In this document: positions 1-48,308 of the stretch, piece after piece
Layout: every line of letters starts with the position of its first letter
Position numbering within the stretch: position 1 is the first letter of the stretch
Notes under the pieces: generated by a model
The model's input: only the letters and a program-made list of their open reading frames with translations
The model's database searches: none
Told to the model about the DNA's origin: nothing
Made by a program: the position numbers and the translations under genes
From: a virus
Reading direction: 5' to 3' (one strand)
Virus record (IMG/VR): IMGVR_UViG_3300030107_002730
Location: 1-48,308 of that record
DNA length: 48,308 bases

Positions 1-808
1 TATCGAGTATCCTCTCTTCACCACTCTCTTTATTCATAACTCTGTAATACGGAATCTTTACTTTAGAAAAAGACTCTATAAGTCTATATTTTTCAGAACC
101 TTCGCCATGGTCAAAGTCTTTTACATGGTCAGGAGTAAATGTTCCTTTTGTTCGCTCATTCTGGCCACCTGGATAATCTTCATCATCACTATAAGAGCCT
201 TCTATTTCATCTATTAACCTTTTACCTTCTTCGTTTTCTTCGTTAAGCTGGGGATAAAGGTCTATGAGCTGCAATTTTGTCAAGGTAGTTGACAACATGA
301 TGCCGCTGGCATCATCAAAAAATTTATTTCTGGAATTAGGGTCTACTACGACTCTAAAAGGGTCTACGTATGTAAACTTAACTTCGCCACGTCCATAATC
401 GGCTTCTTTGTCCACATATGCATAAAAGTAACCTAATCCAGTAACTGCGTAATCGTGAATAACCTGTTTAAACACTTCGTTACCGTCTGATATGTCCCAA
501 ACGTACTCAAGTATGGTCTTCCATACATTCGCTAGTTTTGAATCAGAATCCTCACGTGCGACTGCTGTAAATTTGGGAGGCTTGGAAGTAACGATGGCCT
601 TAAACTGCTCTATGGCAGCGTATAACCTGTCCATGCTTAGGCTTGATTGATTGCGAGAGTCAAGTTCCTCAACTTCGCTAGAAGAAAAGTGGTTTCCGAG
701 GTAGAAGTCTATATCTTCTCTTGCCTGGGTATCCCACTCTGAACGAGCATCGAACCAACGCCTCCACAAATCTTTTATCTCTTTTGCACGAATATCTTCT
801 TTAATCAT
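1..808 (-). CDS. Portal protein, N-terminal part (split by contig ends)
   Basis: The frame opens at ATG 808-806 with residues MIKEDIRAKEIKDLWRRWFD and stays open to base 1. It continues in frame in 47016-48308, giving about 673 residues. The opening (WDTQAREDIDFYLGNHF, then an AAIEQFKAIVTSKPPKF stretch) resembles P22-type portal proteins, which form the dodecameric ring at the DNA-packaging vertex. The length is close to the roughly 725 residues of P22 gp1. It lies directly downstream of the large terminase and upstream of the scaffold, the usual head-gene order. The split is an artefact of where the circle was opened. Confidence 0.85.
   Translation of the reverse strand, partial: MIKEDIRAKEIKDLWRRWFDARSEWDTQAREDIDFYLGNHFSSSEVEELDSRNQSSLSMDRLYAAIEQFKAIVTSKPPKFTAVAREDSDSKLANVWKTILEYVWDISDGNEVFKQVIHDYAVTGLGYFYAYVDKEADYGRGEVKFTYVDPFRVVVDPNSRNKFFDDASGIMLSTTLTKLQLIDLYPQLNEENEEGKRLIDEIEGSYSDDEDYPGGQNERTKGTFTPDHVKDFDHGEGSEKYRLIESFSKVKIPYYRVMNKESGEERILD
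3..79. repeat. Terminal overlap, left copy
   Basis: These 77 bases are identical to 48232-48308. Base 1 also matches base 48230, while base 2 (A) differs from base 48231 (G). The repeat lies inside the portal gene and restores one open frame when the ends are joined. It is either an assembly overlap of a circular contig or a very short direct terminal repeat; the 77-base length suits an assembler k-mer. Confidence 0.95.
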
Positions 809-850
809 AGTCTATAATATAGTAAAATTATCTAATATAAGTCAACCCCC

Positions 851-2416
851 CTACTTTCGGGCTCCTGTCATCCAATTGTAGAATTTTTTTGGCTTTAGAT
901 ATGTACCATTCTTTTTAGTTAATTTTTTAGTTCCAGCCTTCGGATTTCCTCTAGCATATTGTGTTGCAAGCCAGAATGCATCAATACAGTCATCATGTGA
1001 GCCTTTTGGAAAATCAAGCAGCTCACCTATGAGCTCATGCTGTGATTTTTTAAGATGTACTGCTCCAGCCTTAAACATCGGCTGCAATCCCTCAAAAAGC
1101 CTGTCTTTCTTCTTCTGGTTGCCATATCCCTTAATTCCTTGCTCGATACCAGGTAAAAACTTACCTTCTTTCTTACTTCGCTTCTGAACATAGTCTCTGA
1201 GCATTTCCTGGTACGAAATTGTTTCTATGTTGATTCTTTTGATTGGTTTGTATCGTTCAGCGATTTTAAATATTTCATCTGCACAGTCCATTGGTAAGAC
1301 TCGCTGCCTCCAATATTCAATAACATAGTAATCATAACTTGCAGTGACACCAAGAACCATAATAACACTATAATCGTTCCTAATACCAAGTGTCGAAGCA
1401 GGGTCCACACCAATGTAAATATTGACATATTCTTGACTGCCATCGTCAAATTTGATATACCACGACCCAGTTGATTCATCGAATCTCGCATTCCCTTTGT
1501 ATAATCCATCATTTATGTCCTCTTCTGCAAATACCTGGTCTTCAGGAGACTTTGCTTGATTCATGTACTCCTGATAGAACTTACTTGGAGTACCACTATC
1601 TATGTAAAACTGTTTTCTTTGCTCAAGTTTCTTAACTGGCCATCTACTAGGCCACAAAGGGGTCCCATCATCAAGTAATGCTTTATGTGTTATAACCTTC
1701 CATGCATAGTCCTCACCAGTCTTTTCTGCTGTTTGTGAACTAGATACAAGGTTATTTAAGAAACTATCATAGTGAACTATTGTTCCATTGCACCATAAAA
1801 AGCCATTTTTGTCAAAATCGATAGCTGGATAGACTGCTGCAGTCACCCAGTTCTTAATTTGCATCCTAGAGTCTGGAGTTTTAGTATTTAACTCTGATTC
1901 AAAGTCGTCTAGTATTATTCCTGTATATCGGGTAGAAAACTGCTTTTTCCCTCTTAACCGTTGAGATGTACCTTTTCCTATCATTCTGCAACCGTTTTTC
2001 AGAGTAAACTCGTCTTTTGTCCATTTATCTCCTTCCAAATCGCCAAAGTAGTAATGAATAGCGGGATTTTCAAATACATGGTTTTGAATCCATGCTAAGT
2101 TATCTCGTGCCTGGTCTTGAGCCTCACCAACCCAACATATAAACTCTGGTGCTTCTTTTGTAGCAAACAGAAACCTGTGCATGACAGCACAAGCTGCTAA
2201 AGTGGATTTTGCGTGGTCACGGGGTAAAACAAGAGCTAATTGCTGAGTAGACTTGTCTATAAGGTGTTTACCGACTTCGTGGTGAAAATTTGGTGTATCT
2301 GAGGCTAAAAAGTCTTGAGGGGAGAATAATTTACCGAAGTAAATTAAGTCATTATATGCTTTATGTAAATGTTCTTCGTTTTTTGAAACATTGCCATTTA
2401 GATTTAAATTGGCCAA
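851..2416 (-). CDS. terL: Terminase large subunit
   Basis: A 521-residue DNA-packaging motor. It has an N-terminal ATPase with a viral Walker A variant (LVLPRDHAKST, residues 62-72), a Walker B (IILDDFE, 167-173), and a C-terminal RNase H-fold nuclease. Nuclease acidic residues are seen in IGVDPAS (D338), INIET (E398) and SHDDCIDAFW (D476/D477). The protein docks on the portal, pumps DNA into the prohead and cuts it. The start ATG at 2416 abuts the stop of the upstream peptidase gene. The portal gene begins 42 bases further along. Length and motif order are typical of the family. Confidence 0.93.
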   Translation of the reverse strand: MANLNLNGNVSKNEEHLHKAYNDLIYFGKLFSPQDFLASDTPNFHHEVGKHLIDKSTQQLALVLPRDHAKSTLAACAVMHRFLFATKEAPEFICWVGEAQDQARDNLAWIQNHVFENPAIHYYFGDLEGDKWTKDEFTLKNGCRMIGKGTSQRLRGKKQFSTRYTGIILDDFESELNTKTPDSRMQIKNWVTAAVYPAIDFDKNGFLWCNGTIVHYDSFLNNLVSSSQTAEKTGEDYAWKVITHKALLDDGTPLWPSRWPVKKLEQRKQFYIDSGTPSKFYQEYMNQAKSPEDQVFAEEDINDGLYKGNARFDESTGSWYIKFDDGSQEYVNIYIGVDPASTLGIRNDYSVIMVLGVTASYDYYVIEYWRQRVLPMDCADEIFKIAERYKPIKRINIETISYQEMLRDYVQKRSKKEGKFLPGIEQGIKGYGNQKKKDRLFEGLQPMFKAGAVHLKKSQHELIGELLDFPKGSHDDCIDAFWLATQYARGNPKAGTKKLTKKNGTYLKPKKFYNWMTGARK

Positions 2417-2812
2417 TTAACTTCTTCTTAGCTCGAAATGTACTAAATCTTTAAATTTTGTCTCTTTTACGTCAGTATCGTCATCCCAGTCGCCACCCCA
2501 GCGAATAGGGATACCCATTTTAAATGCTACGCCTTTTACGAACCCAGCAAAATAGTAGAACCTATCTGTGTCATCCCAGTCAATTGGGTAGGGTGCAGCA
2601 TCCAAAGCGGTGCTTGGAGACGAGTTATGCTTACCATTAGGCCATTTAACCTGTGATTTGCCCTCGTCAAAGTATTTATTCTGTGTTTCTTCGTTTCTAT
2701 GTCCCTCAAGTATAGAACAATCAAAAAATTTGACAACTTCTTGAAAAAGCTCTTGAAGGTCTTCATCGCATGTAGCGAGTCGTCTTTTGGAGGTATTTCC
2801 GAATTTAGGCAT
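2417..2812 (-). CDS. M15-family peptidase (endolysin)
   Basis: A 131-residue single-domain peptidase of the D-Ala-D-Ala carboxypeptidase / L-alanyl-D-glutamate endopeptidase (M15) group. The zinc ligands are visible: H62 and D71 in KHNSSPSTALDAAPY, and H125 in DLVHFEL. The EGHRNEETQ segment (36-44) and IRWGGDWD (103-110) are hallmark phage M15 sequences. It should cleave peptidoglycan cross-links at lysis. There is no signal peptide, so release should depend on a holin; candidates lie at 38.8-39.2 kb. It overlaps the preceding gene by one base and abuts terL, an unusual place for a lysin. Confidence 0.9.
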   Translation of the reverse strand: MPKFGNTSKRRLATCDEDLQELFQEVVKFFDCSILEGHRNEETQNKYFDEGKSQVKWPNGKHNSSPSTALDAAPYPIDWDDTDRFYYFAGFVKGVAFKMGIPIRWGGDWDDDTDVKETKFKDLVHFELRRS

Positions 2813-3663
2813 TATTGGTTTAAATATCGGCTAATAATGTCATACATAGTATTCTTAGATGTAAACTTCTTTTTACTACCCTCTAATTCTTGCAATTCAC
2901 TTACCATTTTAACTAGATTATTTATACTGGCATCTGGAGTTCCATCATCTGGCGCACTATAACCTCTCATATAAAAACTTTTGAGCCAATCTGAATATTC
3001 CTTATCAGTTGCTTCTGATGATTTGCCATATACTGGAATAAAGTCTTCACGCTTTTCTTTTTCATTCCATTTCATATACCCTTCTGGTGGATTTACATTT
3101 TTTAATATTGTCTGTAAGTCCTGCGCAATATTGCTTGTCTTTTTACCAATATCTTTTTGAACATTTCCTGAATGGATATATTTTTCTACGTCCTCTTGAT
3201 TTAAAATATAATCTCGTATTGTTCGTAATTCAGGAGTATCTCCTCCTTCGCCCGCCAATCTAACTAAAGTCTGTATTCCTTGTTCAGGGAAAACAGCATT
3301 ACCCTCTTCATCTATAAGCCCTGCATCTTTCATAACTTGCACATTTTCAGGAAAATATTTCTGTTGAAGCCCATGGGTCATTATAAGCATATCTCTTTCA
3401 TCTAAAGTGCCTTCATTAAATGGCCCCCATAATCTGTTGCCGTCTGGGTCTAGATTTTCAAATAGTTTCATAAGCTCGTCTATGGGCATACTTTCTCCCC
3501 CGAGTCTATGTTTAGCAAAAAGTTCCCTACCTTTTTTTAGCATCTCTGGATGTAGCTTTTCCTCTTCTCCAAATTGGGTCCCTAAAGCTTGGTTTAATAG
3601 ATTGTAGAGTCCGCTACCTACAGAGCCACCTTGTTGGAATTTCATTCTATTATTACTACTCAT
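2812..3663 (-). CDS. Unknown virion-type protein with NRMKFQ-GG motif
   Basis: 283 residues, not recognised. It begins with SSNNRMKFQQGGSVGSG, a motif that recurs inside the next upstream gene product (3663-4073) and, more loosely, near the start of the 42941-43759 product. The remainder is charged, helical-looking and has no membrane segment. It is part of an end-to-end packed series (one-base overlaps) between the small and large terminase genes, so a head or virion role is likely but inferred only from context. Confidence 0.7.
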   Translation of the reverse strand: MSSNNRMKFQQGGSVGSGLYNLLNQALGTQFGEEEKLHPEMLKKGRELFAKHRLGGESMPIDELMKLFENLDPDGNRLWGPFNEGTLDERDMLIMTHGLQQKYFPENVQVMKDAGLIDEEGNAVFPEQGIQTLVRLAGEGGDTPELRTIRDYILNQEDVEKYIHSGNVQKDIGKKTSNIAQDLQTILKNVNPPEGYMKWNEKEKREDFIPVYGKSSEATDKEYSDWLKSFYMRGYSAPDDGTPDASINNLVKMVSELQELEGSKKKFTSKNTMYDIISRYLNQ

Positions 3664-4073
3664 TACTTTATTCCTAAATGTTTAGAAAGCGAAGGGCCAG
3701 TTTCATAGTCACCCATAGTTTCGCCAACTAAACTGACTAATCTAGCAATATCAAAGATTTCTCTAGGAGTATCTAAACCTCCTCGGTTTCCAACACCTCT
3801 TGGATACCAACCACTAAAATCTTCAACAGAACCAGGCTGCCCAGTTACTTGGATAGCTTCGTCAAGGAATAATCGTGAATACGGGTCCATTCCAGCAATA
3901 TCTGCTCCTTCTATTCCTTTAATAATATCTAAAATAGAGGCTCCCCTTGGATTAACCATTCCGCCCCCTTGAAATTTCATTCTATTATTGCTGCTTATTG
4001 CATTATCTATAGCATCATGTGCTTTTGGGCTCATTGCCTGTCGTAATGCTTGTAAAAAATTTTCTGCTGCCAT
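3663..4073 (-). CDS. Unknown protein with NRMKFQ-GG motif
   Basis: 136 residues, not recognised. The N-terminal segment FLQALRQAMSPKAHDAID is followed by ISSNNRMKFQGGGMVNPRG (about residues 26-44), which matches the N-terminus of the neighbouring 283-residue product. This suggests a duplicated module or a shared targeting sequence. It overlaps both neighbours by one base, so translation of the three genes is probably coupled. Confidence 0.7.
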   Translation of the reverse strand: MAAENFLQALRQAMSPKAHDAIDNAISSNNRMKFQGGGMVNPRGASILDIIKGIEGADIAGMDPYSRLFLDEAIQVTGQPGSVEDFSGWYPRGVGNRGGLDTPREIFDIARLVSLVGETMGDYETGPSLSKHLGIK

Positions 4074-4315
4074 TATGCCTTAGCCTCCACTTTCATTGCT
4101 CCGTAAAAATTAGTTATATTGCTGTCCATATCAAATTGTGTCTCGCAGTGAGGACACGCCCAGCCCGTAACTTCACCATCATCTTCCAAAAGTCCGATTC
4201 TTTGTGTCGTTCCTTCGTCATAATATAGCTCTTTTTTACAAACTATGCAAGGGTCCACGATTTTAGCTGTCTTTTCCCTCTTCTTCAGCGTGTGCGAGTA
4301 GTTTTGCTTCCCCAT
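4073..4315 (-). CDS. Small zinc-ribbon protein
   Basis: 80 residues with two CxxC knuckles, CIVC (about 23-26) and CPHC (about 54-57), the pattern of a zinc ribbon. Function is not recognised. The gene overlaps the small-terminase gene by 53 bases in another frame, so it is co-transcribed and perhaps coupled with it. It may act in DNA packaging or late regulation, but that is only context. Confidence 0.75.
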   Translation of the reverse strand: MGKQNYSHTLKKREKTAKIVDPCIVCKKELYYDEGTTQRIGLLEDDGEVTGWACPHCETQFDMDSNITNFYGAMKVEAKA

Positions 4316-5012
4316 TTTTATTCAGTGCCTCTAATTGTTGTGGAGATGGACTCCATACGGTTAATTCTTCACGTTTTGTGTCTTCAGTATCGAACAATCC
4401 TGCAATTTTAGACAAATCCCGTAGGGAGCTGAGTTTATCAGATGTCTTCTCTGAACTTAAAATAATGTCTTTGTACTCACTAATTAACCATTCCGCTGAA
4501 ACATCGTTTTTTTCTAGCGCTGATTTAGTCCCTTTTTTAACCATAGTGTCTATTTTCTCCGATTTAAGTAATGCATTAGCCTTTTTGTGGATATATTGCT
4601 CGTTTTTAGCTTTTGGGAACGCAGCTTTGAATGAAGATACCGCATCTTTGCTCTCAACGTAGTATCTAGCGAACATTTTCTCATTTGGGGATAGTTTATC
4701 TGAAACTAGCTTGTTTTTTCTGCTAAAACTGTAGATATTCTCTGCAATTCCCTCATCCCCGTACATTTTGACTGTTTTTGATACAATAAACGACCCACAG
4801 ACAGTCCGCACATATGTTTGTTTCCGACCAGTCGATGTCGTTAATTTGGATTTTTTTAATATTTGGCACACATGGTTGTCGTCAGTATATACCCAATCAC
4901 CTTCTTCACCCTCTCTCCATGGTCGAACGTCTACTTTGCTCCTAAAAACCAGCATTTCATCATAGTCTTTGTATAAATAGTGGCGTTCGTTTTTTATATC
5001 TTTAAAATCCAT
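4263..5012 (-). CDS. terS: Terminase small subunit (probable)
   Basis: 249 residues. The middle (about 105-210) carries a helix-turn-helix-like segment characteristic of phage small terminases: LSPNEKMFARYYV, a stretch with SFKAAFPKA, then KANALLKSEKI. The following helices end in LRDLSKIAGLFD. The first hundred residues are an extra N-terminal domain not usually seen in the family. The protein should recognise the packaging site and form a ring that hands DNA to TerL. It is the first gene of the leftward late block, facing the 967-base control region, so late transcription probably starts just upstream of 5012. Confidence 0.72.
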   Translation of the reverse strand: MDFKDIKNERHYLYKDYDEMLVFRSKVDVRPWREGEEGDWVYTDDNHVCQILKKSKLTTSTGRKQTYVRTVCGSFIVSKTVKMYGDEGIAENIYSFSRKNKLVSDKLSPNEKMFARYYVESKDAVSSFKAAFPKAKNEQYIHKKANALLKSEKIDTMVKKGTKSALEKNDVSAEWLISEYKDIILSSEKTSDKLSSLRDLSKIAGLFDTEDTKREELTVWSPSPQQLEALNKNGEAKLLAHAEEEGKDS

Positions 5013-5145
5013 TAGCGCAAATATACAACAAAATTATAAAAAAACAAAATAAGGCTTGCTATAAGTATAATATTATAATATAATACTAATAGTATAATAC
5101 TAAAGAAAAAGAAAAAAATAATATATAATTAAAAAAAAAGAAAAA

Positions 5146-5159
5146 GTAAAAAATTTTAC
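5146..5159. promoter_or_regulatory. AT-rich dyad upstream of the late block
   Basis: GTAAAA-AA-TTTTAC, two 6-base arms around a 2-base centre, lies 134 bases before the small-terminase start. It could be an operator for late transcription. In DNA this rich in A and T, chance is a real alternative. Confidence 0.3.
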
Positions 5160-5207
5160 CCAAAAAATATTATTAGAATGGGTGTGCTTGTTTTTATACA
5201 CGACACC

Positions 5208-5232
5208 ACCCCGTGAAATTTCCCGTTGGGGT
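5208..5232. promoter_or_regulatory. Nested dyad in the G+C-richer island
   Basis: ACCCC (5208-5212) and GGGGT (5228-5232) flank an inner perfect palindrome GAAATTTC (5215-5222). This is the only strong G/C dyad in the region. It may be an operator or origin element, or an RNA hairpin if transcribed. No T-tract follows on either strand, so it is not a standard terminator. Confidence 0.4.
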
Positions 5233-5255
5233 TTCGGTTTTGGTTGAAATTCTTA

Positions 5256-5274
5256 GTTACATTATGTTACATTA
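5256..5274. repeat. Tandem GTTACATTA repeats
   Basis: GTTACATTA occurs at 5256-5264 and 5266-5274, spaced exactly 10 bases (about one helical turn). Related TAATGTAATGTAAT lies at 7622-7635 upstream of an early gene. Same-face spacing suggests protein-binding sites or short iterons. Confidence 0.4.
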
Positions 5275-5576
5275 AATAACTTGATGTTATGCTTGTAATG
5301 TATAGTGTAAAATGTGTTATGGTGTCACATTTTAAACAATACAATATATTTAATATCATAGCTTTTAATTGTAACAATATCATGGCTGTCCTAGTGGATT
5401 TAATCACAGCGTTTAAACAGTATATATATCATTTTATAGTATAACCTACATATAACAAGTCATTACATAGCATTATATTAAATAACGCCCATATTTACGT
5501 TTTAACGCGATATTATTGTTATGCGTGTATTAGTATCTAGAATCAATAATCTTAGCAAATCACTTTTTCAAGTCAT

Positions 5577-5663
5577 GTAAGTTATTGTTAATTAAGGACT
5601 TACGATACTTTGTTAATATTTATTAATTATTTACTTGCACATATTAATTATATGTAATAATTT
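5577..5663 (+). promoter_or_regulatory. Operator/promoter-like module, copy A
   Basis: A 25-bp dyad (TAAGTTATTG at 5578-5587, TAAGGACTTA at 5593-5602, 5-base centre) is followed by TTGCAC (5635-5640) and an AT-rich stretch ATATTAATTATATGTAATAA. The same architecture recurs at 8675-8750. TTGCAC fits a -35 box, but no TATAAT-like box sits at the usual 16-18 bases, so the exact promoter is uncertain. It lies about 320 bases upstream of the first early gene. Confidence 0.5.
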
Positions 5664-5782
5664 ATTATATCATTAAATAATACATTGTTATTTATGATTA
5701 TGGATTTAGTAAGTTACCTCTTAATAATACAATAGAATTTATTAAGGGCTTGAACTGAAAGTTTTTTGAAATCGCTGAGAGG

Positions 5783-5841
5783 TTGTAACGAAGTCGGAGT
5801 TTCTACAAGAGCCAACAAAAAACGAATCTAACTCGGTTGGT
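5783..5841 (+). ncRNA. Leader hairpins upstream of the tRNA-like element
   Basis: Hairpin one pairs TTGTA (5783-5787) with TACAA (5804-5808) and GAA (5790-5792) with TTC (5801-5803), around an 8-base loop. Hairpin two pairs GCCAAC (5811-5816) with GTTGGT (5836-5841). Together with the element at 5874-5946 they suggest a structured early leader RNA. No known family is recognised. Confidence 0.35.
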
Positions 5842-5873
5842 GTCTATAGGACTATAAACCTTGCAAACTCTAT

Positions 5874-5946
5874 AAACTTGCTCTAAATTGGTAGATAATT
5901 AAAAGGATAGTTTTTAATTAAAAAGGTTCGAATCCTTTCAAGTTTA
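5874..5946 (+). tRNA. tRNA-like element, abnormal anticodon arm
   Basis: 73 bases, exactly tRNA length. The acceptor stem is perfect (AAACTTG 5874-5880 with CAAGTTT 5939-5945, then A5946). The T arm is canonical: AAAGG, loop TTCGAAT, CCTTT (5922-5938). The D arm is TCTA-AATTGG-TAGA (5882-5895). The middle hairpin has 8 bp rather than 5 (AATTAAAA with TTTTAATT) and its loop, GGATAGT, lacks the invariant U33. CCA is not encoded (ACAA follows). It may be a decayed tRNA, or a tRNA mimic serving as an RNA-processing signal or regulator of the early transcript. An amino acid identity cannot be assigned. Confidence 0.5.
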
Positions 5947-5979
5947 CAAGTAATAATAATAATAAAAATGAGGTATAAT

Positions 5980-6576
5980 ATGAAAAAGATAACACGTGAG
6001 CAGTGGCTAGAAAAAGCACTAAAAGAACTAAATAAGAGAGTGTTTAAACCTATTGACAAAGCACTAGACTTAGATAAGATTAAAATATCTTGTGGCTTTC
6101 CACCTAATCATAGAGCAGGCTCTAAAATGAAAACAGTTGGCGTATGTTTCCCTGATACAACCAACGGATTTAATGAGATATTTATAAATCCATGTGTATC
6201 AAAATCAGATGATGCGTTATCTATTGTAGCACATGAAGGCGTACACGCTAGATTGAATTGTGAGCATGGACACGGAAAGCCATTTAGAGATATAGCAATC
6301 GCTATCGGTTTAGAAGGTAAAATGACATCAACACACGCAGGCGAAAATCTAAAGGCTATAATAAAAGAAATTACTAAAAAGATTGGCGAGTATCCACACG
6401 AGGAACTAAAAGTCAATCATAAAAAGCAAGGTACTAGGATGCTGAAAGTACATTGTCCGACTTGCTTAATGACTTCAGGAGACGATTATATCACCTATAC
6501 AACCAATAAGCAGATACAAAAAGGGACTACATTTTGCCCCGAAGGTCATAAAATGAAAGTAGCAGTAAAAAAATAA
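5980..6576 (+). CDS. SprT-like zinc metalloprotease
   Basis: 198 residues from ATG 5980. The in-frame ATG at 5968 is rejected because it overlaps the GAGG ribosome site. The HExxH motif is HEGVH (85-89), with the third ligand likely in HGKPF (H98). A C-terminal zinc ribbon uses C159, C162, C186 and H190. This is the SprT/SPRTN layout; eukaryotic SPRTN digests DNA-protein cross-links, while bacterial and phage SprT proteins are poorly understood. As the first early gene it may strip or cleave host DNA-bound proteins, or assist replication; that role is inference. The stop is followed by a strong hairpin at 6585-6625. Confidence 0.85.
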   Translation: MKKITREQWLEKALKELNKRVFKPIDKALDLDKIKISCGFPPNHRAGSKMKTVGVCFPDTTNGFNEIFINPCVSKSDDALSIVAHEGVHARLNCEHGHGKPFRDIAIAIGLEGKMTSTHAGENLKAIIKEITKKIGEYPHEELKVNHKKQGTRMLKVHCPTCLMTSGDDYITYTTNKQIQKGTTFCPEGHKMKVAVKK

Positions 6577-6584
6577 AATAAAAC

Positions 6585-6625
6585 AATCTGTTTAAACGCT
6601 CTAGTACAGGGCGTTTAAATGGATT
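6585..6625 (+). terminator. 15-bp hairpin built from two GTTTAAAC-type sites
   Basis: AATCTGTTTAAACGC (6585-6599) pairs with GCGTTTAAATGGATT (6611-6625), including two G-U pairs, around an 11-base loop. It begins 8 bases after the SprT stop. No U-tract follows, so intrinsic termination is doubtful. It may stabilise or process the mRNA, or act as a double operator. Confidence 0.45.
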
Positions 6626-6654
6626 AAATAATAATAATAAAAACGAGGTATAAA

Positions 6655-6822
6655 ATGAGAAAACAAAGTTTTCTAATACTTTGTAGTGTTGGAGGTGTTA
6701 GCTCAGAAAAAGCACTAAAAAACACTAAAATTGTTGAAGCACTAAAAAACAGAAACGATAAAAAAGTAAGAAAATTACTTAAAAAGATGTCTTCAAGGAA
6801 AGATAATTGGATAGTAGTATAA
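6655..6822 (+). CDS. Small basic protein, unknown
   Basis: 55 residues (MRKQSFLILCSVGGVSSEKA...), lysine-rich toward the C-terminus (KNRNDKKVRKLLKKMSSRKD). Start ATG 6655 follows GAGGTATAAA, a leader nearly identical to those before several neighbours. The short hydrophobic N-terminus is not long enough for a sure membrane segment. No family is recognised. Confidence 0.6.
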   Translation: MRKQSFLILCSVGGVSSEKALKNTKIVEALKNRNDKKVRKLLKKMSSRKDNWIVV

Positions 6823-6852
6823 ACTAATAATAATAAAAATGAGGTAATAAAA

Positions 6853-7293
6853 ATGGAATATAAAAAAGCAGAAATAAGAGAGTATATACAAGAGCGCTTA
6901 AACGAGGCGTACGAGTATGACAAGGACTATTTAAATCAAGATACATACGATATTCATAATGATTTATTTAATACAGATTATTATATAATAGGATATTATA
7001 AAGCAGAAAAATGGCTTGGTAATAAAACTTTTGATATAATTAGATATATAAAAGATTATGAAAATGAAATTTTTGGAGAGGTTCATACAGACCTTTCAAG
7101 CTCTGAAAGTGTCGTAAATATGTATGTTTATATAATTGGCGAAGAACTATTGGAAGAAGAAATAAAAGAGTTTAAACGAGATGTTTTATTAAATCTGATG
7201 GATAAGTATCAAGGACATAAAATAACGGATACTAAAATAGTAAATGATTTATGGAAAGATATTATCGGATTTGATAGATTTGATAGCGTTTAA
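6853..7293 (+). CDS. Acidic early protein, unknown
   Basis: 146 residues, acidic and rich in Tyr, Asp and Glu, with blocks such as DYYIIGYYKAEKWLG and VVNMYVYIIGEELLEEE. It looks like a compact globular protein with no membrane segment. The stop codon lies inside a GTTTAAAC site (GATAGCGTTTAAAC), giving the C-terminus DSV. Its leader is GAGGTAATAAAA before ATG. No family can be named. Confidence 0.75.
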   Translation: MEYKKAEIREYIQERLNEAYEYDKDYLNQDTYDIHNDLFNTDYYIIGYYKAEKWLGNKTFDIIRYIKDYENEIFGEVHTDLSSSESVVNMYVYIIGEELLEEEIKEFKRDVLLNLMDKYQGHKITDTKIVNDLWKDIIGFDRFDSV

Positions 7294-7313
7294 ACATACT
7301 AATAATAAATAAA
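7285..7313 (+). repeat. 29-bp boundary repeat, copy 1
   Basis: The 29 bases beginning AGCGTTTAAACATAC and continuing into the AATAAT-rich spacer are identical to 7571-7599. This copy overlaps the stop of the 146-residue gene; the second follows the stop of the 79-residue gene. The pair suggests duplication of a gene-boundary unit. Confidence 0.85.
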
Positions 7314-7329
7314 TAAAAAAGGAGAAATT

Positions 7330-7569
7330 ATGCAGTTTAGCGATAGAGATTTACGGTGGGATGAAATAACTCACACACAGGACAAAGATACATTAAGAGA
7401 ATTAGCTTTTCACTATGAGGAAGAAGCAAGAAGTCTTTTAATAGAACTAGCGAGAAGACGAAGAGATGTGGAGCGTCATAGAGAAGAAGGTAGGCAAGAG
7501 GGTAGGCAAGAAATATTAGCACTACCTTTGTATAAATTGTTATGGAAGTGGATTAAAAAATACATATAA
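7330..7569 (+). CDS. Charged coiled-coil-like small protein
   Basis: 79 residues. The central part is strongly charged and helical (ELARRRRDVERHREEGRQEG, about 42-61), with a direct repeat EGRQEGRQE, and it ends with LLWKWIKKYI. It may form a coiled coil or bind nucleic acid. Ribosome site AAAAAGGAG lies just upstream of ATG 7330. No family recognised. Confidence 0.65.
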   Translation: MQFSDRDLRWDEITHTQDKDTLRELAFHYEEEARSLLIELARRRRDVERHREEGRQEGRQEILALPLYKLLWKWIKKYI

Positions 7570-7570
7570 G

Positions 7571-7599
7571 AGCGTTTAAACATACTAATAATAAATAAA
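7571..7599 (+). repeat. 29-bp boundary repeat, copy 2
   Basis: Identical to 7285-7313. It follows the stop of the 79-residue gene and leads into a promoter-like TTGACT sequence at 7608. Confidence 0.85.
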
Positions 7600-7607
7600 A
7601 ATAATGC

Positions 7608-7637
7608 TTGACTTTAATAAATAATGTAATGTAATTT
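7608..7637 (+). promoter_or_regulatory. Possible internal early promoter
   Basis: TTGACT (7608-7613) is followed 18 bases later by TAATTT, with ATAATGTAATG between. It sits in one of the longer early gaps, before the 123-residue gene. The -10 match is poor, so this is tentative. A related stretch with TTGAGA and ATAATGT lies at 11229-11250 before the ribbon-helix-helix gene. Confidence 0.3.
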
Positions 7638-7672
7638 AAAATAATAACAATAACAATAAAATGAGGTATAAA

Positions 7673-8044
7673 ATGACAACAGAAAAAACACTAGGAACGA
7701 TACAAGAACCTATAAATGTAACAGATGAACATATTGATTCTATTTTGTGTGGTTCTTTTGAAGGTAGTTGTAATTATTGGATAGATAAAATTGGAGTGGT
7801 TAATAATGATTTTAAAGGGGCTGAATTTGCATCTGAAGTTGTAGCAAAAGGTGGCTCATTATTTATATATGAAAATGGCGAAAAGCACCTATTAACATTA
7901 GAAAAAATGATAAAAGGTTGTCAATTATATGTAAATGGAAACAAAAACACAAAAGGGCGCAAATTTGATATATATAAATGGGACGCTATAGACCATGATA
8001 TGATATTACAATATGCAATATTTGGCGAGGTCATCTACGGATAA
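7673..8044 (+). CDS. Conserved-type phage early protein, unknown
   Basis: 123 residues from ATG 7673. The in-frame ATG 7661 overlaps the GAGG ribosome site and is rejected. The pattern ILCGSFEGSCNYWIDKIG, then GAEFASEVVAKGGSLFIY and LLTLEKMIKGCQLY, resembles a hypothetical protein I associate with many unrelated phages. No enzymatic motif is visible. It probably acts early against the host or in DNA metabolism, but that is inference. Confidence 0.78.
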   Translation: MTTEKTLGTIQEPINVTDEHIDSILCGSFEGSCNYWIDKIGVVNNDFKGAEFASEVVAKGGSLFIYENGEKHLLTLEKMIKGCQLYVNGNKNTKGRKFDIYKWDAIDHDMILQYAIFGEVIYG

Positions 8045-8078
8045 ATAATAACTAAGAGCGTTTAAACGGAGGTATAAA

Positions 8079-8174
8079 ATGTTTGGATTAATATTTTGGT
8101 GTAAAGTAGCATTAATAATTTTAGCTGGTTGTATGGCTTGTTTAGGCGTATGGTCAACTACATGGAAACAATAA
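8079..8174 (+). CDS. 31-residue membrane microprotein
   Basis: MFGLIFWCKVALIILAGC and the following residues form one hydrophobic helix, ending WSTTWKQ. The start has a strong site, GGAGGTATAAAATG, immediately after a GTTTAAAC copy (8060-8067). It is one of four tiny single-helix proteins in the early block. Function unknown; inner-membrane insertion is inferred. Confidence 0.6.
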   Translation: MFGLIFWCKVALIILAGCMACLGVWSTTWKQ

Positions 8175-8201
8175 CAATAACAATAACAAAAGGAGTTAAA
8201 A

Positions 8202-8522
8202 ATGGAAAACAGAGAAGAAGCATACATAGGAATAGAGTTAGAAACACACATATACGGACAGGACTTAGGCTCGGCTGGAATGGAAGATGTCCTTAACCAA
8301 GGTATTGATATAAGTGCAAGAGAACTATATAAATTCATCTATGAGAATGGATGGTATTGTAGCGATGAAAAGCTAAAAATGATGTTAGATGACTATGAGA
8401 ATAGCGATAATATGTTGTATCCATTAACTTGTCATTATGAGAAAGAAACATCATATGCAGATTGGCTAGAATATGAAAAGTGGAGAGATGAAGAAAGAGA
8501 AAAAGAAAGCAAGAGCGTTTAA
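8202..8522 (+). CDS. Acidic early protein, unknown
   Basis: 106 residues, acidic, with aromatic blocks (YKFIYENGWYCSDEK, SYADWLEYEKWRDEE). The ribosome site is AAAGGAG. The stop lies inside GTTTAAAC, giving the tail KESKSV, which is identical to the tail of the 54-residue product at 8798-8962. About 27 bases of shared DNA there imply a copied gene end rather than protein homology. Confidence 0.72.
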   Translation: MENREEAYIGIELETHIYGQDLGSAGMEDVLNQGIDISARELYKFIYENGWYCSDEKLKMMLDDYENSDNMLYPLTCHYEKETSYADWLEYEKWRDEEREKESKSV

Positions 8523-8549
8523 ACACACTAGAAAAACAAGGAGAATAAA

Positions 8550-8678
8550 ATGTATGTACTAAAAACTAAAGGCAAAATAACTTACTATACTAGACGCAGA
8601 GATTTAGTGCGTGATTGCATAGTTGAGTTAATTAACAAGATGAACCCGTTTAAACGGACTAATAGCAATGTATCGTAA
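8550..8678 (+). CDS. 42-residue basic protein, unknown
   Basis: 42 residues (MYVLKTKGKITYYTRRRDLV...), basic, with a GTTTAAAC copy inside its codons (NPFKRTN). Start ATG follows AAGGAGAATAAA. The stop codon overlaps the dyad of control module B (8675-8750), so the gene ends where the next unit's regulatory region begins. Confidence 0.55.
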   Translation: MYVLKTKGKITYYTRRRDLVRDCIVELINKMNPFKRTNSNVS

Positions 8679-8750
8679 GTTGTTGTTTTTTAACGACTTA
8701 GCGATAAAAGAAAATAAAGTTCTTGCATATATTAGATAATGTATAGTAAC
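8675..8750 (+). promoter_or_regulatory. Operator/promoter-like module, copy B
   Basis: The dyad TAAGTTGTTG (8676-8685) / TAACGACTTA (8691-8700) has a 5-base centre. It is followed by TTGCAT (8723-8728), ATATTAGATAATG and TATAGT (8742-8747). It matches module A at 5577-5663 in arms, centre length and order. In RNA the dyad would form a 10-bp hairpin with a U5 loop. Spacing of TTGCAT to TATAGT is only 13 bases, so the core promoter is not certain. Confidence 0.5.
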
Positions 8751-8797
8751 TTAGTGTAGTACAGAATAATAATAAATAATAATAAATAGGAGATGTA

Positions 8798-8962
8798 ATG
8801 AAATTAATTGAAAGAGTTTTGGAAGAAATTAACAGCGACTTATTTAGTGGTGATACAGAGGCTGTAGAGGAGTTGCTTTCATTTGTTCCTAAACAAAACT
8901 TGATACAGTATTTACCAGAAGAAGAATGGAGAAAATATGAAAAAGAAAGCAAGAGCGTTTAA
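8798..8962 (+). CDS. 54-residue acidic protein, unknown
   Basis: 54 residues (MKLIERVLEEINSDLFSGDT...), helical and acidic. It is the first gene after control module B, with ribosome site AGGAGATGTA. It ends KESKSV with its stop inside GTTTAAAC, like the 106-residue product. Confidence 0.62.
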   Translation: MKLIERVLEEINSDLFSGDTEAVEELLSFVPKQNLIQYLPEEEWRKYEKESKSV

Positions 8963-8992
8963 ACAACTTAATAATAATAAATAGGAGATGTA

Positions 8993-9382
8993 ATGAAATA
9001 CAAAACACATAACGATAAAGAGATATGTACAGATGGAACTTGGTTACAAGGTCATGTTTATTGCTCATACGAAACATTAGTGAGCTTATTCGGAGAGCCT
9101 AGTGAACGCTATGACGATTATAAATGTGATGCACATTGGGACGTTGAGCTTGAAGATGGCGAGGTTGCGACCATCTATAATTGGAAAAATGGGATTAACT
9201 ATTGTGGAGTTAAAGATGGTATCCCAACAGAAAAAATAACTGAGTGGAACATAGGTGGGAATACGCATAAAGTAGCATTTGCTATTAACCATCTTACAAA
9301 CCATTCTTTAATGATGCAAGTACAAGGATTAAAGCATAACCTAGAACTTGCAGAGCAAGAAACTCACAGATTACTTAAATAA
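8993..9382 (+). CDS. Conserved-type phage early protein, unknown
   Basis: 129 residues. The core is LVSLFGEPSE, CDAHWDVEL, GEVATIYNWKNGINYCG and TEWNIGGNTHKV, a pattern I recognise from hypothetical proteins in diverse phages. No catalytic motif is clear. Start ATG 8993 follows AGGAGATGTA, the same leader as the preceding gene. Confidence 0.75.
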   Translation: MKYKTHNDKEICTDGTWLQGHVYCSYETLVSLFGEPSERYDDYKCDAHWDVELEDGEVATIYNWKNGINYCGVKDGIPTEKITEWNIGGNTHKVAFAINHLTNHSLMMQVQGLKHNLELAEQETHRLLK

Positions 9383-9405
9383 TAATAATAATACGGAGGT
9401 GTATA

Positions 9406-9609
9406 ATGAAAGTAACAAGTGTACGATACTTTGAAACTAGGAGAGGACTAGGTTACGAGTGCAAAACAAATACTGATAAAGTTATATGGAATGATGGTAT
9501 GGGTGGTGGTACATACATAGATGGATTGCACGAGTTTAATGGATTGCGAGGTGGAGAGCTAGAAGACTACCTAGAATCCTTAATCGATAACTACGAGGAG
9601 GTTGCATAA
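9406..9609 (+). CDS. Small early protein, unknown
   Basis: 67 residues, with an N-terminal beta-like half (VTSVRYFETRRGLGYEC), a glycine run (GMGGGTY) and an acidic helical tail. Ribosome site CGGAGG. Its stop overlaps the next start (TAATG), so translation is probably coupled. Confidence 0.68.
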   Translation: MKVTSVRYFETRRGLGYECKTNTDKVIWNDGMGGGTYIDGLHEFNGLRGGELEDYLESLIDNYEEVA

Positions 9610-9776
9610 TGAAAATAACAGCAGAAATGGTAGAATATTGGTACGGAAGTGACATCATATTGCCTAAAGATGTAATAAGGGATATAGTAGATATAGCTAA
9701 CAAGGATTATGATGTTAAAACACTAAAAATTGATATACAAATGTCATGGAGGACACACAATGATAGCAATAACTAA
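9609..9776 (+). CDS. 55-residue protein, unknown
   Basis: 55 residues (MKITAEMVEYWYGSDIILPK...). It overlaps the previous stop by one base and the AbrB-like gene by 17 bases. The ribosome site GAGGAGG lies inside the upstream gene. Close packing with a DNA-binding protein suggests a partner role, but it has no recognisable antitoxin or toxin motif. Confidence 0.6.
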   Translation: MKITAEMVEYWYGSDIILPKDVIRDIVDIANKDYDVKTLKIDIQMSWRTHNDSNN

Positions 9777-9942
9777 ACTGAAGCTAGATTCAAAAGGGAG
9801 AATAACATTCCCTAAGAGTTTTAGAGAGGCGAACAACATTAAAGCTAAATCATATGTTCATGTGTATCCTGTATTATCAGATACAATAGTCGGCTCACTA
9901 AAAAACACAATAAAAATAACATTTGAAACAGAGGAGGAGTAA
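9760..9942 (+). CDS. AbrB/SpoVT-type DNA-binding protein
   Basis: 60 residues. KLKLDSKGRITFPKSFREA (about 6-24) is the signature of the AbrB/MazE/SpoVT swapped-hairpin fold, which dimerises and binds DNA. Start ATG 9760 has GGAGG at the right distance; an upstream TTG (9730) is rejected. The protein may be a regulator of early genes and is one of two candidates for binding the GTTTAAAC sites or the 25-bp dyads. Confidence 0.82.
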   Translation: MIAITKLKLDSKGRITFPKSFREANNIKAKSYVHVYPVLSDTIVGSLKNTIKITFETEEE

Positions 9943-9943
9943 T

Positions 9944-10081
9944 ATGGGACGTTGGGACGAATTATTTGACATATTGCAAGTGCTAAATCCGTCTAATTCA
10001 GAATCACCTTTCGATTTAGATGGAGATGATGCCGAAGTACGATGGGACGATATTTGCTACTTTATGGATGGATTAAAATAA
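9944..10081 (+). CDS. 45-residue acidic protein, unknown
   Basis: 45 residues, acidic, with an imperfect internal repeat (GRWDELFDIL near the start, VRWDDICYF near the end). The ribosome site GAGGAGGAG overlaps the AbrB-like gene's end, and ATG follows two bases after that stop. Not recognised. Confidence 0.58.
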   Translation: MGRWDELFDILQVLNPSNSESPFDLDGDDAEVRWDDICYFMDGLK

Positions 10082-10111
10082 TAACTAAGAACGTTTAAAC
10101 GGAGGTGTAAA

Positions 10112-10291
10112 ATGAAGAAAAATAAAGGATTCCAAATAAAAGTACAATGGGATAGATTAGGAGAAGATGTTGAAATTTTTTCCTTTGCAACTGAAGAAGA
10201 AGAATCAGCATTTGTACTTGGTATTGAAAAAGGTAATGGGTGGGATGCTCCTACTTGGGAATATTTAAATAATAATAAGGAGGAGGAATGA
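10112..10291 (+). CDS. 59-residue acidic protein, unknown
   Basis: 59 residues with a beta-like N-terminus (GFQIKVQWDRLGEDVEIFSF) and an acidic remainder. ATG follows GTTTAAACGGAGGTGTAAA, the palindrome-plus-ribosome-site leader also seen before 8079. It overlaps the next gene by four bases (ATGA). Confidence 0.62.
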   Translation: MKKNKGFQIKVQWDRLGEDVEIFSFATEEEESAFVLGIEKGNGWDAPTWEYLNNNKEEE

Positions 10292-10509
10292 ACGACATAA
10301 CATACAAAGGCAAGTCGTTAATAAAAGCGACAGAAAAAAGAGACAGAGCAAAAGCGTTTAAACAGCTTCATATAGATGATATGTATGGAATGTTAAAAAG
10401 GCTAGAGAAACGAGTGGAAGAACTAGAATATGAACGATGGAAAAAGAATCTACAGGAAGACCATGTTAGATACGACTTCATAGGAGATAACAATGAAGAT
10501 GATTCCTAG
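10288..10509 (+). CDS. Charged helical small protein
   Basis: 73 residues. LKRLEKRVEELEYERWKKNL (about 36-55) is likely a coiled coil. A GTTTAAAC copy lies in its codons (AKAFKQL). It has GGAGGAGG as ribosome site inside the upstream gene, with a four-base overlap at both ends' context. Function unknown. Confidence 0.62.
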   Translation: MNDITYKGKSLIKATEKRDRAKAFKQLHIDDMYGMLKRLEKRVEELEYERWKKNLQEDHVRYDFIGDNNEDDS

Positions 10510-10585
10510 AATCATAGTGTACCTAGTGATGTTCACATTCTGTATGCAATGCTGGTACGAAATAATAAAACTAATAATAAACTAA
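10493..10585 (+). CDS. 30-residue membrane microprotein
   Basis: MKMIPRIIVYLVMFTFCMQC leads into WYEIIKLIIN: one hydrophobic helix with a basic start. ATG has AGGAGATAAC upstream and overlaps the preceding gene. It is one of four such tiny membrane proteins in this block. Confidence 0.5.
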   Translation: MKMIPRIIVYLVMFTFCMQCWYEIIKLIIN

Positions 10586-10598
10586 AGGAGGTTTCATA

Positions 10599-10931
10599 AT
10601 GGCTAAGTACATACAAAAGAGAAAACGAGAAGTATTAAGAAAACATATGAAAGAATTAAAGATGAGTAATTATTGTCAGAAGTGTGGATTAGAAGACCCT
10701 AAATATCCAGTTATATTTGATTTTGACCATCAAAAGCGTGAAGATAAAAAAAGTGATGTGTCAAGCATGTTAGCACAAGCAAGGTCTTGGAAGATGATAT
10801 TTGAAGAAGTTTGTAAATGTCAAATGTTATGCTCTAATTGTCACAGAAAGAAGACTTGGGACGAAAGAAATGATATTGGAGAATGGAACGCTATTTTTGG
10901 TAGAGAATATTTTGAAGGAGGTAAACAATGA
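10599..10931 (+). CDS. HNH-type zinc protein (putative endonuclease)
   Basis: 110 residues. Two zinc knuckles (C26-x2-C29 and C78-x2-C81-H82, sequence MLCSNCHRKKTW) flank a DH dipeptide (FDFDHQ, 41-46), the layout of small Cys4 HNH endonucleases. It is free-standing, not inside an intron. It may nick host or phage DNA, or act in recombination. The canonical second His/Asn order is not fully clear, so the nuclease call is probable rather than sure. Ribosome site AAAGGAGG. Confidence 0.72.
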   Translation: MAKYIQKRKREVLRKHMKELKMSNYCQKCGLEDPKYPVIFDFDHQKREDKKSDVSSMLAQARSWKMIFEEVCKCQMLCSNCHRKKTWDERNDIGEWNAIFGREYFEGGKQ

Positions 10932-11164
10932 ATGTTGTAAATAAAATATTAGATATAGCAAAAGAAGGGCATGATAAGATAGCATTAAAGCAATATATTG
11001 TTAAATTAGAGCGCAAAATTGTCGATTTAACGAGCGAAAATGAAAAACTAAGGATAAGGGTAGGGTTATTAGAAAATCCTGAATTTGAGCCATATCCTGA
11101 TGGTTTGGATATAGAACAAAAGCGTTTAAACGACTTGGAGGATAGTAATGATACAGGTATTTGA
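10928..11164 (+). CDS. Coiled-coil small protein
   Basis: 78 residues. IVKLERKIVDLTSENEKLRI (about 25-44) has heptad leucines typical of a coiled coil, followed by an acidic tail. It overlaps the HNH gene by four bases (ATGA). A GTTTAAAC copy encodes part of QKRLNDLE. Function unknown. Confidence 0.65.
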   Translation: MNVVNKILDIAKEGHDKIALKQYIVKLERKIVDLTSENEKLRIRVGLLENPEFEPYPDGLDIEQKRLNDLEDSNDTGI

Positions 11165-11228
11165 GTGGATAAGTGTGGCTATTGTAGTATTGATGGTAGT
11201 AGAATTAATAAATAGTGTAAGAGATTAA
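11148..11228 (+). CDS. 26-residue membrane microprotein
   Basis: MIQVFEWISVAIVVLMVVEL followed by INSVRD: a single hydrophobic helix. ATG has GGAGG seven bases upstream and overlaps the preceding gene in another frame. Too short to assign, but the start signal is good. Confidence 0.5.
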   Translation: MIQVFEWISVAIVVLMVVELINSVRD

Positions 11229-11305
11229 TTGAGAATATGTAAAATAATGTTAGTTTTATTTATTTAATGTTCTATAAATTATTTAATAACAAAGGAGATA
11301 ATAAT

Positions 11306-11479
11306 ATGAGATACGTAGGCAACTATAAAAAAGATACAACGAGCTTTCTATTGCGAGAAATCCCTGTGGATATGTGGAGAAAGTTTAAGATTAAATCATT
11401 GGAGAACGAACGTGAGAATCTTCAAGATGCACTACTTACTTTAATTGACAGCTATGTCAATGAGAACAGTGCGAGATAG
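11306..11479 (+). CDS. Ribbon-helix-helix type regulator (putative)
   Basis: 57 residues from ATG 11306, chosen over ATG 11267 because AAAGGAG lies just upstream. The FLLREIPVDMWRKFKIKSLE strand-helix segment, then NLQDALLTLIDSYV, matches the ribbon-helix-helix pattern of Arc/CopG-type proteins. These dimers bind short palindromes through the N-terminal strand, often in arrays, which makes this a natural candidate to bind GTTTAAAC. It is the first gene of the recombination set, after an 80-base gap with promoter-like sequence. Confidence 0.65.
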   Translation: MRYVGNYKKDTTSFLLREIPVDMWRKFKIKSLENERENLQDALLTLIDSYVNENSAR

Positions 11480-11480
11480 T

Positions 11481-12314
11481 ATGAGAAACTCTGACCCAGC
11501 AGGTATCAATGAAATCTATGATTCGTTCATTCAAAAAAGAAATGATGCGAATACAGAGGAGAGATACGAAGGTAATGAGAATTGGTTTAATGCAAGTAGC
11601 ACAGGATTGTGTGTACGGAGGGTTTATTTTCAATCTGTTGAACAGGCAGAGAAAACTGACCTCCCAAATACAACTTCAAAGAGATTGATGAGATTAGGAA
11701 CGATTGTTCATAATGATATTCAAGAATCTTTGGTGCAGTATAATACTAATAGTAATAATACTAATAGTAATATACTAAAGAAGAAAAAGAAACAAGATAT
11801 ACTTGTAAAGAAAAAGAAAGTTAAATTTTTTGTAGAACAAGAAATCCAAATCAAAGAACTTAACGTAAGAGGATTTTATGATGCTTTAGCAGAGGTAAAG
11901 GTTGATGATAAGGTGTATTACTATCTTTATGATTTTAAGACTATGGCTTCATATCCTTGGAAGTTGAAGTTTGGACGTGATGCTAAGAAAGAACAGCTAT
12001 CACATCAAGAGCTTCAGTTAGGAACTTATGGATACGCTATACAGGAGAAGTATGGTAAGCTTAGTGGCATGTACTTGATGTATTACAACAAAGATACATC
12101 GGTCGTTAAGAGTATTACCGTTCCACTCACGATGGTAAGTAAAGCGTATGCATATTGGGTAAATGCAAAAAAAGAGATAGAGAGAGGGTTACCTGATTTT
12201 CGGATAGGAACTTCGCCTGCTAAGGAGTGGGCATGTAACTACTGTCCGTTTAAACAGCGTTGTAATCCTCCTAACTTCATAACAAAACAAAATAGGAGAA
12301 GCTATGCCCGTTAA
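11481..12314 (+). CDS. Cas4/RecB-type PD-(D/E)XK nuclease
   Basis: 277 residues if started at ATG 11481; ATG 11445 is an alternative. Four cysteines (C44 in TGLCVRRVYF; C252, C255 and C261 in CNYCPFKQRC) fit an iron-sulfur cluster of the Cas4/AddB kind. The active site is D134 (GFYDAL) with D151 and K153 (YLYDFKT), plus QLGTYGYA downstream. It is likely an exonuclease that makes single-stranded DNA for the annealing protein encoded next. Residues 86-115 are a low-complexity Asn/Thr/Ser/Lys insertion. The start overlaps the regulator's stop region closely, so translation is probably coupled. Confidence 0.83.
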   Translation: MRNSDPAGINEIYDSFIQKRNDANTEERYEGNENWFNASSTGLCVRRVYFQSVEQAEKTDLPNTTSKRLMRLGTIVHNDIQESLVQYNTNSNNTNSNILKKKKKQDILVKKKKVKFFVEQEIQIKELNVRGFYDALAEVKVDDKVYYYLYDFKTMASYPWKLKFGRDAKKEQLSHQELQLGTYGYAIQEKYGKLSGMYLMYYNKDTSVVKSITVPLTMVSKAYAYWVNAKKEIERGLPDFRIGTSPAKEWACNYCPFKQRCNPPNFITKQNRRSYAR

Positions 12315-12930
12315 AAATGCAAATCCTCAATACGATGGAAAGCCAAAACCAAGGATAAATACTTTCCAAGAGTTAGAGAGGGTTGATGTTACAGAACATA
12401 TAGAAAAAAAAGGTAAGTTCAACTACTTGAGTTGGACGTTCGCAGTACGAGAGTTAAAGAGGAAATACCCTGATGCAACATGGGAAGTCCATGAGTATCA
12501 AGACAGAGATGGTATGGTACAACCATACATGCATACTGATTGTGGATACTTTGTCAAAACTACAGTAAATGTAAAGGGAATATCTATGTCCCAAATACAT
12601 CCTGTGTTAGACAACTACAATAAGTCTGTTACCCAACCAAATGCGTTTCAAATCAACACTAGCATACAAAGATGTCTTACAAAGGCTATTGCACTACATG
12701 GCTTAGGATTACATATCTTTGCTGGTGAGGACTTACCACCATCAACGCCACTAACAGCAGAAGAGAGAGCTGATATAATTGGTGTGCTAGAAACTCATGG
12801 TGCTGATAAGAAGATGTACGGAAGGATAATGGAATCAATGGATAACGGAACTATAAATCATGAGAACTTCTTAGAGATGGGAAGACAATTAGAAGATAAA
12901 CTAAAAACAATAAAAAAGGAGAAAAAATAA
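12304..12930 (+). CDS. Sak3-type single-strand annealing protein (DUF1071)
   Basis: 208 residues. VTEHIEKKGKFNYLSWTFAV, then LKRKYPDATWEVHE, then AFQINTSIQRCLTKAIALHG is the DUF1071 signature, a RecT/Erf-superfamily annealing protein seen in phages as Sak3. It should anneal single strands during phage recombination. It sits between the nuclease and a candidate SSB in overlapping frames, the standard two-component recombination layout. Ribosome site AGGAGAAG. Confidence 0.85.
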   Translation: MPVKNANPQYDGKPKPRINTFQELERVDVTEHIEKKGKFNYLSWTFAVRELKRKYPDATWEVHEYQDRDGMVQPYMHTDCGYFVKTTVNVKGISMSQIHPVLDNYNKSVTQPNAFQINTSIQRCLTKAIALHGLGLHIFAGEDLPPSTPLTAEERADIIGVLETHGADKKMYGRIMESMDNGTINHENFLEMGRQLEDKLKTIKKEKK

Positions 12931-13553
12931 TGAGTAATATAGACGACTTACTTGCTGATGATAAAAAAATACTTTCAGCAGACAAAAAGAAGTATAATTC
13001 AGATGAGGAGTATTTTCCTATGGTTGCAGGTGAATACCTCGGATACATAGTTGAACCTAGAATGGTAGAGCGTGAGTTTAAGATGCAAGGTAAGAAGGTA
13101 AAAGCCACAATATTCAACTATAAAGTACGGATAGGTGAAGAAAATGGAATAAATACTTATACTATTCCATCACTGAGTGGCCAAAATAGGACCGTAAAGG
13201 GCGATTATTACGCAGATAAGGTTGTACAGGCTAAAGGAGTGTTCAAATACCATGAACCTGCCCAGAATGATGAATTTGAGGCGTATAATGATGGAAATAA
13301 GTCATACGTGATGTTTTGCGAGACTATGGGGTTTGAAGGTGAAACAGTTGAAGGTGAAGTAGGTGGGAAAAAAGTAGTTGTTAATAACTTGCCTGAGTTT
13401 CAACCTGAAGAGCTTTACAATAAGCCTGTAGTAGCTGTTGTCGGTCCAGGTAAGCCATGGTTTAACAGTAAAGGGGAAAAATGCAAATCATGGGAAGTGA
13501 AGTTTGTAAAAAAATGGAAAAAAGCAACTAAATCAGAGGAGTTACCATTTTGA
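12930..13553 (+). CDS. Single-stranded DNA-binding protein (probable)
   Basis: 207 residues. The body looks beta-rich (GEYLGYIVEPRMVEREF, later AVVGPGKPWFNSKG), and the C-terminus SEELPF mimics the acidic-Pro-Phe tail by which bacterial SSB recruits partner proteins. It lies directly after the annealing protein with a one-base overlap. Coating single strands is the likely role. It is not a clear OB-fold match by eye, so the call rests on tail and context. Confidence 0.65.
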   Translation: MSNIDDLLADDKKILSADKKKYNSDEEYFPMVAGEYLGYIVEPRMVEREFKMQGKKVKATIFNYKVRIGEENGINTYTIPSLSGQNRTVKGDYYADKVVQAKGVFKYHEPAQNDEFEAYNDGNKSYVMFCETMGFEGETVEGEVGGKKVVVNNLPEFQPEELYNKPVVAVVGPGKPWFNSKGEKCKSWEVKFVKKWKKATKSEELPF

Positions 13554-13684
13554 TAAAAGTAGGAAAAACAAAGTCAAGAATGATACGAATAGCAAGAGGT
13601 GTATTTGGTATTAAGCCAAAGAGATTGTCGAGGATATTTAATATATCTCTTGCAACTGTGTATAGACACTTAGACAAAGATTAA
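13550..13684 (+). CDS. Small helix-turn-helix-like protein, TTG start
   Basis: 44 residues if started at TTG 13550, which overlaps the SSB stop (TTGA) and has GAGGAG nine bases upstream; ATG 13580 would give 34. KRLSRIFNISLATVYRHLDK at the C-terminus reads as a helix-turn-helix. It may be a small regulator. The stop codon is the first three bases of the structured element 13682-13827. Confidence 0.5.
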   Translation: MIKVGKTKSRMIRIARGVFGIKPKRLSRIFNISLATVYRHLDKD

Positions 13685-13827
13685 GAGTAGCAATATATCA
13701 TAGCAATAGCCAAGGAGCTTTTAACAGAGCTATTGAAACATACAAGAGACAATTAGCTGGCTGGAAGTTGCAGCTCAACGAGGGGATAATAAAGCCTTGA
13801 AAAAATAAAAACTCCAAGCTACTCTTA
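13682..13827 (+). ncRNA. Structured RNA element, 4-stem
   Basis: A perfect 10-bp outer stem (TAAGAGTAGC 13682-13691 with GCTACTCTTA 13818-13827) encloses 126 bases. Inside are CAATAGC/GCTATTG (13704-13710, 13729-13735), AGCTG/CAGCT (13755-13759, 13771-13775) and CGAGG/CCTTG (13779-13783, 13795-13799, one G-U pair). This gives a multibranch shape like a riboswitch or a discrete small RNA. The ribosome site of the next gene starts 16 bases after the outer stem. There is no open frame across it and no known family is recognised. Confidence 0.6.
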
Positions 13828-13851
13828 CTAACAAACAAAAAAAGGAGAAAA

Positions 13852-14244
13852 ATGCCTCTAAATACTGATTTATCTCACGGAAATTGGGATATTGACCTCG
13901 ACTTCGGGAAAGTTGGAGAACAAGCCTTAGTAGATTTATTAGAAAGTGATGGCTCTATTGAAGTAAAAACCGAAAGAGATATATGGAAGACAACAGGGAA
14001 TATAGCAATAGAAATACGATACTATGGAAACCCATCAGGTATTTCTACAACAGAAGCAAAAACGTGGATTCATCTATTGTCTTATGAAGGTAATATCGAA
14101 GGTGGTTTTATACTTAAAGTATCTGAGCTTAAAGAAAAGATACGTAGGCTGTTTAAACGGAATGAGGCAAAGACCGTAATGGGTGGTGATAACAATGCAT
14201 CTGAATTAGTATTGCTACCCATACGAGAAATGTTTTTCATTTAA
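13852..14244 (+). CDS. PD-(D/E)XK-like nuclease, copy 1
   Basis: 130 residues. LDFGKVGEQALVDLL, then IEVKTERDIWKTTGNIAIE and GISTTEAKTWIH form a nuclease-like core. E23, D33 and the E37-x-K39 pair fit a PD-(D/E)XK active site. It is paralogous to 18349-18738. It is preceded by the structured RNA 13682-13827 and an AAAGGAG ribosome site. It may be a resolving or restriction-like nuclease in recombination; the family call is from pattern only. A GTTTAAAC copy lies in its codons (RLFKRNE). Confidence 0.68.
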   Translation: MPLNTDLSHGNWDIDLDFGKVGEQALVDLLESDGSIEVKTERDIWKTTGNIAIEIRYYGNPSGISTTEAKTWIHLLSYEGNIEGGFILKVSELKEKIRRLFKRNEAKTVMGGDNNASELVLLPIREMFFI

Positions 14245-14260
14245 TTTAAGGGGGTAAAAA

Positions 14261-14347
14261 ATGTTAGGAATGGTGATTATATTAGGGTTATTATTAGCAC
14301 TACTGGTATGTGTGGTATACGCAGAAGATAATGATAACAACGAATGA
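14261..14347 (+). CDS. 28-residue membrane microprotein
   Basis: MLGMVIILGLLLALLVCVVY then AEDNDNNE: a leucine-rich helix with an acidic tail. A strong AGGGGG ribosome site precedes ATG. It overlaps the next gene, another membrane-type product. Confidence 0.58.
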   Translation: MLGMVIILGLLLALLVCVVYAEDNDNNE

Positions 14348-14645
14348 TATGCTAGCTTTATTTTTTATTGCTTTTGTTGTTATACCAATAACAGTAGAAA
14401 CACACAATTGCATGCACCCAAACCCAGAAGCTCAAGGGGCAGTATGTGATTGGAAATCAAAGACATGGCATAAGAAATTTGACTTAGAGACTTTAGAGTA
14501 TTACTATGTTTTAGAGGGAACAAGTGATACGGATAATTTCGTTGAGAGGCAGGTAAGGAAAAGGTATTGGAAGGAGAGAGATGAAAAAAACAACCTTGAC
14601 AAAGATGTACCCAAGAGAGAGTACATACAGAAAAGAGGGGAGTAA
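14331..14645 (+). CDS. Membrane-anchored or secreted small protein
   Basis: 104 residues from ATG 14331 (ATG 14310 also possible). An N-terminal hydrophobic stretch (MLALFFIAFVVIPITV) is followed by a soluble, charged domain with two cysteines (NCMHP, AVCDW). It could be an anchored or exported factor; superinfection exclusion is possible but unproven. Confidence 0.6.
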   Translation: MITTNDMLALFFIAFVVIPITVETHNCMHPNPEAQGAVCDWKSKTWHKKFDLETLEYYYVLEGTSDTDNFVERQVRKRYWKERDEKNNLDKDVPKREYIQKRGE

Positions 14646-14799
14646 AAGATTCCTTATTGACAAATATGGTAAATTGCAATACGGAGAGATAGTACAAAGA
14701 AGTGCTGAAGAAGTATCAAATAACAAGAAGTGTTGGTGGGTGTATAAGTATATTCTTAACTACAGGCCTATCAATTGGGCAAAAAGAAGAGATTATTAA
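14581..14799 (+). CDS. Small basic protein, unknown
   Basis: 72 residues, lysine- and tyrosine-rich (CWWVYKYILNYRPINWAKRR near the end). The start ATG 14581 overlaps the preceding gene by 65 bases and has AAGGAG very close; ATG 14605 may be used instead. Not recognised. Confidence 0.5.
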   Translation: MKKTTLTKMYPRESTYRKEGSKRFLIDKYGKLQYGEIVQRSAEEVSNNKKCWWVYKYILNYRPINWAKRRDY

Positions 14800-14811
14800 G
14801 CAAGGAGGTAG

Positions 14812-15048
14812 ATGGAAAAGAAAGATGTAAATAGAAGAATTAGGGGACTCATCAGGTCGATTGGCAATAACACCTCCATTTCATCCTCCCAACCATCATC
14901 TATGGGTCCCAAAAATATTAAGAATGTAGAGAAGAGATTAAAAGAGTATCAGATAAAAAAGTATGGAAAGTGTATCGCATGTGGCGAACCTATCCAACCA
15001 ACTAACTGTCACTTTCAATGTTCAAGTTGTGGATACGCTGAGAACTGA
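14812..15048 (+). CDS. Small zinc-ribbon protein
   Basis: 78 residues. The basic N-terminal part (RRIRGLIRSIG) is followed by a C-terminal ribbon CIACGEP ... CHFQCSSCGYAEN, with cysteines about 56, 59, 70 and 73. It likely binds nucleic acid. Ribosome site AAGGAGG is tightly spaced to ATG. Function unknown. Confidence 0.68.
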   Translation: MEKKDVNRRIRGLIRSIGNNTSISSSQPSSMGPKNIKNVEKRLKEYQIKKYGKCIACGEPIQPTNCHFQCSSCGYAEN

Positions 15049-15088
15049 CACGAAACACCAACCTATCAGGTAGATAAGGATAAATAAA

Positions 15089-15310
15089 ATGAAGTTTGTA
15101 GAAAAGTATGAATTTGACAAAAAGGACCCTGATAAGTGGGGCTATCAAAGAAAGACTATAACAAAAATAAAAACACATTTAGATAACATCCCTGGATTAA
15201 AGGAAAAAGATTTATGTCAGATGACATACCTTCTTGATGATATGGAGGAAGAAATAATACAATGTGCGATGAAAAATTATTTAAACAACAAGGAGAAAGT
15301 AAATGGGTAG
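15089..15310 (+). CDS. Small helical protein, unknown
   Basis: 73 residues (MKFVEKYEFDKKDPDKWGYQ...), acidic and helical toward the C-terminus. The ribosome site is weak (AAGGATAAATA). It overlaps the next gene by eight bases. Not recognised. Confidence 0.58.
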   Translation: MKFVEKYEFDKKDPDKWGYQRKTITKIKTHLDNIPGLKEKDLCQMTYLLDDMEEEIIQCAMKNYLNNKEKVNG

Positions 15311-15539
15311 AGCAATAGACATGGAAAAAGACATTGATACGCTAAAACGTCAAATGTCTGAAGTTAAAAGTAAAGTAGGCGAACTAAAGACTACACTAAG
15401 CGAGATATTAGATGCAGCTTCATCGAAGAAGAATGTAGATTTAGTAGAGGAAACAAAAAAGGAGACTAAGGTTGAAACAAAAAAGAAAAAAACCAACAAT
15501 GACTCAAGTGGAAAACGTAGTGGGAAATCTTCTGATTGA
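15303..15539 (+). CDS. Coiled-coil protein with Lys-rich tail
   Basis: 78 residues. IDTLKRQMSEVKSKVGELKT (about 11-30) is a coiled coil, followed by a disordered Lys/Glu/Thr/Ser tail. Ribosome site AAGGAGAAAG. The 3' end overlaps the next gene in another frame. Likely a scaffold or partner protein in the replication operon. Confidence 0.6.
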   Translation: MGRAIDMEKDIDTLKRQMSEVKSKVGELKTTLSEILDAASSKKNVDLVEETKKETKVETKKKKTNNDSSGKRSGKSSD

Positions 15540-15690
15540 TATGCGTAATGTTGTAGAGTCGCTACAAGTATTAGACGTAGCGTTCTCAAACTACGTAGAG
15601 ATGAAGAAAGAAACAGAAAAGTTAAGAGAGTACATAGAAAACAAAGCTAAGGAACTTAAAGATGAGAGAAATACAGACGGAGCTGGCTAG
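15472..15690 (+). CDS. Small helical protein, probable TTG start
   Basis: 72 residues from TTG 15472, which has GGAG seven bases upstream; ATG 15499 is the alternative (63 residues). MRNVVESLQVLDVAFSNYVE and MKKETEKLREYIENKAKEL form long amphipathic helices. It overlaps both neighbours. Function unknown. Confidence 0.55.
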   Translation: MKQKRKKPTMTQVENVVGNLLIDMRNVVESLQVLDVAFSNYVEMKKETEKLREYIENKAKELKDERNTDGAG

Positions 15691-16036
15691 GGTTCACATA
15701 ACAGCCGATGGTAAACGGTTTCTTAGCGAACAAGATGCTATTGAGCATCAAGAAAATAAGACTAGAGCAAATGAGGAAAATGCCATGAAAGTCTCAGAAA
15801 TGATAATGAGTGTGTTTAAACGCAATGGGTGGGGAGTATACCACATTACGAAACCAATACAATCATTAAAAGTACAAAACGATGCATCATTGTTTAAAGT
15901 TAATGATGTGTCAAATGAAGAGATAGAAGTAGCCTTTCAAGAATCTCTTACGGATACGGTATCAGATTTAAACGAAAGGATAGGAACATGTCAGACAGAT
16001 ACGCAGACAGATTCGCAACAGAAGGAGAACTATTAG
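15662..16036 (+). CDS. Early protein, unknown
   Basis: 124 residues. The N-terminal half contains HITADGKRFLSEQDAIEHQE, resembling short phage proteins that begin by reading a sequence position. The C-terminus is Thr/Gln-rich. A GTTTAAAC copy encodes SVFKRNG. It overlaps both neighbours (29 and 49 bases). Not recognised. Confidence 0.6.
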   Translation: MREIQTELARVHITADGKRFLSEQDAIEHQENKTRANEENAMKVSEMIMSVFKRNGWGVYHITKPIQSLKVQNDASLFKVNDVSNEEIEVAFQESLTDTVSDLNERIGTCQTDTQTDSQQKENY

Positions 16037-16224
16037 ACCACATCATAGACTTCTATGAAGGACAGATAGATAAGTTCTTACGAAGAATGGGTGGAACAAC
16101 AGAGCATGGCACAACCATAACACCAGCTATGCTTAGTGTAACGGTCAAAAGGTATACTCATCTGTTAGAGAAACGAGACGAAGAAGCTAAAGTATTACTT
16201 GAAGCAGAAGGCTTTTTAGTCTAA
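15988..16224 (+). CDS. Small helical protein, unknown
   Basis: 78 residues. LLDHIIDFYEGQIDKFLRRM and VKRYTHLLEKRDEEAKVLLE are long helices. Start ATG 15988 follows AAAGGATAGGAAC. The 49-base overlap with the upstream gene is in another frame. It may be a helicase partner by position, with no sequence proof. Confidence 0.6.
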   Translation: MSDRYADRFATEGELLDHIIDFYEGQIDKFLRRMGGTTEHGTTITPAMLSVTVKRYTHLLEKRDEEAKVLLEAEGFLV

Positions 16225-16250
16225 AAATAAACAACAAATAATAAAACTTG

Positions 16251-16262
16251 TCCCGAAAGGGA
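16251..16262 (+). promoter_or_regulatory. GNRA hairpin before the helicase operon
   Basis: TCCC-GAAA-GGGA forms a 4-bp stem with a GAAA tetraloop just ahead of the purine-rich ribosome site AAGGGGAGGTG. It could modulate translation of the next two genes. The stem is short, so weight is low. Confidence 0.3.
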
Positions 16263-16282
16263 GAAGGGGAGGTGTCTAAAAA

Positions 16283-16576
16283 ATGGACCAAATAAAAAAT
16301 GCATTTATGGATATAATTGCAGAAGTAGATAGTGAAATACTTATAGCTGATGGGTTTGATGATGCTATAATAGGATATGTTGAACGATTAGGAGAGAGTG
16401 GGTATCAGACCTATGCGCTATATGACAAGGAAAAGGTAATCAGTATGCTTCAAGATGATATGACAAGAGAAGAGGCAGTTGAATACTTTGAATATAATAT
16501 ATTAGGTGCATACATGGGTAAATACACTCCAGCCTTTGCAACGGTATTAAGTGTGGAGGAGGACAAATGTACTTAG
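16283..16576 (+). CDS. Acidic protein upstream of helicase, unknown
   Basis: 97 residues, strongly acidic (DIIAEVDSEILIADGFDDAI, then VISMLQDDMTREEAVEYFEY). No family is recognised. It overlaps the helicase start by ten bases and is probably translated with it. A role as helicase partner or DNA mimic is only a guess. Confidence 0.68.
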   Translation: MDQIKNAFMDIIAEVDSEILIADGFDDAIIGYVERLGESGYQTYALYDKEKVISMLQDDMTREEAVEYFEYNILGAYMGKYTPAFATVLSVEEDKCT

Positions 16577-17907
16577 ATGGCCCAACGGATATTGAGTTAG
16601 AACAAACCGTATTGGGTACCATTATTGAGTACCCAGACACATACGATGAAGCAGCACCCTACCTAGCAGAGCCAGCAGTCCTATATGATTCTCAGTCAAG
16701 AGGAACGTGGAAGTTATTAACTGAGATGAGACATAAGAACGAGCCAATAGATTTAACGTCTGTATGTGCTTTCCTTTCGGTTGACGACACTATGGCTGGG
16801 ATAACTAAATCATATATAGCTGAAATATCATCTCAAGCGAGTGTTTCTGAGAATATCGTACCTTATGCAAAGAAATTATATCATAAATTCTTATTAAGGA
16901 AGATAGTCAAGAATGCAGAGAAGATACTAGAAACAGCAACATCAAACAGCCCTAATGCTTTCGAGGCTATTATAGATGCGCATAGCACTCTTGGAAGGCT
17001 TATAGATGTATCTCCAGGCGAAGAGTTTAGTATTGAGAATCAGATGATTGATGCTATAAATATTATTACGAGCAAAGAAGATAGGCTGATAAAGACAGGA
17101 TACCATCATATAGATAAGTTTGCTGGTGGTTTGACGAGAGGAGAGCTCACAGTTGTAGGTGGTAGGCCAGGCCATGGTAAATCTACAATGCTTCTTAATA
17201 TGCTATCACGTGTGATACATAGTGGTAAGAAGGTAGTATTGTTCAATAGAGAGCTTACGAACTCAGAGGTCTTAAAGAAGATAATAGCGCTCGAATCTGG
17301 CAAGCTATCTTATGGGTTGATACGAAAAGGTATATATGACAAGGGTTCACTTAAGGAACTTGAAAACGTGAAAGAAACTATCACTAAGCTCTATAGTGAA
17401 GACAAATTCAGGATGTTTGATTCTATACAGGACTTTTCAAGAGCCGCAACCGAAATAAAGAAATTCAAGCCTGATATTGTATTTGATGATTATATACAAC
17501 TTATACATATTACAGGTAAAGAAGAACAACGAAGATTACAGCTTGAGAAGTTAGTACATCAATATAAATGGATAGCAAAAGAGAACAATTGTGCAGTTGT
17601 TCTAGCATCCCAACTAAACCGTGCGATTGAGACTCGAACTCATCAACGCCCACAACTATCAGACCTAGCAGAGAGTGGAGCTATGGAACAAGCAGCTGAG
17701 AATGTGTTCTTTGTGTTTTATAAATACAAAGTATCAGGCAATCCAGCAGAGAAGAATGAAATATCACTCGTTGCATCTAAAGTGCGATACGGAGAGTCAG
17801 GAGAATCTCAACTATGGTATGATGGAGACAAGGCAAAGATATATGATGGTGAGGACGAGTTTATAGACGCACAGAAAGTAGAGTTAGTAGATGACCTCCC
17901 ATTTTAG
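16567..17907 (+). CDS. dnaB: DnaB-type replicative helicase
   Basis: 446 residues. The N-terminal DnaB domain (about 8-110) starts IELEQTVLGTIIEYPDTYDE. The RecA-fold motor has Walker A GGRPGHGKST (198-207), FNRE (E229), Walker B DIVFDDYIQLI (303-313), SQLNRAIE (348-355) and SDLAESGAMEQ (365-375). It should unwind DNA at the phage fork; no phage primase or polymerase was found, so host partners are implied. The last residues, VDDLPF, copy an SSB C-terminal tip. ATG has GGAGGAGG upstream. A one-position overlap region with the RuvC gene suggests coupling. Confidence 0.92.
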   Translation: MYLDGPTDIELEQTVLGTIIEYPDTYDEAAPYLAEPAVLYDSQSRGTWKLLTEMRHKNEPIDLTSVCAFLSVDDTMAGITKSYIAEISSQASVSENIVPYAKKLYHKFLLRKIVKNAEKILETATSNSPNAFEAIIDAHSTLGRLIDVSPGEEFSIENQMIDAINIITSKEDRLIKTGYHHIDKFAGGLTRGELTVVGGRPGHGKSTMLLNMLSRVIHSGKKVVLFNRELTNSEVLKKIIALESGKLSYGLIRKGIYDKGSLKELENVKETITKLYSEDKFRMFDSIQDFSRAATEIKKFKPDIVFDDYIQLIHITGKEEQRRLQLEKLVHQYKWIAKENNCAVVLASQLNRAIETRTHQRPQLSDLAESGAMEQAAENVFFVFYKYKVSGNPAEKNEISLVASKVRYGESGESQLWYDGDKAKIYDGEDEFIDAQKVELVDDLPF

Positions 17908-18358
17908 ATATATAGGAATAGACCCAGGTAAATCTGGTGGAATAACAGTCGTAGATAAAGACTTTATAAAGACACTAAAGTGTCCTGATAATACGATTGA
18001 TATGGCGACATTGTTTGAGATAATGCTAAAAGAAAAGGGAGACTACAAGCCTGGTAAGGTTATAGTAGGCATAGAGAAGGTATGGTCATTCCCTAGCGAT
18101 GGACGTAGCACAGCATTTACGTTTGGAGTGAATTATGGACAGTGGCAGGGTATTATTGCCTCGCATGAGATTGAGCCTATATTTGTTACTCCCAAAGAAT
18201 GGCAGTCATACTTCAATGTCCCTAAAAAGCTTAAAAAGGTACAGCGTAAGAATTGGATTAAAGATAAGGCCAAAGAGCTATATCCTGGACTTAAAGTAAC
18301 ACTTGCAACATCAGACGCAATCCTCATAGCTAAATACCTACAACAGACATGTTCATAG
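17891..18358 (+). CDS. RuvC-type Holliday junction resolvase
   Basis: 155 residues, RNase H fold. Acidic residues fit the active site: D11 in IGIDPGKSGG, E62 in VGIEKV, and D142 in ATSDAILIA. PKEWQSYF (101-108) is typical of phage RuvC-like enzymes. It should cut four-way junctions before packaging. It overlaps the helicase by 17 bases and the following nuclease-like gene by ten. Confidence 0.87.
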   Translation: MTSHFRYIGIDPGKSGGITVVDKDFIKTLKCPDNTIDMATLFEIMLKEKGDYKPGKVIVGIEKVWSFPSDGRSTAFTFGVNYGQWQGIIASHEIEPIFVTPKEWQSYFNVPKKLKKVQRKNWIKDKAKELYPGLKVTLATSDAILIAKYLQQTCS

Positions 18359-18738
18359 ACAATTTATGCAAGACATTCGACCTTGATGTAGATTTTGATT
18401 GGATAGGCGAGAATGCAGTAAAGGAGCTGTTTAAACGTGATGGTAAGGTAGAAGTAAGGACTGAGAATGATACATGGAAAGAGGAAGAGTGTATTAAGAT
18501 AGAACTTCGGTACAATGGGAGTCCTGCTGGATTAGCTTACACTGAGGCAAAGACGTGGATACATGTATTAATGTTAGATGGGATGGTTGTTGGAGGTTAC
18601 ATATTTCCTGTCGACAAATTAAAAGAGGCTATAAAGAAGCTTCATAAAGAGGAAAAAGCAACGATGGTTTTAGGCGGTAAGAATAATGCCTATCAGCTGA
18701 TTAAGGTCCCACTCTCAGAGTTGTGGAGAGTATTTTAA
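18349..18738 (+). CDS. PD-(D/E)XK-like protein, copy 2 with ExR
   Basis: 129 residues, clearly paralogous to 13852-14244: DVDFDWIGENAV, then VEVRTENDTWK, TEAKTWIHVL and GGKNNAYQL. The catalytic Lys of the ExK pair in copy 1 is Arg here (E35-V-R37), so activity may be lost or changed. It is the last early gene and its stop overlaps the stop of the convergent late block. A GTTTAAAC copy encodes ELFKRDG. Confidence 0.68.
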   Translation: MFIDNLCKTFDLDVDFDWIGENAVKELFKRDGKVEVRTENDTWKEEECIKIELRYNGSPAGLAYTEAKTWIHVLMLDGMVVGGYIFPVDKLKEAIKKLHKEEKATMVLGGKNNAYQLIKVPLSELWRVF

Positions 18739-21700
18739 AGCTTTACCCTAAATAAATATCCATACATAACAGATTCTTGTGGAGCATACGAATCAACTTT
18801 TTTCAAAAGATTTCTTTTTCTAAACTCATATGTCTTCAAAGACCTTGTTAATAGCGCTTGAGATTCTTTGTCTTTGCCAAGCCATTTTTTAAACTGACCT
18901 AGTTCTGTTTGGTTCATATGTGCCCCATGACCCTCATTATTTAAGGCAACAGGCTTTAGGTTGCTTATAACTCCTGTTATAAATCTTCGTGTTTCTCGGT
19001 CTATCCTTTTTGAGCCAGATATAGTATTTGGGTTGTATGCTCTGCTGTGCATTAGCTCTGTAGCTATTGTATTATATGTTGCCCAATAAGCTCTAGCAAA
19101 CTCATGTTCACTACCAAAATAAAATGCATCTCTCATAGCGTCATACATTCTTTTATATTTACTAGGCTTTCCACCACCTGTGCCTGTAGGTCTGCCTGTA
19201 TCATTCTGCCATTTACGTACAAGAGTTTGTATCTTTTTTGTGTCTGAGTGCAGGCCAATCTTGTCTCTTGATTTATAATCAAAACCTTTTCTTGCTTGGC
19301 CATACACAACAACAGTATTTTTAGCAAAGTCATCTACTGCTTTAGCCCCTGACTTGGTTCCCTTTAAATATGACTGCATATTGCTCCAAGCATTACTTGA
19401 ATAACGTACAATAATCGGCTCTGTAATAGGATTAGGCATTCCCTCGCCTGACTTATACGGATTAATTAATTCTGTAAACATTCCTAGCCACTCCGCCCTA
19501 TGCAGGTTAGCCATAGCATTATCTAAGAAGTCATTAGGTTTCGCAGGTTTCTGCAGCCCAAAGAAGTTCTCATATATTGAAAACAAAAGACTGCCACCTA
19601 ACCCAGCTGTAGCAGTAGTTGCAATAAAAGGCATAATATTACCATGCGTAGCCATTGGCTTAACAATATTTTTATATGTATCAAAAGTAATAGATGTAGC
19701 AATTCTTTGGAATAGCGTAAAAGGTTTTACATACTTACTTCCCATCCACGCTGGTAGCTGTGCTGCTGTAGTACCACCCTGTGTAGCGACATGTGAAAAG
19801 TGGTCAATCTTGTTATCTATTCTAAAGTATCTTTCCATCGCATCTGGCGTACTAAAATCCTTTGTAGTCCTAAGAAAGTTAATTTCACCCTCTGTTAAAT
19901 TATATATATCTCTCATAGCACGCTCTGCTCTGCTTTTTGATAGACCTTTTAATGCATGAAGCTTCTCACCTCTTAAAGATTTTTTTATACCATTAAAATA
20001 TAGTCTTCCAGCATACATACTAGCAAGCCTGTTTACATTCTCAGTCTGTGTCATAAAATTCCATTTAAAGAATTTACGCATTGAAAACTTACCTAAAAGC
20101 TTCTCACTTTCAAGCTCTAGTGTTTTAGCTCCGTACTCTAATATACCTTTCTTTCTTGCTTCATGCCATGCATCACGAGAAAACACTTTAGAGTATCCAC
20201 GTAGAGTATTCCATAACCCATAATGCCCAATCATTCGAGTGCCAAGAATTAAGTTCTTTAATCCTGAGAGCGGTGAAGAAAGGCCAGCCGCTGCAGAAAC
20301 ATTAGTTATAGAGCTGCCTAATTTTAAGTATCCACGGTTCAATACATCGTTGGTACTGTAATCTAGCCCAATAGTACGTTCTACAGCCTGTTTTGCATAA
20401 AGCCCAAATTCTTGATTTGCGGAGATTTTTTTAAGAAGGTCACCTTTAGTCTGCCCTATGTTAAATCTCTTCCCTAATTCGGTAAATTCGGGGAAAATCT
20501 TAAGAGTTGCTAGATACTTTGATGTATTGGCCACATAAGGCTCTACTGTACCGTTAAATTTTGTCTCATATGTACGTGTTTTTTTACCATCAATTGTAAG
20601 AAACTCTGGCAGCAATGGCCCCCTTTTTAACAAGTATGGATTTCTTACTTGCGATATAGGGTCTGTAAAATAGTTATACATAAAATGTTCTACTCTTCTC
20701 TCTATCCTGCCTATTTCATCCTGCGAAAGCTTATCAACGCCTTGCTTTTTAAGTTCCCTCTCAACCTGCTCATTAACCATTTTATTAACAACTTCTCTTA
20801 CTTCTGGAATATCAAGAGAAAAGTTCTCTGCAAATTTCTTTGTTATTCTTCGTGAAAAATAATTCTCTATAAATTTATTGTTAAACTCTTTTTGAAAATC
20901 CGCAAACTCTTTCTTAGTGAATTTTTTATGCTTCATTACTTCTTTAGCTATTGATTGCCAGTAAAAGTTCATTAAAGATTTATACTCTTTGATGCCTTGA
21001 GAAACATTGGAGTTTTTATCTTTAGAGAGCTCTATGAATCTCTTTTCACGAGCTGTTAATTCTCCAGACTTTATTAGAGCATCAGCTCTCTCTTTGTCAA
21101 CTAGATATAACGAGTCTGCATATTTTCCTAATTTTTTCCTTATTTTGTAAATTGCAGCATTGCCTGCGCCTCTATATACTGTGTGCTCTATAGCTTCATG
21201 CTCTAATATCTTGTTAGCAAGCTTAGGGGAAATCTTTTTTATAACATGGTAAACTGGGACCAAGTACCTTCCAAGTATAGGAAGTTTTAATTTCTTATCT
21301 TTATTAGCAATAATCATATCTGTAGCGTTTTGATAAGAAGTATTCCTCTCATGTCTTATAACAGAAGCATACTCGTTAATAGACCGAACGTCTTTAACTG
21401 ATGATATATCACCATCTTTTGCTCCAAAATAGTCTTTCGCAATGCTAGCTTTCTGCTCTGGGCTTAAAAGAGACTCAGCTTCTGCAGTTTTTGCCTTGTA
21501 AACAGCCATTTTCCTATCTGGAGACATATCTTTATACTTTTCAGATTCGATAACAAAGTCTCTCCATGACTCTAGCTCTGCTTTGCTTAACTTTTGTATG
21601 TTTTTTGTTCCAAAGAATTGTCTTCTGATAGAATCTTTATTGCCTTTTGTTACCCAGTTACTTGCTCTCTCTGCGTCACGAACTTCGCTATGCAATTGAG

Positions 21701-23648
21701 TCCTTGTACGTTGCACATCATGCGTTTGACCTGTAACTTGCGATTCTATTGAGCCTAATTTTGGCTGTACAAGAGTCTTTTTAGTAGGAGCTGCTGTGCC
21801 TGTATCCACTATATTCCTAATTGCGTCCCCTAGTTTGCTGCCATAAAATATTGGACTACCCGTTATGTCGCCATCTTTTATTTTATGGATAGACATATAC
21901 TCAGTATCAACTCTGTATTCTTTTCCATTATATTTTACATCTTGGATTGTTCCTGGAACCTTACGCCTCTCTATCTCGGAAGTAATAGATTGCATTTCCT
22001 GAGATTCTATTTTATATTTACCACTATCAGAAATATCCTTTAATTCTTTATCACTAATAAAGCGAACCTGCCTACCTTCAACAGTATCTGTTGGAGCAGG
22101 CTTTGCGGGCTCTTTAGCCTCGAACATATCAACTTGTTCACCTATCTTTTCTTTAGGTGTCTCTTTTACTGGGTCTTTAGCTGACTCAAACATATCAACT
22201 TGTTCGCCTACTTTGACAGGCTTGCCATCTTTAGTGCTATGCCCGCCATTAAGTATTTCATTAATTTTATTCATCTCAGTACGAGCATTATCAGCAAGCG
22301 CTCTATGAACAGTGCTCTCTTTACCAGTAGCGCTGTCAGCAGCCTTAGTTGCTAACTCTTCAACTTTAGCAATGTATTCAAGGCGAGATAACAGTAAATC
22401 TCGGTCTGTTGTATTTTCAAATGATTTCTCACCAAGTTCTTGAATCTTTTCTAGTTTTGCCCTTTCTCCACCAGCAGAATCCAATATCTTTTTTTCTATA
22501 GTAGCTAGAGATTCTTCTAAAACTCGTCTCGTCTCTGGAGTTATGTCTTTATCACCATAAATCTGCTCTCTAATGTCACGAAGCTCTGTTTCTAACTTTT
22601 TATCTGTTCCGACACCTATTTTTTCTTTTGCGTCTTTAAATAGCTCGTTTGCGCCACCAAATAGCTTTTCTTGAGCTTTCCCTTGAGCTTTAAGAACTCC
22701 AACTAATGCAGCGTTCTTTACCCATACATCAAGATAATCTTTTAATCTAGCGTCTCTTATTTTCCCATTCTCATCTGTTAAGCCATTTTTTGCCAAATCT
22801 GCCATTTGAGGAGCTGAGAATACAGTAGCTTCTGCTCCTACAGTTGGGACAAGGCCAGTTCCACGATAAAGCAGCTTTTGACCAGTTGTTAGAGCCTTTT
22901 CTTCAGCTGTTGCCGCTAGTGCAGCATGCTTTGCACCCATACCGCCACCAACTAAGCCTATAGCAGCGCCCATAGCGCCTCCATGGACAACACCATCTCC
23001 GATAGCACTTAGTATTCCTGAAGTATCTTTACCATCAATAGCGGCCTGAGTACCGCCAATAGCTCCTTCATATAAACCAAGAGTACCTGCAGAAGAAAAC
23101 ATTCCCTCTAGCATTTTTCCCATTACGGTAGGTTTAACACCCATTTCCGCAAGAACTCGTGAAGATTGAGGTAATAGGCCAATCTTAGAGCCTGCTGCGA
23201 ATGCACCTCTTCCTATGCCGCCACCAGCCATCATAGCTAATATATCTGCAGGGTATAAGAAAGATACAACTGTAGAGCCTATATCTCCCCAAAAACCAGG
23301 GTTATAATCCTCTAGGTCATATTTAGGCTTGCCTGTAATTAGCTCTTGAGCTTTACCTGTTAGCGAATAATTATAAGATTGCTTTAGCCATTCGGGAGAG
23401 CCCTCATCAACTCCATAGTCAGCCATTTCCCATAGAGAATTAATAAATCCAGGAGATGTGTTATCGGTTCCCTGAGTTTCTACTCCTCCAAATGTAGGAT
23501 ATTTTTTGTACGCTTCATCCCAATGTTCTATTTCTTCGTTTTTATAATCCCTAGAGCCAAATAAATATATAGCCTCGTCATCAAAATACTGAGACTTCCT
23601 TGGGTTTTCAGTTCTATATCTGTTTATAACTTCTTGTCTTGATAGCAT
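18735..23648 (-). CDS. Giant ejection/internal virion protein
   Basis: 1637 residues. It has hydrophobic Gly/Ala-rich segments in the first fifth (VVSFLYPADILAMMAGGGIG; GGAMGAAIGLVGGGMGAKHA) and another near the C-terminus (GLGGSLLFSIYENFF), with long charged helical stretches between. Position at the end of the tail block and size fit proteins ejected with the DNA in short-tailed phages, which build a conduit through the envelope. Two copies of GEQVDMFE occur around residues 475-515; QVDMF resembles sliding-clamp binding motifs. Convergent with the early block. Confidence 0.7.
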   Translation of the reverse strand: MLSRQEVINRYRTENPRKSQYFDDEAIYLFGSRDYKNEEIEHWDEAYKKYPTFGGVETQGTDNTSPGFINSLWEMADYGVDEGSPEWLKQSYNYSLTGKAQELITGKPKYDLEDYNPGFWGDIGSTVVSFLYPADILAMMAGGGIGRGAFAAGSKIGLLPQSSRVLAEMGVKPTVMGKMLEGMFSSAGTLGLYEGAIGGTQAAIDGKDTSGILSAIGDGVVHGGAMGAAIGLVGGGMGAKHAALAATAEEKALTTGQKLLYRGTGLVPTVGAEATVFSAPQMADLAKNGLTDENGKIRDARLKDYLDVWVKNAALVGVLKAQGKAQEKLFGGANELFKDAKEKIGVGTDKKLETELRDIREQIYGDKDITPETRRVLEESLATIEKKILDSAGGERAKLEKIQELGEKSFENTTDRDLLLSRLEYIAKVEELATKAADSATGKESTVHRALADNARTEMNKINEILNGGHSTKDGKPVKVGEQVDMFESAKDPVKETPKEKIGEQVDMFEAKEPAKPAPTDTVEGRQVRFISDKELKDISDSGKYKIESQEMQSITSEIERRKVPGTIQDVKYNGKEYRVDTEYMSIHKIKDGDITGSPIFYGSKLGDAIRNIVDTGTAAPTKKTLVQPKLGSIESQVTGQTHDVQRTRTQLHSEVRDAERASNWVTKGNKDSIRRQFFGTKNIQKLSKAELESWRDFVIESEKYKDMSPDRKMAVYKAKTAEAESLLSPEQKASIAKDYFGAKDGDISSVKDVRSINEYASVIRHERNTSYQNATDMIIANKDKKLKLPILGRYLVPVYHVIKKISPKLANKILEHEAIEHTVYRGAGNAAIYKIRKKLGKYADSLYLVDKERADALIKSGELTAREKRFIELSKDKNSNVSQGIKEYKSLMNFYWQSIAKEVMKHKKFTKKEFADFQKEFNNKFIENYFSRRITKKFAENFSLDIPEVREVVNKMVNEQVERELKKQGVDKLSQDEIGRIERRVEHFMYNYFTDPISQVRNPYLLKRGPLLPEFLTIDGKKTRTYETKFNGTVEPYVANTSKYLATLKIFPEFTELGKRFNIGQTKGDLLKKISANQEFGLYAKQAVERTIGLDYSTNDVLNRGYLKLGSSITNVSAAAGLSSPLSGLKNLILGTRMIGHYGLWNTLRGYSKVFSRDAWHEARKKGILEYGAKTLELESEKLLGKFSMRKFFKWNFMTQTENVNRLASMYAGRLYFNGIKKSLRGEKLHALKGLSKSRAERAMRDIYNLTEGEINFLRTTKDFSTPDAMERYFRIDNKIDHFSHVATQGGTTAAQLPAWMGSKYVKPFTLFQRIATSITFDTYKNIVKPMATHGNIMPFIATTATAGLGGSLLFSIYENFFGLQKPAKPNDFLDNAMANLHRAEWLGMFTELINPYKSGEGMPNPITEPIIVRYSSNAWSNMQSYLKGTKSGAKAVDDFAKNTVVVYGQARKGFDYKSRDKIGLHSDTKKIQTLVRKWQNDTGRPTGTGGGKPSKYKRMYDAMRDAFYFGSEHEFARAYWATYNTIATELMHSRAYNPNTISGSKRIDRETRRFITGVISNLKPVALNNEGHGAHMNQTELGQFKKWLGKDKESQALLTRSLKTYEFRKRNLLKKVDSYAPQESVMYGYLFRVKL
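18736..18745. terminator. Palindrome at the convergent stops
   Basis: TAAAGCTTTA is a perfect 10-base palindrome that includes the early block's stop (18736-18738), while the late block's stop is 18735-18737. The two blocks converge here with no spacer. It is too short and lacks a U-tract for a convincing terminator. Confidence 0.25.
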
Positions 23649-23651
23649 ATT

Positions 23652-26600
23652 TTATGATTTTTTAAGTTTTAATTCATTTAATACTTTATTTTCAGTGTTA
23701 GCAGCCCATTTACTTATACCAAACTGGTCATATAATATACGAGCAACTTTTTCACCAACCTCGTCATCATTTTTGACTAAAGCAATAGCTGTCATTTGAT
23801 ACTGAACATCGTTTGTTTTCCAATTCCCATTAGGGTATTTTTTTTGCATCTCTACTGTGAGTAGTTTATTTATATCTTGCCAAGCTTTGCTCACAGTACC
23901 GTCTTTGTTATATTTAAAACTATGTACTTCTCTGTTAGCATACTCAAGCTTTTTTTCAGGTGCACTAGTGTTTGCAAACCATCCTTCATTTATACCATAT
24001 TTACCAACGTCTCTTGAGCCTTTATACATACCCTTTTTATTCTCAACTAATTTTCCTTTACTGCCTTCATATTTAGCAATTAATGGAGCAGCTTCATCAA
24101 ACGATAAGTTGACTGTTTGCCCAGCCTGATTAGTATACTGATTTGCAGTAGACACAGGAGCTGTTACCGTAGGCGTAGGAGCTGTTACCGTAGGCGTAGG
24201 AGCTGTTACTGTAGGCGTAGGAGCAATATTGTCGAAGTTATTCTTTAATTTTTGCTGTAAGAATGTTAAAGACTGATTGTTGTTTATTGCGCTATTCCAA
24301 TCTGTAAGCCCTAGGAATTTATCTCTTAGAGCTGTAAACCCTGGGTCGGTTGAGCCAACTTGAGCACTAATGCGTGCTAATTCATCCTTTACTGTATTAG
24401 TAAAGCTAACAATAGCCTCATCCATATCACTTGATAATATCTGGCCTTCAGATGAAGCTTGATGTATTCCTGGGTTTCTTTTGTTTGTATCTGTGTGTTG
24501 TGATTCTTTTAGCAGTATATCAATAAGGCCCCCATCAGCGCCAACATCTCCAATAAGTATTTTTAGCCCTGCATATGGGTCGTTAGAATCTTGAACTTTT
24601 AATGCATCACCTGTAGCGTTCTTAAAGCTATTCAAAGAAAAAGTTGACTTTCCAGTTATGCCTATATTACCTACTATATCACCATTAATACCTGTAAAGA
24701 TTTTATTTTTAATATTTGTTCCATTGTACGAATCAAAATCTTGAATCCACTTTAAGTTAAACTGGTCTGGAGTATAAACTGGAAGCGGATTCATGTGTAG
24801 ATTTATCTGCTCATGTGAAACCATTGCTTCCTTGTGTGGCTTTAAAATATTTTCTTCATACGCCTCAACAAATGGTGTTACCTCATCTAGTGAAAGGTTT
24901 ATGCTTCCTCCAACAGTGCTCCCTGAATAATCGCCTGCTGTAAGATACCTTCTCATAATATCTTCTTTTGTAAGAGCCCTTAATTGGTCTTTACCACCTA
25001 AAGAATAGAACGCTGAAAACTTATGCTCTGTCCCCACTAAGTTTTCCATATCATACATTAATGCATCAATACCTTGTAAAGATGGGTCAAGCGCTGACTC
25101 TGTATTTAAAATATTCTCATATCCATTTCTTTGATAATAATTTACTTTATCTGTGCCTTTTAGACTGCTAATAGGGTTATGCAAAGCTCGTCCAGCAATA
25201 TTAATACCGCTCATACCACTTGGGTCTCCAGTTAAAATATTTTTAAAGTTATTTTGACCTTCATCCAAACTATTCACAATATTAACTAGATTATTCCTAC
25301 GAGCACCTCCCTTAGTACCAGCTACAATATTATCAGGGTCAGCTTCTAATACATTAGCATTTTCTATAATAGCTGTTTTTAAATTTGACGTTGTATTTAG
25401 ACCTGTATTGACAGTACCTTTTACATTTTTAGAATCAGATGTTTCTATTATACCTGCATTAACTAACTCATCTATTAGTTTTGTATTTTTTTCATCTAAA
25501 GTAAATTCAAATATTTCATTCTTTAGAATTTTATCTTTATTATTTCTAAGATAGTCGAAAGCTTCCCTGGATATTTTTTTATTATGTAACATATATGCAG
25601 CATTTTTTATCAGACCATGCTTAGAGTAGACTTGCTGATACTGACCTACTTTAGCTGCAGGAGGTGGTGTACCTGTGCCTGTACCACTTGCACCTCCAGC
25701 TCTCATTGCGTCCATATCGAAGTCAAGGCTAGGATGAAGAACGCCCTCATTCTGCTGTTTAGATGTATTTTGTATAGATTCTACTTGTGTAATCAAACCC
25801 TCTCTAGTAGCTTCTAAATTTTCCGCGGCTGTAATATCTTTGGTTAGGTTAACTTGCTGCAGGTTCCCATCATTATCTTCTTGCATATAAAAAGCGTCTT
25901 CTCCCCTACGTACCTTTCCAAGTAAAATACCTATTTCATCTATTTTATTGATTATTGGAGATACGGTTTCAACATGAGAAGTTATAAGTGCTGTTTTATG
26001 TTTATCTATTTCACCGTGGTATTTAATAAGCCCTTCCCTGTCTCCAGACTGATAAAGGTCAAACTCTGTTTTGCTTACTTTATCTTTACTATCTAAGTCA
26101 TACATAACCCTATCTGACCATTGATTATTTTCTTCCAAAAGTTTTTTATAATATTGGTGTTTTGCTGGGTCTATATACTTTGCATAGCCTCCTTCAAAAA
26201 TCTTCCTTTCAATGTCTTTCATTTTTGTAGCATGCGTTTTTAAATTTCTTGCTTTTGCATTACCATCGTCAGTATTCCAATAATTATCAGTAGTATAGTC
26301 TATTGCGGGATACTCTATTTCATCAATAGTCCCACCTGCCATAACTGTAGATAAGCTTGGCTGCCATGAATCTAAATCAGCAAATAGCATTTCGGCTTCT
26401 TTTTTACTTTTCATATGCGAATCTATGCTGTCGGATAAAGAGTGAGAATACTGTATAAGCTCTGAACTCATATCGTTTCTGTTGTTAGCAATATACTGGT
26501 CAATTCGTTTCTTGCCCCTATCCATAGAGTCTGCGTTTGTTAAGTCTATGTTCTTTTCAAAATAATCAAGTTTTTTATAAAATCTATCTTCCCTTAATTG

Positions 26601-26699
26601 TTCTGCCCTATCATGGCCTTCCTGCAGTTGCTGCAGTTTAAGAACACTTCCTAAAATTCCCTCTAATGGGTCATCAACTGTTTTATAACCTCTTGCCAT
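23652..26699 (-). CDS. Internal virion protein with lysozyme-like C-terminus
   Basis: 1015 residues, largely helical. The C-terminal domain (from about 870) reads FDEAAPLIAKYEGSKGK, then DVGKYGINEGWFANT, resembling transglycosylase/lysozyme domains with a likely catalytic Glu in KYEG. A Pro-Thr-Val linker (APTPTVT repeated) joins it to the body. It would locally open peptidoglycan during DNA entry. It follows the 247-residue gene with a 12-base gap. Confidence 0.7.
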   Translation of the reverse strand: MARGYKTVDDPLEGILGSVLKLQQLQEGHDRAEQLREDRFYKKLDYFEKNIDLTNADSMDRGKKRIDQYIANNRNDMSSELIQYSHSLSDSIDSHMKSKKEAEMLFADLDSWQPSLSTVMAGGTIDEIEYPAIDYTTDNYWNTDDGNAKARNLKTHATKMKDIERKIFEGGYAKYIDPAKHQYYKKLLEENNQWSDRVMYDLDSKDKVSKTEFDLYQSGDREGLIKYHGEIDKHKTALITSHVETVSPIINKIDEIGILLGKVRRGEDAFYMQEDNDGNLQQVNLTKDITAAENLEATREGLITQVESIQNTSKQQNEGVLHPSLDFDMDAMRAGGASGTGTGTPPPAAKVGQYQQVYSKHGLIKNAAYMLHNKKISREAFDYLRNNKDKILKNEIFEFTLDEKNTKLIDELVNAGIIETSDSKNVKGTVNTGLNTTSNLKTAIIENANVLEADPDNIVAGTKGGARRNNLVNIVNSLDEGQNNFKNILTGDPSGMSGINIAGRALHNPISSLKGTDKVNYYQRNGYENILNTESALDPSLQGIDALMYDMENLVGTEHKFSAFYSLGGKDQLRALTKEDIMRRYLTAGDYSGSTVGGSINLSLDEVTPFVEAYEENILKPHKEAMVSHEQINLHMNPLPVYTPDQFNLKWIQDFDSYNGTNIKNKIFTGINGDIVGNIGITGKSTFSLNSFKNATGDALKVQDSNDPYAGLKILIGDVGADGGLIDILLKESQHTDTNKRNPGIHQASSEGQILSSDMDEAIVSFTNTVKDELARISAQVGSTDPGFTALRDKFLGLTDWNSAINNNQSLTFLQQKLKNNFDNIAPTPTVTAPTPTVTAPTPTVTAPVSTANQYTNQAGQTVNLSFDEAAPLIAKYEGSKGKLVENKKGMYKGSRDVGKYGINEGWFANTSAPEKKLEYANREVHSFKYNKDGTVSKAWQDINKLLTVEMQKKYPNGNWKTNDVQYQMTAIALVKNDDEVGEKVARILYDQFGISKWAANTENKVLNELKLKKS
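24157..24224. repeat. 21-bp tandem repeat (3.2 units)
   Basis: GGAGCTGTTACCGTAGGCGTA occurs at 24157-24177, 24178-24198 and, with one C-to-T change, 24199-24219, then a 5-base partial unit. On the coding strand it encodes the heptad TAPTPTV of the linker in the 1015-residue protein. Copy number could vary by slippage. Confidence 0.95.
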
Positions 26700-26711
26700 A
26701 ACTCTCCTTAA

Positions 26712-27455
26712 TTATTTCCAAAATTTCCATGCAGGTTCATCATCTTCTGCTTCAGTCCCTACTCCTGCGGCTACAACAGCTTCTTTTGCCGCTGTATCCC
26801 ATGCTGTAATTTGCTGTAAAATAGAATCTTTCTGTCCCAAGATATTTCCAGACATCTTTGCAATTCCTTCTGCTCTTTGTTTCAGAAGCGCCTGACGTGC
26901 CTGCAAAGCTCTCTTTGATGCCATGCCTGAGCCAGCCATACCTGAGTCTGTACTAGGTTGCGTAAGGAAGACTGTCGGGTCTGCAGTCTGCCCTTGTGTA
27001 AACTCTGTTCTATACTGCTGAGGGTCAAGCATTTGCGTCATAGAGCGAGACAATGGTTGAAACATTCCCGATGTAAACAGATTTTTTTGCTCTTCTGCGC
27101 TTAGTCCATATTTCTTTGCCAATGCAGTTGCAATCATACCTTCATTAAATGGGTCAAACATTCCATAATCTTCCGATGTCCTAGTCTCATCTGCATAGTA
27201 ATTTGGGCTATAATGCCCTGCATATAGAGAAGGATTCGCATTGTACTCTGCCGCAGAAATTGTTCTTGGCTTCCCTGCAGAAGCTCCCGCAGTATTCACG
27301 GTATAAGATTGAGGCGTTGAATGTTTAACGCTCTCTGTATACGTAGAGCCTCCTCCAACGTGCCCTTCAGGGCTTAAACCCAGTATTCTTATAATATCTT
27401 GTCCTAACCCATAGTCAGGGGTGTTTTCTCCAAAAAATGATGGTCCGTTTGCCAT
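26712..27455 (-). CDS. Virion-associated protein, unknown
   Basis: 247 residues, with a low-complexity Ser/Gly/Thr-rich first half and a helical second half (SKRALQARQALLKQRAEGIA). It starts two bases after the neighbouring gene's stop. Context places it among the ejection proteins. Not recognised. Confidence 0.68.
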   Translation of the reverse strand: MANGPSFFGENTPDYGLGQDIIRILGLSPEGHVGGGSTYTESVKHSTPQSYTVNTAGASAGKPRTISAAEYNANPSLYAGHYSPNYYADETRTSEDYGMFDPFNEGMIATALAKKYGLSAEEQKNLFTSGMFQPLSRSMTQMLDPQQYRTEFTQGQTADPTVFLTQPSTDSGMAGSGMASKRALQARQALLKQRAEGIAKMSGNILGQKDSILQQITAWDTAAKEAVVAAGVGTEAEDDEPAWKFWK

Positions 27456-27456
27456 A

Positions 27457-28185
27457 CTATTTACCTCCTATTTTGTCCCAACTAAATGTAGGGGACCCAA
27501 ATCCTAAATCATATAATCCTTGCAGCATTGAAGCTCCTGCCCCAATATTCCTTGATTCTCCTGTCAATATAGCTTGTATTTGTTCTGGCGATAAAAGAGA
27601 CTTAGGTGCGTCAGCTAAAGAATATGAACCAAGTTTGGGGACTAATGCGTCTGGTGCATGTTTTTCTATCATCGCTTTTAAAAATCCTGGTTTATCACCT
27701 GGCTTTAGTCCTTTAAGATGTTTTTCTATTCCCTTTTTCCCTATACCTTCTGCTGTCATATCTGGTGCAAATTTAGCCATTAAAGCTGTTTGAAGTCCAG
27801 ATAATCCTGCCCTCATTAGTCCGCTTGTCAATTGCTCGCTTCCCATTCCTTTAAATGTTTTACCTAGGTGCCCTGAGCCATACTTTTCTTCTAATTCCTT
27901 TGCTCCTTTGTTACTTATAATCGTTGACAGTCCTTGACCTAACATTTCTCCTATTGCTGGTGCAAATATTCCTCCTCCAGGAATTAAAAAGCCGAGCCCT
28001 CGACCGCCCCATTTACCAAACTTCTGTCCTAAATCAGCCCATTTTGAATATTTAGCTAAAGCACGACTCGCTTGTCCTCTTTCGATAGCCTTATCTGACT
28101 CTATCCCAGATAACACAGAGCCATGAGACACATCTCTTGACCTTTGAGCTATTTGGTTTTTTAATAATTGTGCTGCTATTGACAT
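27457..28185 (-). CDS. Membrane-active virion protein (putative)
   Basis: 242 residues. GGRGLGFLIPGGGIFAPAIG (about 60-79) is Gly-rich and hydrophobic, and the rest is helical. Such segments are common in small ejection proteins that enter the host membrane. Function is inferred from location and composition. Confidence 0.65.
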   Translation of the reverse strand: MSIAAQLLKNQIAQRSRDVSHGSVLSGIESDKAIERGQASRALAKYSKWADLGQKFGKWGGRGLGFLIPGGGIFAPAIGEMLGQGLSTIISNKGAKELEEKYGSGHLGKTFKGMGSEQLTSGLMRAGLSGLQTALMAKFAPDMTAEGIGKKGIEKHLKGLKPGDKPGFLKAMIEKHAPDALVPKLGSYSLADAPKSLLSPEQIQAILTGESRNIGAGASMLQGLYDLGFGSPTFSWDKIGGK

Positions 28186-28194
28186 AATGTCTCC

Positions 28195-29715
28195 TTACAC
28201 TGTTTGAGGGCTAAATGGACGTGCACGGTCTGCTGTTACAATACGCACCTTAGCATCTCTAAGCTGGTTAACACTCCTTGCCCTTATATTTATAAGACTG
28301 TTATTTGACCTTAAAGAACTTGCACTAAGCCCTGAAAGTTCATTTGCATATGCTATAAAATGTGCATAAGATGGAGCCCTGGTAAACGAATGAGCGCCAG
28401 AATAATAGTCAATTTTACCAACTTGTCCCATTCTTTCATTAAATATATTTCCTCTACCGTCATCATAAAATATATCTGCTGTATTGTATTCAGTCCTTCC
28501 TCCATGCTTTACTAGCTTTTCTTTTGATTGTAATTGTTTTGTAATTGCAGCTTTAATGCTACCTGATGCTGGAAAGACTCCGACACCCCAAAGACTTGTT
28601 GTCGATGAGGATGTTACCCCAAGAGCGACAGCTGCTGTTTTAATATTAGATGCCCTTCTAAATCTAATATCACCATTAATAATACTTACTAATATTTCTT
28701 TACCTTCTAAGTTGCTACCGCTTGAGTTAACAGAATCATTAATTGCTAGCTGTATTTTTCTTACAACTGCACCCATTGACAAGTCTGTTGCATCTGTTTT
28801 AAAAGATAAGTCTGCAGCAGAGCCGCCATCCGCTGTGAGCGTAAACGCATAACTTGTAGCAGCAGAAAGGCCACTGTGAGTTCTATGTGTTACATGTCTT
28901 TGTAAGCCAACGTCCTGAAATCCGCCTTCGCTGTAAAATACCCATGCACACGAACCAGGAACTATACCATCTAGTATACCTGTTGCATTTCTACCTTTTC
29001 CATAAAAGTTAGAGCATTTAAACGACCCGTTTATGCTCGTTATAGGTTTTTCTGCAGGAGTTCCGTTAACAAAATCACCAACTTCATTTCCTACTAATAA
29101 TGTTACATTGGAGCCATCAGAATGCGTTGCAGCTGTTGTTCCAAATAAGCCTCTAACAACATCTATTGTATGAGGCCCGTCAACTGGTCTTTCAGTAATT
29201 TGCAGAATTTCGTTATCAATTTTTATAATATCCCCAATTCTATGATATGCCCCGTCTGCTAATACTATTTCAGTAGCAGTCGTAGAGGTTACTGCGCTTC
29301 CTATAGTAGTTAAATTAACTGCCGAAGCAGCTGCTACATCTAATGCTGTAACTGCAGAGCCATTAGCTGCTGAAGTTGTGTTAGAATATCCTATAATATG
29401 AGAGTTTAAAACTATTTCCTCTCCTACTGGCAGCAATTGTCGCACTTGTATGTCTGTTCCTCCTGCTGCGTCTGGTCCTGCAGCTGTTATTCCTTGTGCT
29501 GAATATGCTATTTCAACTGTTGCTAGTCCAACATTTTTAACACATATATAATTACATGGTTCCTGAAATATTCCAGGACTTGATTCTGAAGGGGCATACG
29601 CATCATCAGTAAATGTTACAAGTGTTTTAAATGTATCAGAATTATTACATTCAAATATAACATCGTGGTAATCAGATGACCCTCCTGTTGATAGTGAATT
29701 GTTTCTATAAGCCAT
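28195..29715 (-). CDS. Tail/virion protein, paralogue 1
   Basis: 506 residues from ATG 29715 (MAYRNNSLSTGG), preferred over an upstream in-frame start because AAAGGGG precedes it and the longer form would overlap the next gene. It is paralogous to 36736-38379: shared blocks include EILQIT, VVRGLFGTTAATHS, DDGRGN and RARSVNQLRDAKVRI. It is beta-rich with no membrane segment. Two related copies bracket the tail fibre/hub genes, so they may form parallel parts of one tail ring or appendage. Confidence 0.75.
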   Translation of the reverse strand: MAYRNNSLSTGGSSDYHDVIFECNNSDTFKTLVTFTDDAYAPSESSPGIFQEPCNYICVKNVGLATVEIAYSAQGITAAGPDAAGGTDIQVRQLLPVGEEIVLNSHIIGYSNTTSAANGSAVTALDVAAASAVNLTTIGSAVTSTTATEIVLADGAYHRIGDIIKIDNEILQITERPVDGPHTIDVVRGLFGTTAATHSDGSNVTLLVGNEVGDFVNGTPAEKPITSINGSFKCSNFYGKGRNATGILDGIVPGSCAWVFYSEGGFQDVGLQRHVTHRTHSGLSAATSYAFTLTADGGSAADLSFKTDATDLSMGAVVRKIQLAINDSVNSSGSNLEGKEILVSIINGDIRFRRASNIKTAAVALGVTSSSTTSLWGVGVFPASGSIKAAITKQLQSKEKLVKHGGRTEYNTADIFYDDGRGNIFNERMGQVGKIDYYSGAHSFTRAPSYAHFIAYANELSGLSASSLRSNNSLINIRARSVNQLRDAKVRIVTADRARPFSPQTV

Positions 29716-29728
29716 TTCTGTTTCCCCT

Positions 29729-30931
29729 TTATTTTCTACGTCTTTTTCGAGATGATTGTTTTCTTGCGATAGAATCATTATTTTGCATTCTGTCAACTGT
29801 ATCTTGCATTGCAATTTTAAGTTCCGATGTTACTCCATCTGGGTTATTATTGTTCCAATAGTGCATTAACATTAAAACATCGTCATATGTAATTAACCCA
29901 TCATTATTGTAATCTGCGAACTCTACGCCTGTAGATGATATAAACCCGCCACTTGACGGTTCATTTGCATCTAAAAAATTAATTAGTGCCCATATATCGT
30001 CTGGGGTTACACCATAACTATGCGTAAAGTCCCAGTCTTTGAGCGTTTCAATAGTAACATCTGATGTCCAAGCTGCGATACCAGTAAGCCCTGAAGAGCT
30101 GTAATTTCCATTCTCACCAGTATTATTCCATAGTTCAGGATTCCACCATAATTTAATTATAGCAATACCCCCACTAGAATCTGCCGCTACGGTATTCATC
30201 ACAGTATAATCTCCAAATGCTGCGTTTAATTGCGCAGAAACAGTATTAAAAGTAACACGTACCTGTCTTCCAACATACCCATATCCAAACGACCCCCCAA
30301 ATAACGTAGATTCGCCATACTCTTCCGCTTTCTTTAAAATTTCAAGAGCTGTTTCGCCTTTACTGTTATGGACATTGCTTGCTCTAAGGTAAATAACTAA
30401 AGCATTTGTACTCTCCTCATAATAAATTCTTGTAACGCCTCCTGAATACGTCCCTGATGTTAATGTACTATCTAAAAATTCATTGGTTGGCTGATACTGC
30501 ATCGGCCTATTACCTGTCCCAGAAGATGTTTGTAAGTCTGAATCAACTCCACGGGCTGTTGATAGGCTTGTTCTGATTGCTTGACTTGTTGATAGGCTTA
30601 ACGAAGTTACGTAAGACTGGTCATAACCAAGTAAATCGTTGCCCCAGCCTCCAAACCATTGAGTTCCATCATTTGGATTTTGATTGTCAGTGTATGCAGT
30701 TTGTTCAGTATGCCATGCTGTGTTAATATTCCCTGCTGAATCCAGTGGTTGATTAGGGTCAAATGCATGATTATGCTGTAATGCTTCTCTCATATTTTGG
30801 TTTAATCTTGGCGTATCTAGTATATGGGAATGGCTAGTCTCTTCATTATGGCCAAATTCCACTTTGTGATGATGATTTTGGACTGCTGTACCTCCTCTAT
30901 TTCTTTTTTGTCCTCTTTTTCTTCTTCTCAT
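29729..30931 (-). CDS. Tail protein with dockerin-like calcium module
   Basis: 400 residues. The N-terminus is very basic (MRRRKRGQKRNRGG) and the C-terminus again (SSRKRRRK). Residues about 305-365 include GVTPDDIWALINFL and FADYNNDGLITYDDVLMLMH; the latter is a dockerin-type calcium loop (DxNxDGxIxxxD). In bacteria dockerins bind cohesins. Here it may hold an appendage or bind a host surface protein. Downstream of the fibre gene. Confidence 0.72.
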   Translation of the reverse strand: MRRRKRGQKRNRGGTAVQNHHHKVEFGHNEETSHSHILDTPRLNQNMREALQHNHAFDPNQPLDSAGNINTAWHTEQTAYTDNQNPNDGTQWFGGWGNDLLGYDQSYVTSLSLSTSQAIRTSLSTARGVDSDLQTSSGTGNRPMQYQPTNEFLDSTLTSGTYSGGVTRIYYEESTNALVIYLRASNVHNSKGETALEILKKAEEYGESTLFGGSFGYGYVGRQVRVTFNTVSAQLNAAFGDYTVMNTVAADSSGGIAIIKLWWNPELWNNTGENGNYSSSGLTGIAAWTSDVTIETLKDWDFTHSYGVTPDDIWALINFLDANEPSSGGFISSTGVEFADYNNDGLITYDDVLMLMHYWNNNNPDGVTSELKIAMQDTVDRMQNNDSIARKQSSRKRRRK

Positions 30932-30949
30932 AATAATTCCTTTTTAAAT

Positions 30950-33247
30950 TTACGTACCGTCACCTATAGTTGCTGGCAAAGCAGTTACCTTCATAGTCAT
31001 ATCGCCATAATTAGCTAGTCCATCACCCCAATACAATCTTCCTCCTGCCGAATTTTCTTTTGTCATACAATACAATGTTTTAGATTGTCCTGCACTCCAG
31101 CTATGGTCCGAGCCATCTACTACCCATTTTTTTGTAATACAAACAGCATCACTCTCATCTACGTCCCATACATAGTTTTGATACCTAGCATCAAGAGTTG
31201 TTGCAGATGTATCTGTAGCTAGCCCTAAATTAAGAAGACCATCGCAAGTTGTACAATATGGTAAAAATACTTCTATCTCTATTTTATTACTTGGAGGTAC
31301 TACAAAAGTAACTCCTAAATAATGAGCCTCAGAACCATCTCCATGGTCATAGGTTTTAGTAATAACTGCAAAAGATGTAGTAGTTGCATAGAATTGAGAT
31401 GTACTGGCATAATCCATAGTGGTAAACCCCAATATCATTCCTGCATATGCGCTATTGGCAGCACTAAACTCAGTCCCTGCTTTTTTTGCTACAAAGTTCC
31501 CATTATGTGCATCTAATTCTACACTAGCTCCAGAGTCTACTACAAAGTCGCTTGCTATTATCTTATCGAGACTAGATATAGTTAAATCGCCACTTGAATA
31601 GGTTACATCAGATAAGTCATTTAGAGCCGAAGCTCCCGCTGAAACAGTCTGCCAACTGCAAGTACCATCCCCATCTTCTCTTAAAAACTTAGAACCACCA
31701 CCCTCTCCTGTACTAGCAAGTTCTGTACCTTCTAAATTACAAGTAATAGTTGAAGAATAGGCTCCTGATGTTGTATTTGTCTCAGAATCTATTGATATAC
31801 CAGTACCACCTGTTAAATCAACTCCAGTCATATCTCCATCACCAGTACCAGCTCCTATATAACTTCTTAAATTAGCTCCTGTAACATATTTCACGACACC
31901 AGAATCAGACATGAGAATCTTGTCCGTATCAGAGCCTACTTCACTTATATTGCTTATAGTTAGCCCACTACTACTTAGTGCTGCTAAATCAGCAGAAGCG
32001 TCCTTAAAGGCTATATCTCCGCCATCTGCATTTAATTCTATATCTCCATCAATATTTAATGTTAAATCAGAATCTGTAGTCCCATCACCATATGTAGCCA
32101 CAACTAAATCACCTGTATCTGCAACATTTATTGAAGCATAGTCATCAGAGTTGTATCGTAACATTAAGTGTGTGCCAGTTGTATCTATTCGCATTCCAGT
32201 ATTAGTATCTGCTCCAGTTACTGATAAGTCTATACCATAATTAATTTGAGTCCCCGAAGTCCCAGCAACAACATCTATATCCATTCCATAGTTGTTTACA
32301 GCACCAACCATAGTAGGAGAGTCGCTGTTTAAATCAATATTAAAACCTATGTTGTTCCCTGTCTGTCCGCTAGCAATAATGCCATCAACATCTAAATCAA
32401 GCGTATATGCTGATGTTGTGTGGTTTGTAGTATCATCAACGTCTAGTGTATGTGTAACCTTTTCCTCAACAAGCTCAAGTACATTAGTAGTACTATTAAA
32501 TTGAAGGTCCCCATCAGGCTGGATTGTTAGGGAAGCACCTGCGCCATCATCATCAGTTGTTGTCATTGTTGTGACCCCATTAGTAGATGTTGATATAGCG
32601 AACCCGTCTCCAGTATCCTCTTGTGATGCCAATACAAAAGCTGCCACAGCAGATGTAGGGAATTTTATTTGTGCATATGCTACATCGCTGGCATTTGTAA
32701 ATTTCACACCATCGGAACCAACATTGGTATGCATAGTAATATAACCATCTACATCTAGTGTTAAATGTGCAGCTGTTGCATCATCATCAATTGTTGTAAT
32801 CGTTGTAGCACCATGTGTTGTTGTTTCTACCTTAAATAAGTCTCCCTTGTCTGATTGAGAAAACAATGATAGCTTAGATATTGAACTTGCGCTTGAAATT
32901 TCTCCAATAGTAACAGCATTATCTCTAAATGAAGTCTCACCCCCATCTGCATCTAATATTATATCTCCAGCAACATCAAATGTCAACCCTCCAGAAGAAA
33001 CATCAATTTCATTATCTGTTAAGCTTAAATAGCCTTCAGAACCCACCTTTAATGGGCCTGTAACACGTAAATCGTTCCTAATAAGCTTAATTACCCTATC
33101 TGACTTAGTATTGGAGTATAATGCGGTACTATAGAGCTTATTTGCATGTTTTATAAACAGTCTTTTCTTGCCATGCGCATTACGAACAACAACTTGGTTT
33201 TCTTTCATTCCTTTTATTGGCAATCTTTGACTTGTATATCTTGACAT
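30950..33247 (-). CDS. Tail fibre (putative)
   Basis: 765 residues with many degenerate beta repeats, e.g. TTITTIDDDATAAHLTLDVDG and TTMTTTDDDGAGASLTIQPD, and GDIELNADGGDIAFKDASAD. Repetitive beta-helix-like composition is typical of receptor-binding fibres. The C-terminal 150 residues are non-repetitive and probably form the tip or lectin-like head. It overlaps the upstream hub gene by one base. Confidence 0.75.
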   Translation of the reverse strand: MSRYTSQRLPIKGMKENQVVVRNAHGKKRLFIKHANKLYSTALYSNTKSDRVIKLIRNDLRVTGPLKVGSEGYLSLTDNEIDVSSGGLTFDVAGDIILDADGGETSFRDNAVTIGEISSASSISKLSLFSQSDKGDLFKVETTTHGATTITTIDDDATAAHLTLDVDGYITMHTNVGSDGVKFTNASDVAYAQIKFPTSAVAAFVLASQEDTGDGFAISTSTNGVTTMTTTDDDGAGASLTIQPDGDLQFNSTTNVLELVEEKVTHTLDVDDTTNHTTSAYTLDLDVDGIIASGQTGNNIGFNIDLNSDSPTMVGAVNNYGMDIDVVAGTSGTQINYGIDLSVTGADTNTGMRIDTTGTHLMLRYNSDDYASINVADTGDLVVATYGDGTTDSDLTLNIDGDIELNADGGDIAFKDASADLAALSSSGLTISNISEVGSDTDKILMSDSGVVKYVTGANLRSYIGAGTGDGDMTGVDLTGGTGISIDSETNTTSGAYSSTITCNLEGTELASTGEGGGSKFLREDGDGTCSWQTVSAGASALNDLSDVTYSSGDLTISSLDKIIASDFVVDSGASVELDAHNGNFVAKKAGTEFSAANSAYAGMILGFTTMDYASTSQFYATTTSFAVITKTYDHGDGSEAHYLGVTFVVPPSNKIEIEVFLPYCTTCDGLLNLGLATDTSATTLDARYQNYVWDVDESDAVCITKKWVVDGSDHSWSAGQSKTLYCMTKENSAGGRLYWGDGLANYGDMTMKVTALPATIGDGT

Positions 33248-36200
33248 TACTTAATTTGTTTCCTTCTATATACAATTGCTATATCTGCTATTTCAAATCC
33301 TGGAGGGAAACCTCTGCCTCGTCCTCCTGGTTTTAGTCCTGTTCTTTCTGTCCACCCAGAAATCATTAACTGAAAACTATATATATTATCGGCAGCAGAC
33401 ATATCAGCAGGTTTTACTTCTGCTGTCACCCAGTCGTTATGGTTTTTCCCTAACAAGGTCGCTTCCCCAGCTGTTGCATTTTCTACTCCAGTCATCGGCA
33501 AAGCTCCATGATAATAATTTTGTCCATAATATCCAACTTTTTGGTCTGTAGTCAATGTTGTATCGCCTGCAGGGAATGTTCTTTGTCCATTTACGAAATA
33601 TGTAACTTTAGGCTTGTTTTCTTGTGAGCCACTATCGTTCCATAAAGCTGTAACATTTGGGTATCTATATGTTATATACACTTTGTATATCTTTTTGCGG
33701 ACACCAGGAAAGCCAAAATCTATATCTTTTGTAATAAGGCATCCCATTCCACGAGCAAGCGGGGAGCATTTATAGGGGCTGGGGTCCCACGCCATTATAT
33801 TTAAGAAATTTTCCTCACACAAATTATCATCATGATTACTGCTTAATTGATTCATTCCCATTGCAAATTTGCCATCTCTTGTTAATACAGGATTAGTTTT
33901 TGTATGTGCAAACCTTCCGAAACTATTATGATAAGTATAAGATTGGTCATCAACATAATCACTAGCCCCAGTCAAAATATAGTCTGGGATTACCTCTTTG
34001 TCTGGGTTTTTAAAACTCGTAAATAAATGTTTTGAGAAATTCCATGAAGCAGTTTTAAAATTATACATATATGCGTCATTTTTACCACCAAAAACATTTT
34101 CTTCTGAATTAGCGCCTTTAGCGTTACAACTAAAATCGGTCATATAATTTGTAGACCTTCCTATAATAAGAATGTCTTCAGCAGCATCATATCCTACGAA
34201 TGGACGAGATGCTTCTATTCCAACATCAATACTAGGAAGAAAAAATCCTTTCCAACCATGATGAATATAATCAACTGCGTTAATATCCCAATTAAAATCT
34301 GGATACGTAGTTACATCCTCTCCATCTATCGTCTCAGTCACTGAAGCTACATACCACCAAGAAGGGTGAGAATATCCATGTTCACTATTATACCACATCT
34401 CTGTATTATCTAAATCAAATTCTGTACTAGCATCATTTGGAAATGGAATATACTGATTACCTGTTGCTATTTTATTATTAATCAAATTCTCAATATTTCC
34501 ATCTCTAAATAAGAAGCACCCCTGTGCTGTTATCCATACTAATCCATTAGGTGTATGACATACTTGGCAAGGATGTGCAATCCCAAGGCCTGTAAATGTC
34601 TTATCTACAACAAGCATCTGATTCTCATCGTAATGCAAGGCATAGACATTCTTTCTCTTAAACTGAAGTAAATGCCCACCATATGAATCTAAATGTACTA
34701 TTTTATCCCCATCGCCAGTAGCAATATTTTCCCAATGAAATCCATCAAATGGCATTTTATCGTATTGCCCTTCTGGGGATGCTATCACTGTATCTTCCCG
34801 CTCAACACCATCTGGAGTAGTCACGTTACCATAAAAGACTCTATTTTTATATAATGCTGCAGTTTTCCAATGGCCCCAAAATTTAATATTTTCTTCTTGT
34901 AATCCTATGCCATTGTATTCATCGTCACTAGGCACAACAGGCACTTGTGAAAAAGAATTATAATTAATATCTGTACTTACCCAGCTTCCTGAAGAATTAT
35001 GCCCATTATTGTCCTCATATGTAAGTGGGGGAAGCCCTGTTATCTCCCAAAGAGCAGACCTATATGTTATTGTACCATTCTCTGAGTCCGCAAAAGCTGT
35101 AAGTTTTTGAGAAGATTGGAACTCTCCTACGAGAGATTGACATGCAAATGTGTTTAGCATCCCAGTAGTTAAATCTACCTCTGCAAAATTATGCCAAGAT
35201 TCAGTCCCAACATCTCGTATATAATATCTATATTTAGATATACGCTCTGAGTCTAAATATGGCCATCCTAATAAGTGTATGCAAAACCTCATTGGCCCAG
35301 TTGGATTATCTTGCCCATTATTCCAATCGTTTGTATTGATTCGTACTTTTTCAAAAAAGACTTGATTACTTCCCTGGTCAACCATGCGTGTACCTAAAAC
35401 TATATTTGTTTCTTGACCATCGTGATATACAGCGCTTATACCAAATTCCCATATTCCAACAAGCTCAGGAGCATCTACTGAATAATCTACTAAGTTTCCT
35501 TGCCATACTGATAAAGTAGACTTTGTTCGTGTAGGGTAATCTTGAAGCTCAGAAAATATATTGTTTGGTTGTTGATGAAACGTATTGGAAAAAGAGCCTT
35601 CTGATGTTGTACCTATAAGCCCTGAAGATGGAGTTCCATGCACAGTGCCACCATCTTCAATAGGGGCATTTGAAGTCTGTCCTATATTAACATGGAATGT
35701 TGTGCTTGCTTGGCCTCCATCCACTCCAGAATATGAATATACACGAGGTCGAAGTATTGGGGCCGCTTCTCCTGTAAAAAAAGCGTTTCTTTTTACAAAC
35801 GAACCATCTAAGTCTCCAAAAACCCCATCATAAGTATGATTTTCTGGTTGACTATCATCGGAATGTTGAGGCGTAATATCAAATTGATACCCTTGTATTG
35901 CACTCCAATTGTGAACAGGATTAAAGCTAGTTAAGACTCCATCATGCCTCATTGCACCAATATAATGAGTATGCCCTTGTCCATATCTTGAGAGTGTTGT
36001 TGGTTTAGCATTTATGTATCTGACAAGACCGCCTTGCTGAAAAAATCTGACTGCGCCTAATTCCCGATTGACATCTCCAAGCCTATCTGTCTCACCGTCA
36101 TTCCATCGTCCATCTAATGCTCCTGTATATAGCCCAACGGGCCCACTTGTATAATCAATTCCATCCACAGTAGTATCATTAGACACTATACTCCTATAAT

Positions 36201-36726
36201 AATATATACCTTTAATACCATCATAAATCAATTTATTCGTACTTTGATGCCAACCTATATTATTAGCTGTTTGAGTACCATCATCATTATGTACAATATT
36301 TATTAACCGCAAATAACCTTTATTATGGATTAAAAAGTATTCAACCCCTTTATCCTTAAATGAAGAATCGACTGTAGCCCAGTCAGCAGGGTCTAAAGTA
36401 TTTAAATCATAATCTTCTACAAAGTAAAATAATCCACCTCCACCTAAGTCATTTGTCTCATCGTGCTCAATAAACATGTTTGTATTGTCTGTTACAACTG
36501 ACGCTGTTGGAATTAAAACATTTTGACTTCCAGATTCTCCAACAACTGTTGTATACGCTTTAGTTACGCTATAATAATCTAACCCCCCATGAACTTTCAG
36601 CTTTCCTGCGCTCGACGCTGTCAAACCAGACATTTCAACACTGTACGTATCTTCTATGTCTCTAGGGTCACCTGAGCTATTAATCCCTGACTGAAAGTTA
36701 GTTATTTTATATATATCTTTTGACAC
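33247..36726 (-). CDS. Large beta-rich tail hub protein
   Basis: 1159 residues. The start NFQSGINSSGDPRDIEDTYS and the segment GLVWITAQGCFLFRDGNIEN resemble beta-propeller tail/stabilisation proteins of short-tailed phages (P22 gp10-like). It contains many aromatic and Asp/Asn-rich loops and no coiled coil. It likely closes the neck or forms the tail hub to which the fibre attaches. The gp10 link is inferred from pattern, not proven. Confidence 0.68.
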   Translation of the reverse strand: MSKDIYKITNFQSGINSSGDPRDIEDTYSVEMSGLTASSAGKLKVHGGLDYYSVTKAYTTVVGESGSQNVLIPTASVVTDNTNMFIEHDETNDLGGGGLFYFVEDYDLNTLDPADWATVDSSFKDKGVEYFLIHNKGYLRLINIVHNDDGTQTANNIGWHQSTNKLIYDGIKGIYYYRSIVSNDTTVDGIDYTSGPVGLYTGALDGRWNDGETDRLGDVNRELGAVRFFQQGGLVRYINAKPTTLSRYGQGHTHYIGAMRHDGVLTSFNPVHNWSAIQGYQFDITPQHSDDSQPENHTYDGVFGDLDGSFVKRNAFFTGEAAPILRPRVYSYSGVDGGQASTTFHVNIGQTSNAPIEDGGTVHGTPSSGLIGTTSEGSFSNTFHQQPNNIFSELQDYPTRTKSTLSVWQGNLVDYSVDAPELVGIWEFGISAVYHDGQETNIVLGTRMVDQGSNQVFFEKVRINTNDWNNGQDNPTGPMRFCIHLLGWPYLDSERISKYRYYIRDVGTESWHNFAEVDLTTGMLNTFACQSLVGEFQSSQKLTAFADSENGTITYRSALWEITGLPPLTYEDNNGHNSSGSWVSTDINYNSFSQVPVVPSDDEYNGIGLQEENIKFWGHWKTAALYKNRVFYGNVTTPDGVEREDTVIASPEGQYDKMPFDGFHWENIATGDGDKIVHLDSYGGHLLQFKRKNVYALHYDENQMLVVDKTFTGLGIAHPCQVCHTPNGLVWITAQGCFLFRDGNIENLINNKIATGNQYIPFPNDASTEFDLDNTEMWYNSEHGYSHPSWWYVASVTETIDGEDVTTYPDFNWDINAVDYIHHGWKGFFLPSIDVGIEASRPFVGYDAAEDILIIGRSTNYMTDFSCNAKGANSEENVFGGKNDAYMYNFKTASWNFSKHLFTSFKNPDKEVIPDYILTGASDYVDDQSYTYHNSFGRFAHTKTNPVLTRDGKFAMGMNQLSSNHDDNLCEENFLNIMAWDPSPYKCSPLARGMGCLITKDIDFGFPGVRKKIYKVYITYRYPNVTALWNDSGSQENKPKVTYFVNGQRTFPAGDTTLTTDQKVGYYGQNYYHGALPMTGVENATAGEATLLGKNHNDWVTAEVKPADMSAADNIYSFQLMISGWTERTGLKPGGRGRGFPPGFEIADIAIVYRRKQIK

Positions 36727-36735
36727 TATCTATTC

Positions 36736-38379
36736 CTATCTTAGAGACCTAGGCCTGCCAACTTTTTCACCACGTAGCGGGTTAGTATCCTGAGCAAATC
36801 CTCCCTGCTCATCTGGTTCACCTGCGATAAACTCAATTGTGTTATCAGTAAAGTTATCATCAAGCAGTAATACATGTATTTTAGCATCTCTATACTGACT
36901 TGTGCTTCTTGCGTATATAGTTGCAATACTATTGTCTCTAGTACCTGTCTCATAGCCTGATAAAGCTGAGTTGTATGAAAGCGCTACTTCAAAATTAGAA
37001 TTAGCTGGGCATCCTGTAAACTTACACGCCCCCGTCTCGTAATTTATAACTCCTGTACCTCCAAGCTGTCTTGATAGATTTCCTCTACCATCATCCATTA
37101 ATAACGCTGATAAATCCTCGTCACCAGGTATTTGAGCAGCTGTTGCGCTGTGATTTCCCACTGCTGGGAATATACCAGAGCCAAACAGTGCTGTTCCTGA
37201 GCCTGGGACTGTAACTGCCAACGCTCCATCGCTTTTAGCAGAACGTGCTGTATATACTATATCTCCACCCGATATACCAACACTTACATCTAAATTATTG
37301 GCATCTATTTGTGCTTGCATTTTATCAAGTATCCCCTTACCTGCGGGATTGCCTGTACCTAGCGTTAATACTTTTGCATCAGTAGTAATAGTCATAAGAG
37401 AGGATGCAGAGCCATTTACAGTCAGTTTAAACGTGTATGCTGTAGATGCTGCTAGCTGACTATTTGTATTTGAACTTACATCAAACAGTTGAGTCCTTAC
37501 AAAAGGATTACTATAGAACTTAATTGCAACAGAACCTGGCACTATACCGCTAGGGTTAGTCCCTGAAGCTGCGCTCCTTCCATAGCCAAAGAAACTTGAT
37601 GCATAGTATTCACCACCATCATTAGTCATTACAGTTGTATCATCTTTAAGGAAATACAAGCTCACATTGGTAGTTCCTGAGTGCGATGCTGCAGATGTGC
37701 CAAACATTCCTCGAACAATTGTTGCTTCTGTTGAGCTATTAATAGATGTTATTTGCACTATTTCATCTTCTATTTTAAGCAAATCATACTTTTTAAATGC
37801 ATTATTTGTATTAGCAGGGGTTGATAACACTAAACTACTATCTGACATAGTTCCAGAATCTAACTGCGTATCTGTTACAGCGTCAATAGCTCCCGCAAAA
37901 GGCTGAGTTATACCAGTAGTCACAGGGGCTGTAAAACTACGTGTTAACTTATTTCCTGACGATTGTGGGGCAGATAATGCATTCCATGGGTCTGCATTTC
38001 CAGTATTAGCATGATACAAGAACAATCTTGAACTTGGTAATACGGTAAAATCTCCAGGCTTTAACAACATAACAATCTTAGAATTGTATGGGTCTGAGCC
38101 ACGCACTGCATCTGAACTTGCATCGAATGCTCGTACAAGTATTTGAATTTCAGCTGTCTGTGAACCTTTATTGGATAAGACTATTTGATTTGCCTTATTC
38201 CATACTTTAGAACCAGCTGGGTCTATAGTTACAAGTTCGTTTAGCGCATCTGCATTATCTACAGTAAATGTTGTATCAAATACTTTCTGCGCAGTATTGG
38301 AAACTCCATAACTATGTGCCTGCTGCTTCCCATATACACTTCCGTCTACACTAAGACTTGCTCTTAATTTTGTTGCCAT
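36736..38379 (-). CDS. Tail/virion protein, paralogue 2
   Basis: 547 residues, paralogous to 28195-29715, with blocks EIVQITSI, ATIVRGMFGTSAASHS, MDDGRGN and YARSTSQYRDAKIHVLLLD. Its N-terminal 150 residues are longer and more regular. It is the first tail gene after the holin cassette. No catalytic motif. Probably a structural ring, spike or collar protein. Confidence 0.75.
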   Translation of the reverse strand: MATKLRASLSVDGSVYGKQQAHSYGVSNTAQKVFDTTFTVDNADALNELVTIDPAGSKVWNKANQIVLSNKGSQTAEIQILVRAFDASSDAVRGSDPYNSKIVMLLKPGDFTVLPSSRLFLYHANTGNADPWNALSAPQSSGNKLTRSFTAPVTTGITQPFAGAIDAVTDTQLDSGTMSDSSLVLSTPANTNNAFKKYDLLKIEDEIVQITSINSSTEATIVRGMFGTSAASHSGTTNVSLYFLKDDTTVMTNDGGEYYASSFFGYGRSAASGTNPSGIVPGSVAIKFYSNPFVRTQLFDVSSNTNSQLAASTAYTFKLTVNGSASSLMTITTDAKVLTLGTGNPAGKGILDKMQAQIDANNLDVSVGISGGDIVYTARSAKSDGALAVTVPGSGTALFGSGIFPAVGNHSATAAQIPGDEDLSALLMDDGRGNLSRQLGGTGVINYETGACKFTGCPANSNFEVALSYNSALSGYETGTRDNSIATIYARSTSQYRDAKIHVLLLDDNFTDNTIEFIAGEPDEQGGFAQDTNPLRGEKVGRPRSLR

Positions 38380-38404
38380 TTGTCCGCCCCTTTAATATTG
38401 CATT

Positions 38405-38614
38405 TTATAATTTTTCTTTCATAACCGATTTAACTACATCTTCTATTGAATCATAGACAGCATTTAGCACTTTTGCTTCTGTTTTCTCAGAAATAAAAGG
38501 TATATCTACATTCTCATTGAGCTTTGCTACTATCTTTTCTTGAAGCTCGTCATCAAATATTTTATCTATAATTTCATCTTTGTGCTCATTTAACATGTTC
38601 TTTAAAAAACTCAT
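38405..38614 (-). CDS. Small helical protein of holin cassette
   Basis: 69 residues, amphipathic helices (MSFLKNMLNEHKDEIIDKIF...), no clear membrane segment. It overlaps the next gene upstream by one base. Possibly an antiholin or structural partner; no motif supports either. Confidence 0.62.
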   Translation of the reverse strand: MSFLKNMLNEHKDEIIDKIFDDELQEKIVAKLNENVDIPFISEKTEAKVLNAVYDSIEDVVKSVMKEKL

Positions 38615-38826
38615 TATTTCTCCTTTATCTTGTTTTTACATTCTTCACATACTACAAAATCTCTTGGAGTATGAGCTTTTTCTTCAAGAACCTTTACTTT
38701 CTCTTCAAGTTTATCACATCTATCATCTAGCTCGTTCTGGTCAAATACATAGCTTACAACTTTATCAAGCTTAAATTGCTTCTGTATAACCTTTATTACT
38801 CCTTTTACTACAAAACCTTCTATCAT
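38614..38826 (-). CDS. Small coiled-coil protein with CxxC
   Basis: 70 residues. ELDDRCDKLEEKVKVLEEKA (about 32-51) is a coiled coil, followed by VCEECKNK. It starts in an ATGA overlap with the holin-like gene, so expression is coupled. Function unknown. Confidence 0.62.
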   Translation of the reverse strand: MIEGFVVKGVIKVIQKQFKLDKVVSYVFDQNELDDRCDKLEEKVKVLEEKAHTPRDFVVCEECKNKIKEK

Positions 38827-38969
38827 TTCAGCTCTTTTTTAATCTTTATCCCTAAGTATACAAGTGTTGCCATTCCTACAAGAACACTAATAATATCTGG
38901 TAGCGCATTCCACATAGATAGCCAAAAGCCTCCCATTCCTGCTGCTGTTACCTTTACAGTGTCTATCAC
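38823..38969 (-). CDS. 48-residue holin-like membrane protein, GTG start
   Basis: Starts at GTG 38969 with GGAGG five bases upstream and a GTGA overlap with the preceding stop. The protein (MIDTVKVTAAGMGGFWLSMW..., GTG read as Met) has one or two hydrophobic stretches (ALPDIISVLVGMATLVYLGI) and a basic tail IKIKKELK, a common small-holin layout. It could permeabilise the membrane to release the M15 endolysin. Confidence 0.6.
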   Translation of the reverse strand: MIDTVKVTAAGMGGFWLSMWNALPDIISVLVGMATLVYLGIKIKKELK

Positions 38970-39247
38970 TCTTCCTCCTTTTTAATCCTTAACCTGTTAC
39001 CTGTTAATCTTTGCATTATATCTTCAATTCCTTCAATATATCCTTTTATCTGTTTAATATCAAGCTGAGTAATCTTTTGCTGGTCAATCAGCTTAACTAT
39101 TATAGCTTCTAACCTGCCAAAGCTCTCATCCAATTCCTCCATTAACTCTTTCTGGATAAACTGGTTTTGCTTCCATATAAAGTACCCAAATGCACATGCA
39201 ACACTGAGAGGTATCCCAAATTGCTCTAAAAATTGTATTGGGTCCAT
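38966..39247 (-). CDS. Membrane-anchored coiled-coil protein (holin-like)
   Basis: 93 residues. One N-terminal membrane helix (GIPLSVACAFGYFIW, about 11-25) is followed by long charged helices. This is the layout of BhlA-type holins and of some spanin-like proteins. It lies directly before the 48-residue membrane protein. Either could be the lysis timer; the pair may be holin and antiholin. Confidence 0.62.
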   Translation of the reverse strand: MDPIQFLEQFGIPLSVACAFGYFIWKQNQFIQKELMEELDESFGRLEAIIVKLIDQQKITQLDIKQIKGYIEGIEDIMQRLTGNRLRIKKEEE

Positions 39248-40035
39248 TACTTCGTCCCATCTATTAGCTCACCCCATAAAGAGGTCTTCCCGTTAATAAT
39301 CTGTATAACATGTACTGTAAATCTTCCTCTTTCATAATAATCTACTATTGCAAATGCATGACTCCAATTATGCTGTCTATTCCCAAGCCAATCATTTTTA
39401 TCAGGAGACATGTCCTTTAAGCACCCTAACGACCATGCTGACTTCTGCCCATCCATATGAGTCATTGAAGACTGCTGAATGTCGTGGTGATGCCCATACA
39501 TCAAATTAACCCCAAGTCGGATAAGATGATTTCGTGTATGATGAATCCCAGCGAAATGGTGTCCATGATATAGATGGAGTTTCCCAATTTTGAGGAATTT
39601 CCCCATTGCATGATACTTGTAGTTTCTTTCTTTTAGTTTTACGCATTCTTTAAACCTATATTGTTTTAAGTACGGATGTTCTTCTACAAACTGATTCAAC
39701 CAATCATCATGGTTGCCTTCGCACATATGCTTCTCTTTGCAGTTTACTTTATCTAATGCCTCATCTATTATATCCATTCCATTATTGACATCTATTATTT
39801 CTTTGTCAATGTATGGCAACTGATACTCTAATGCTGGCCTTTTTTTTCTTTTCCATTGCCAATGAGAAGCGCTGTGCCATTCTCCTACATCGCCAAGGTC
39901 TACATACCCTGTCGGTTTTACTATTTCAATCGCTTTTACTAAGCAATTTATTGCCGCTACATCGTGAAGCGGAAAATGTTTATCAGGTGTGACTATATAG
40001 CGTTTTACAACGCCTTTGTCTTTTTTTCTAGGCAT
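39247..40035 (-). CDS. Calcineurin-like metallophosphoesterase
   Basis: 262 residues with the full motif set: D18 and H20 (TPDKHFP), D46/GD (YVDLGDVGEW), GNHD (107-110, CEGNHDDW), HGHH (157-160) and YGHHHD (180-185). Such enzymes hydrolyse phosphodiesters or phosphomonoesters with two metal ions. It overlaps the holin-like gene and lies among late genes, unusual for DNA metabolism. It may act on nucleotides, cyclic signals or virion components. Confidence 0.87.
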   Translation of the reverse strand: MPRKKDKGVVKRYIVTPDKHFPLHDVAAINCLVKAIEIVKPTGYVDLGDVGEWHSASHWQWKRKKRPALEYQLPYIDKEIIDVNNGMDIIDEALDKVNCKEKHMCEGNHDDWLNQFVEEHPYLKQYRFKECVKLKERNYKYHAMGKFLKIGKLHLYHGHHFAGIHHTRNHLIRLGVNLMYGHHHDIQQSSMTHMDGQKSAWSLGCLKDMSPDKNDWLGNRQHNWSHAFAIVDYYERGRFTVHVIQIINGKTSLWGELIDGTK

Positions 40036-40042
40036 ATATATG

Positions 40043-40237
40043 CTATTCTTCCGCCTGATTATTACAAAGTTGCTCTAGCACTTGTATTGCGCCATGAGCC
40101 ATTAATGCTAACTCAGAGTGGTATTTTGCCTTCTCTTTATGTTCAGCATGTTGTACCCGTATATTCTCAAGAGCTTCCTCTATGGTCATATCTGGGTTTT
40201 CTAGCTTATCTTGTATTTCTTTATAATCTTTTTCCAT
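40043..40237 (-). CDS. Small helical protein, unknown
   Basis: 64 residues, acidic, helical throughout (MEKDYKEIQDKLENPDMTIE...). It shares a one-base overlap with the upstream gene. No recognised family; probably a minor virion or chaperone protein by position. Confidence 0.62.
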   Translation of the reverse strand: MEKDYKEIQDKLENPDMTIEEALENIRVQHAEHKEKAKYHSELALMAHGAIQVLEQLCNNQAEE

Positions 40238-40695
40238 TATACGCTCGCTACAAAAACTTCAACATCAACTGCGGCTGTATTTGCCTGTGCTTCAACACTA
40301 ACTATGTCTCCATTAGGAAGTCCAGCAGCACCATCTTCAGTTGCGTTCATAGAGCCTACATGACTATGTAATATGAAAGATTGGCCTGCATATAGCCTAT
40401 ATACAAACTCATCAGCATTTTCATTTGTCATTCGCAAGTCTATGAAGTTAGAAGCGTCTAAGTTGGTAACTCGTGCAAATTTAACATTATCCTTATCAAA
40501 TACGCTTCCTTGTACTACAGATGCATGGCAAGTATATAGAGTGACTTCAGAGGTAGGAACTGATATAATTCTTTTAAATATATCATTAATATCTGATATT
40601 CTCAGTACATTCTTAGAGTCTTGCCTTGTCCCATTTAAAGTTATTTCTTCTTTAACCGTTACTTTAAGTGTTGCGTTTTTTACTGTTGTTGCCAT
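40237..40695 (-). CDS. Small structural protein, unknown
   Basis: 152 residues, beta-rich (ATLKVTVKEEITLNGTRQ; VYRLYAGQSFILHSHVG). The composition fits a virion protein rather than an enzyme. It lies between connector and phosphoesterase genes. Not recognised more precisely. Confidence 0.7.
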   Translation of the reverse strand: MATTVKNATLKVTVKEEITLNGTRQDSKNVLRISDINDIFKRIISVPTSEVTLYTCHASVVQGSVFDKDNVKFARVTNLDASNFIDLRMTNENADEFVYRLYAGQSFILHSHVGSMNATEDGAAGLPNGDIVSVEAQANTAAVDVEVFVASV

Positions 40696-40704
40696 CTATA
40701 CTCC

Positions 40705-41097
40705 TTATAATCTTGGGACTGAAAGAGACCTAATACCTGATTTCCTTGACGGATACTCTCTCATCATTTTTGTAAATCTTGCTCTATAATATTGTGCTTG
40801 CTGTAAATCTCCTTGGTCTTCTAACATGCGAGACTTTACATAGTCAAGAAGGCAAGAGTGCATACCACTATCAAGCCCTACATCTTTAAATAAATCATCT
40901 TCTAAGTTCTTTGCCTCATTATATTTAGAATGATAGTGTATGCGTATACCATCTGCTTTTGTAGAGTCTGAATACGTATCATACTTCTCTTTAGTCTTTT
41001 CTGTAGAATCTGATGTTGTTTTTTGACATACGATAGCAATATTCTTATCATCGTTATACCATGCAAAATAATCGTTAGGATAATCTCTTTTAGCCAT
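40705..41097 (-). CDS. Neck/head-completion type protein
   Basis: 130 residues. GIRIHYHSKYNEAKNLEDDL and the segment MLEDQGDLQQAQYYRARFTK with SRKSGIRSLSVPRL look like a conserved neck protein seen in aquatic phages. One-base overlap with the adaptor gene. Function inferred from position between connector and tail genes. Confidence 0.62.
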   Translation of the reverse strand: MAKRDYPNDYFAWYNDDKNIAIVCQKTTSDSTEKTKEKYDTYSDSTKADGIRIHYHSKYNEAKNLEDDLFKDVGLDSGMHSCLLDYVKSRMLEDQGDLQQAQYYRARFTKMMREYPSRKSGIRSLSVPRL

Positions 41098-41393
41098 TAA
41101 TACTCATCCTCCTTTAAGATATTATGCGAATCTGCAAGCTTAGGTATCATTACATATCTATCATTAGTGTCTTTAATTTCTACACGAAATACATCAATAA
41201 CATTGTCATCTAGCTCATACCAACGTACATCTTCAACTAGGTCCATCTTCTCTCTTTGCGTAAAATGCTGCTTTTTAGCCGATATTTCTAATAAGGCATC
41301 ATTTATAAGCCTCATCATATAACCCTCCGCCTGGCGGCCATATAGGTGCTCTATTTGCTCTACTACGTTCTTAACTGTCATACCTTTTGCCAT
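41097..41393 (-). CDS. Head-tail adaptor-like protein
   Basis: 98 residues. YGRQAEGYMMRLINDALLEI followed by WYELDDNVIDVFRVEI is the helix-then-strand pattern of small gp4/gp6-like adaptors that sit beneath the portal. It lies between the 447-residue and 130-residue genes, with one-base overlaps. Confidence 0.62.
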   Translation of the reverse strand: MAKGMTVKNVVEQIEHLYGRQAEGYMMRLINDALLEISAKKQHFTQREKMDLVEDVRWYELDDNVIDVFRVEIKDTNDRYVMIPKLADSHNILKEDEY

Positions 41394-42736
41394 TATTCAG
41401 CACTCCTTCGTCTTTCTCCGCCTTGTGGTAGAGGTTTACCGCTAATACTTGCTACGCCTCTAGCATAATCTGCTGTAAGAATCTGCATTTGGTCTTTATA
41501 CCAATTATATCTTGTTGTGTAGTATTGTGTTAATGTTTGAGCCTCTTGAAAATATGTTTGTGCTGTAGCAAGGCTTCCTTGGGCTGCTGATACATAACCT
41601 CCTGCAACTTGCACTAGCGAACCTACTTCAGCTATTTTAGACTGAATGTACGTAGAAGCTGTAGAAGAGGCTGCTTGAGCAGCTTGAAGAGCTGAATTTA
41701 TTGCAGACACATTTGCGCTAAACTCAGACACTGTAGTGCTTGCTTCTGCTATATATCCCTGTGCGGCACTTATTGCTGTATTTGCTAATTCCGTGTCTTC
41801 AGATTCAAGATAGCCACCAGTAGTATCGTCATCAGGAGTTCCAATTCTATCTAACATATTAGCAGCATCAGTTAATGGCCCTTCACTTGCAGCCAAATTT
41901 AGTGTTCCAAGTTCTGTAATTTTACCAGTAATCGTTGATATAGCTGTTATTATGTCTGTGTAATCATAACCACCTGTATCGCCATCAGCGTCCCAACTAA
42001 TTGTATCAAGTATTGTTTTTGCGCCCGAATAGTTATCGGCAGCGTCACCTAATGAGTCTGTAGCAGATGCTGCTTCTGCCACCCCATCATTAATAGAATC
42101 TTGAACATCATCAAATGGATTCTCATCTCCATTATATATTTCACTTAATTGGTATTGTAGTGCTTTAATTGCTGCATATAATACGACTACTCGTTCTGCT
42201 TCTGCAGGGAAATTTGCTATTGCGCTATCTCCATATGCTACAGTAGGGAATGATATATGCTGAACTTTTGCTAATTCTGTTGCTGTTGGAACTGGATATA
42301 CAAACAGTGTATCGTTATATTTCCAATATACAGGGTCAGACTTTGTTCCATAGTACAATAAATCATCAGGGTCAGAAGCTCTACCATCAGTAGCGGTAAA
42401 TCCTCCTTCAATACCTGGAATCTCTCTTGCCTGCCTATATCTAATTCCATCTTTACGAGTAACTGATACTATTCTGTAATATGTATCTGCAACGCTTGTT
42501 AACGATGTAGTAGAATTATCAAGGCCAGTTATAGTAACACAATCTGCTAATAGTTCTGGAGACATATATGTAATAACTTCTTTTGCTCCATCTGTCAACC
42601 ATTGTGTTGTGTGGTCGCTATATAACATGTCGTCAGAACCGCCTCCTGAAGAGTCTCCAGATATTGGAACTCCAGAAGTATCATCAGCAACATATCCTGT
42701 TAATGAACGTATTTCTTTTGCAAAATTCCAAGCCAT
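41393..42736 (-). CDS. Connector-type protein with long helical C-terminus
   Basis: 447 residues. The first 200 (FAKEIRSLTGYVADD; then DTLFVYPVPTATELAKVQHI; FPAEAERVVVLYAAIKALQY) match a head-tail connector-like domain seen in many marine phages. The last 240 are Ala/Ser/Thr-rich helices (SAINSALQAAQAASSTASTY) that could form a coiled-coil shaft. This fusion of adaptor and stalk is uncommon. Confidence 0.68.
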   Translation of the reverse strand: MAWNFAKEIRSLTGYVADDTSGVPISGDSSGGGSDDMLYSDHTTQWLTDGAKEVITYMSPELLADCVTITGLDNSTTSLTSVADTYYRIVSVTRKDGIRYRQAREIPGIEGGFTATDGRASDPDDLLYYGTKSDPVYWKYNDTLFVYPVPTATELAKVQHISFPTVAYGDSAIANFPAEAERVVVLYAAIKALQYQLSEIYNGDENPFDDVQDSINDGVAEAASATDSLGDAADNYSGAKTILDTISWDADGDTGGYDYTDIITAISTITGKITELGTLNLAASEGPLTDAANMLDRIGTPDDDTTGGYLESEDTELANTAISAAQGYIAEASTTVSEFSANVSAINSALQAAQAASSTASTYIQSKIAEVGSLVQVAGGYVSAAQGSLATAQTYFQEAQTLTQYYTTRYNWYKDQMQILTADYARGVASISGKPLPQGGERRRSAE

Positions 42737-42939
42737 TATCTATTATTCCTTTGTGCTATATCATCAGCCATTGTTGTCTGACTAAATTCTACTTGTGTTT
42801 GCCCTGACCAGGTACTTCTCATATTAATGTGGTCTGAGACTCCTGACCTATCACCTAACATTCGCCCGCACTCGCATATTGGGGCTTCATTTTTCTTAAA
42901 TTCGTTCTTCTTACCGCATTTACAATAATATATAATCAT
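42736..42939 (-). CDS. Small zinc-ribbon protein
   Basis: 67 residues. CKCGKKNEFKKNEAPICECG (about 6-25) has a four-cysteine zinc ribbon. The rest is polar. It is one of at least three small ribbon proteins in the genome. Overlaps the connector gene by one base. Function unknown. Confidence 0.72.
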   Translation of the reverse strand: MIIYYCKCGKKNEFKKNEAPICECGRMLGDRSGVSDHINMRSTWSGQTQVEFSQTTMADDIAQRNNR

Positions 42940-42940
42940 A

Positions 42941-43759
42941 TTATAACCTTAATTCGTTTAAAACTGCGTCTACAATTTGAGACTGTTCGTCTTGACCGCC
43001 TCGCTGTGATGAGGGAGAATCAAGTTGCTTTAAAATATCTTGCTCAAGAGATGCTTGGTCAAAGTTTACATTCTGAATCTGTGGAGCAACTACTGGTGCT
43101 CTTCTTACTAAATTTGCATCAAATCTACCAGGCTGGTATCCTTCAGTAGTTTCCATCCCAAGAGCGCCTAAAGGAGATGTTCCTCCAAAGCCAGTTGGAA
43201 TTTCTGGCTGATTCCATGGAGCATCACCCCATAAATCGTCAGTTATCCAGTCAGCCCAGTCTTCAATACTGAAATCATCAAACCACCCTGGAGGGAGTAT
43301 ATTATCTCCTGCTCCAATACCAAAATCTCCTGGATTTTCAAAATCTAATCCAGGTATACCAGGTCCGCCTTGCTCATACCAGGGAGTACCTCCCCATGGG
43401 TCATCAGAGCTCTCTGGGTCCCAATAACCTTCGCCATGAACTGCTTCGCCATATGAGAAATTACCAAATTCATCAGTACCGCCAGTCCACCAATCCCATT
43501 CACCATCAGGGTCTCTAGTGCTACCGCCAGTAGCTGCACCTGCATCAAAGTTTTCTTGTGTCCAATCAAGAGCACCACCACCAGGTACAAAGTCACCACC
43601 GCCCCATGTAAAATCACCACCCCATGTGGTATCATCTGCAGGTTGTTGTGGTTGAGCTTGAGTCACTCCTGCATACTTTGTAGGCCCTACAGTTCCACCT
43701 GTTTGATACATTCTATTATATGGAGATGTTAATTGTGATAATATACTTTTCCCTGGCAT
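42941..43759 (-). CDS. Trp/Gly/Asp-rich virion protein
   Basis: 272 residues, highly repetitive in Gly, Trp, Asp and Pro (TWGGDFTWGGGDFVPGGG; DPDGEWDWWTGGTDEFG). The N-terminal YNRMYQTGGTVG resembles the NRMKFQ-GG motif near 3.6-4.0 kb. Composition suggests a flexible or surface virion protein. No family is recognised. Confidence 0.68.
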   Translation of the reverse strand: MPGKSILSQLTSPYNRMYQTGGTVGPTKYAGVTQAQPQQPADDTTWGGDFTWGGGDFVPGGGALDWTQENFDAGAATGGSTRDPDGEWDWWTGGTDEFGNFSYGEAVHGEGYWDPESSDDPWGGTPWYEQGGPGIPGLDFENPGDFGIGAGDNILPPGWFDDFSIEDWADWITDDLWGDAPWNQPEIPTGFGGTSPLGALGMETTEGYQPGRFDANLVRRAPVVAPQIQNVNFDQASLEQDILKQLDSPSSQRGGQDEQSQIVDAVLNELRL

Positions 43760-44091
43760 TACTTTTTGACTTTCCCGCCTTTTTTATATGTGTCACGCTT
43801 GACAATCTCGTAGTCTTCAGGGTTTTCGTTTAATGCAAGTAAGCCACCTTCATGCATCTGTGCTGCACCATTAACTCCATTATTAATAACAACTTCTCCA
43901 CCTTCTACTTCTATAGGAACGCCACCAGCATCATGTGAAGGGCCTTCTATCTCACCCCCCATATAATACTTTTTAACTCTGCCACCACCATCATATGTGG
44001 GAAAAGATTGCCCTGTCTCTCTAGCGTATTCTTTTGCTTGCTTTATACCTTTGTCGGTATAAGCAAATTCTTTTTTACCTACTTTAGGCAT
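43759..44091 (-). CDS. Virion protein with GG-PSHDAGG-EVEGGE motif
   Basis: 110 residues. GPSHDAGGVPIEVEGGEVVI (about 54-73) is a motif shared by virion proteins of varied phages, including crAss-like ones. The ends are Lys-rich. It lies between the 70-residue and Trp-rich genes. The role is unknown, probably capsid- or ejection-associated. Confidence 0.75.
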   Translation of the reverse strand: MPKVGKKEFAYTDKGIKQAKEYARETGQSFPTYDGGGRVKKYYMGGEIEGPSHDAGGVPIEVEGGEVVINNGVNGAAQMHEGGLLALNENPEDYEIVKRDTYKKGGKVKK

Positions 44092-44106
44092 AATAAATAC
44101 CTCTTA

Positions 44107-44319
44107 TTAAGTTTCGACTGTTACTAAAATAAAAACCCTATCTCCAGCTAAAGAAGAAGATGTTACCTTTATCTCCCTTGCGCCTGCGCTACCTGCTGGA
44201 GTTAGACTAGTTAAATAATCTTCTACTTGTTTTGAGAGGCTATCAATACCTCTTCCATCACTTTCAGTATTACTTAATGCTGTTGCATCCCCTATGAATG
44301 ATTTTGAAACAAATGCCAT
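44107..44319 (-). CDS. Small structural protein, unknown
   Basis: 70 residues (MAFVSKSFIGDATALSNTES...), ending in beta-like KVTSSSLAGDRVFILVTVE. It follows the major capsid/decoration pair after a gap with a hairpin at 44365-44387. Not recognised. Confidence 0.65.
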   Translation of the reverse strand: MAFVSKSFIGDATALSNTESDGRGIDSLSKQVEDYLTSLTPAGSAGAREIKVTSSSLAGDRVFILVTVET

Positions 44320-44364
44320 TTATTTCTCCAATTTGAAATTCTTTAAATTTTTAAGTAGATTCGA

Positions 44365-44387
44365 GGGCTACCTTTTATTGATAGCCC
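44365..44387 (-). terminator. Hairpin after the capsid genes
   Basis: On the transcribed strand GGGCTATC pairs with GGTAGCCC around AATAAAA (8 bp with one U-G pair). It fits only the minus-strand transcript, where plus-strand C-A would mismatch. No U-tract follows, so it may be a partial terminator or mRNA-stability hairpin that sets capsid protein abundance above downstream genes. Confidence 0.45.
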
Positions 44388-44426
44388 CCATAGCTCTACA
44401 AAACTATTAATCCGTATTGATTTGGA

Positions 44427-44861
44427 TTATGATGTAGTGACAGCATCGTCAATACCAGACATACAGTCAGCAGTCCATTCACCATCAAAGAAGGTCATAT
44501 TTATATAATCACCTCTTTGAGCAGAAGTTCCAATAACAATATTGGAAACTTGAGTACCTGCGGTTGAATTAGAAGCATTGCCTCCTGGGTCTTTCATGAC
44601 CAAACTTACAATTGCACTTCCAGCAGCTATAGTAATAGCATTAGATGGAGTTTCTTCCCAAACAATAAATTGGTAAAAGATTCCATCTTCTCCTGATGTT
44701 GCAGTTGGCAATGTAATAGCTACGGTGCCTGCTGCTGCATCTAGGAACATAACTTTTCCACTATCAGCTTCTGTTAATGTAATATCAGCATTTACAAGTA
44801 AAGTTTTTTTCTTGTAATTACCAGTCTGTTGACTATTCACATTTAATATATCACTTCTCAT
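44427..44861 (-). CDS. Head decoration-like protein
   Basis: 144 residues, beta-rich (KKTLLVNADITLTEADSGKV; GTVAITLPTATSGEDG; SNAITIAAG). Position just downstream of the major capsid and before a hairpin suits an abundant decoration protein. A fibre-tip-like fold is also possible, as similar sequences occur at fibre ends. Confidence 0.6.
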   Translation of the reverse strand: MRSDILNVNSQQTGNYKKKTLLVNADITLTEADSGKVMFLDAAAGTVAITLPTATSGEDGIFYQFIVWEETPSNAITIAAGSAIVSLVMKDPGGNASNSTAGTQVSNIVIGTSAQRGDYINMTFFDGEWTADCMSGIDDAVTTS

Positions 44862-44863
44862 AA

Positions 44864-46225
44864 TTAAACTCCTTGTAAGTGTATAAGTGCGTGAACTTCA
44901 GGAAGAGATACTTCAAGACCTGCTTCTGTAAGAATCATATCTTTTCGTAAGTCTTCATCTGCTTGCTGCACATTAGTTGTGATTGATGTATCTCTGTTTA
45001 GACCATTACCAACAAGAGGTCTATAAGATACATGGTCTAAGTCAACCATTGCCAAGAAACCTGCAGAGTTTCCTCTAAATAAAGGCTCTTTAACCATAGA
45101 CAAATCACCATGAATAGTTTCTATCTTCATTATTTTATGACCAAAACTTCCAGTGCTTCTCTCAAAGTTATAAGCTAGCATATGACCTTCTTCATCTGCT
45201 GAACTCTTAATAGATGAATTAACAAAGCCACCTAACTTATTAAAGTGAGATATTACAGGAAGACTAGCTAAAGCAAGTTTGCTAGAAGTACCACCCCTTG
45301 CAGGGTCAAAGATAACTTCAAAGTCACTTAGCAATGAATCATAAGACCAGTTTGCTGCTGTGATTGTTTTTAAATAACCTTTATCTGCATTATAAGATAC
45401 TTGAGTTTCATCTGCCAGCTCTGCCTGCGAGTTTGCTATAATATGTCCGACAATACCATCAGTATATTGAATACTGTTAGTAGAGCCTCTCATACCAAAA
45501 AGCATAGCTCTTTCAATGTCCACTTTATGTTCTCTTAATTTAAGATTCCATATTCGTGCCCACTCGTCAGCATAACCACGATACACTGTTGCTCTTGATG
45601 TATTAGACATTTCGCAAGCTGTTTTAAAGATTTGGGTATACCCATAATCATTATCAAGCTTTTGAGACCATACATCTGGAGCTCCTGTACCTTCTTCAAA
45701 TGCAGTACCTATTACAGTACATTTTGCATTATTTGGAACTGTTAAAGCTGCTGATGATGCTTTTGCAATAGTGCGAACTGTTGCAGTACTATAAGCACCT
45801 GAATCTACAACAGATTCTATTCTTACTGTACACCACTCTGGCTGTGCGGTACTTGTGTCTACTGTACCACATGCAATAACCATTCCTGGAATTAACCAAT
45901 CAACTGATGTTGGCGTTGAATCCGTAGTATCAAATTTTGCTGTTGCAGTGCTTCCTACTGCAGCCGCTGTAAAAGCAGCCTGAGCAGTAAAAGCTCTATC
46001 AGCAATTGATATTTTTGTCCTATCTTCCAAAAATCTAAATTGACTGTCGGAAGTAGGGACCTTTCCTACCTTAGATAGGTAAACGAAAAACGGGGATTCC
46101 TCTGGAGATAAATCAGCTACCCTATCACTAAAGTCGAATAAACGTCTTGAATGAAAATCAGTTGCTGAAACTCCAGGAGTCCTTACCCCATTAGCCGATA
46201 AACTACCTGCGCTAAATGTTGCCAT
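44864..46225 (-). CDS. Major capsid protein (HK97-type, probable)
   Basis: 453 residues. The N-terminal segment DFSDRVADLSPEESPFFVYL followed by SKVGKVPTSDSQFRFLEDR resembles the DUF5309/SU10-type capsid group. Long helix GMRGSTNSIQYTDGIVGHII and RPLVGNGLNRDTSITTNVQQ lie in the domain core and C-terminus. It sits between scaffold and decoration genes, in the standard place. It should form the icosahedral shell. Confidence 0.8.
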   Translation of the reverse strand: MATFSAGSLSANGVRTPGVSATDFHSRRLFDFSDRVADLSPEESPFFVYLSKVGKVPTSDSQFRFLEDRTKISIADRAFTAQAAFTAAAVGSTATAKFDTTDSTPTSVDWLIPGMVIACGTVDTSTAQPEWCTVRIESVVDSGAYSTATVRTIAKASSAALTVPNNAKCTVIGTAFEEGTGAPDVWSQKLDNDYGYTQIFKTACEMSNTSRATVYRGYADEWARIWNLKLREHKVDIERAMLFGMRGSTNSIQYTDGIVGHIIANSQAELADETQVSYNADKGYLKTITAANWSYDSLLSDFEVIFDPARGGTSSKLALASLPVISHFNKLGGFVNSSIKSSADEEGHMLAYNFERSTGSFGHKIMKIETIHGDLSMVKEPLFRGNSAGFLAMVDLDHVSYRPLVGNGLNRDTSITTNVQQADEDLRKDMILTEAGLEVSLPEVHALIHLQGV

Positions 46226-46239
46226 TTTATTCTCCTAGT

Positions 46240-47001
46240 TTACAGAGCCTTGGTTCTAGCGCCAGCCTTATTAATACTATCCCACATCTCATCTATATCA
46301 GATTTGTTAGACTGTTGTGGAGATTGGCCTTGTAGAATCCCGCCAGCACTTGGAGTATTCTGGGTGTTCCTCACCCCATCCAAACTATGCTGACCTGTCT
46401 GTGTTTGTGTTTGATTTCCTGTACCTTGACCAAGAGTATCTTGCCACCAGTTAATAAGTGTATCCATCCCATATTCTGCAGGATTTTTACTTGCGAACTC
46501 CATAAAGCTAGCTCTCTGCTGGGCATCTAAGCCCCTACTAGCGAGTTCTTGCTCTAATTTCTGCATGCCAACTTGCTGGCCCATTTTCTGGTCCATATGC
46601 TGTGCATACTGTCCGACTGCCTCATTAATCTGACTTTGAGTCTGCTGTTCACGGTACTTGTACGATTTAGACGATGGGTCATTGTAGGCTTCCCACGGGT
46701 CAAATTCATCTGCTGAAAGTTGCGGTTCGGCTTGTGCTGGTTGACCACTTATTCCATCTTTTAGTTTTTCAACTAAGTCTGGTCGTGATTCCAAAAACTT
46801 ACCGACTTTAGCATACTGCTCTAGCTTCTGGTTTTCAGCATAAAGTTTATCCTTCTCTGATTGGAAGTATTTTGCCTGTTCCTCAAAGTTTGGAGAAGAA
46901 CTCTCCTGCTGTGTTCCTGTTTCGTCATGCCCTACAGAACTATCTTGGGGTTCACCAGCATTAATCTGATTTCCACTTGTATCTGCGTATTCGTTATCCA
47001 T
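46240..47001 (-). CDS. Scaffolding protein
   Basis: 253 residues, acidic, Gln/Glu/Ser-rich and helical (EEQAKYFQSEKDKLYAENQK; LIDTLINWWQ-type helix near 185). It has no hydrophobic core domain. This composition and the slot between portal and major capsid are typical of capsid scaffolds that guide prohead assembly and leave afterwards. Confidence 0.78.
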   Translation of the reverse strand: MDNEYADTSGNQINAGEPQDSSVGHDETGTQQESSSPNFEEQAKYFQSEKDKLYAENQKLEQYAKVGKFLESRPDLVEKLKDGISGQPAQAEPQLSADEFDPWEAYNDPSSKSYKYREQQTQSQINEAVGQYAQHMDQKMGQQVGMQKLEQELASRGLDAQQRASFMEFASKNPAEYGMDTLINWWQDTLGQGTGNQTQTQTGQHSLDGVRNTQNTPSAGGILQGQSPQQSNKSDIDEMWDSINKAGARTKAL

Positions 47002-47015
47002 TTTAATCTCCTATT

Positions 47016-48308
47016 TTACGATTTCTTGCTGCCTTTTTGAGTTTCACTACCCTCTTGTTGGCGTAATTTCTCAGCAGAAAGTTTAACCGCATTCTCTAGT
47101 TTATTGATTGAAATCTTATTCTTTGCTTTTGAGTCAAGCTCCTCACCTTTAAGACGGGATTTATACTTTTCGACTTCGGCACTTTTCCTTGATTGTATCG
47201 ATTCTCTATGTGCTGTCTGTAAGTCACCTTTTAAGTCTTTAATAAGCTCTTCTTGTTGCTGAACTTGACCCTGTAGCTGTTGTATTAAATCTGTTCGTTG
47301 TAGTACACCCTGTTTATCAAATATATCTGTTTTCTTCAATGCTTCTACCCTATCTATGAGACCCATCTGATATGCTTCCATATATACCTGCCATTCGCCC
47401 CATTTGTTAGATGGCATAGTCGAATTACCAAGAATACGTATATCGAACCTTCCTACAGATACATCGTTTTCAATTTGCATAAGCTCGTTAGACTTATCGT
47501 CATATAGTCGCTTGTTTACTGTATATTCGTCTATATCGTTGTTGGGTTGTACTATTCTAAATGTTTTCTTAAAATCATAGTGACTTTTAGCTAGATAGAA
47601 TAAAACCTGCCCTACTCTTTTTAAACTAGCTTCTATGTCTCTAAGCTTTGATTTGCTCCTCCTCTGACCAAAGTCTTCCATCATCATTGTTCCAGACGAT
47701 GTCCTTGGTGCTGCTTGAGTATCTCCCTGCATCATTTCAAATATACCTAGATTTAGGTCGATATAATGCTCAATCATCTGTGGTAATTGAACAATAGAGT
47801 TTGCTAAAGGTTGGGGGGATGGAAAATGAGGCTCTCCAAAAGATGCATCATATTCGATAGTTGCGTTAGGGTTAGCCCAATTACGTTCTAGTTCTTCAAC
47901 GTCATCAACACTACCCTGAGGAAGGAGTAACTTTAGCCCTGCACTTGCTTGAGCATGAGATGTAATGAGAGATACAACTTTATTTAGATACCTCTGAAAA
48001 TCCTTATTTTTTCTCACATCCCCCATTGGATACGGTGTATTAGTCCAAATATTCGGCACTGGGACAATCGGATACATATCCGTCTCAAGTACTCTTTCAT
48101 AAAGAACTACTTGACCTAGTGCACATGTAAGCTTTACTCGTGTCTGCATTACCTCAACAATATCAATCATTCCAGATTCAAGTGCCTGAGCAACTTCTGG
48201 AGTCTGCATGAATATCTCAAGTCTCTGGTTGTCGAGTATCCTCTCTTCACCACTCTCTTTATTCATAACTCTGTAATACGGAATCTTTACTTTAGAAAAA
48301 GACTCTAT
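47016..48308 (-). CDS. Portal protein, C-terminal part (split by contig ends)
   Basis: Open to the right end and continuous with 1-808. It reads through IEYDASFGEPHFPSPQPLAN and YIDLNLGIFEMMQGDTQAA to a helical barrel-like tail (LQQLQGQVQQ-type heptads near residues 580-600, Lys/Glu-rich end SETQKGSKKS). The C-terminal helical region matches the P22 portal's barrel. The internal ATG at 48266 is not the start. Confidence 0.85.
   Translation of the reverse strand: MESFSKVKIPYYRVMNKESGEERILDNQRLEIFMQTPEVAQALESGMIDIVEVMQTRVKLTCALGQVVLYERVLETDMYPIVPVPNIWTNTPYPMGDVRKNKDFQRYLNKVVSLITSHAQASAGLKLLLPQGSVDDVEELERNWANPNATIEYDASFGEPHFPSPQPLANSIVQLPQMIEHYIDLNLGIFEMMQGDTQAAPRTSSGTMMMEDFGQRRSKSKLRDIEASLKRVGQVLFYLAKSHYDFKKTFRIVQPNNDIDEYTVNKRLYDDKSNELMQIENDVSVGRFDIRILGNSTMPSNKWGEWQVYMEAYQMGLIDRVEALKKTDIFDKQGVLQRTDLIQQLQGQVQQQEELIKDLKGDLQTAHRESIQSRKSAEVEKYKSRLKGEELDSKAKNKISINKLENAVKLSAEKLRQQEGSETQKGSKKS
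48232..48308. repeat. Terminal overlap, right copy
   Basis: Identical to 3-79. Joining the two copies gives a circle of about 48,229 bases and fuses the two portal fragments in frame. Confidence 0.95.

What the first reader, a model, noticed from the sequence alone, without database searches (positions are those of the whole stretch)
5411..18436. GTTTAAAC palindrome array confined to the early block
Seventeen perfect copies lie between 5.4 and 18.4 kb and only two in the other 35 kb. By base composition I estimate roughly 0.5 expected in the early block. The extended form AAGAGCGTTTAAAC recurs at gene ends and leaders. Copies occur in three contexts: overlapping a stop codon, before GGAGG, and inside codons as Phe-Lys. 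This is too regular to come from one protein motif. It resembles the start-associated repeats of cluster K mycobacteriophages or the stoperators of L5-like phages, but with a different sequence. Candidate binders are encoded nearby (AbrB-type 9760-9942, ribbon-helix-helix 11306-11479). It could repress, insulate or mark early genes.
Basis: partly seen in the sequence, partly recalled or inferred. Interest (0 to 1): 0.72.

Follow-up and report, generated by a model that had tools for sequence, protein, structure and literature searches.

The report
Phage protease and its DNA sites
A short DNA word, GTTTAAAC (or its sister GTTTACAC), is sprinkled over the genomes of many unrelated bacterial viruses and some plasmids that carry one particular protease gene, including next to and inside that gene; this points to an undescribed system in which the protease (or a close partner) recognises its own element's DNA.

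Summary
In detail: 19 perfect GTTTAAAC copies, 17 of them in 5.4-18.4 kb, against about 1.2 expected. It is not a peculiarity of this phage. The sites go with one gene, the SprT-like (Spartan-type) zinc metallopeptidase at 5980-6576, first gene of the early block. Array-bearing phages found by the motif share this protein and no other. Conversely, 54 of 79 viral loci picked only by this protein have significant arrays, against 0 of 163 control loci (Fisher P 7e-35). In high-GC actinophages with the gene, the sister word GTTTACAC is the most enriched of all 8-mers (Streptomyces phage Crosby 41, expected 1.7). Sites cluster just upstream of and inside the protease gene, also in bacterial genomes and on Sphingobium plasmids. 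Sites are under purifying selection (21/23 kept where 45% is expected). Best reading: the SprT-like protein recognises GTTTAMAC (M = A/C), regulates itself, and docks along its element's DNA. What it does there, cleaving DNA-bound proteins or silencing transcription, is inferred. I found no earlier report of this pairing.

The parts
5980..6576 (+). SprT-like zinc metallopeptidase with C-terminal zinc ribbon (198 aa; phrog_6361), first gene of the early block; the only protein family common to array-bearing phages
6232..6246 (+). HExxH active-site motif (H85 E86 G V H89); the third metal ligand H98 is at 6271-6273
   Evidence: invariant in A1; HExxH in 85 of 87 non-redundant relatives
6421..6447 (+). 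conserved basic motif KKQGTRMLK before the zinc ribbon (C159, C186); candidate DNA-reading part
   Evidence: R, K and C invariant or over 94% conserved; role inferred
5411..5418 (.). GTTTAAAC in the leader upstream of the SprT gene
   Evidence: -35-like hexamer overlaps it in a consensus scan (weak)
6042..6049 (.). GTTTAAAC inside the SprT gene (Phe-Lys); recurrent position in relatives
6590..6597 (.). GTTTAAAC just after the SprT stop codon; recurrent position in relatives
7170..7177 (.). GTTTAAAC, in-frame Phe-Lys
7288..7295 (.). GTTTAAAC overlapping a stop codon
7574..7581 (.). GTTTAAAC, intergenic
8060..8067 (.). GTTTAAAC, leader before GGAGG
8517..8524 (.). GTTTAAAC overlapping a stop codon
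8648..8655 (.). GTTTAAAC
8957..8964 (.). GTTTAAAC overlapping a stop codon
10093..10100 (.). GTTTAAAC, leader before GGAGG
10356..10363 (.). GTTTAAAC, in-frame Phe-Lys
11124..11131 (.). GTTTAAAC, in-frame Leu-Asn
12248..12255 (.). GTTTAAAC inside the Cas4-like exonuclease gene (Phe-Lys)
14151..14158 (.). GTTTAAAC, in-frame Phe-Lys in a phrog_13596 gene
15814..15821 (.). GTTTAAAC, in-frame Phe-Lys
18429..18436 (.). GTTTAAAC, in-frame Phe-Lys in the second phrog_13596 gene
466..473 (.). GTTTAAAC outside the early block (portal gene, minus strand)
37425..37432 (.). GTTTAAAC outside the early block (structural region)

Best explanation
The GTTTAAAC array is the set of binding sites belonging to the SprT-like metallopeptidase encoded at 5980-6576, a family of mobile-element proteins built like human Spartan and E. 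coli SprT. SHOWN by sequence: gene and 8-mer array occur together across unrelated phages and on plasmids; the word shifts between GTTTAAAC and GTTTACAC with the protein's lineage; sites cluster upstream of and inside the protein's own gene; sites are kept by selection, in coding DNA too. INFERRED (about 0.8): the SprT-like protein, through its zinc ribbon and conserved basic KKQGTRMLK motif, recognises GTTTAMAC in double-stranded DNA, represses or tunes its own gene, and decorates the early region or the whole genome. INFERRED, less sure (about 0.45): the sites dock a DNA-activated protease on the element's own DNA, where it removes or cuts host proteins that bind or attack that DNA during establishment.
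For: Motif-selected contigs share SprT and no other family so widely, and it is absent from the four array-less comparators. Protein-selected loci: 54/79 enriched at P<1e-3, against 0/163 control loci, none of which encode SprT. Motif covaries with the SprT tree: 44 A-type and 14 C-type proteins, only 4 switches. Own-gene sites: 40 of 130 SprT genes have GTTTAAAC at -150..0 (9.9 expected), mode -75..-25; GTTTACAC lies at -28..-79 in most high-GC relatives. Plasmids: pSWIT01 has 2 sites in 310 kb, both in the SprT module; pUT1 has 5 against 0.04, none in its transposon region. Purifying selection: 21/23 and 21/22 kept against 45% and 38%. Spacing is even over whole genomes in Crosby (CV 0.55) and Yang (CV 0.44), not promoter-centred. 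HExxH kept in 85/87. Best solved fold match is Spartan 6mdw, with its zinc domain (E 1.6e-3).
Against: No binding data. G011 (23 sites in 49 kb, completeness unknown) has no detectable SprT. Some SprT phages have no array: Dismas, Bordetella CN1, Pseudomonas Epa5. Proteolysis was not needed for antirestriction by the related-fold plasmid protein ArdC (PMC7213743). In several phages, this one included, sites are limited to the early region, which also fits gene control.
Confidence: 0.7

Rival explanations
1. Repressor-operator or roadblock array: the SprT-like protein (or a regulator it controls) silences transcription from many sites, as L5 repressor does at stoperators; the protease part serves to switch the silencing off.
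For: Sites lie near gene starts and stops: SD-site-ATG 37/458 against 16.9 expected. Own-gene sites lie at -75..-25. Early-region confinement here and in Venkman. IrrE/ImmA-type metallopeptidases inactivate repressors (general knowledge; IrrE-DdrO also noted in PMC7213743).
Against: Most sites are intragenic in most genomes. GTTTACAC stands in both orientations to genes (10/10 in Yang). Even genome-wide spacing in Crosby and Yang.
Confidence: 0.35
2. Another protein (host-encoded, or phage-encoded and too divergent to detect) binds GTTTAMAC, and SprT is only its partner or antagonist.
For: No direct binding evidence for SprT; G011 has sites without SprT.
Against: No other protein family is shared. 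Hosts span alpha-, beta- and gammaproteobacteria and actinobacteria. Motif type tracks the SprT lineage. Sites sit at the SprT gene even where it is the only such place.
Confidence: 0.15
3. Modification, restriction or DNA-uptake word: the array marks DNA for a methylase, nuclease or uptake system.
For: A methylase gene adjoins SprT in Arthrobacter phage Yang; dispersed even spacing.
Against: No methylase or nuclease family is shared by array genomes. The word is enriched, not avoided. The non-palindromic GTTTACAC form and the flank preference fit protein binding better.
Confidence: 0.04
4. Composition, codon usage or a repeated protein motif (chance).
For: AT-rich region; many sites read Phe-Lys.
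Against: 1.16 expected. GC 0.6-0.7 genomes too. 0/119 arrays for the control palindrome GATTAATC. Purifying selection.
Confidence: 0.005

Closest known systems
SPRTN/Spartan and SprT DNA-dependent metalloproteases (DNA-protein crosslink repair)
   Same: HExxH plus third His metallopeptidase fold followed by a zinc-binding domain; best PDB match 6mdw/6mdx; Pfam SprT-like in 12 of 14 members
   Different: To my knowledge known members are not sequence-specific and have no associated genomic site array; the phage family is short and mobile-element borne
ArdC antirestriction protein of plasmid R388 (PMC7213743)
   Same: Mobile-element DNA-binding protein with a Spartan-like metalloprotease domain
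   Different: ArdC binds ssDNA non-specifically with a separate N-terminal domain; the paper reports that ArdC uses a Glu where Spartan has a third His (the present family keeps a His); no site array is described
Stoperators of L5-like mycobacteriophages
   Same: Tens of copies of a short site dispersed in a phage genome
   Different: 13-bp asymmetric sequence read by a phage repressor in one host group; absent here; here sites are palindromic or in mixed orientation, often intragenic, and linked to a metallopeptidase in many phage and plasmid types
Start-associated sequences (SAS) of cluster K mycobacteriophages (PMC3203893)
   Same: Repeated short sequence, mostly in non-structural genes, near start codons
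   Different: SAS is GGGATAGGAGCCC, asymmetric, virtually all within a few bp upstream of starts and mostly in one orientation; none here

Membership tests
SprT-like / Spartan metallopeptidases | HExxH with downstream His ligand | tested here: met
   H85, E86, H89, H98 invariant in A1; HExxH 85/87
SprT-like / Spartan metallopeptidases | Sequence or fold similarity to SprT/SPRTN | tested here: met
   Pfam PF10263 in 12/14 members, best 2.9e-9 (the window protein itself scores 20 bits, below the 25.6 cut-off); Foldseek 6mdw probability 1.00, E 1.6e-3, with a low TM-score of 0.37
SprT-like / Spartan metallopeptidases | C-terminal zinc-binding domain | tested here: met
   C159 and C186 invariant in A1, CPxCGY...CP pattern; metal binding itself not testable
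SprT-like / Spartan metallopeptidases | DNA-dependent proteolysis | not testable with these tools
   needs biochemistry
L5 stoperators | GGTGGMTGTCAAG consensus | tested here: not met
   0 exact matches on either strand
L5 stoperators | One orientation relative to transcription | tested here: not met
   GTTTAAAC is palindromic; the GTTTACAC form is 10 same/10 opposite in Yang and 7/5 in SuMoo (26/9 in Crosby; ORF-based, rough)
Cluster K SAS | GGGATAGGAGCCC placed 3-7 bp before start codons | tested here: not met
   0 matches; 12 of 19 window sites lie inside ORFs
ArdC | N-terminal ssDNA-binding domain plus C-terminal metalloprotease | tested here: not met
   198 aa, metallopeptidase followed by zinc ribbon, no room for a separate N-terminal domain

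The most novel reading that the evidence does not exclude
Phages and plasmids carry a sequence-specific Spartan-family protease together with a dispersed array of its 8-bp recognition word (GTTTAMAC), so that a protease is docked at intervals along the element's own DNA and clears or cuts host proteins there: a self-labelled, DNA-tethered anti-host protease.
Probability: 0.4. Interest if true: 0.95.

Novelty: categorically new. Interest (0 to 1): 0.85.

Why it matters
The protein family matches 163 isolated-phage records (mostly annotated 'SprT-like protease') and 69 plasmid records, and I know of no established role for it. Linking it to a precise DNA word in its own genome gives a first handle on its function and predicts sequence-specific DNA recognition by a Spartan-type protease, which would be new. 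It is testable now in cultured systems: Arthrobacter phage Yang, Streptomyces phage Crosby, Microbacterium phage SuMoo, Methylophilales phage Venkman, Sphingobium plasmid pUT1. It also gives a sequence-only way to predict a DNA-binding specificity from a genome.

Tried and rejected
1) AbrB-type and RHH proteins as binders: no AbrB relatives in other array genomes, and RHH relatives occur only in array-less phages. 2) Sequence-near relatives of the window in INPHARED: none by megablast. 3) Relatives by exonuclease or Sak protein: none of those loci has an array or a SprT gene; three long ones, N023, N025 and N026, served as negative comparators. 4) Base rate of arrays: control 14-mer AAGAGCGATTAATC gave 0 arrays of either word in 119 contigs. 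5) A substitute palindrome in high-GC phages: none, but an unrestricted 8-mer search and upstream regions revealed GTTTACAC. 6) mRNA-level (translation) signal: unlikely, because GTTTACAC stands on both strands relative to genes. 7) Specificity residues: E70 (numbered from the upstream ATG at 5968) is E in most A-type and Q/N/H in most C-type proteins; suggestive only, confounded by ancestry. 8) Literature: nothing linking GTTTAAAC, GTTTACAC or GTGTAAAC with phages as a motif, or SprT with arrays (open-access library only). 9) A related-loci run with the wide alignment on genomes failed and was redone with A2. 10) Promoter scan of the window leader: no more than weak consensus hits.
Full report
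WHAT IS THERE. The window is an IMG/VR phage genome (G000), complete by its 77-bp terminal repeat. It has a rightward early block (5.4-18.7 kb: SprT-like gene, small genes, HNH, Cas4-like exonuclease, Sak annealing protein, DnaB helicase, RuvC-like resolvase) and leftward packaging and structural genes (TerL, portal, major head protein). GTTTAAAC occurs 19 times, 17 of them in the early block. Dinucleotide shuffles give 1.16, and a third-order Markov model gives 1.39. The flanks are symmetric as well (-5 A, -1 C/T). Sites overlap stop codons, lie in leaders, or lie in genes in either stop-free frame. Spacing grows with distance from the start of the block (rho 0.57, P 0.02).

IT IS NOT PECULIAR TO THIS PHAGE. 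A scan of IMG/VR for the 14-mer AAGAGCGTTTAAAC returned 119 contigs. In 27 of them GTTTAAAC is strongly over-represented and the top palindrome, for example 19 in 6.7 kb and 15 in 12 kb at 46% GC. The same scan with a control palindrome gave 119 contigs with no array of either word. Whole records hold up to 40 copies.

THE SHARED GENE. Clustering the proteins of array-bearing records (22 of them plus the window) showed one family in 17 of 23, and none in three array-less relatives of the window: the SprT-like metallopeptidase. An eighteenth record, G014, was recognised later by profile (L314). With isolates added and profile searches, it remained the only family common to array genomes. The test was then reversed. 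79 IMG/VR loci selected only for encoding this protein have significant GTTTAAAC or GTTTACAC enrichment in 54 cases (P<1e-3), against 0 of 119 control contigs and 0 of 44 loci selected by the Sak protein, none of which encode SprT (Fisher P 6.6e-35). Loci from related contigs are not fully independent. Among 87 proteins made non-redundant at 85% identity, which include motif-selected records, 58 lie in enriched loci.

NAMED PHAGES. Methylophilales phage Venkman has 34 copies (2.1 expected), nearly all in the early half. Dinoroseobacter phage R5C (61.5% GC) has 17 (0.55 expected). Enterobacter phage Arya has 7 and E. coli phage ep3 has 4, each with one copy 24-28 bp upstream of its SprT gene. 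High-GC actinophages with SprT have no GTTTAAAC, but their SprT upstream regions carry GTTTACAC. This word is the most enriched of all 8-mers in their genomes: Crosby 41 against 1.7, Yang 20 against 0.7, SuMoo 16 against 0.2. On the SprT tree the two motif types switch only 4 times, and motif labels cluster far beyond shuffles. Some genomes are enriched for both words (G015: 40 and 10).

THE SITES BELONG TO THE GENE. Of 130 SprT genes, 40 have GTTTAAAC within 150 bp upstream (9.9 expected from the local density), mostly at -75..-25. A recurrent in-gene site lies at +56..+80, and another at the stop codon. All 14 bacterial-genome loci with the gene contain GTTTAAAC although 0.03-0.8 are expected. 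In several the only copy in about 20 kb sits at the SprT gene. The family is also on Sphingomonadaceae plasmids, next to ParA and RHH partition genes. The 310-kb pSWIT01 has exactly two sites, one inside the SprT gene and one 3 kb from it; pUT1 has five (0.04 expected), none in its transposon region.

SELECTION. Between G002 and G006 (87% identical) 21 of 23 sites are intact, against 82 of 181 comparable 8-mers (P 5e-6); the reverse comparison gives 21 of 22 (P 2e-8). G010 against G004 (78% identical): 8 of 10 against 12 of 54.

MECHANISM. The predicted fold (AlphaFold2, mean pLDDT 85) is a metallopeptidase followed by a zinc ribbon; the best PDB match is Spartan. The active site is kept in 85 of 87 proteins, and a basic motif KKQGTRMLK with the ribbon cysteines is nearly invariant. 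That this protein reads GTTTAMAC is inferred from co-occurrence, motif covariation and own-gene sites. Two functions remain: a docked protease acting on proteins bound to the element's DNA, favoured by the retained active site, even genome-wide spacing in Crosby, Yang and R5C, intragenic sites and mixed orientation; or a transcriptional silencer, favoured by early-region confinement here and own-promoter sites. I lean to the first, at modest confidence; both include self-regulation.

NOT EXPLAINED. G011 has 23 sites and no SprT. Dismas, CN1 and Epa5 have SprT and no array. Why AT-rich phages keep sites mainly in the early region while Crosby, Yang and R5C spread them evenly is open.

LIMITS. 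All evidence is comparative; no binding was measured. Many loci are metagenomic fragments of unknown host. The tree is a quick search. The literature library is open-access only.

Noticed in passing
window 5874-5946 +: tRNA-like sequence in the leader before the SprT gene: Rfam tRNA 24.4 bits, below the gathering score of 29; ARAGORN finds none.
   Followed up: partly
window 13852-14244 and 18349-18738: Two genes of the same unknown family (phrog_13596), each containing a GTTTAAAC site.
   Followed up: no
window 6640-9000: TAATAATAATAAA-type runs recur between stop codon and Shine-Dalgarno in the early genes; AATAATAA is the commonest 8-mer of the window.
   Followed up: no
window 10599-10931: HNH endonuclease gene inside the early block.
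   Followed up: no
window 3-79 and last 77 bases: Exact 77-bp terminal repeat splitting the portal gene: circular or terminally redundant complete genome.
   Followed up: yes
L423-L426 (Pseudomonas phage Epa5): Different enriched 8-mer CCCTGGGC/GCCCAGGG, 57 copies against 9.7 expected, in a SprT phage without GTTTAMAC; Bordetella CN1 has TAGATAGA and AACCTAAG repeats.
   Followed up: no
L440/L418/L419 (Arya), L441-L443 (ep3): ACAA-N3-TTGT dyads, 13 and 11 copies against 0.4 and 0.7 expected: a likely repressor operator set.
   Followed up: no
L296-L298 (G011): 23 GTTTAAAC in 49 kb without a detectable SprT-like gene.
   Followed up: partly
L463-L466 (Sphingobium and Rhizorhabdus plasmids): SprT-like gene sits beside ParA and RHH partition genes, and in two of the four beside the replication gene, in the plasmid backbone.
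   Followed up: partly

Follow-up and report, generated by a model that had tools for sequence, protein, structure and literature searches.

The window analysed here, the 48,308 nucleotides of the viral record IMGVR_UViG_3300030107_002730, carries a predicted structured RNA between a helix-turn-helix (HTH) mini-gene and a gene of phrog_13596 (Table 1). A previous reading made from the sequence alone had described a perfect 10-bp outer stem around 126 bases, beginning at the stop codon of the mini-gene and ending 16 bases before a ribosome site, and all of this holds: the arms pair perfectly, the 5' arm begins on the TAA of the mini-gene, and GGAG at 13844-13847 lies 16 bases past the element and precedes an ATG at 13852. 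Its statement that no reading frame lies inside is right for the plus strand, which has no ORF of 40 aa there; for the minus strand a mechanical list has a 46-aa ORF at 13698-13838. Further internal stems are present, as had been described, but the supported ones, Pb, P1, P3 and P2, differ from those of the fold of minimum energy. The fold of the window element beats chance only moderately (-34.0 kcal/mol, z -2.52, with 4 of 200 shuffles equally good). A search of the window for perfect 10-bp inverted repeats spaced by 30-200 nt yields 15 hits, which fall on 12 separate sites, and since such repeats arise by chance elsewhere in it, the outer stem is not significant by itself; its significance comes from homologues. 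Compensatory changes in related phages, which the sequence-only reading had proposed to look for, were found as strong covariation. It had thus correctly pointed to a conserved structured RNA, but had overlooked the pseudoknot, which is the conserved part.

Table 1. Features at the locus (window coordinates, except for the class b examples, which are given by locus)
Feature	Position	Strand	Remarks
HTH mini-gene, 44 aa	13550-13684	+	followed on its 3' side by the RNA slot; Pfam HTH matches weak and under the cut-off
Whole structured RNA element	13682-13827	+	outer stem with compensatory change in 25/41 clusters; closest relative L414, 89% identical
Outer stem P0, 5' arm TAAGAGTAGC	13682-13691	+	starts on the HTH stop codon
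Stem Pb, CAAUAGC/GCUAUUG	13704-13735 (13704-13710/13729-13735)	+	AGUAUUC/GAAUACU at the same place in L414
P1 hairpin, AGCUG/CAGCU	13755-13775 (13755-13759/13771-13775)	+	pairs 2 and 3 kept in 51/52, pair 4 in 39, pair 5 in 20
Conserved loop GCUGNAAGUUG	13760-13770	+	carries P2 5' strand 13763-13769, A13765 unpaired
Insert hairpin P3, CGAGG/CCUUG, loop GGAUAAUAAAG (13784-13794)	13779-13799 (13779-13783/13795-13799)	+	loop kept, stems changed
Tail AAAAACUCC	13807-13815	+	P2 3' strand at 13810-13815
Outer stem P0, 3' arm GCTACTCTTA	13818-13827	+	perfect partner of the 5' arm
Downstream gene phrog_13596	13852-14244	+	unknown function in PHROG annotation; without Pfam match; the "nuclease" of the sequence-only reading
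Class b examples	L033:1322-1414; L129:2707-2807; L030:974-1084; L009:4841-4909		

Comparison of homologues gives good support to a real structured RNA with an H-type pseudoknot core at 13755-13815. In the topology as we read it, P1 closes an 11-nt loop, GCUGNAAGUUG, whose GN(A)AGUU pairs with the AACUN'C of a tail, AAAAACUN'C, to form P2, where N and N' are free bases; the window and a subset of relatives have in common CTG-GCTGGAAGTTG-CAG, followed by AAAAACTCC. The core pattern GGCTGNAAGTTGCWN{4,34}AAAAACTNC, in which N and N' are unconstrained, matched 59 loci in viral contigs and one in the window, and nothing in 100 shuffles. Among the 52 distinct sequences of these 60 matches, counted without any filter, N and N' form a Watson-Crick pair in 51 (GC 30, TA 12, AT 6, CG 3), as against a mean of 21.7 and a maximum of 32 in 1000 shuffles. 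The sole exception, L255, fails in both helices, and for that reason was left out of alignment A3 and of model R1. Pairing at the fifth pair of P1 is no better than chance. In an alignment of 51 cores, 31 of them distinct, the share of paired cells is 98.4% (80.9% in shuffles), and both sides are changed in 47 cells (13.9 in shuffles); scores based on the number of pairs or of pair types are no higher than in shuffles. The core pattern itself prescribes the remaining five P2 pairs, which therefore carry no weight as covariation there. A freer pattern, which leaves the 3' side of the outermost P2 pair unconstrained, gave 65 distinct matches among the 80 listed of 86 stretches, and in the 56 of this set with P1 and N-N' intact the outermost pair is G-C in 44, G.U in 12 and never anything else; the occurrence of G.U without mismatch fits pairing in RNA of the sense strand. 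Model R1, in which P2 is not encoded, found L398, where the two outer P2 pairs are U-A and C-G, the outermost pair being doubly changed. The matches listed from a first loose scan included many that were due to chance: among 101 distinct matches in all loci considered, 55 have a P1 of at least 3 bp, 51 of them with a Watson-Crick N-N', and the 46 that lack a P1 of 3 bp include 9 with N-N'. The core of L312 (1184-1214, minus strand) shares sequence with the 3' end of an ORF judged RusA-like by eye, so that the core can be partly coding.

P1, P3, Pb and the outer stem all show compensatory change among homologues. The closest relative, L414, keeps the outer stem, has Pb replaced, and differs from the window in gene order. 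The loop of P3 recurs in L083, L404, L406, L410, L411, L414, L415, L419 and L420, with the stem swapped beneath it (CUUGG/CCAAG in L083, for example). The longer-insert pattern gave 19 loci with 12 members; L405, L407, L412, L413, L416, L417 and L421, with a P1 of 1 bp, were dropped as chance. An outer stem, its sequence differing between clusters, closes the element in 25 of the 41 non-redundant clusters, as against a mean of 2.58 and a maximum of 6 in 200 mismatched pairings. The other 16 clusters have no outer stem closing around the core, and a few seem to be core alone; some members show a closed stem standing apart, ahead of the core, and some a further one behind it. Upstream of the core, L256 and L326 share the same middle domain under different outer stems and with different P2 pairs, and these modules look as if recombining. 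A TCGTCGG motif recurs shortly before P1 in a subgroup (L404, L411, L415, L428, L431 and L441).

With the phrog_13596 gene as query, 80 viral loci were found, many with the common order exonuclease, Sak, SSB, HTH mini-gene, DnaB, RuvC and phrog_13596; the SSB gene had no match in a first search and was recognised through an alignment of relatives. The window has two phrog_13596 copies (13852-14244 and 18349-18738), and relatives usually only one, after RuvC. Relatives of the HTH mini-gene lie at 79 distinct loci (E 0.05 or better), and a closed stem, its sequence varying by clade, often stands directly 3' of the HTH gene: a strict Watson-Crick closed stem follows 29 of the 74 HTH genes, compared with 7 of the 686 remaining ORF ends at the same loci. 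Since the gene after it varies by clade, the RNA goes with the slot and not with the downstream gene of the window. A reading as the leader of a nuclease gene was dropped, as among relatives the closed-stem slot after the HTH mini-gene persists even where a different gene comes next, and the position "before a nuclease gene" given by the sequence-only reading is incidental. The 51 downstream ORFs of 74 members in 57 clusters belong to 28 families, and the 46 upstream ORFs to 29, and in terms of gene content these loci show a pseudoknot RNA independent of any one neighbour gene. The core is carried on the sense strand of replication genes whose order varies: it follows SSB and precedes DnaB in some loci, and in others comes behind DnaB and an HNH-like gene or behind a replication-O-like gene (HNH-like and replication-O-like being labels assigned by eye). 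Relatives of DnaB are on the same strand as the core in 23 of 23 loci, those of SSB in 13 of 13, and those of Sak in 12 of 12.

In whole virus records, model R1 at E 0.01 matches 39 of 50, with one strong copy each, a copy number which is a lower bound as records may be fragments; one of the 39 has a second match of 15.9 bits, and the window has one core. Among 50 relatives with other elements the same threshold gave 4 matches, only that of L398 exceeding 18 bits. In bacterial genome contigs the strict pattern gave 8 matches, all judged from their sequence to be chance; L360 scores 24 bits, but two of its four P1 pairs fail. Searches by blastn with three queries gave no credible match in phage isolate records. 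Homologues of phrog_13596 in phage records come mostly from Pelagibacter phages (27 of 36 records), which suggests marine alphaproteobacteria as hosts. No partner protein emerged when the occurrence of 51 families was compared between 15 genomes with the pseudoknot and 16 without it: the family with the best positive association, present in 11 of 15 against 2 of 16 (p 0.001, uncorrected), vanished with an HMM (12 of 15 against 10 of 16), and the strongest association is negative (1 of 15 against 11 of 16, p 0.0006). Neither promoter-like sites above chance nor a terminator were found near the element, and a separate transcript is for that reason not supported.

By Rfam 15 the pseudoknot RNA is a new family, predicted to be of a known type, the phage structured RNA with an H-type pseudoknot. 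At the family cut-offs, the covariance models of Rfam 15, ribozymes included, gave no match in the window and 16 further loci, in agreement with the sequence-only reading, which could name no family, and permissive scans (E up to 10) of three members gave only chance-level matches, that in the window being to one microRNA family. No description of this RNA was found in the literature at the level of search listings and the openings of abstracts. A published catalogue of candidate structured RNAs of phages, by Fremin and Kyrpides, may contain it. The preQ1-I riboswitch, a leader of queuosine genes, is a small hairpin whose loop pairs with a tail, with an A-rich linker before the tail strand. 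The RNA described here shares this topology, as the covariation of P1 and P2 indicates, but its conserved loop is a different one, its linker may carry a hairpin, and there is no single downstream family, the 28 found being unrelated and mostly unannotated; the preQ1-I covariance model gave no match in three members at E up to 10. The pseudoknot of T4 gene 32, likewise H-type, lies 5' of a phage SSB gene, whereas the core here, though also near an SSB gene, lies 3' of it in one lineage and elsewhere in others. Type III antitoxin RNAs are tandem repeats of a pseudoknot unit before a toxin gene, unlike the single core of the window, where 13400-14300 contains no tandem array. The manA and wcaG RNAs, in so far as the cited account describes them, are structured RNAs from marine sequences and phages (PMC2864571), and differ in that the present RNA has no Rfam match and lies among replication genes.

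Taken together, the homologues show a conserved H-type pseudoknot core on the sense strand of the early replication region, usually sealed by an outer stem, in one strong copy per record and with no fixed neighbour. We tentatively favour, with close to an even chance of its being right, an autonomous phage RNA that is transcribed with the early operon and has a genome-level role through a bound factor. The pseudoknot RNA would be transcribed within the early polycistronic mRNA of the replication region, would fold while emerging, and may act autonomously, either excised or still within the transcript, by offering its invariant pseudoknot to a factor of host or phage origin; its role would be at the level of the genome rather than in control of the next gene. 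For this speak the covariation of P1 and P2, the single strong copy, the sense strand, the varied neighbours, the outer stem in 25 of 41 clusters and the exclusivity towards a second RNA class (class b, below); against it speak the 16 of 41 clusters without a closing outer stem, the missing partner protein, the failure to find a promoter or terminator near the element, the possibly fragmentary records behind the copy number, and the starts that often follow close after the element.

These starts bear on a cis-acting leader, either riboswitch or protein-binding operator, that would control translation of the next gene, which we consider unlikely. Its compact pseudoknot, invariant loop and A-rich linker are much like those of small riboswitches, and a start with a ribosome site lies within 203 nt in 36 of the 40 members with an outer stem, mostly at 15-55 nt, the window's ribosome site being 16 bases off. 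However, the downstream families are many, and of the 24 members that lack an outer stem, 15 have the next such start 105-210 nt away, one has it at 33, and 8 have none within 220. The CUCC of P2, which could cover a ribosome site, is not conserved, as N' varies. Of the possibilities put forward by the sequence-only reading, a leader of the downstream gene is thus weakened, while a stable RNA and a protein- or ligand-binding domain are still candidates.

A nascent-RNA antiterminator that modifies RNA polymerase, by analogy with the putRNA of HK022, seems distinctly unlikely. It would also be a structured RNA in a phage early transcript, on the sense strand and independent of the next gene, one copy of which would serve one operon. 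In the account of HK022 as far as it is drawn on here, however, two put sites, with two stem-loops, lie just behind the early promoters (PMC9378689), while the present pseudoknot occurs in one strong copy (39 of 39 positive records) in mid-operon, after several genes. Moreover, the region 11000-19000 of the window contains one terminator-like site, on the opposite strand, which is fewer than in shuffles. There is a slim chance that the element belongs to a replication origin, as a primer RNA or folded single strand, with classes that swap as origin types do. One copy per genome, the replication module and mutually exclusive classes would suit such a role, but around the element there are no iteron-like tandem repeats, and GC skew in the window tracks gene direction with no switch at 13.7 kb. 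An equally slender prospect is a processing or stability element of the early mRNA, acting as an RNase site or a roadblock; the tandem closed stems of some loci and the preference of closed stems for HTH genes over other ORF ends would agree with this, but a general stabiliser need be neither single copy nor the keeper of an invariant loop sequence. A chance fold without function, to which the common inverted repeats and modest fold z of the window might point, is refuted by covariation across homologues and hardly deserves consideration.

The element gives phages that lack a credible match among the isolate records searched a further, structurally well-supported RNA family, with base pairs defined exactly enough to be disrupted and repaired. 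Should it prove to be single-copy and independent of its neighbours, these phages would rely on RNA, and not on proteins alone, for early takeover or replication. Its apparent replacement by a second RNA class raises the question of which role two unrelated RNAs share.

This second class, class b, combines a closing stem with a hairpin whose loop is GUGAG-like. It usually follows the same HTH mini-gene, and would occupy in related phages the niche of the pseudoknot RNA without being homologous to it. In alignment A7, which holds 21 of the 26 class b elements picked, five near-identical ones having been omitted by hand, 14 of 19 predicted pairs have both sides changed; as the closing stem was among the features by which the elements were chosen, the outer-stem pairs are not independent evidence, whereas the inner hairpin is. 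Model R2 of class b was run on 62 of 101 records: the 30 genomes with the pseudoknot had no match, and 16 of the remaining 32 had a single copy each, the genomes having been chosen partly by RNA class and R2 being liable to miss divergent copies. The hypergeometric probability of this non-overlap is 1.1e-6 in the 62 genomes and 4.6e-4 in the SSB lineage, with kinship ignored. In G053 and G056, class b lies between RuvC and the phrog_13596 gene. It is conceivable, although we think it rather unlikely, that each member of a large group of uncultivated phages carries in the replication region a single RNA out of several that are interchangeable, structurally unrelated and devoted to the same essential genome-level job, among them the pseudoknot RNA, class b and perhaps a class c. 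If true, this would be a phage RNA module with non-homologous replacement, as in plasmid origin-control RNAs.

In L257, L282 and L340 a class-b-like hairpin with GCGTGAGCGC, inside a stem that starts on a stop codon, lies directly before the pseudoknot, and R2 stayed below threshold in the records of L257 and L282. Class c is a short hairpin of the GGGAGGGC type just behind the HTH stop codon in L020, L010 and L012, whose closing stem can pair in two ways because CTCCC occurs twice on the 3' side.
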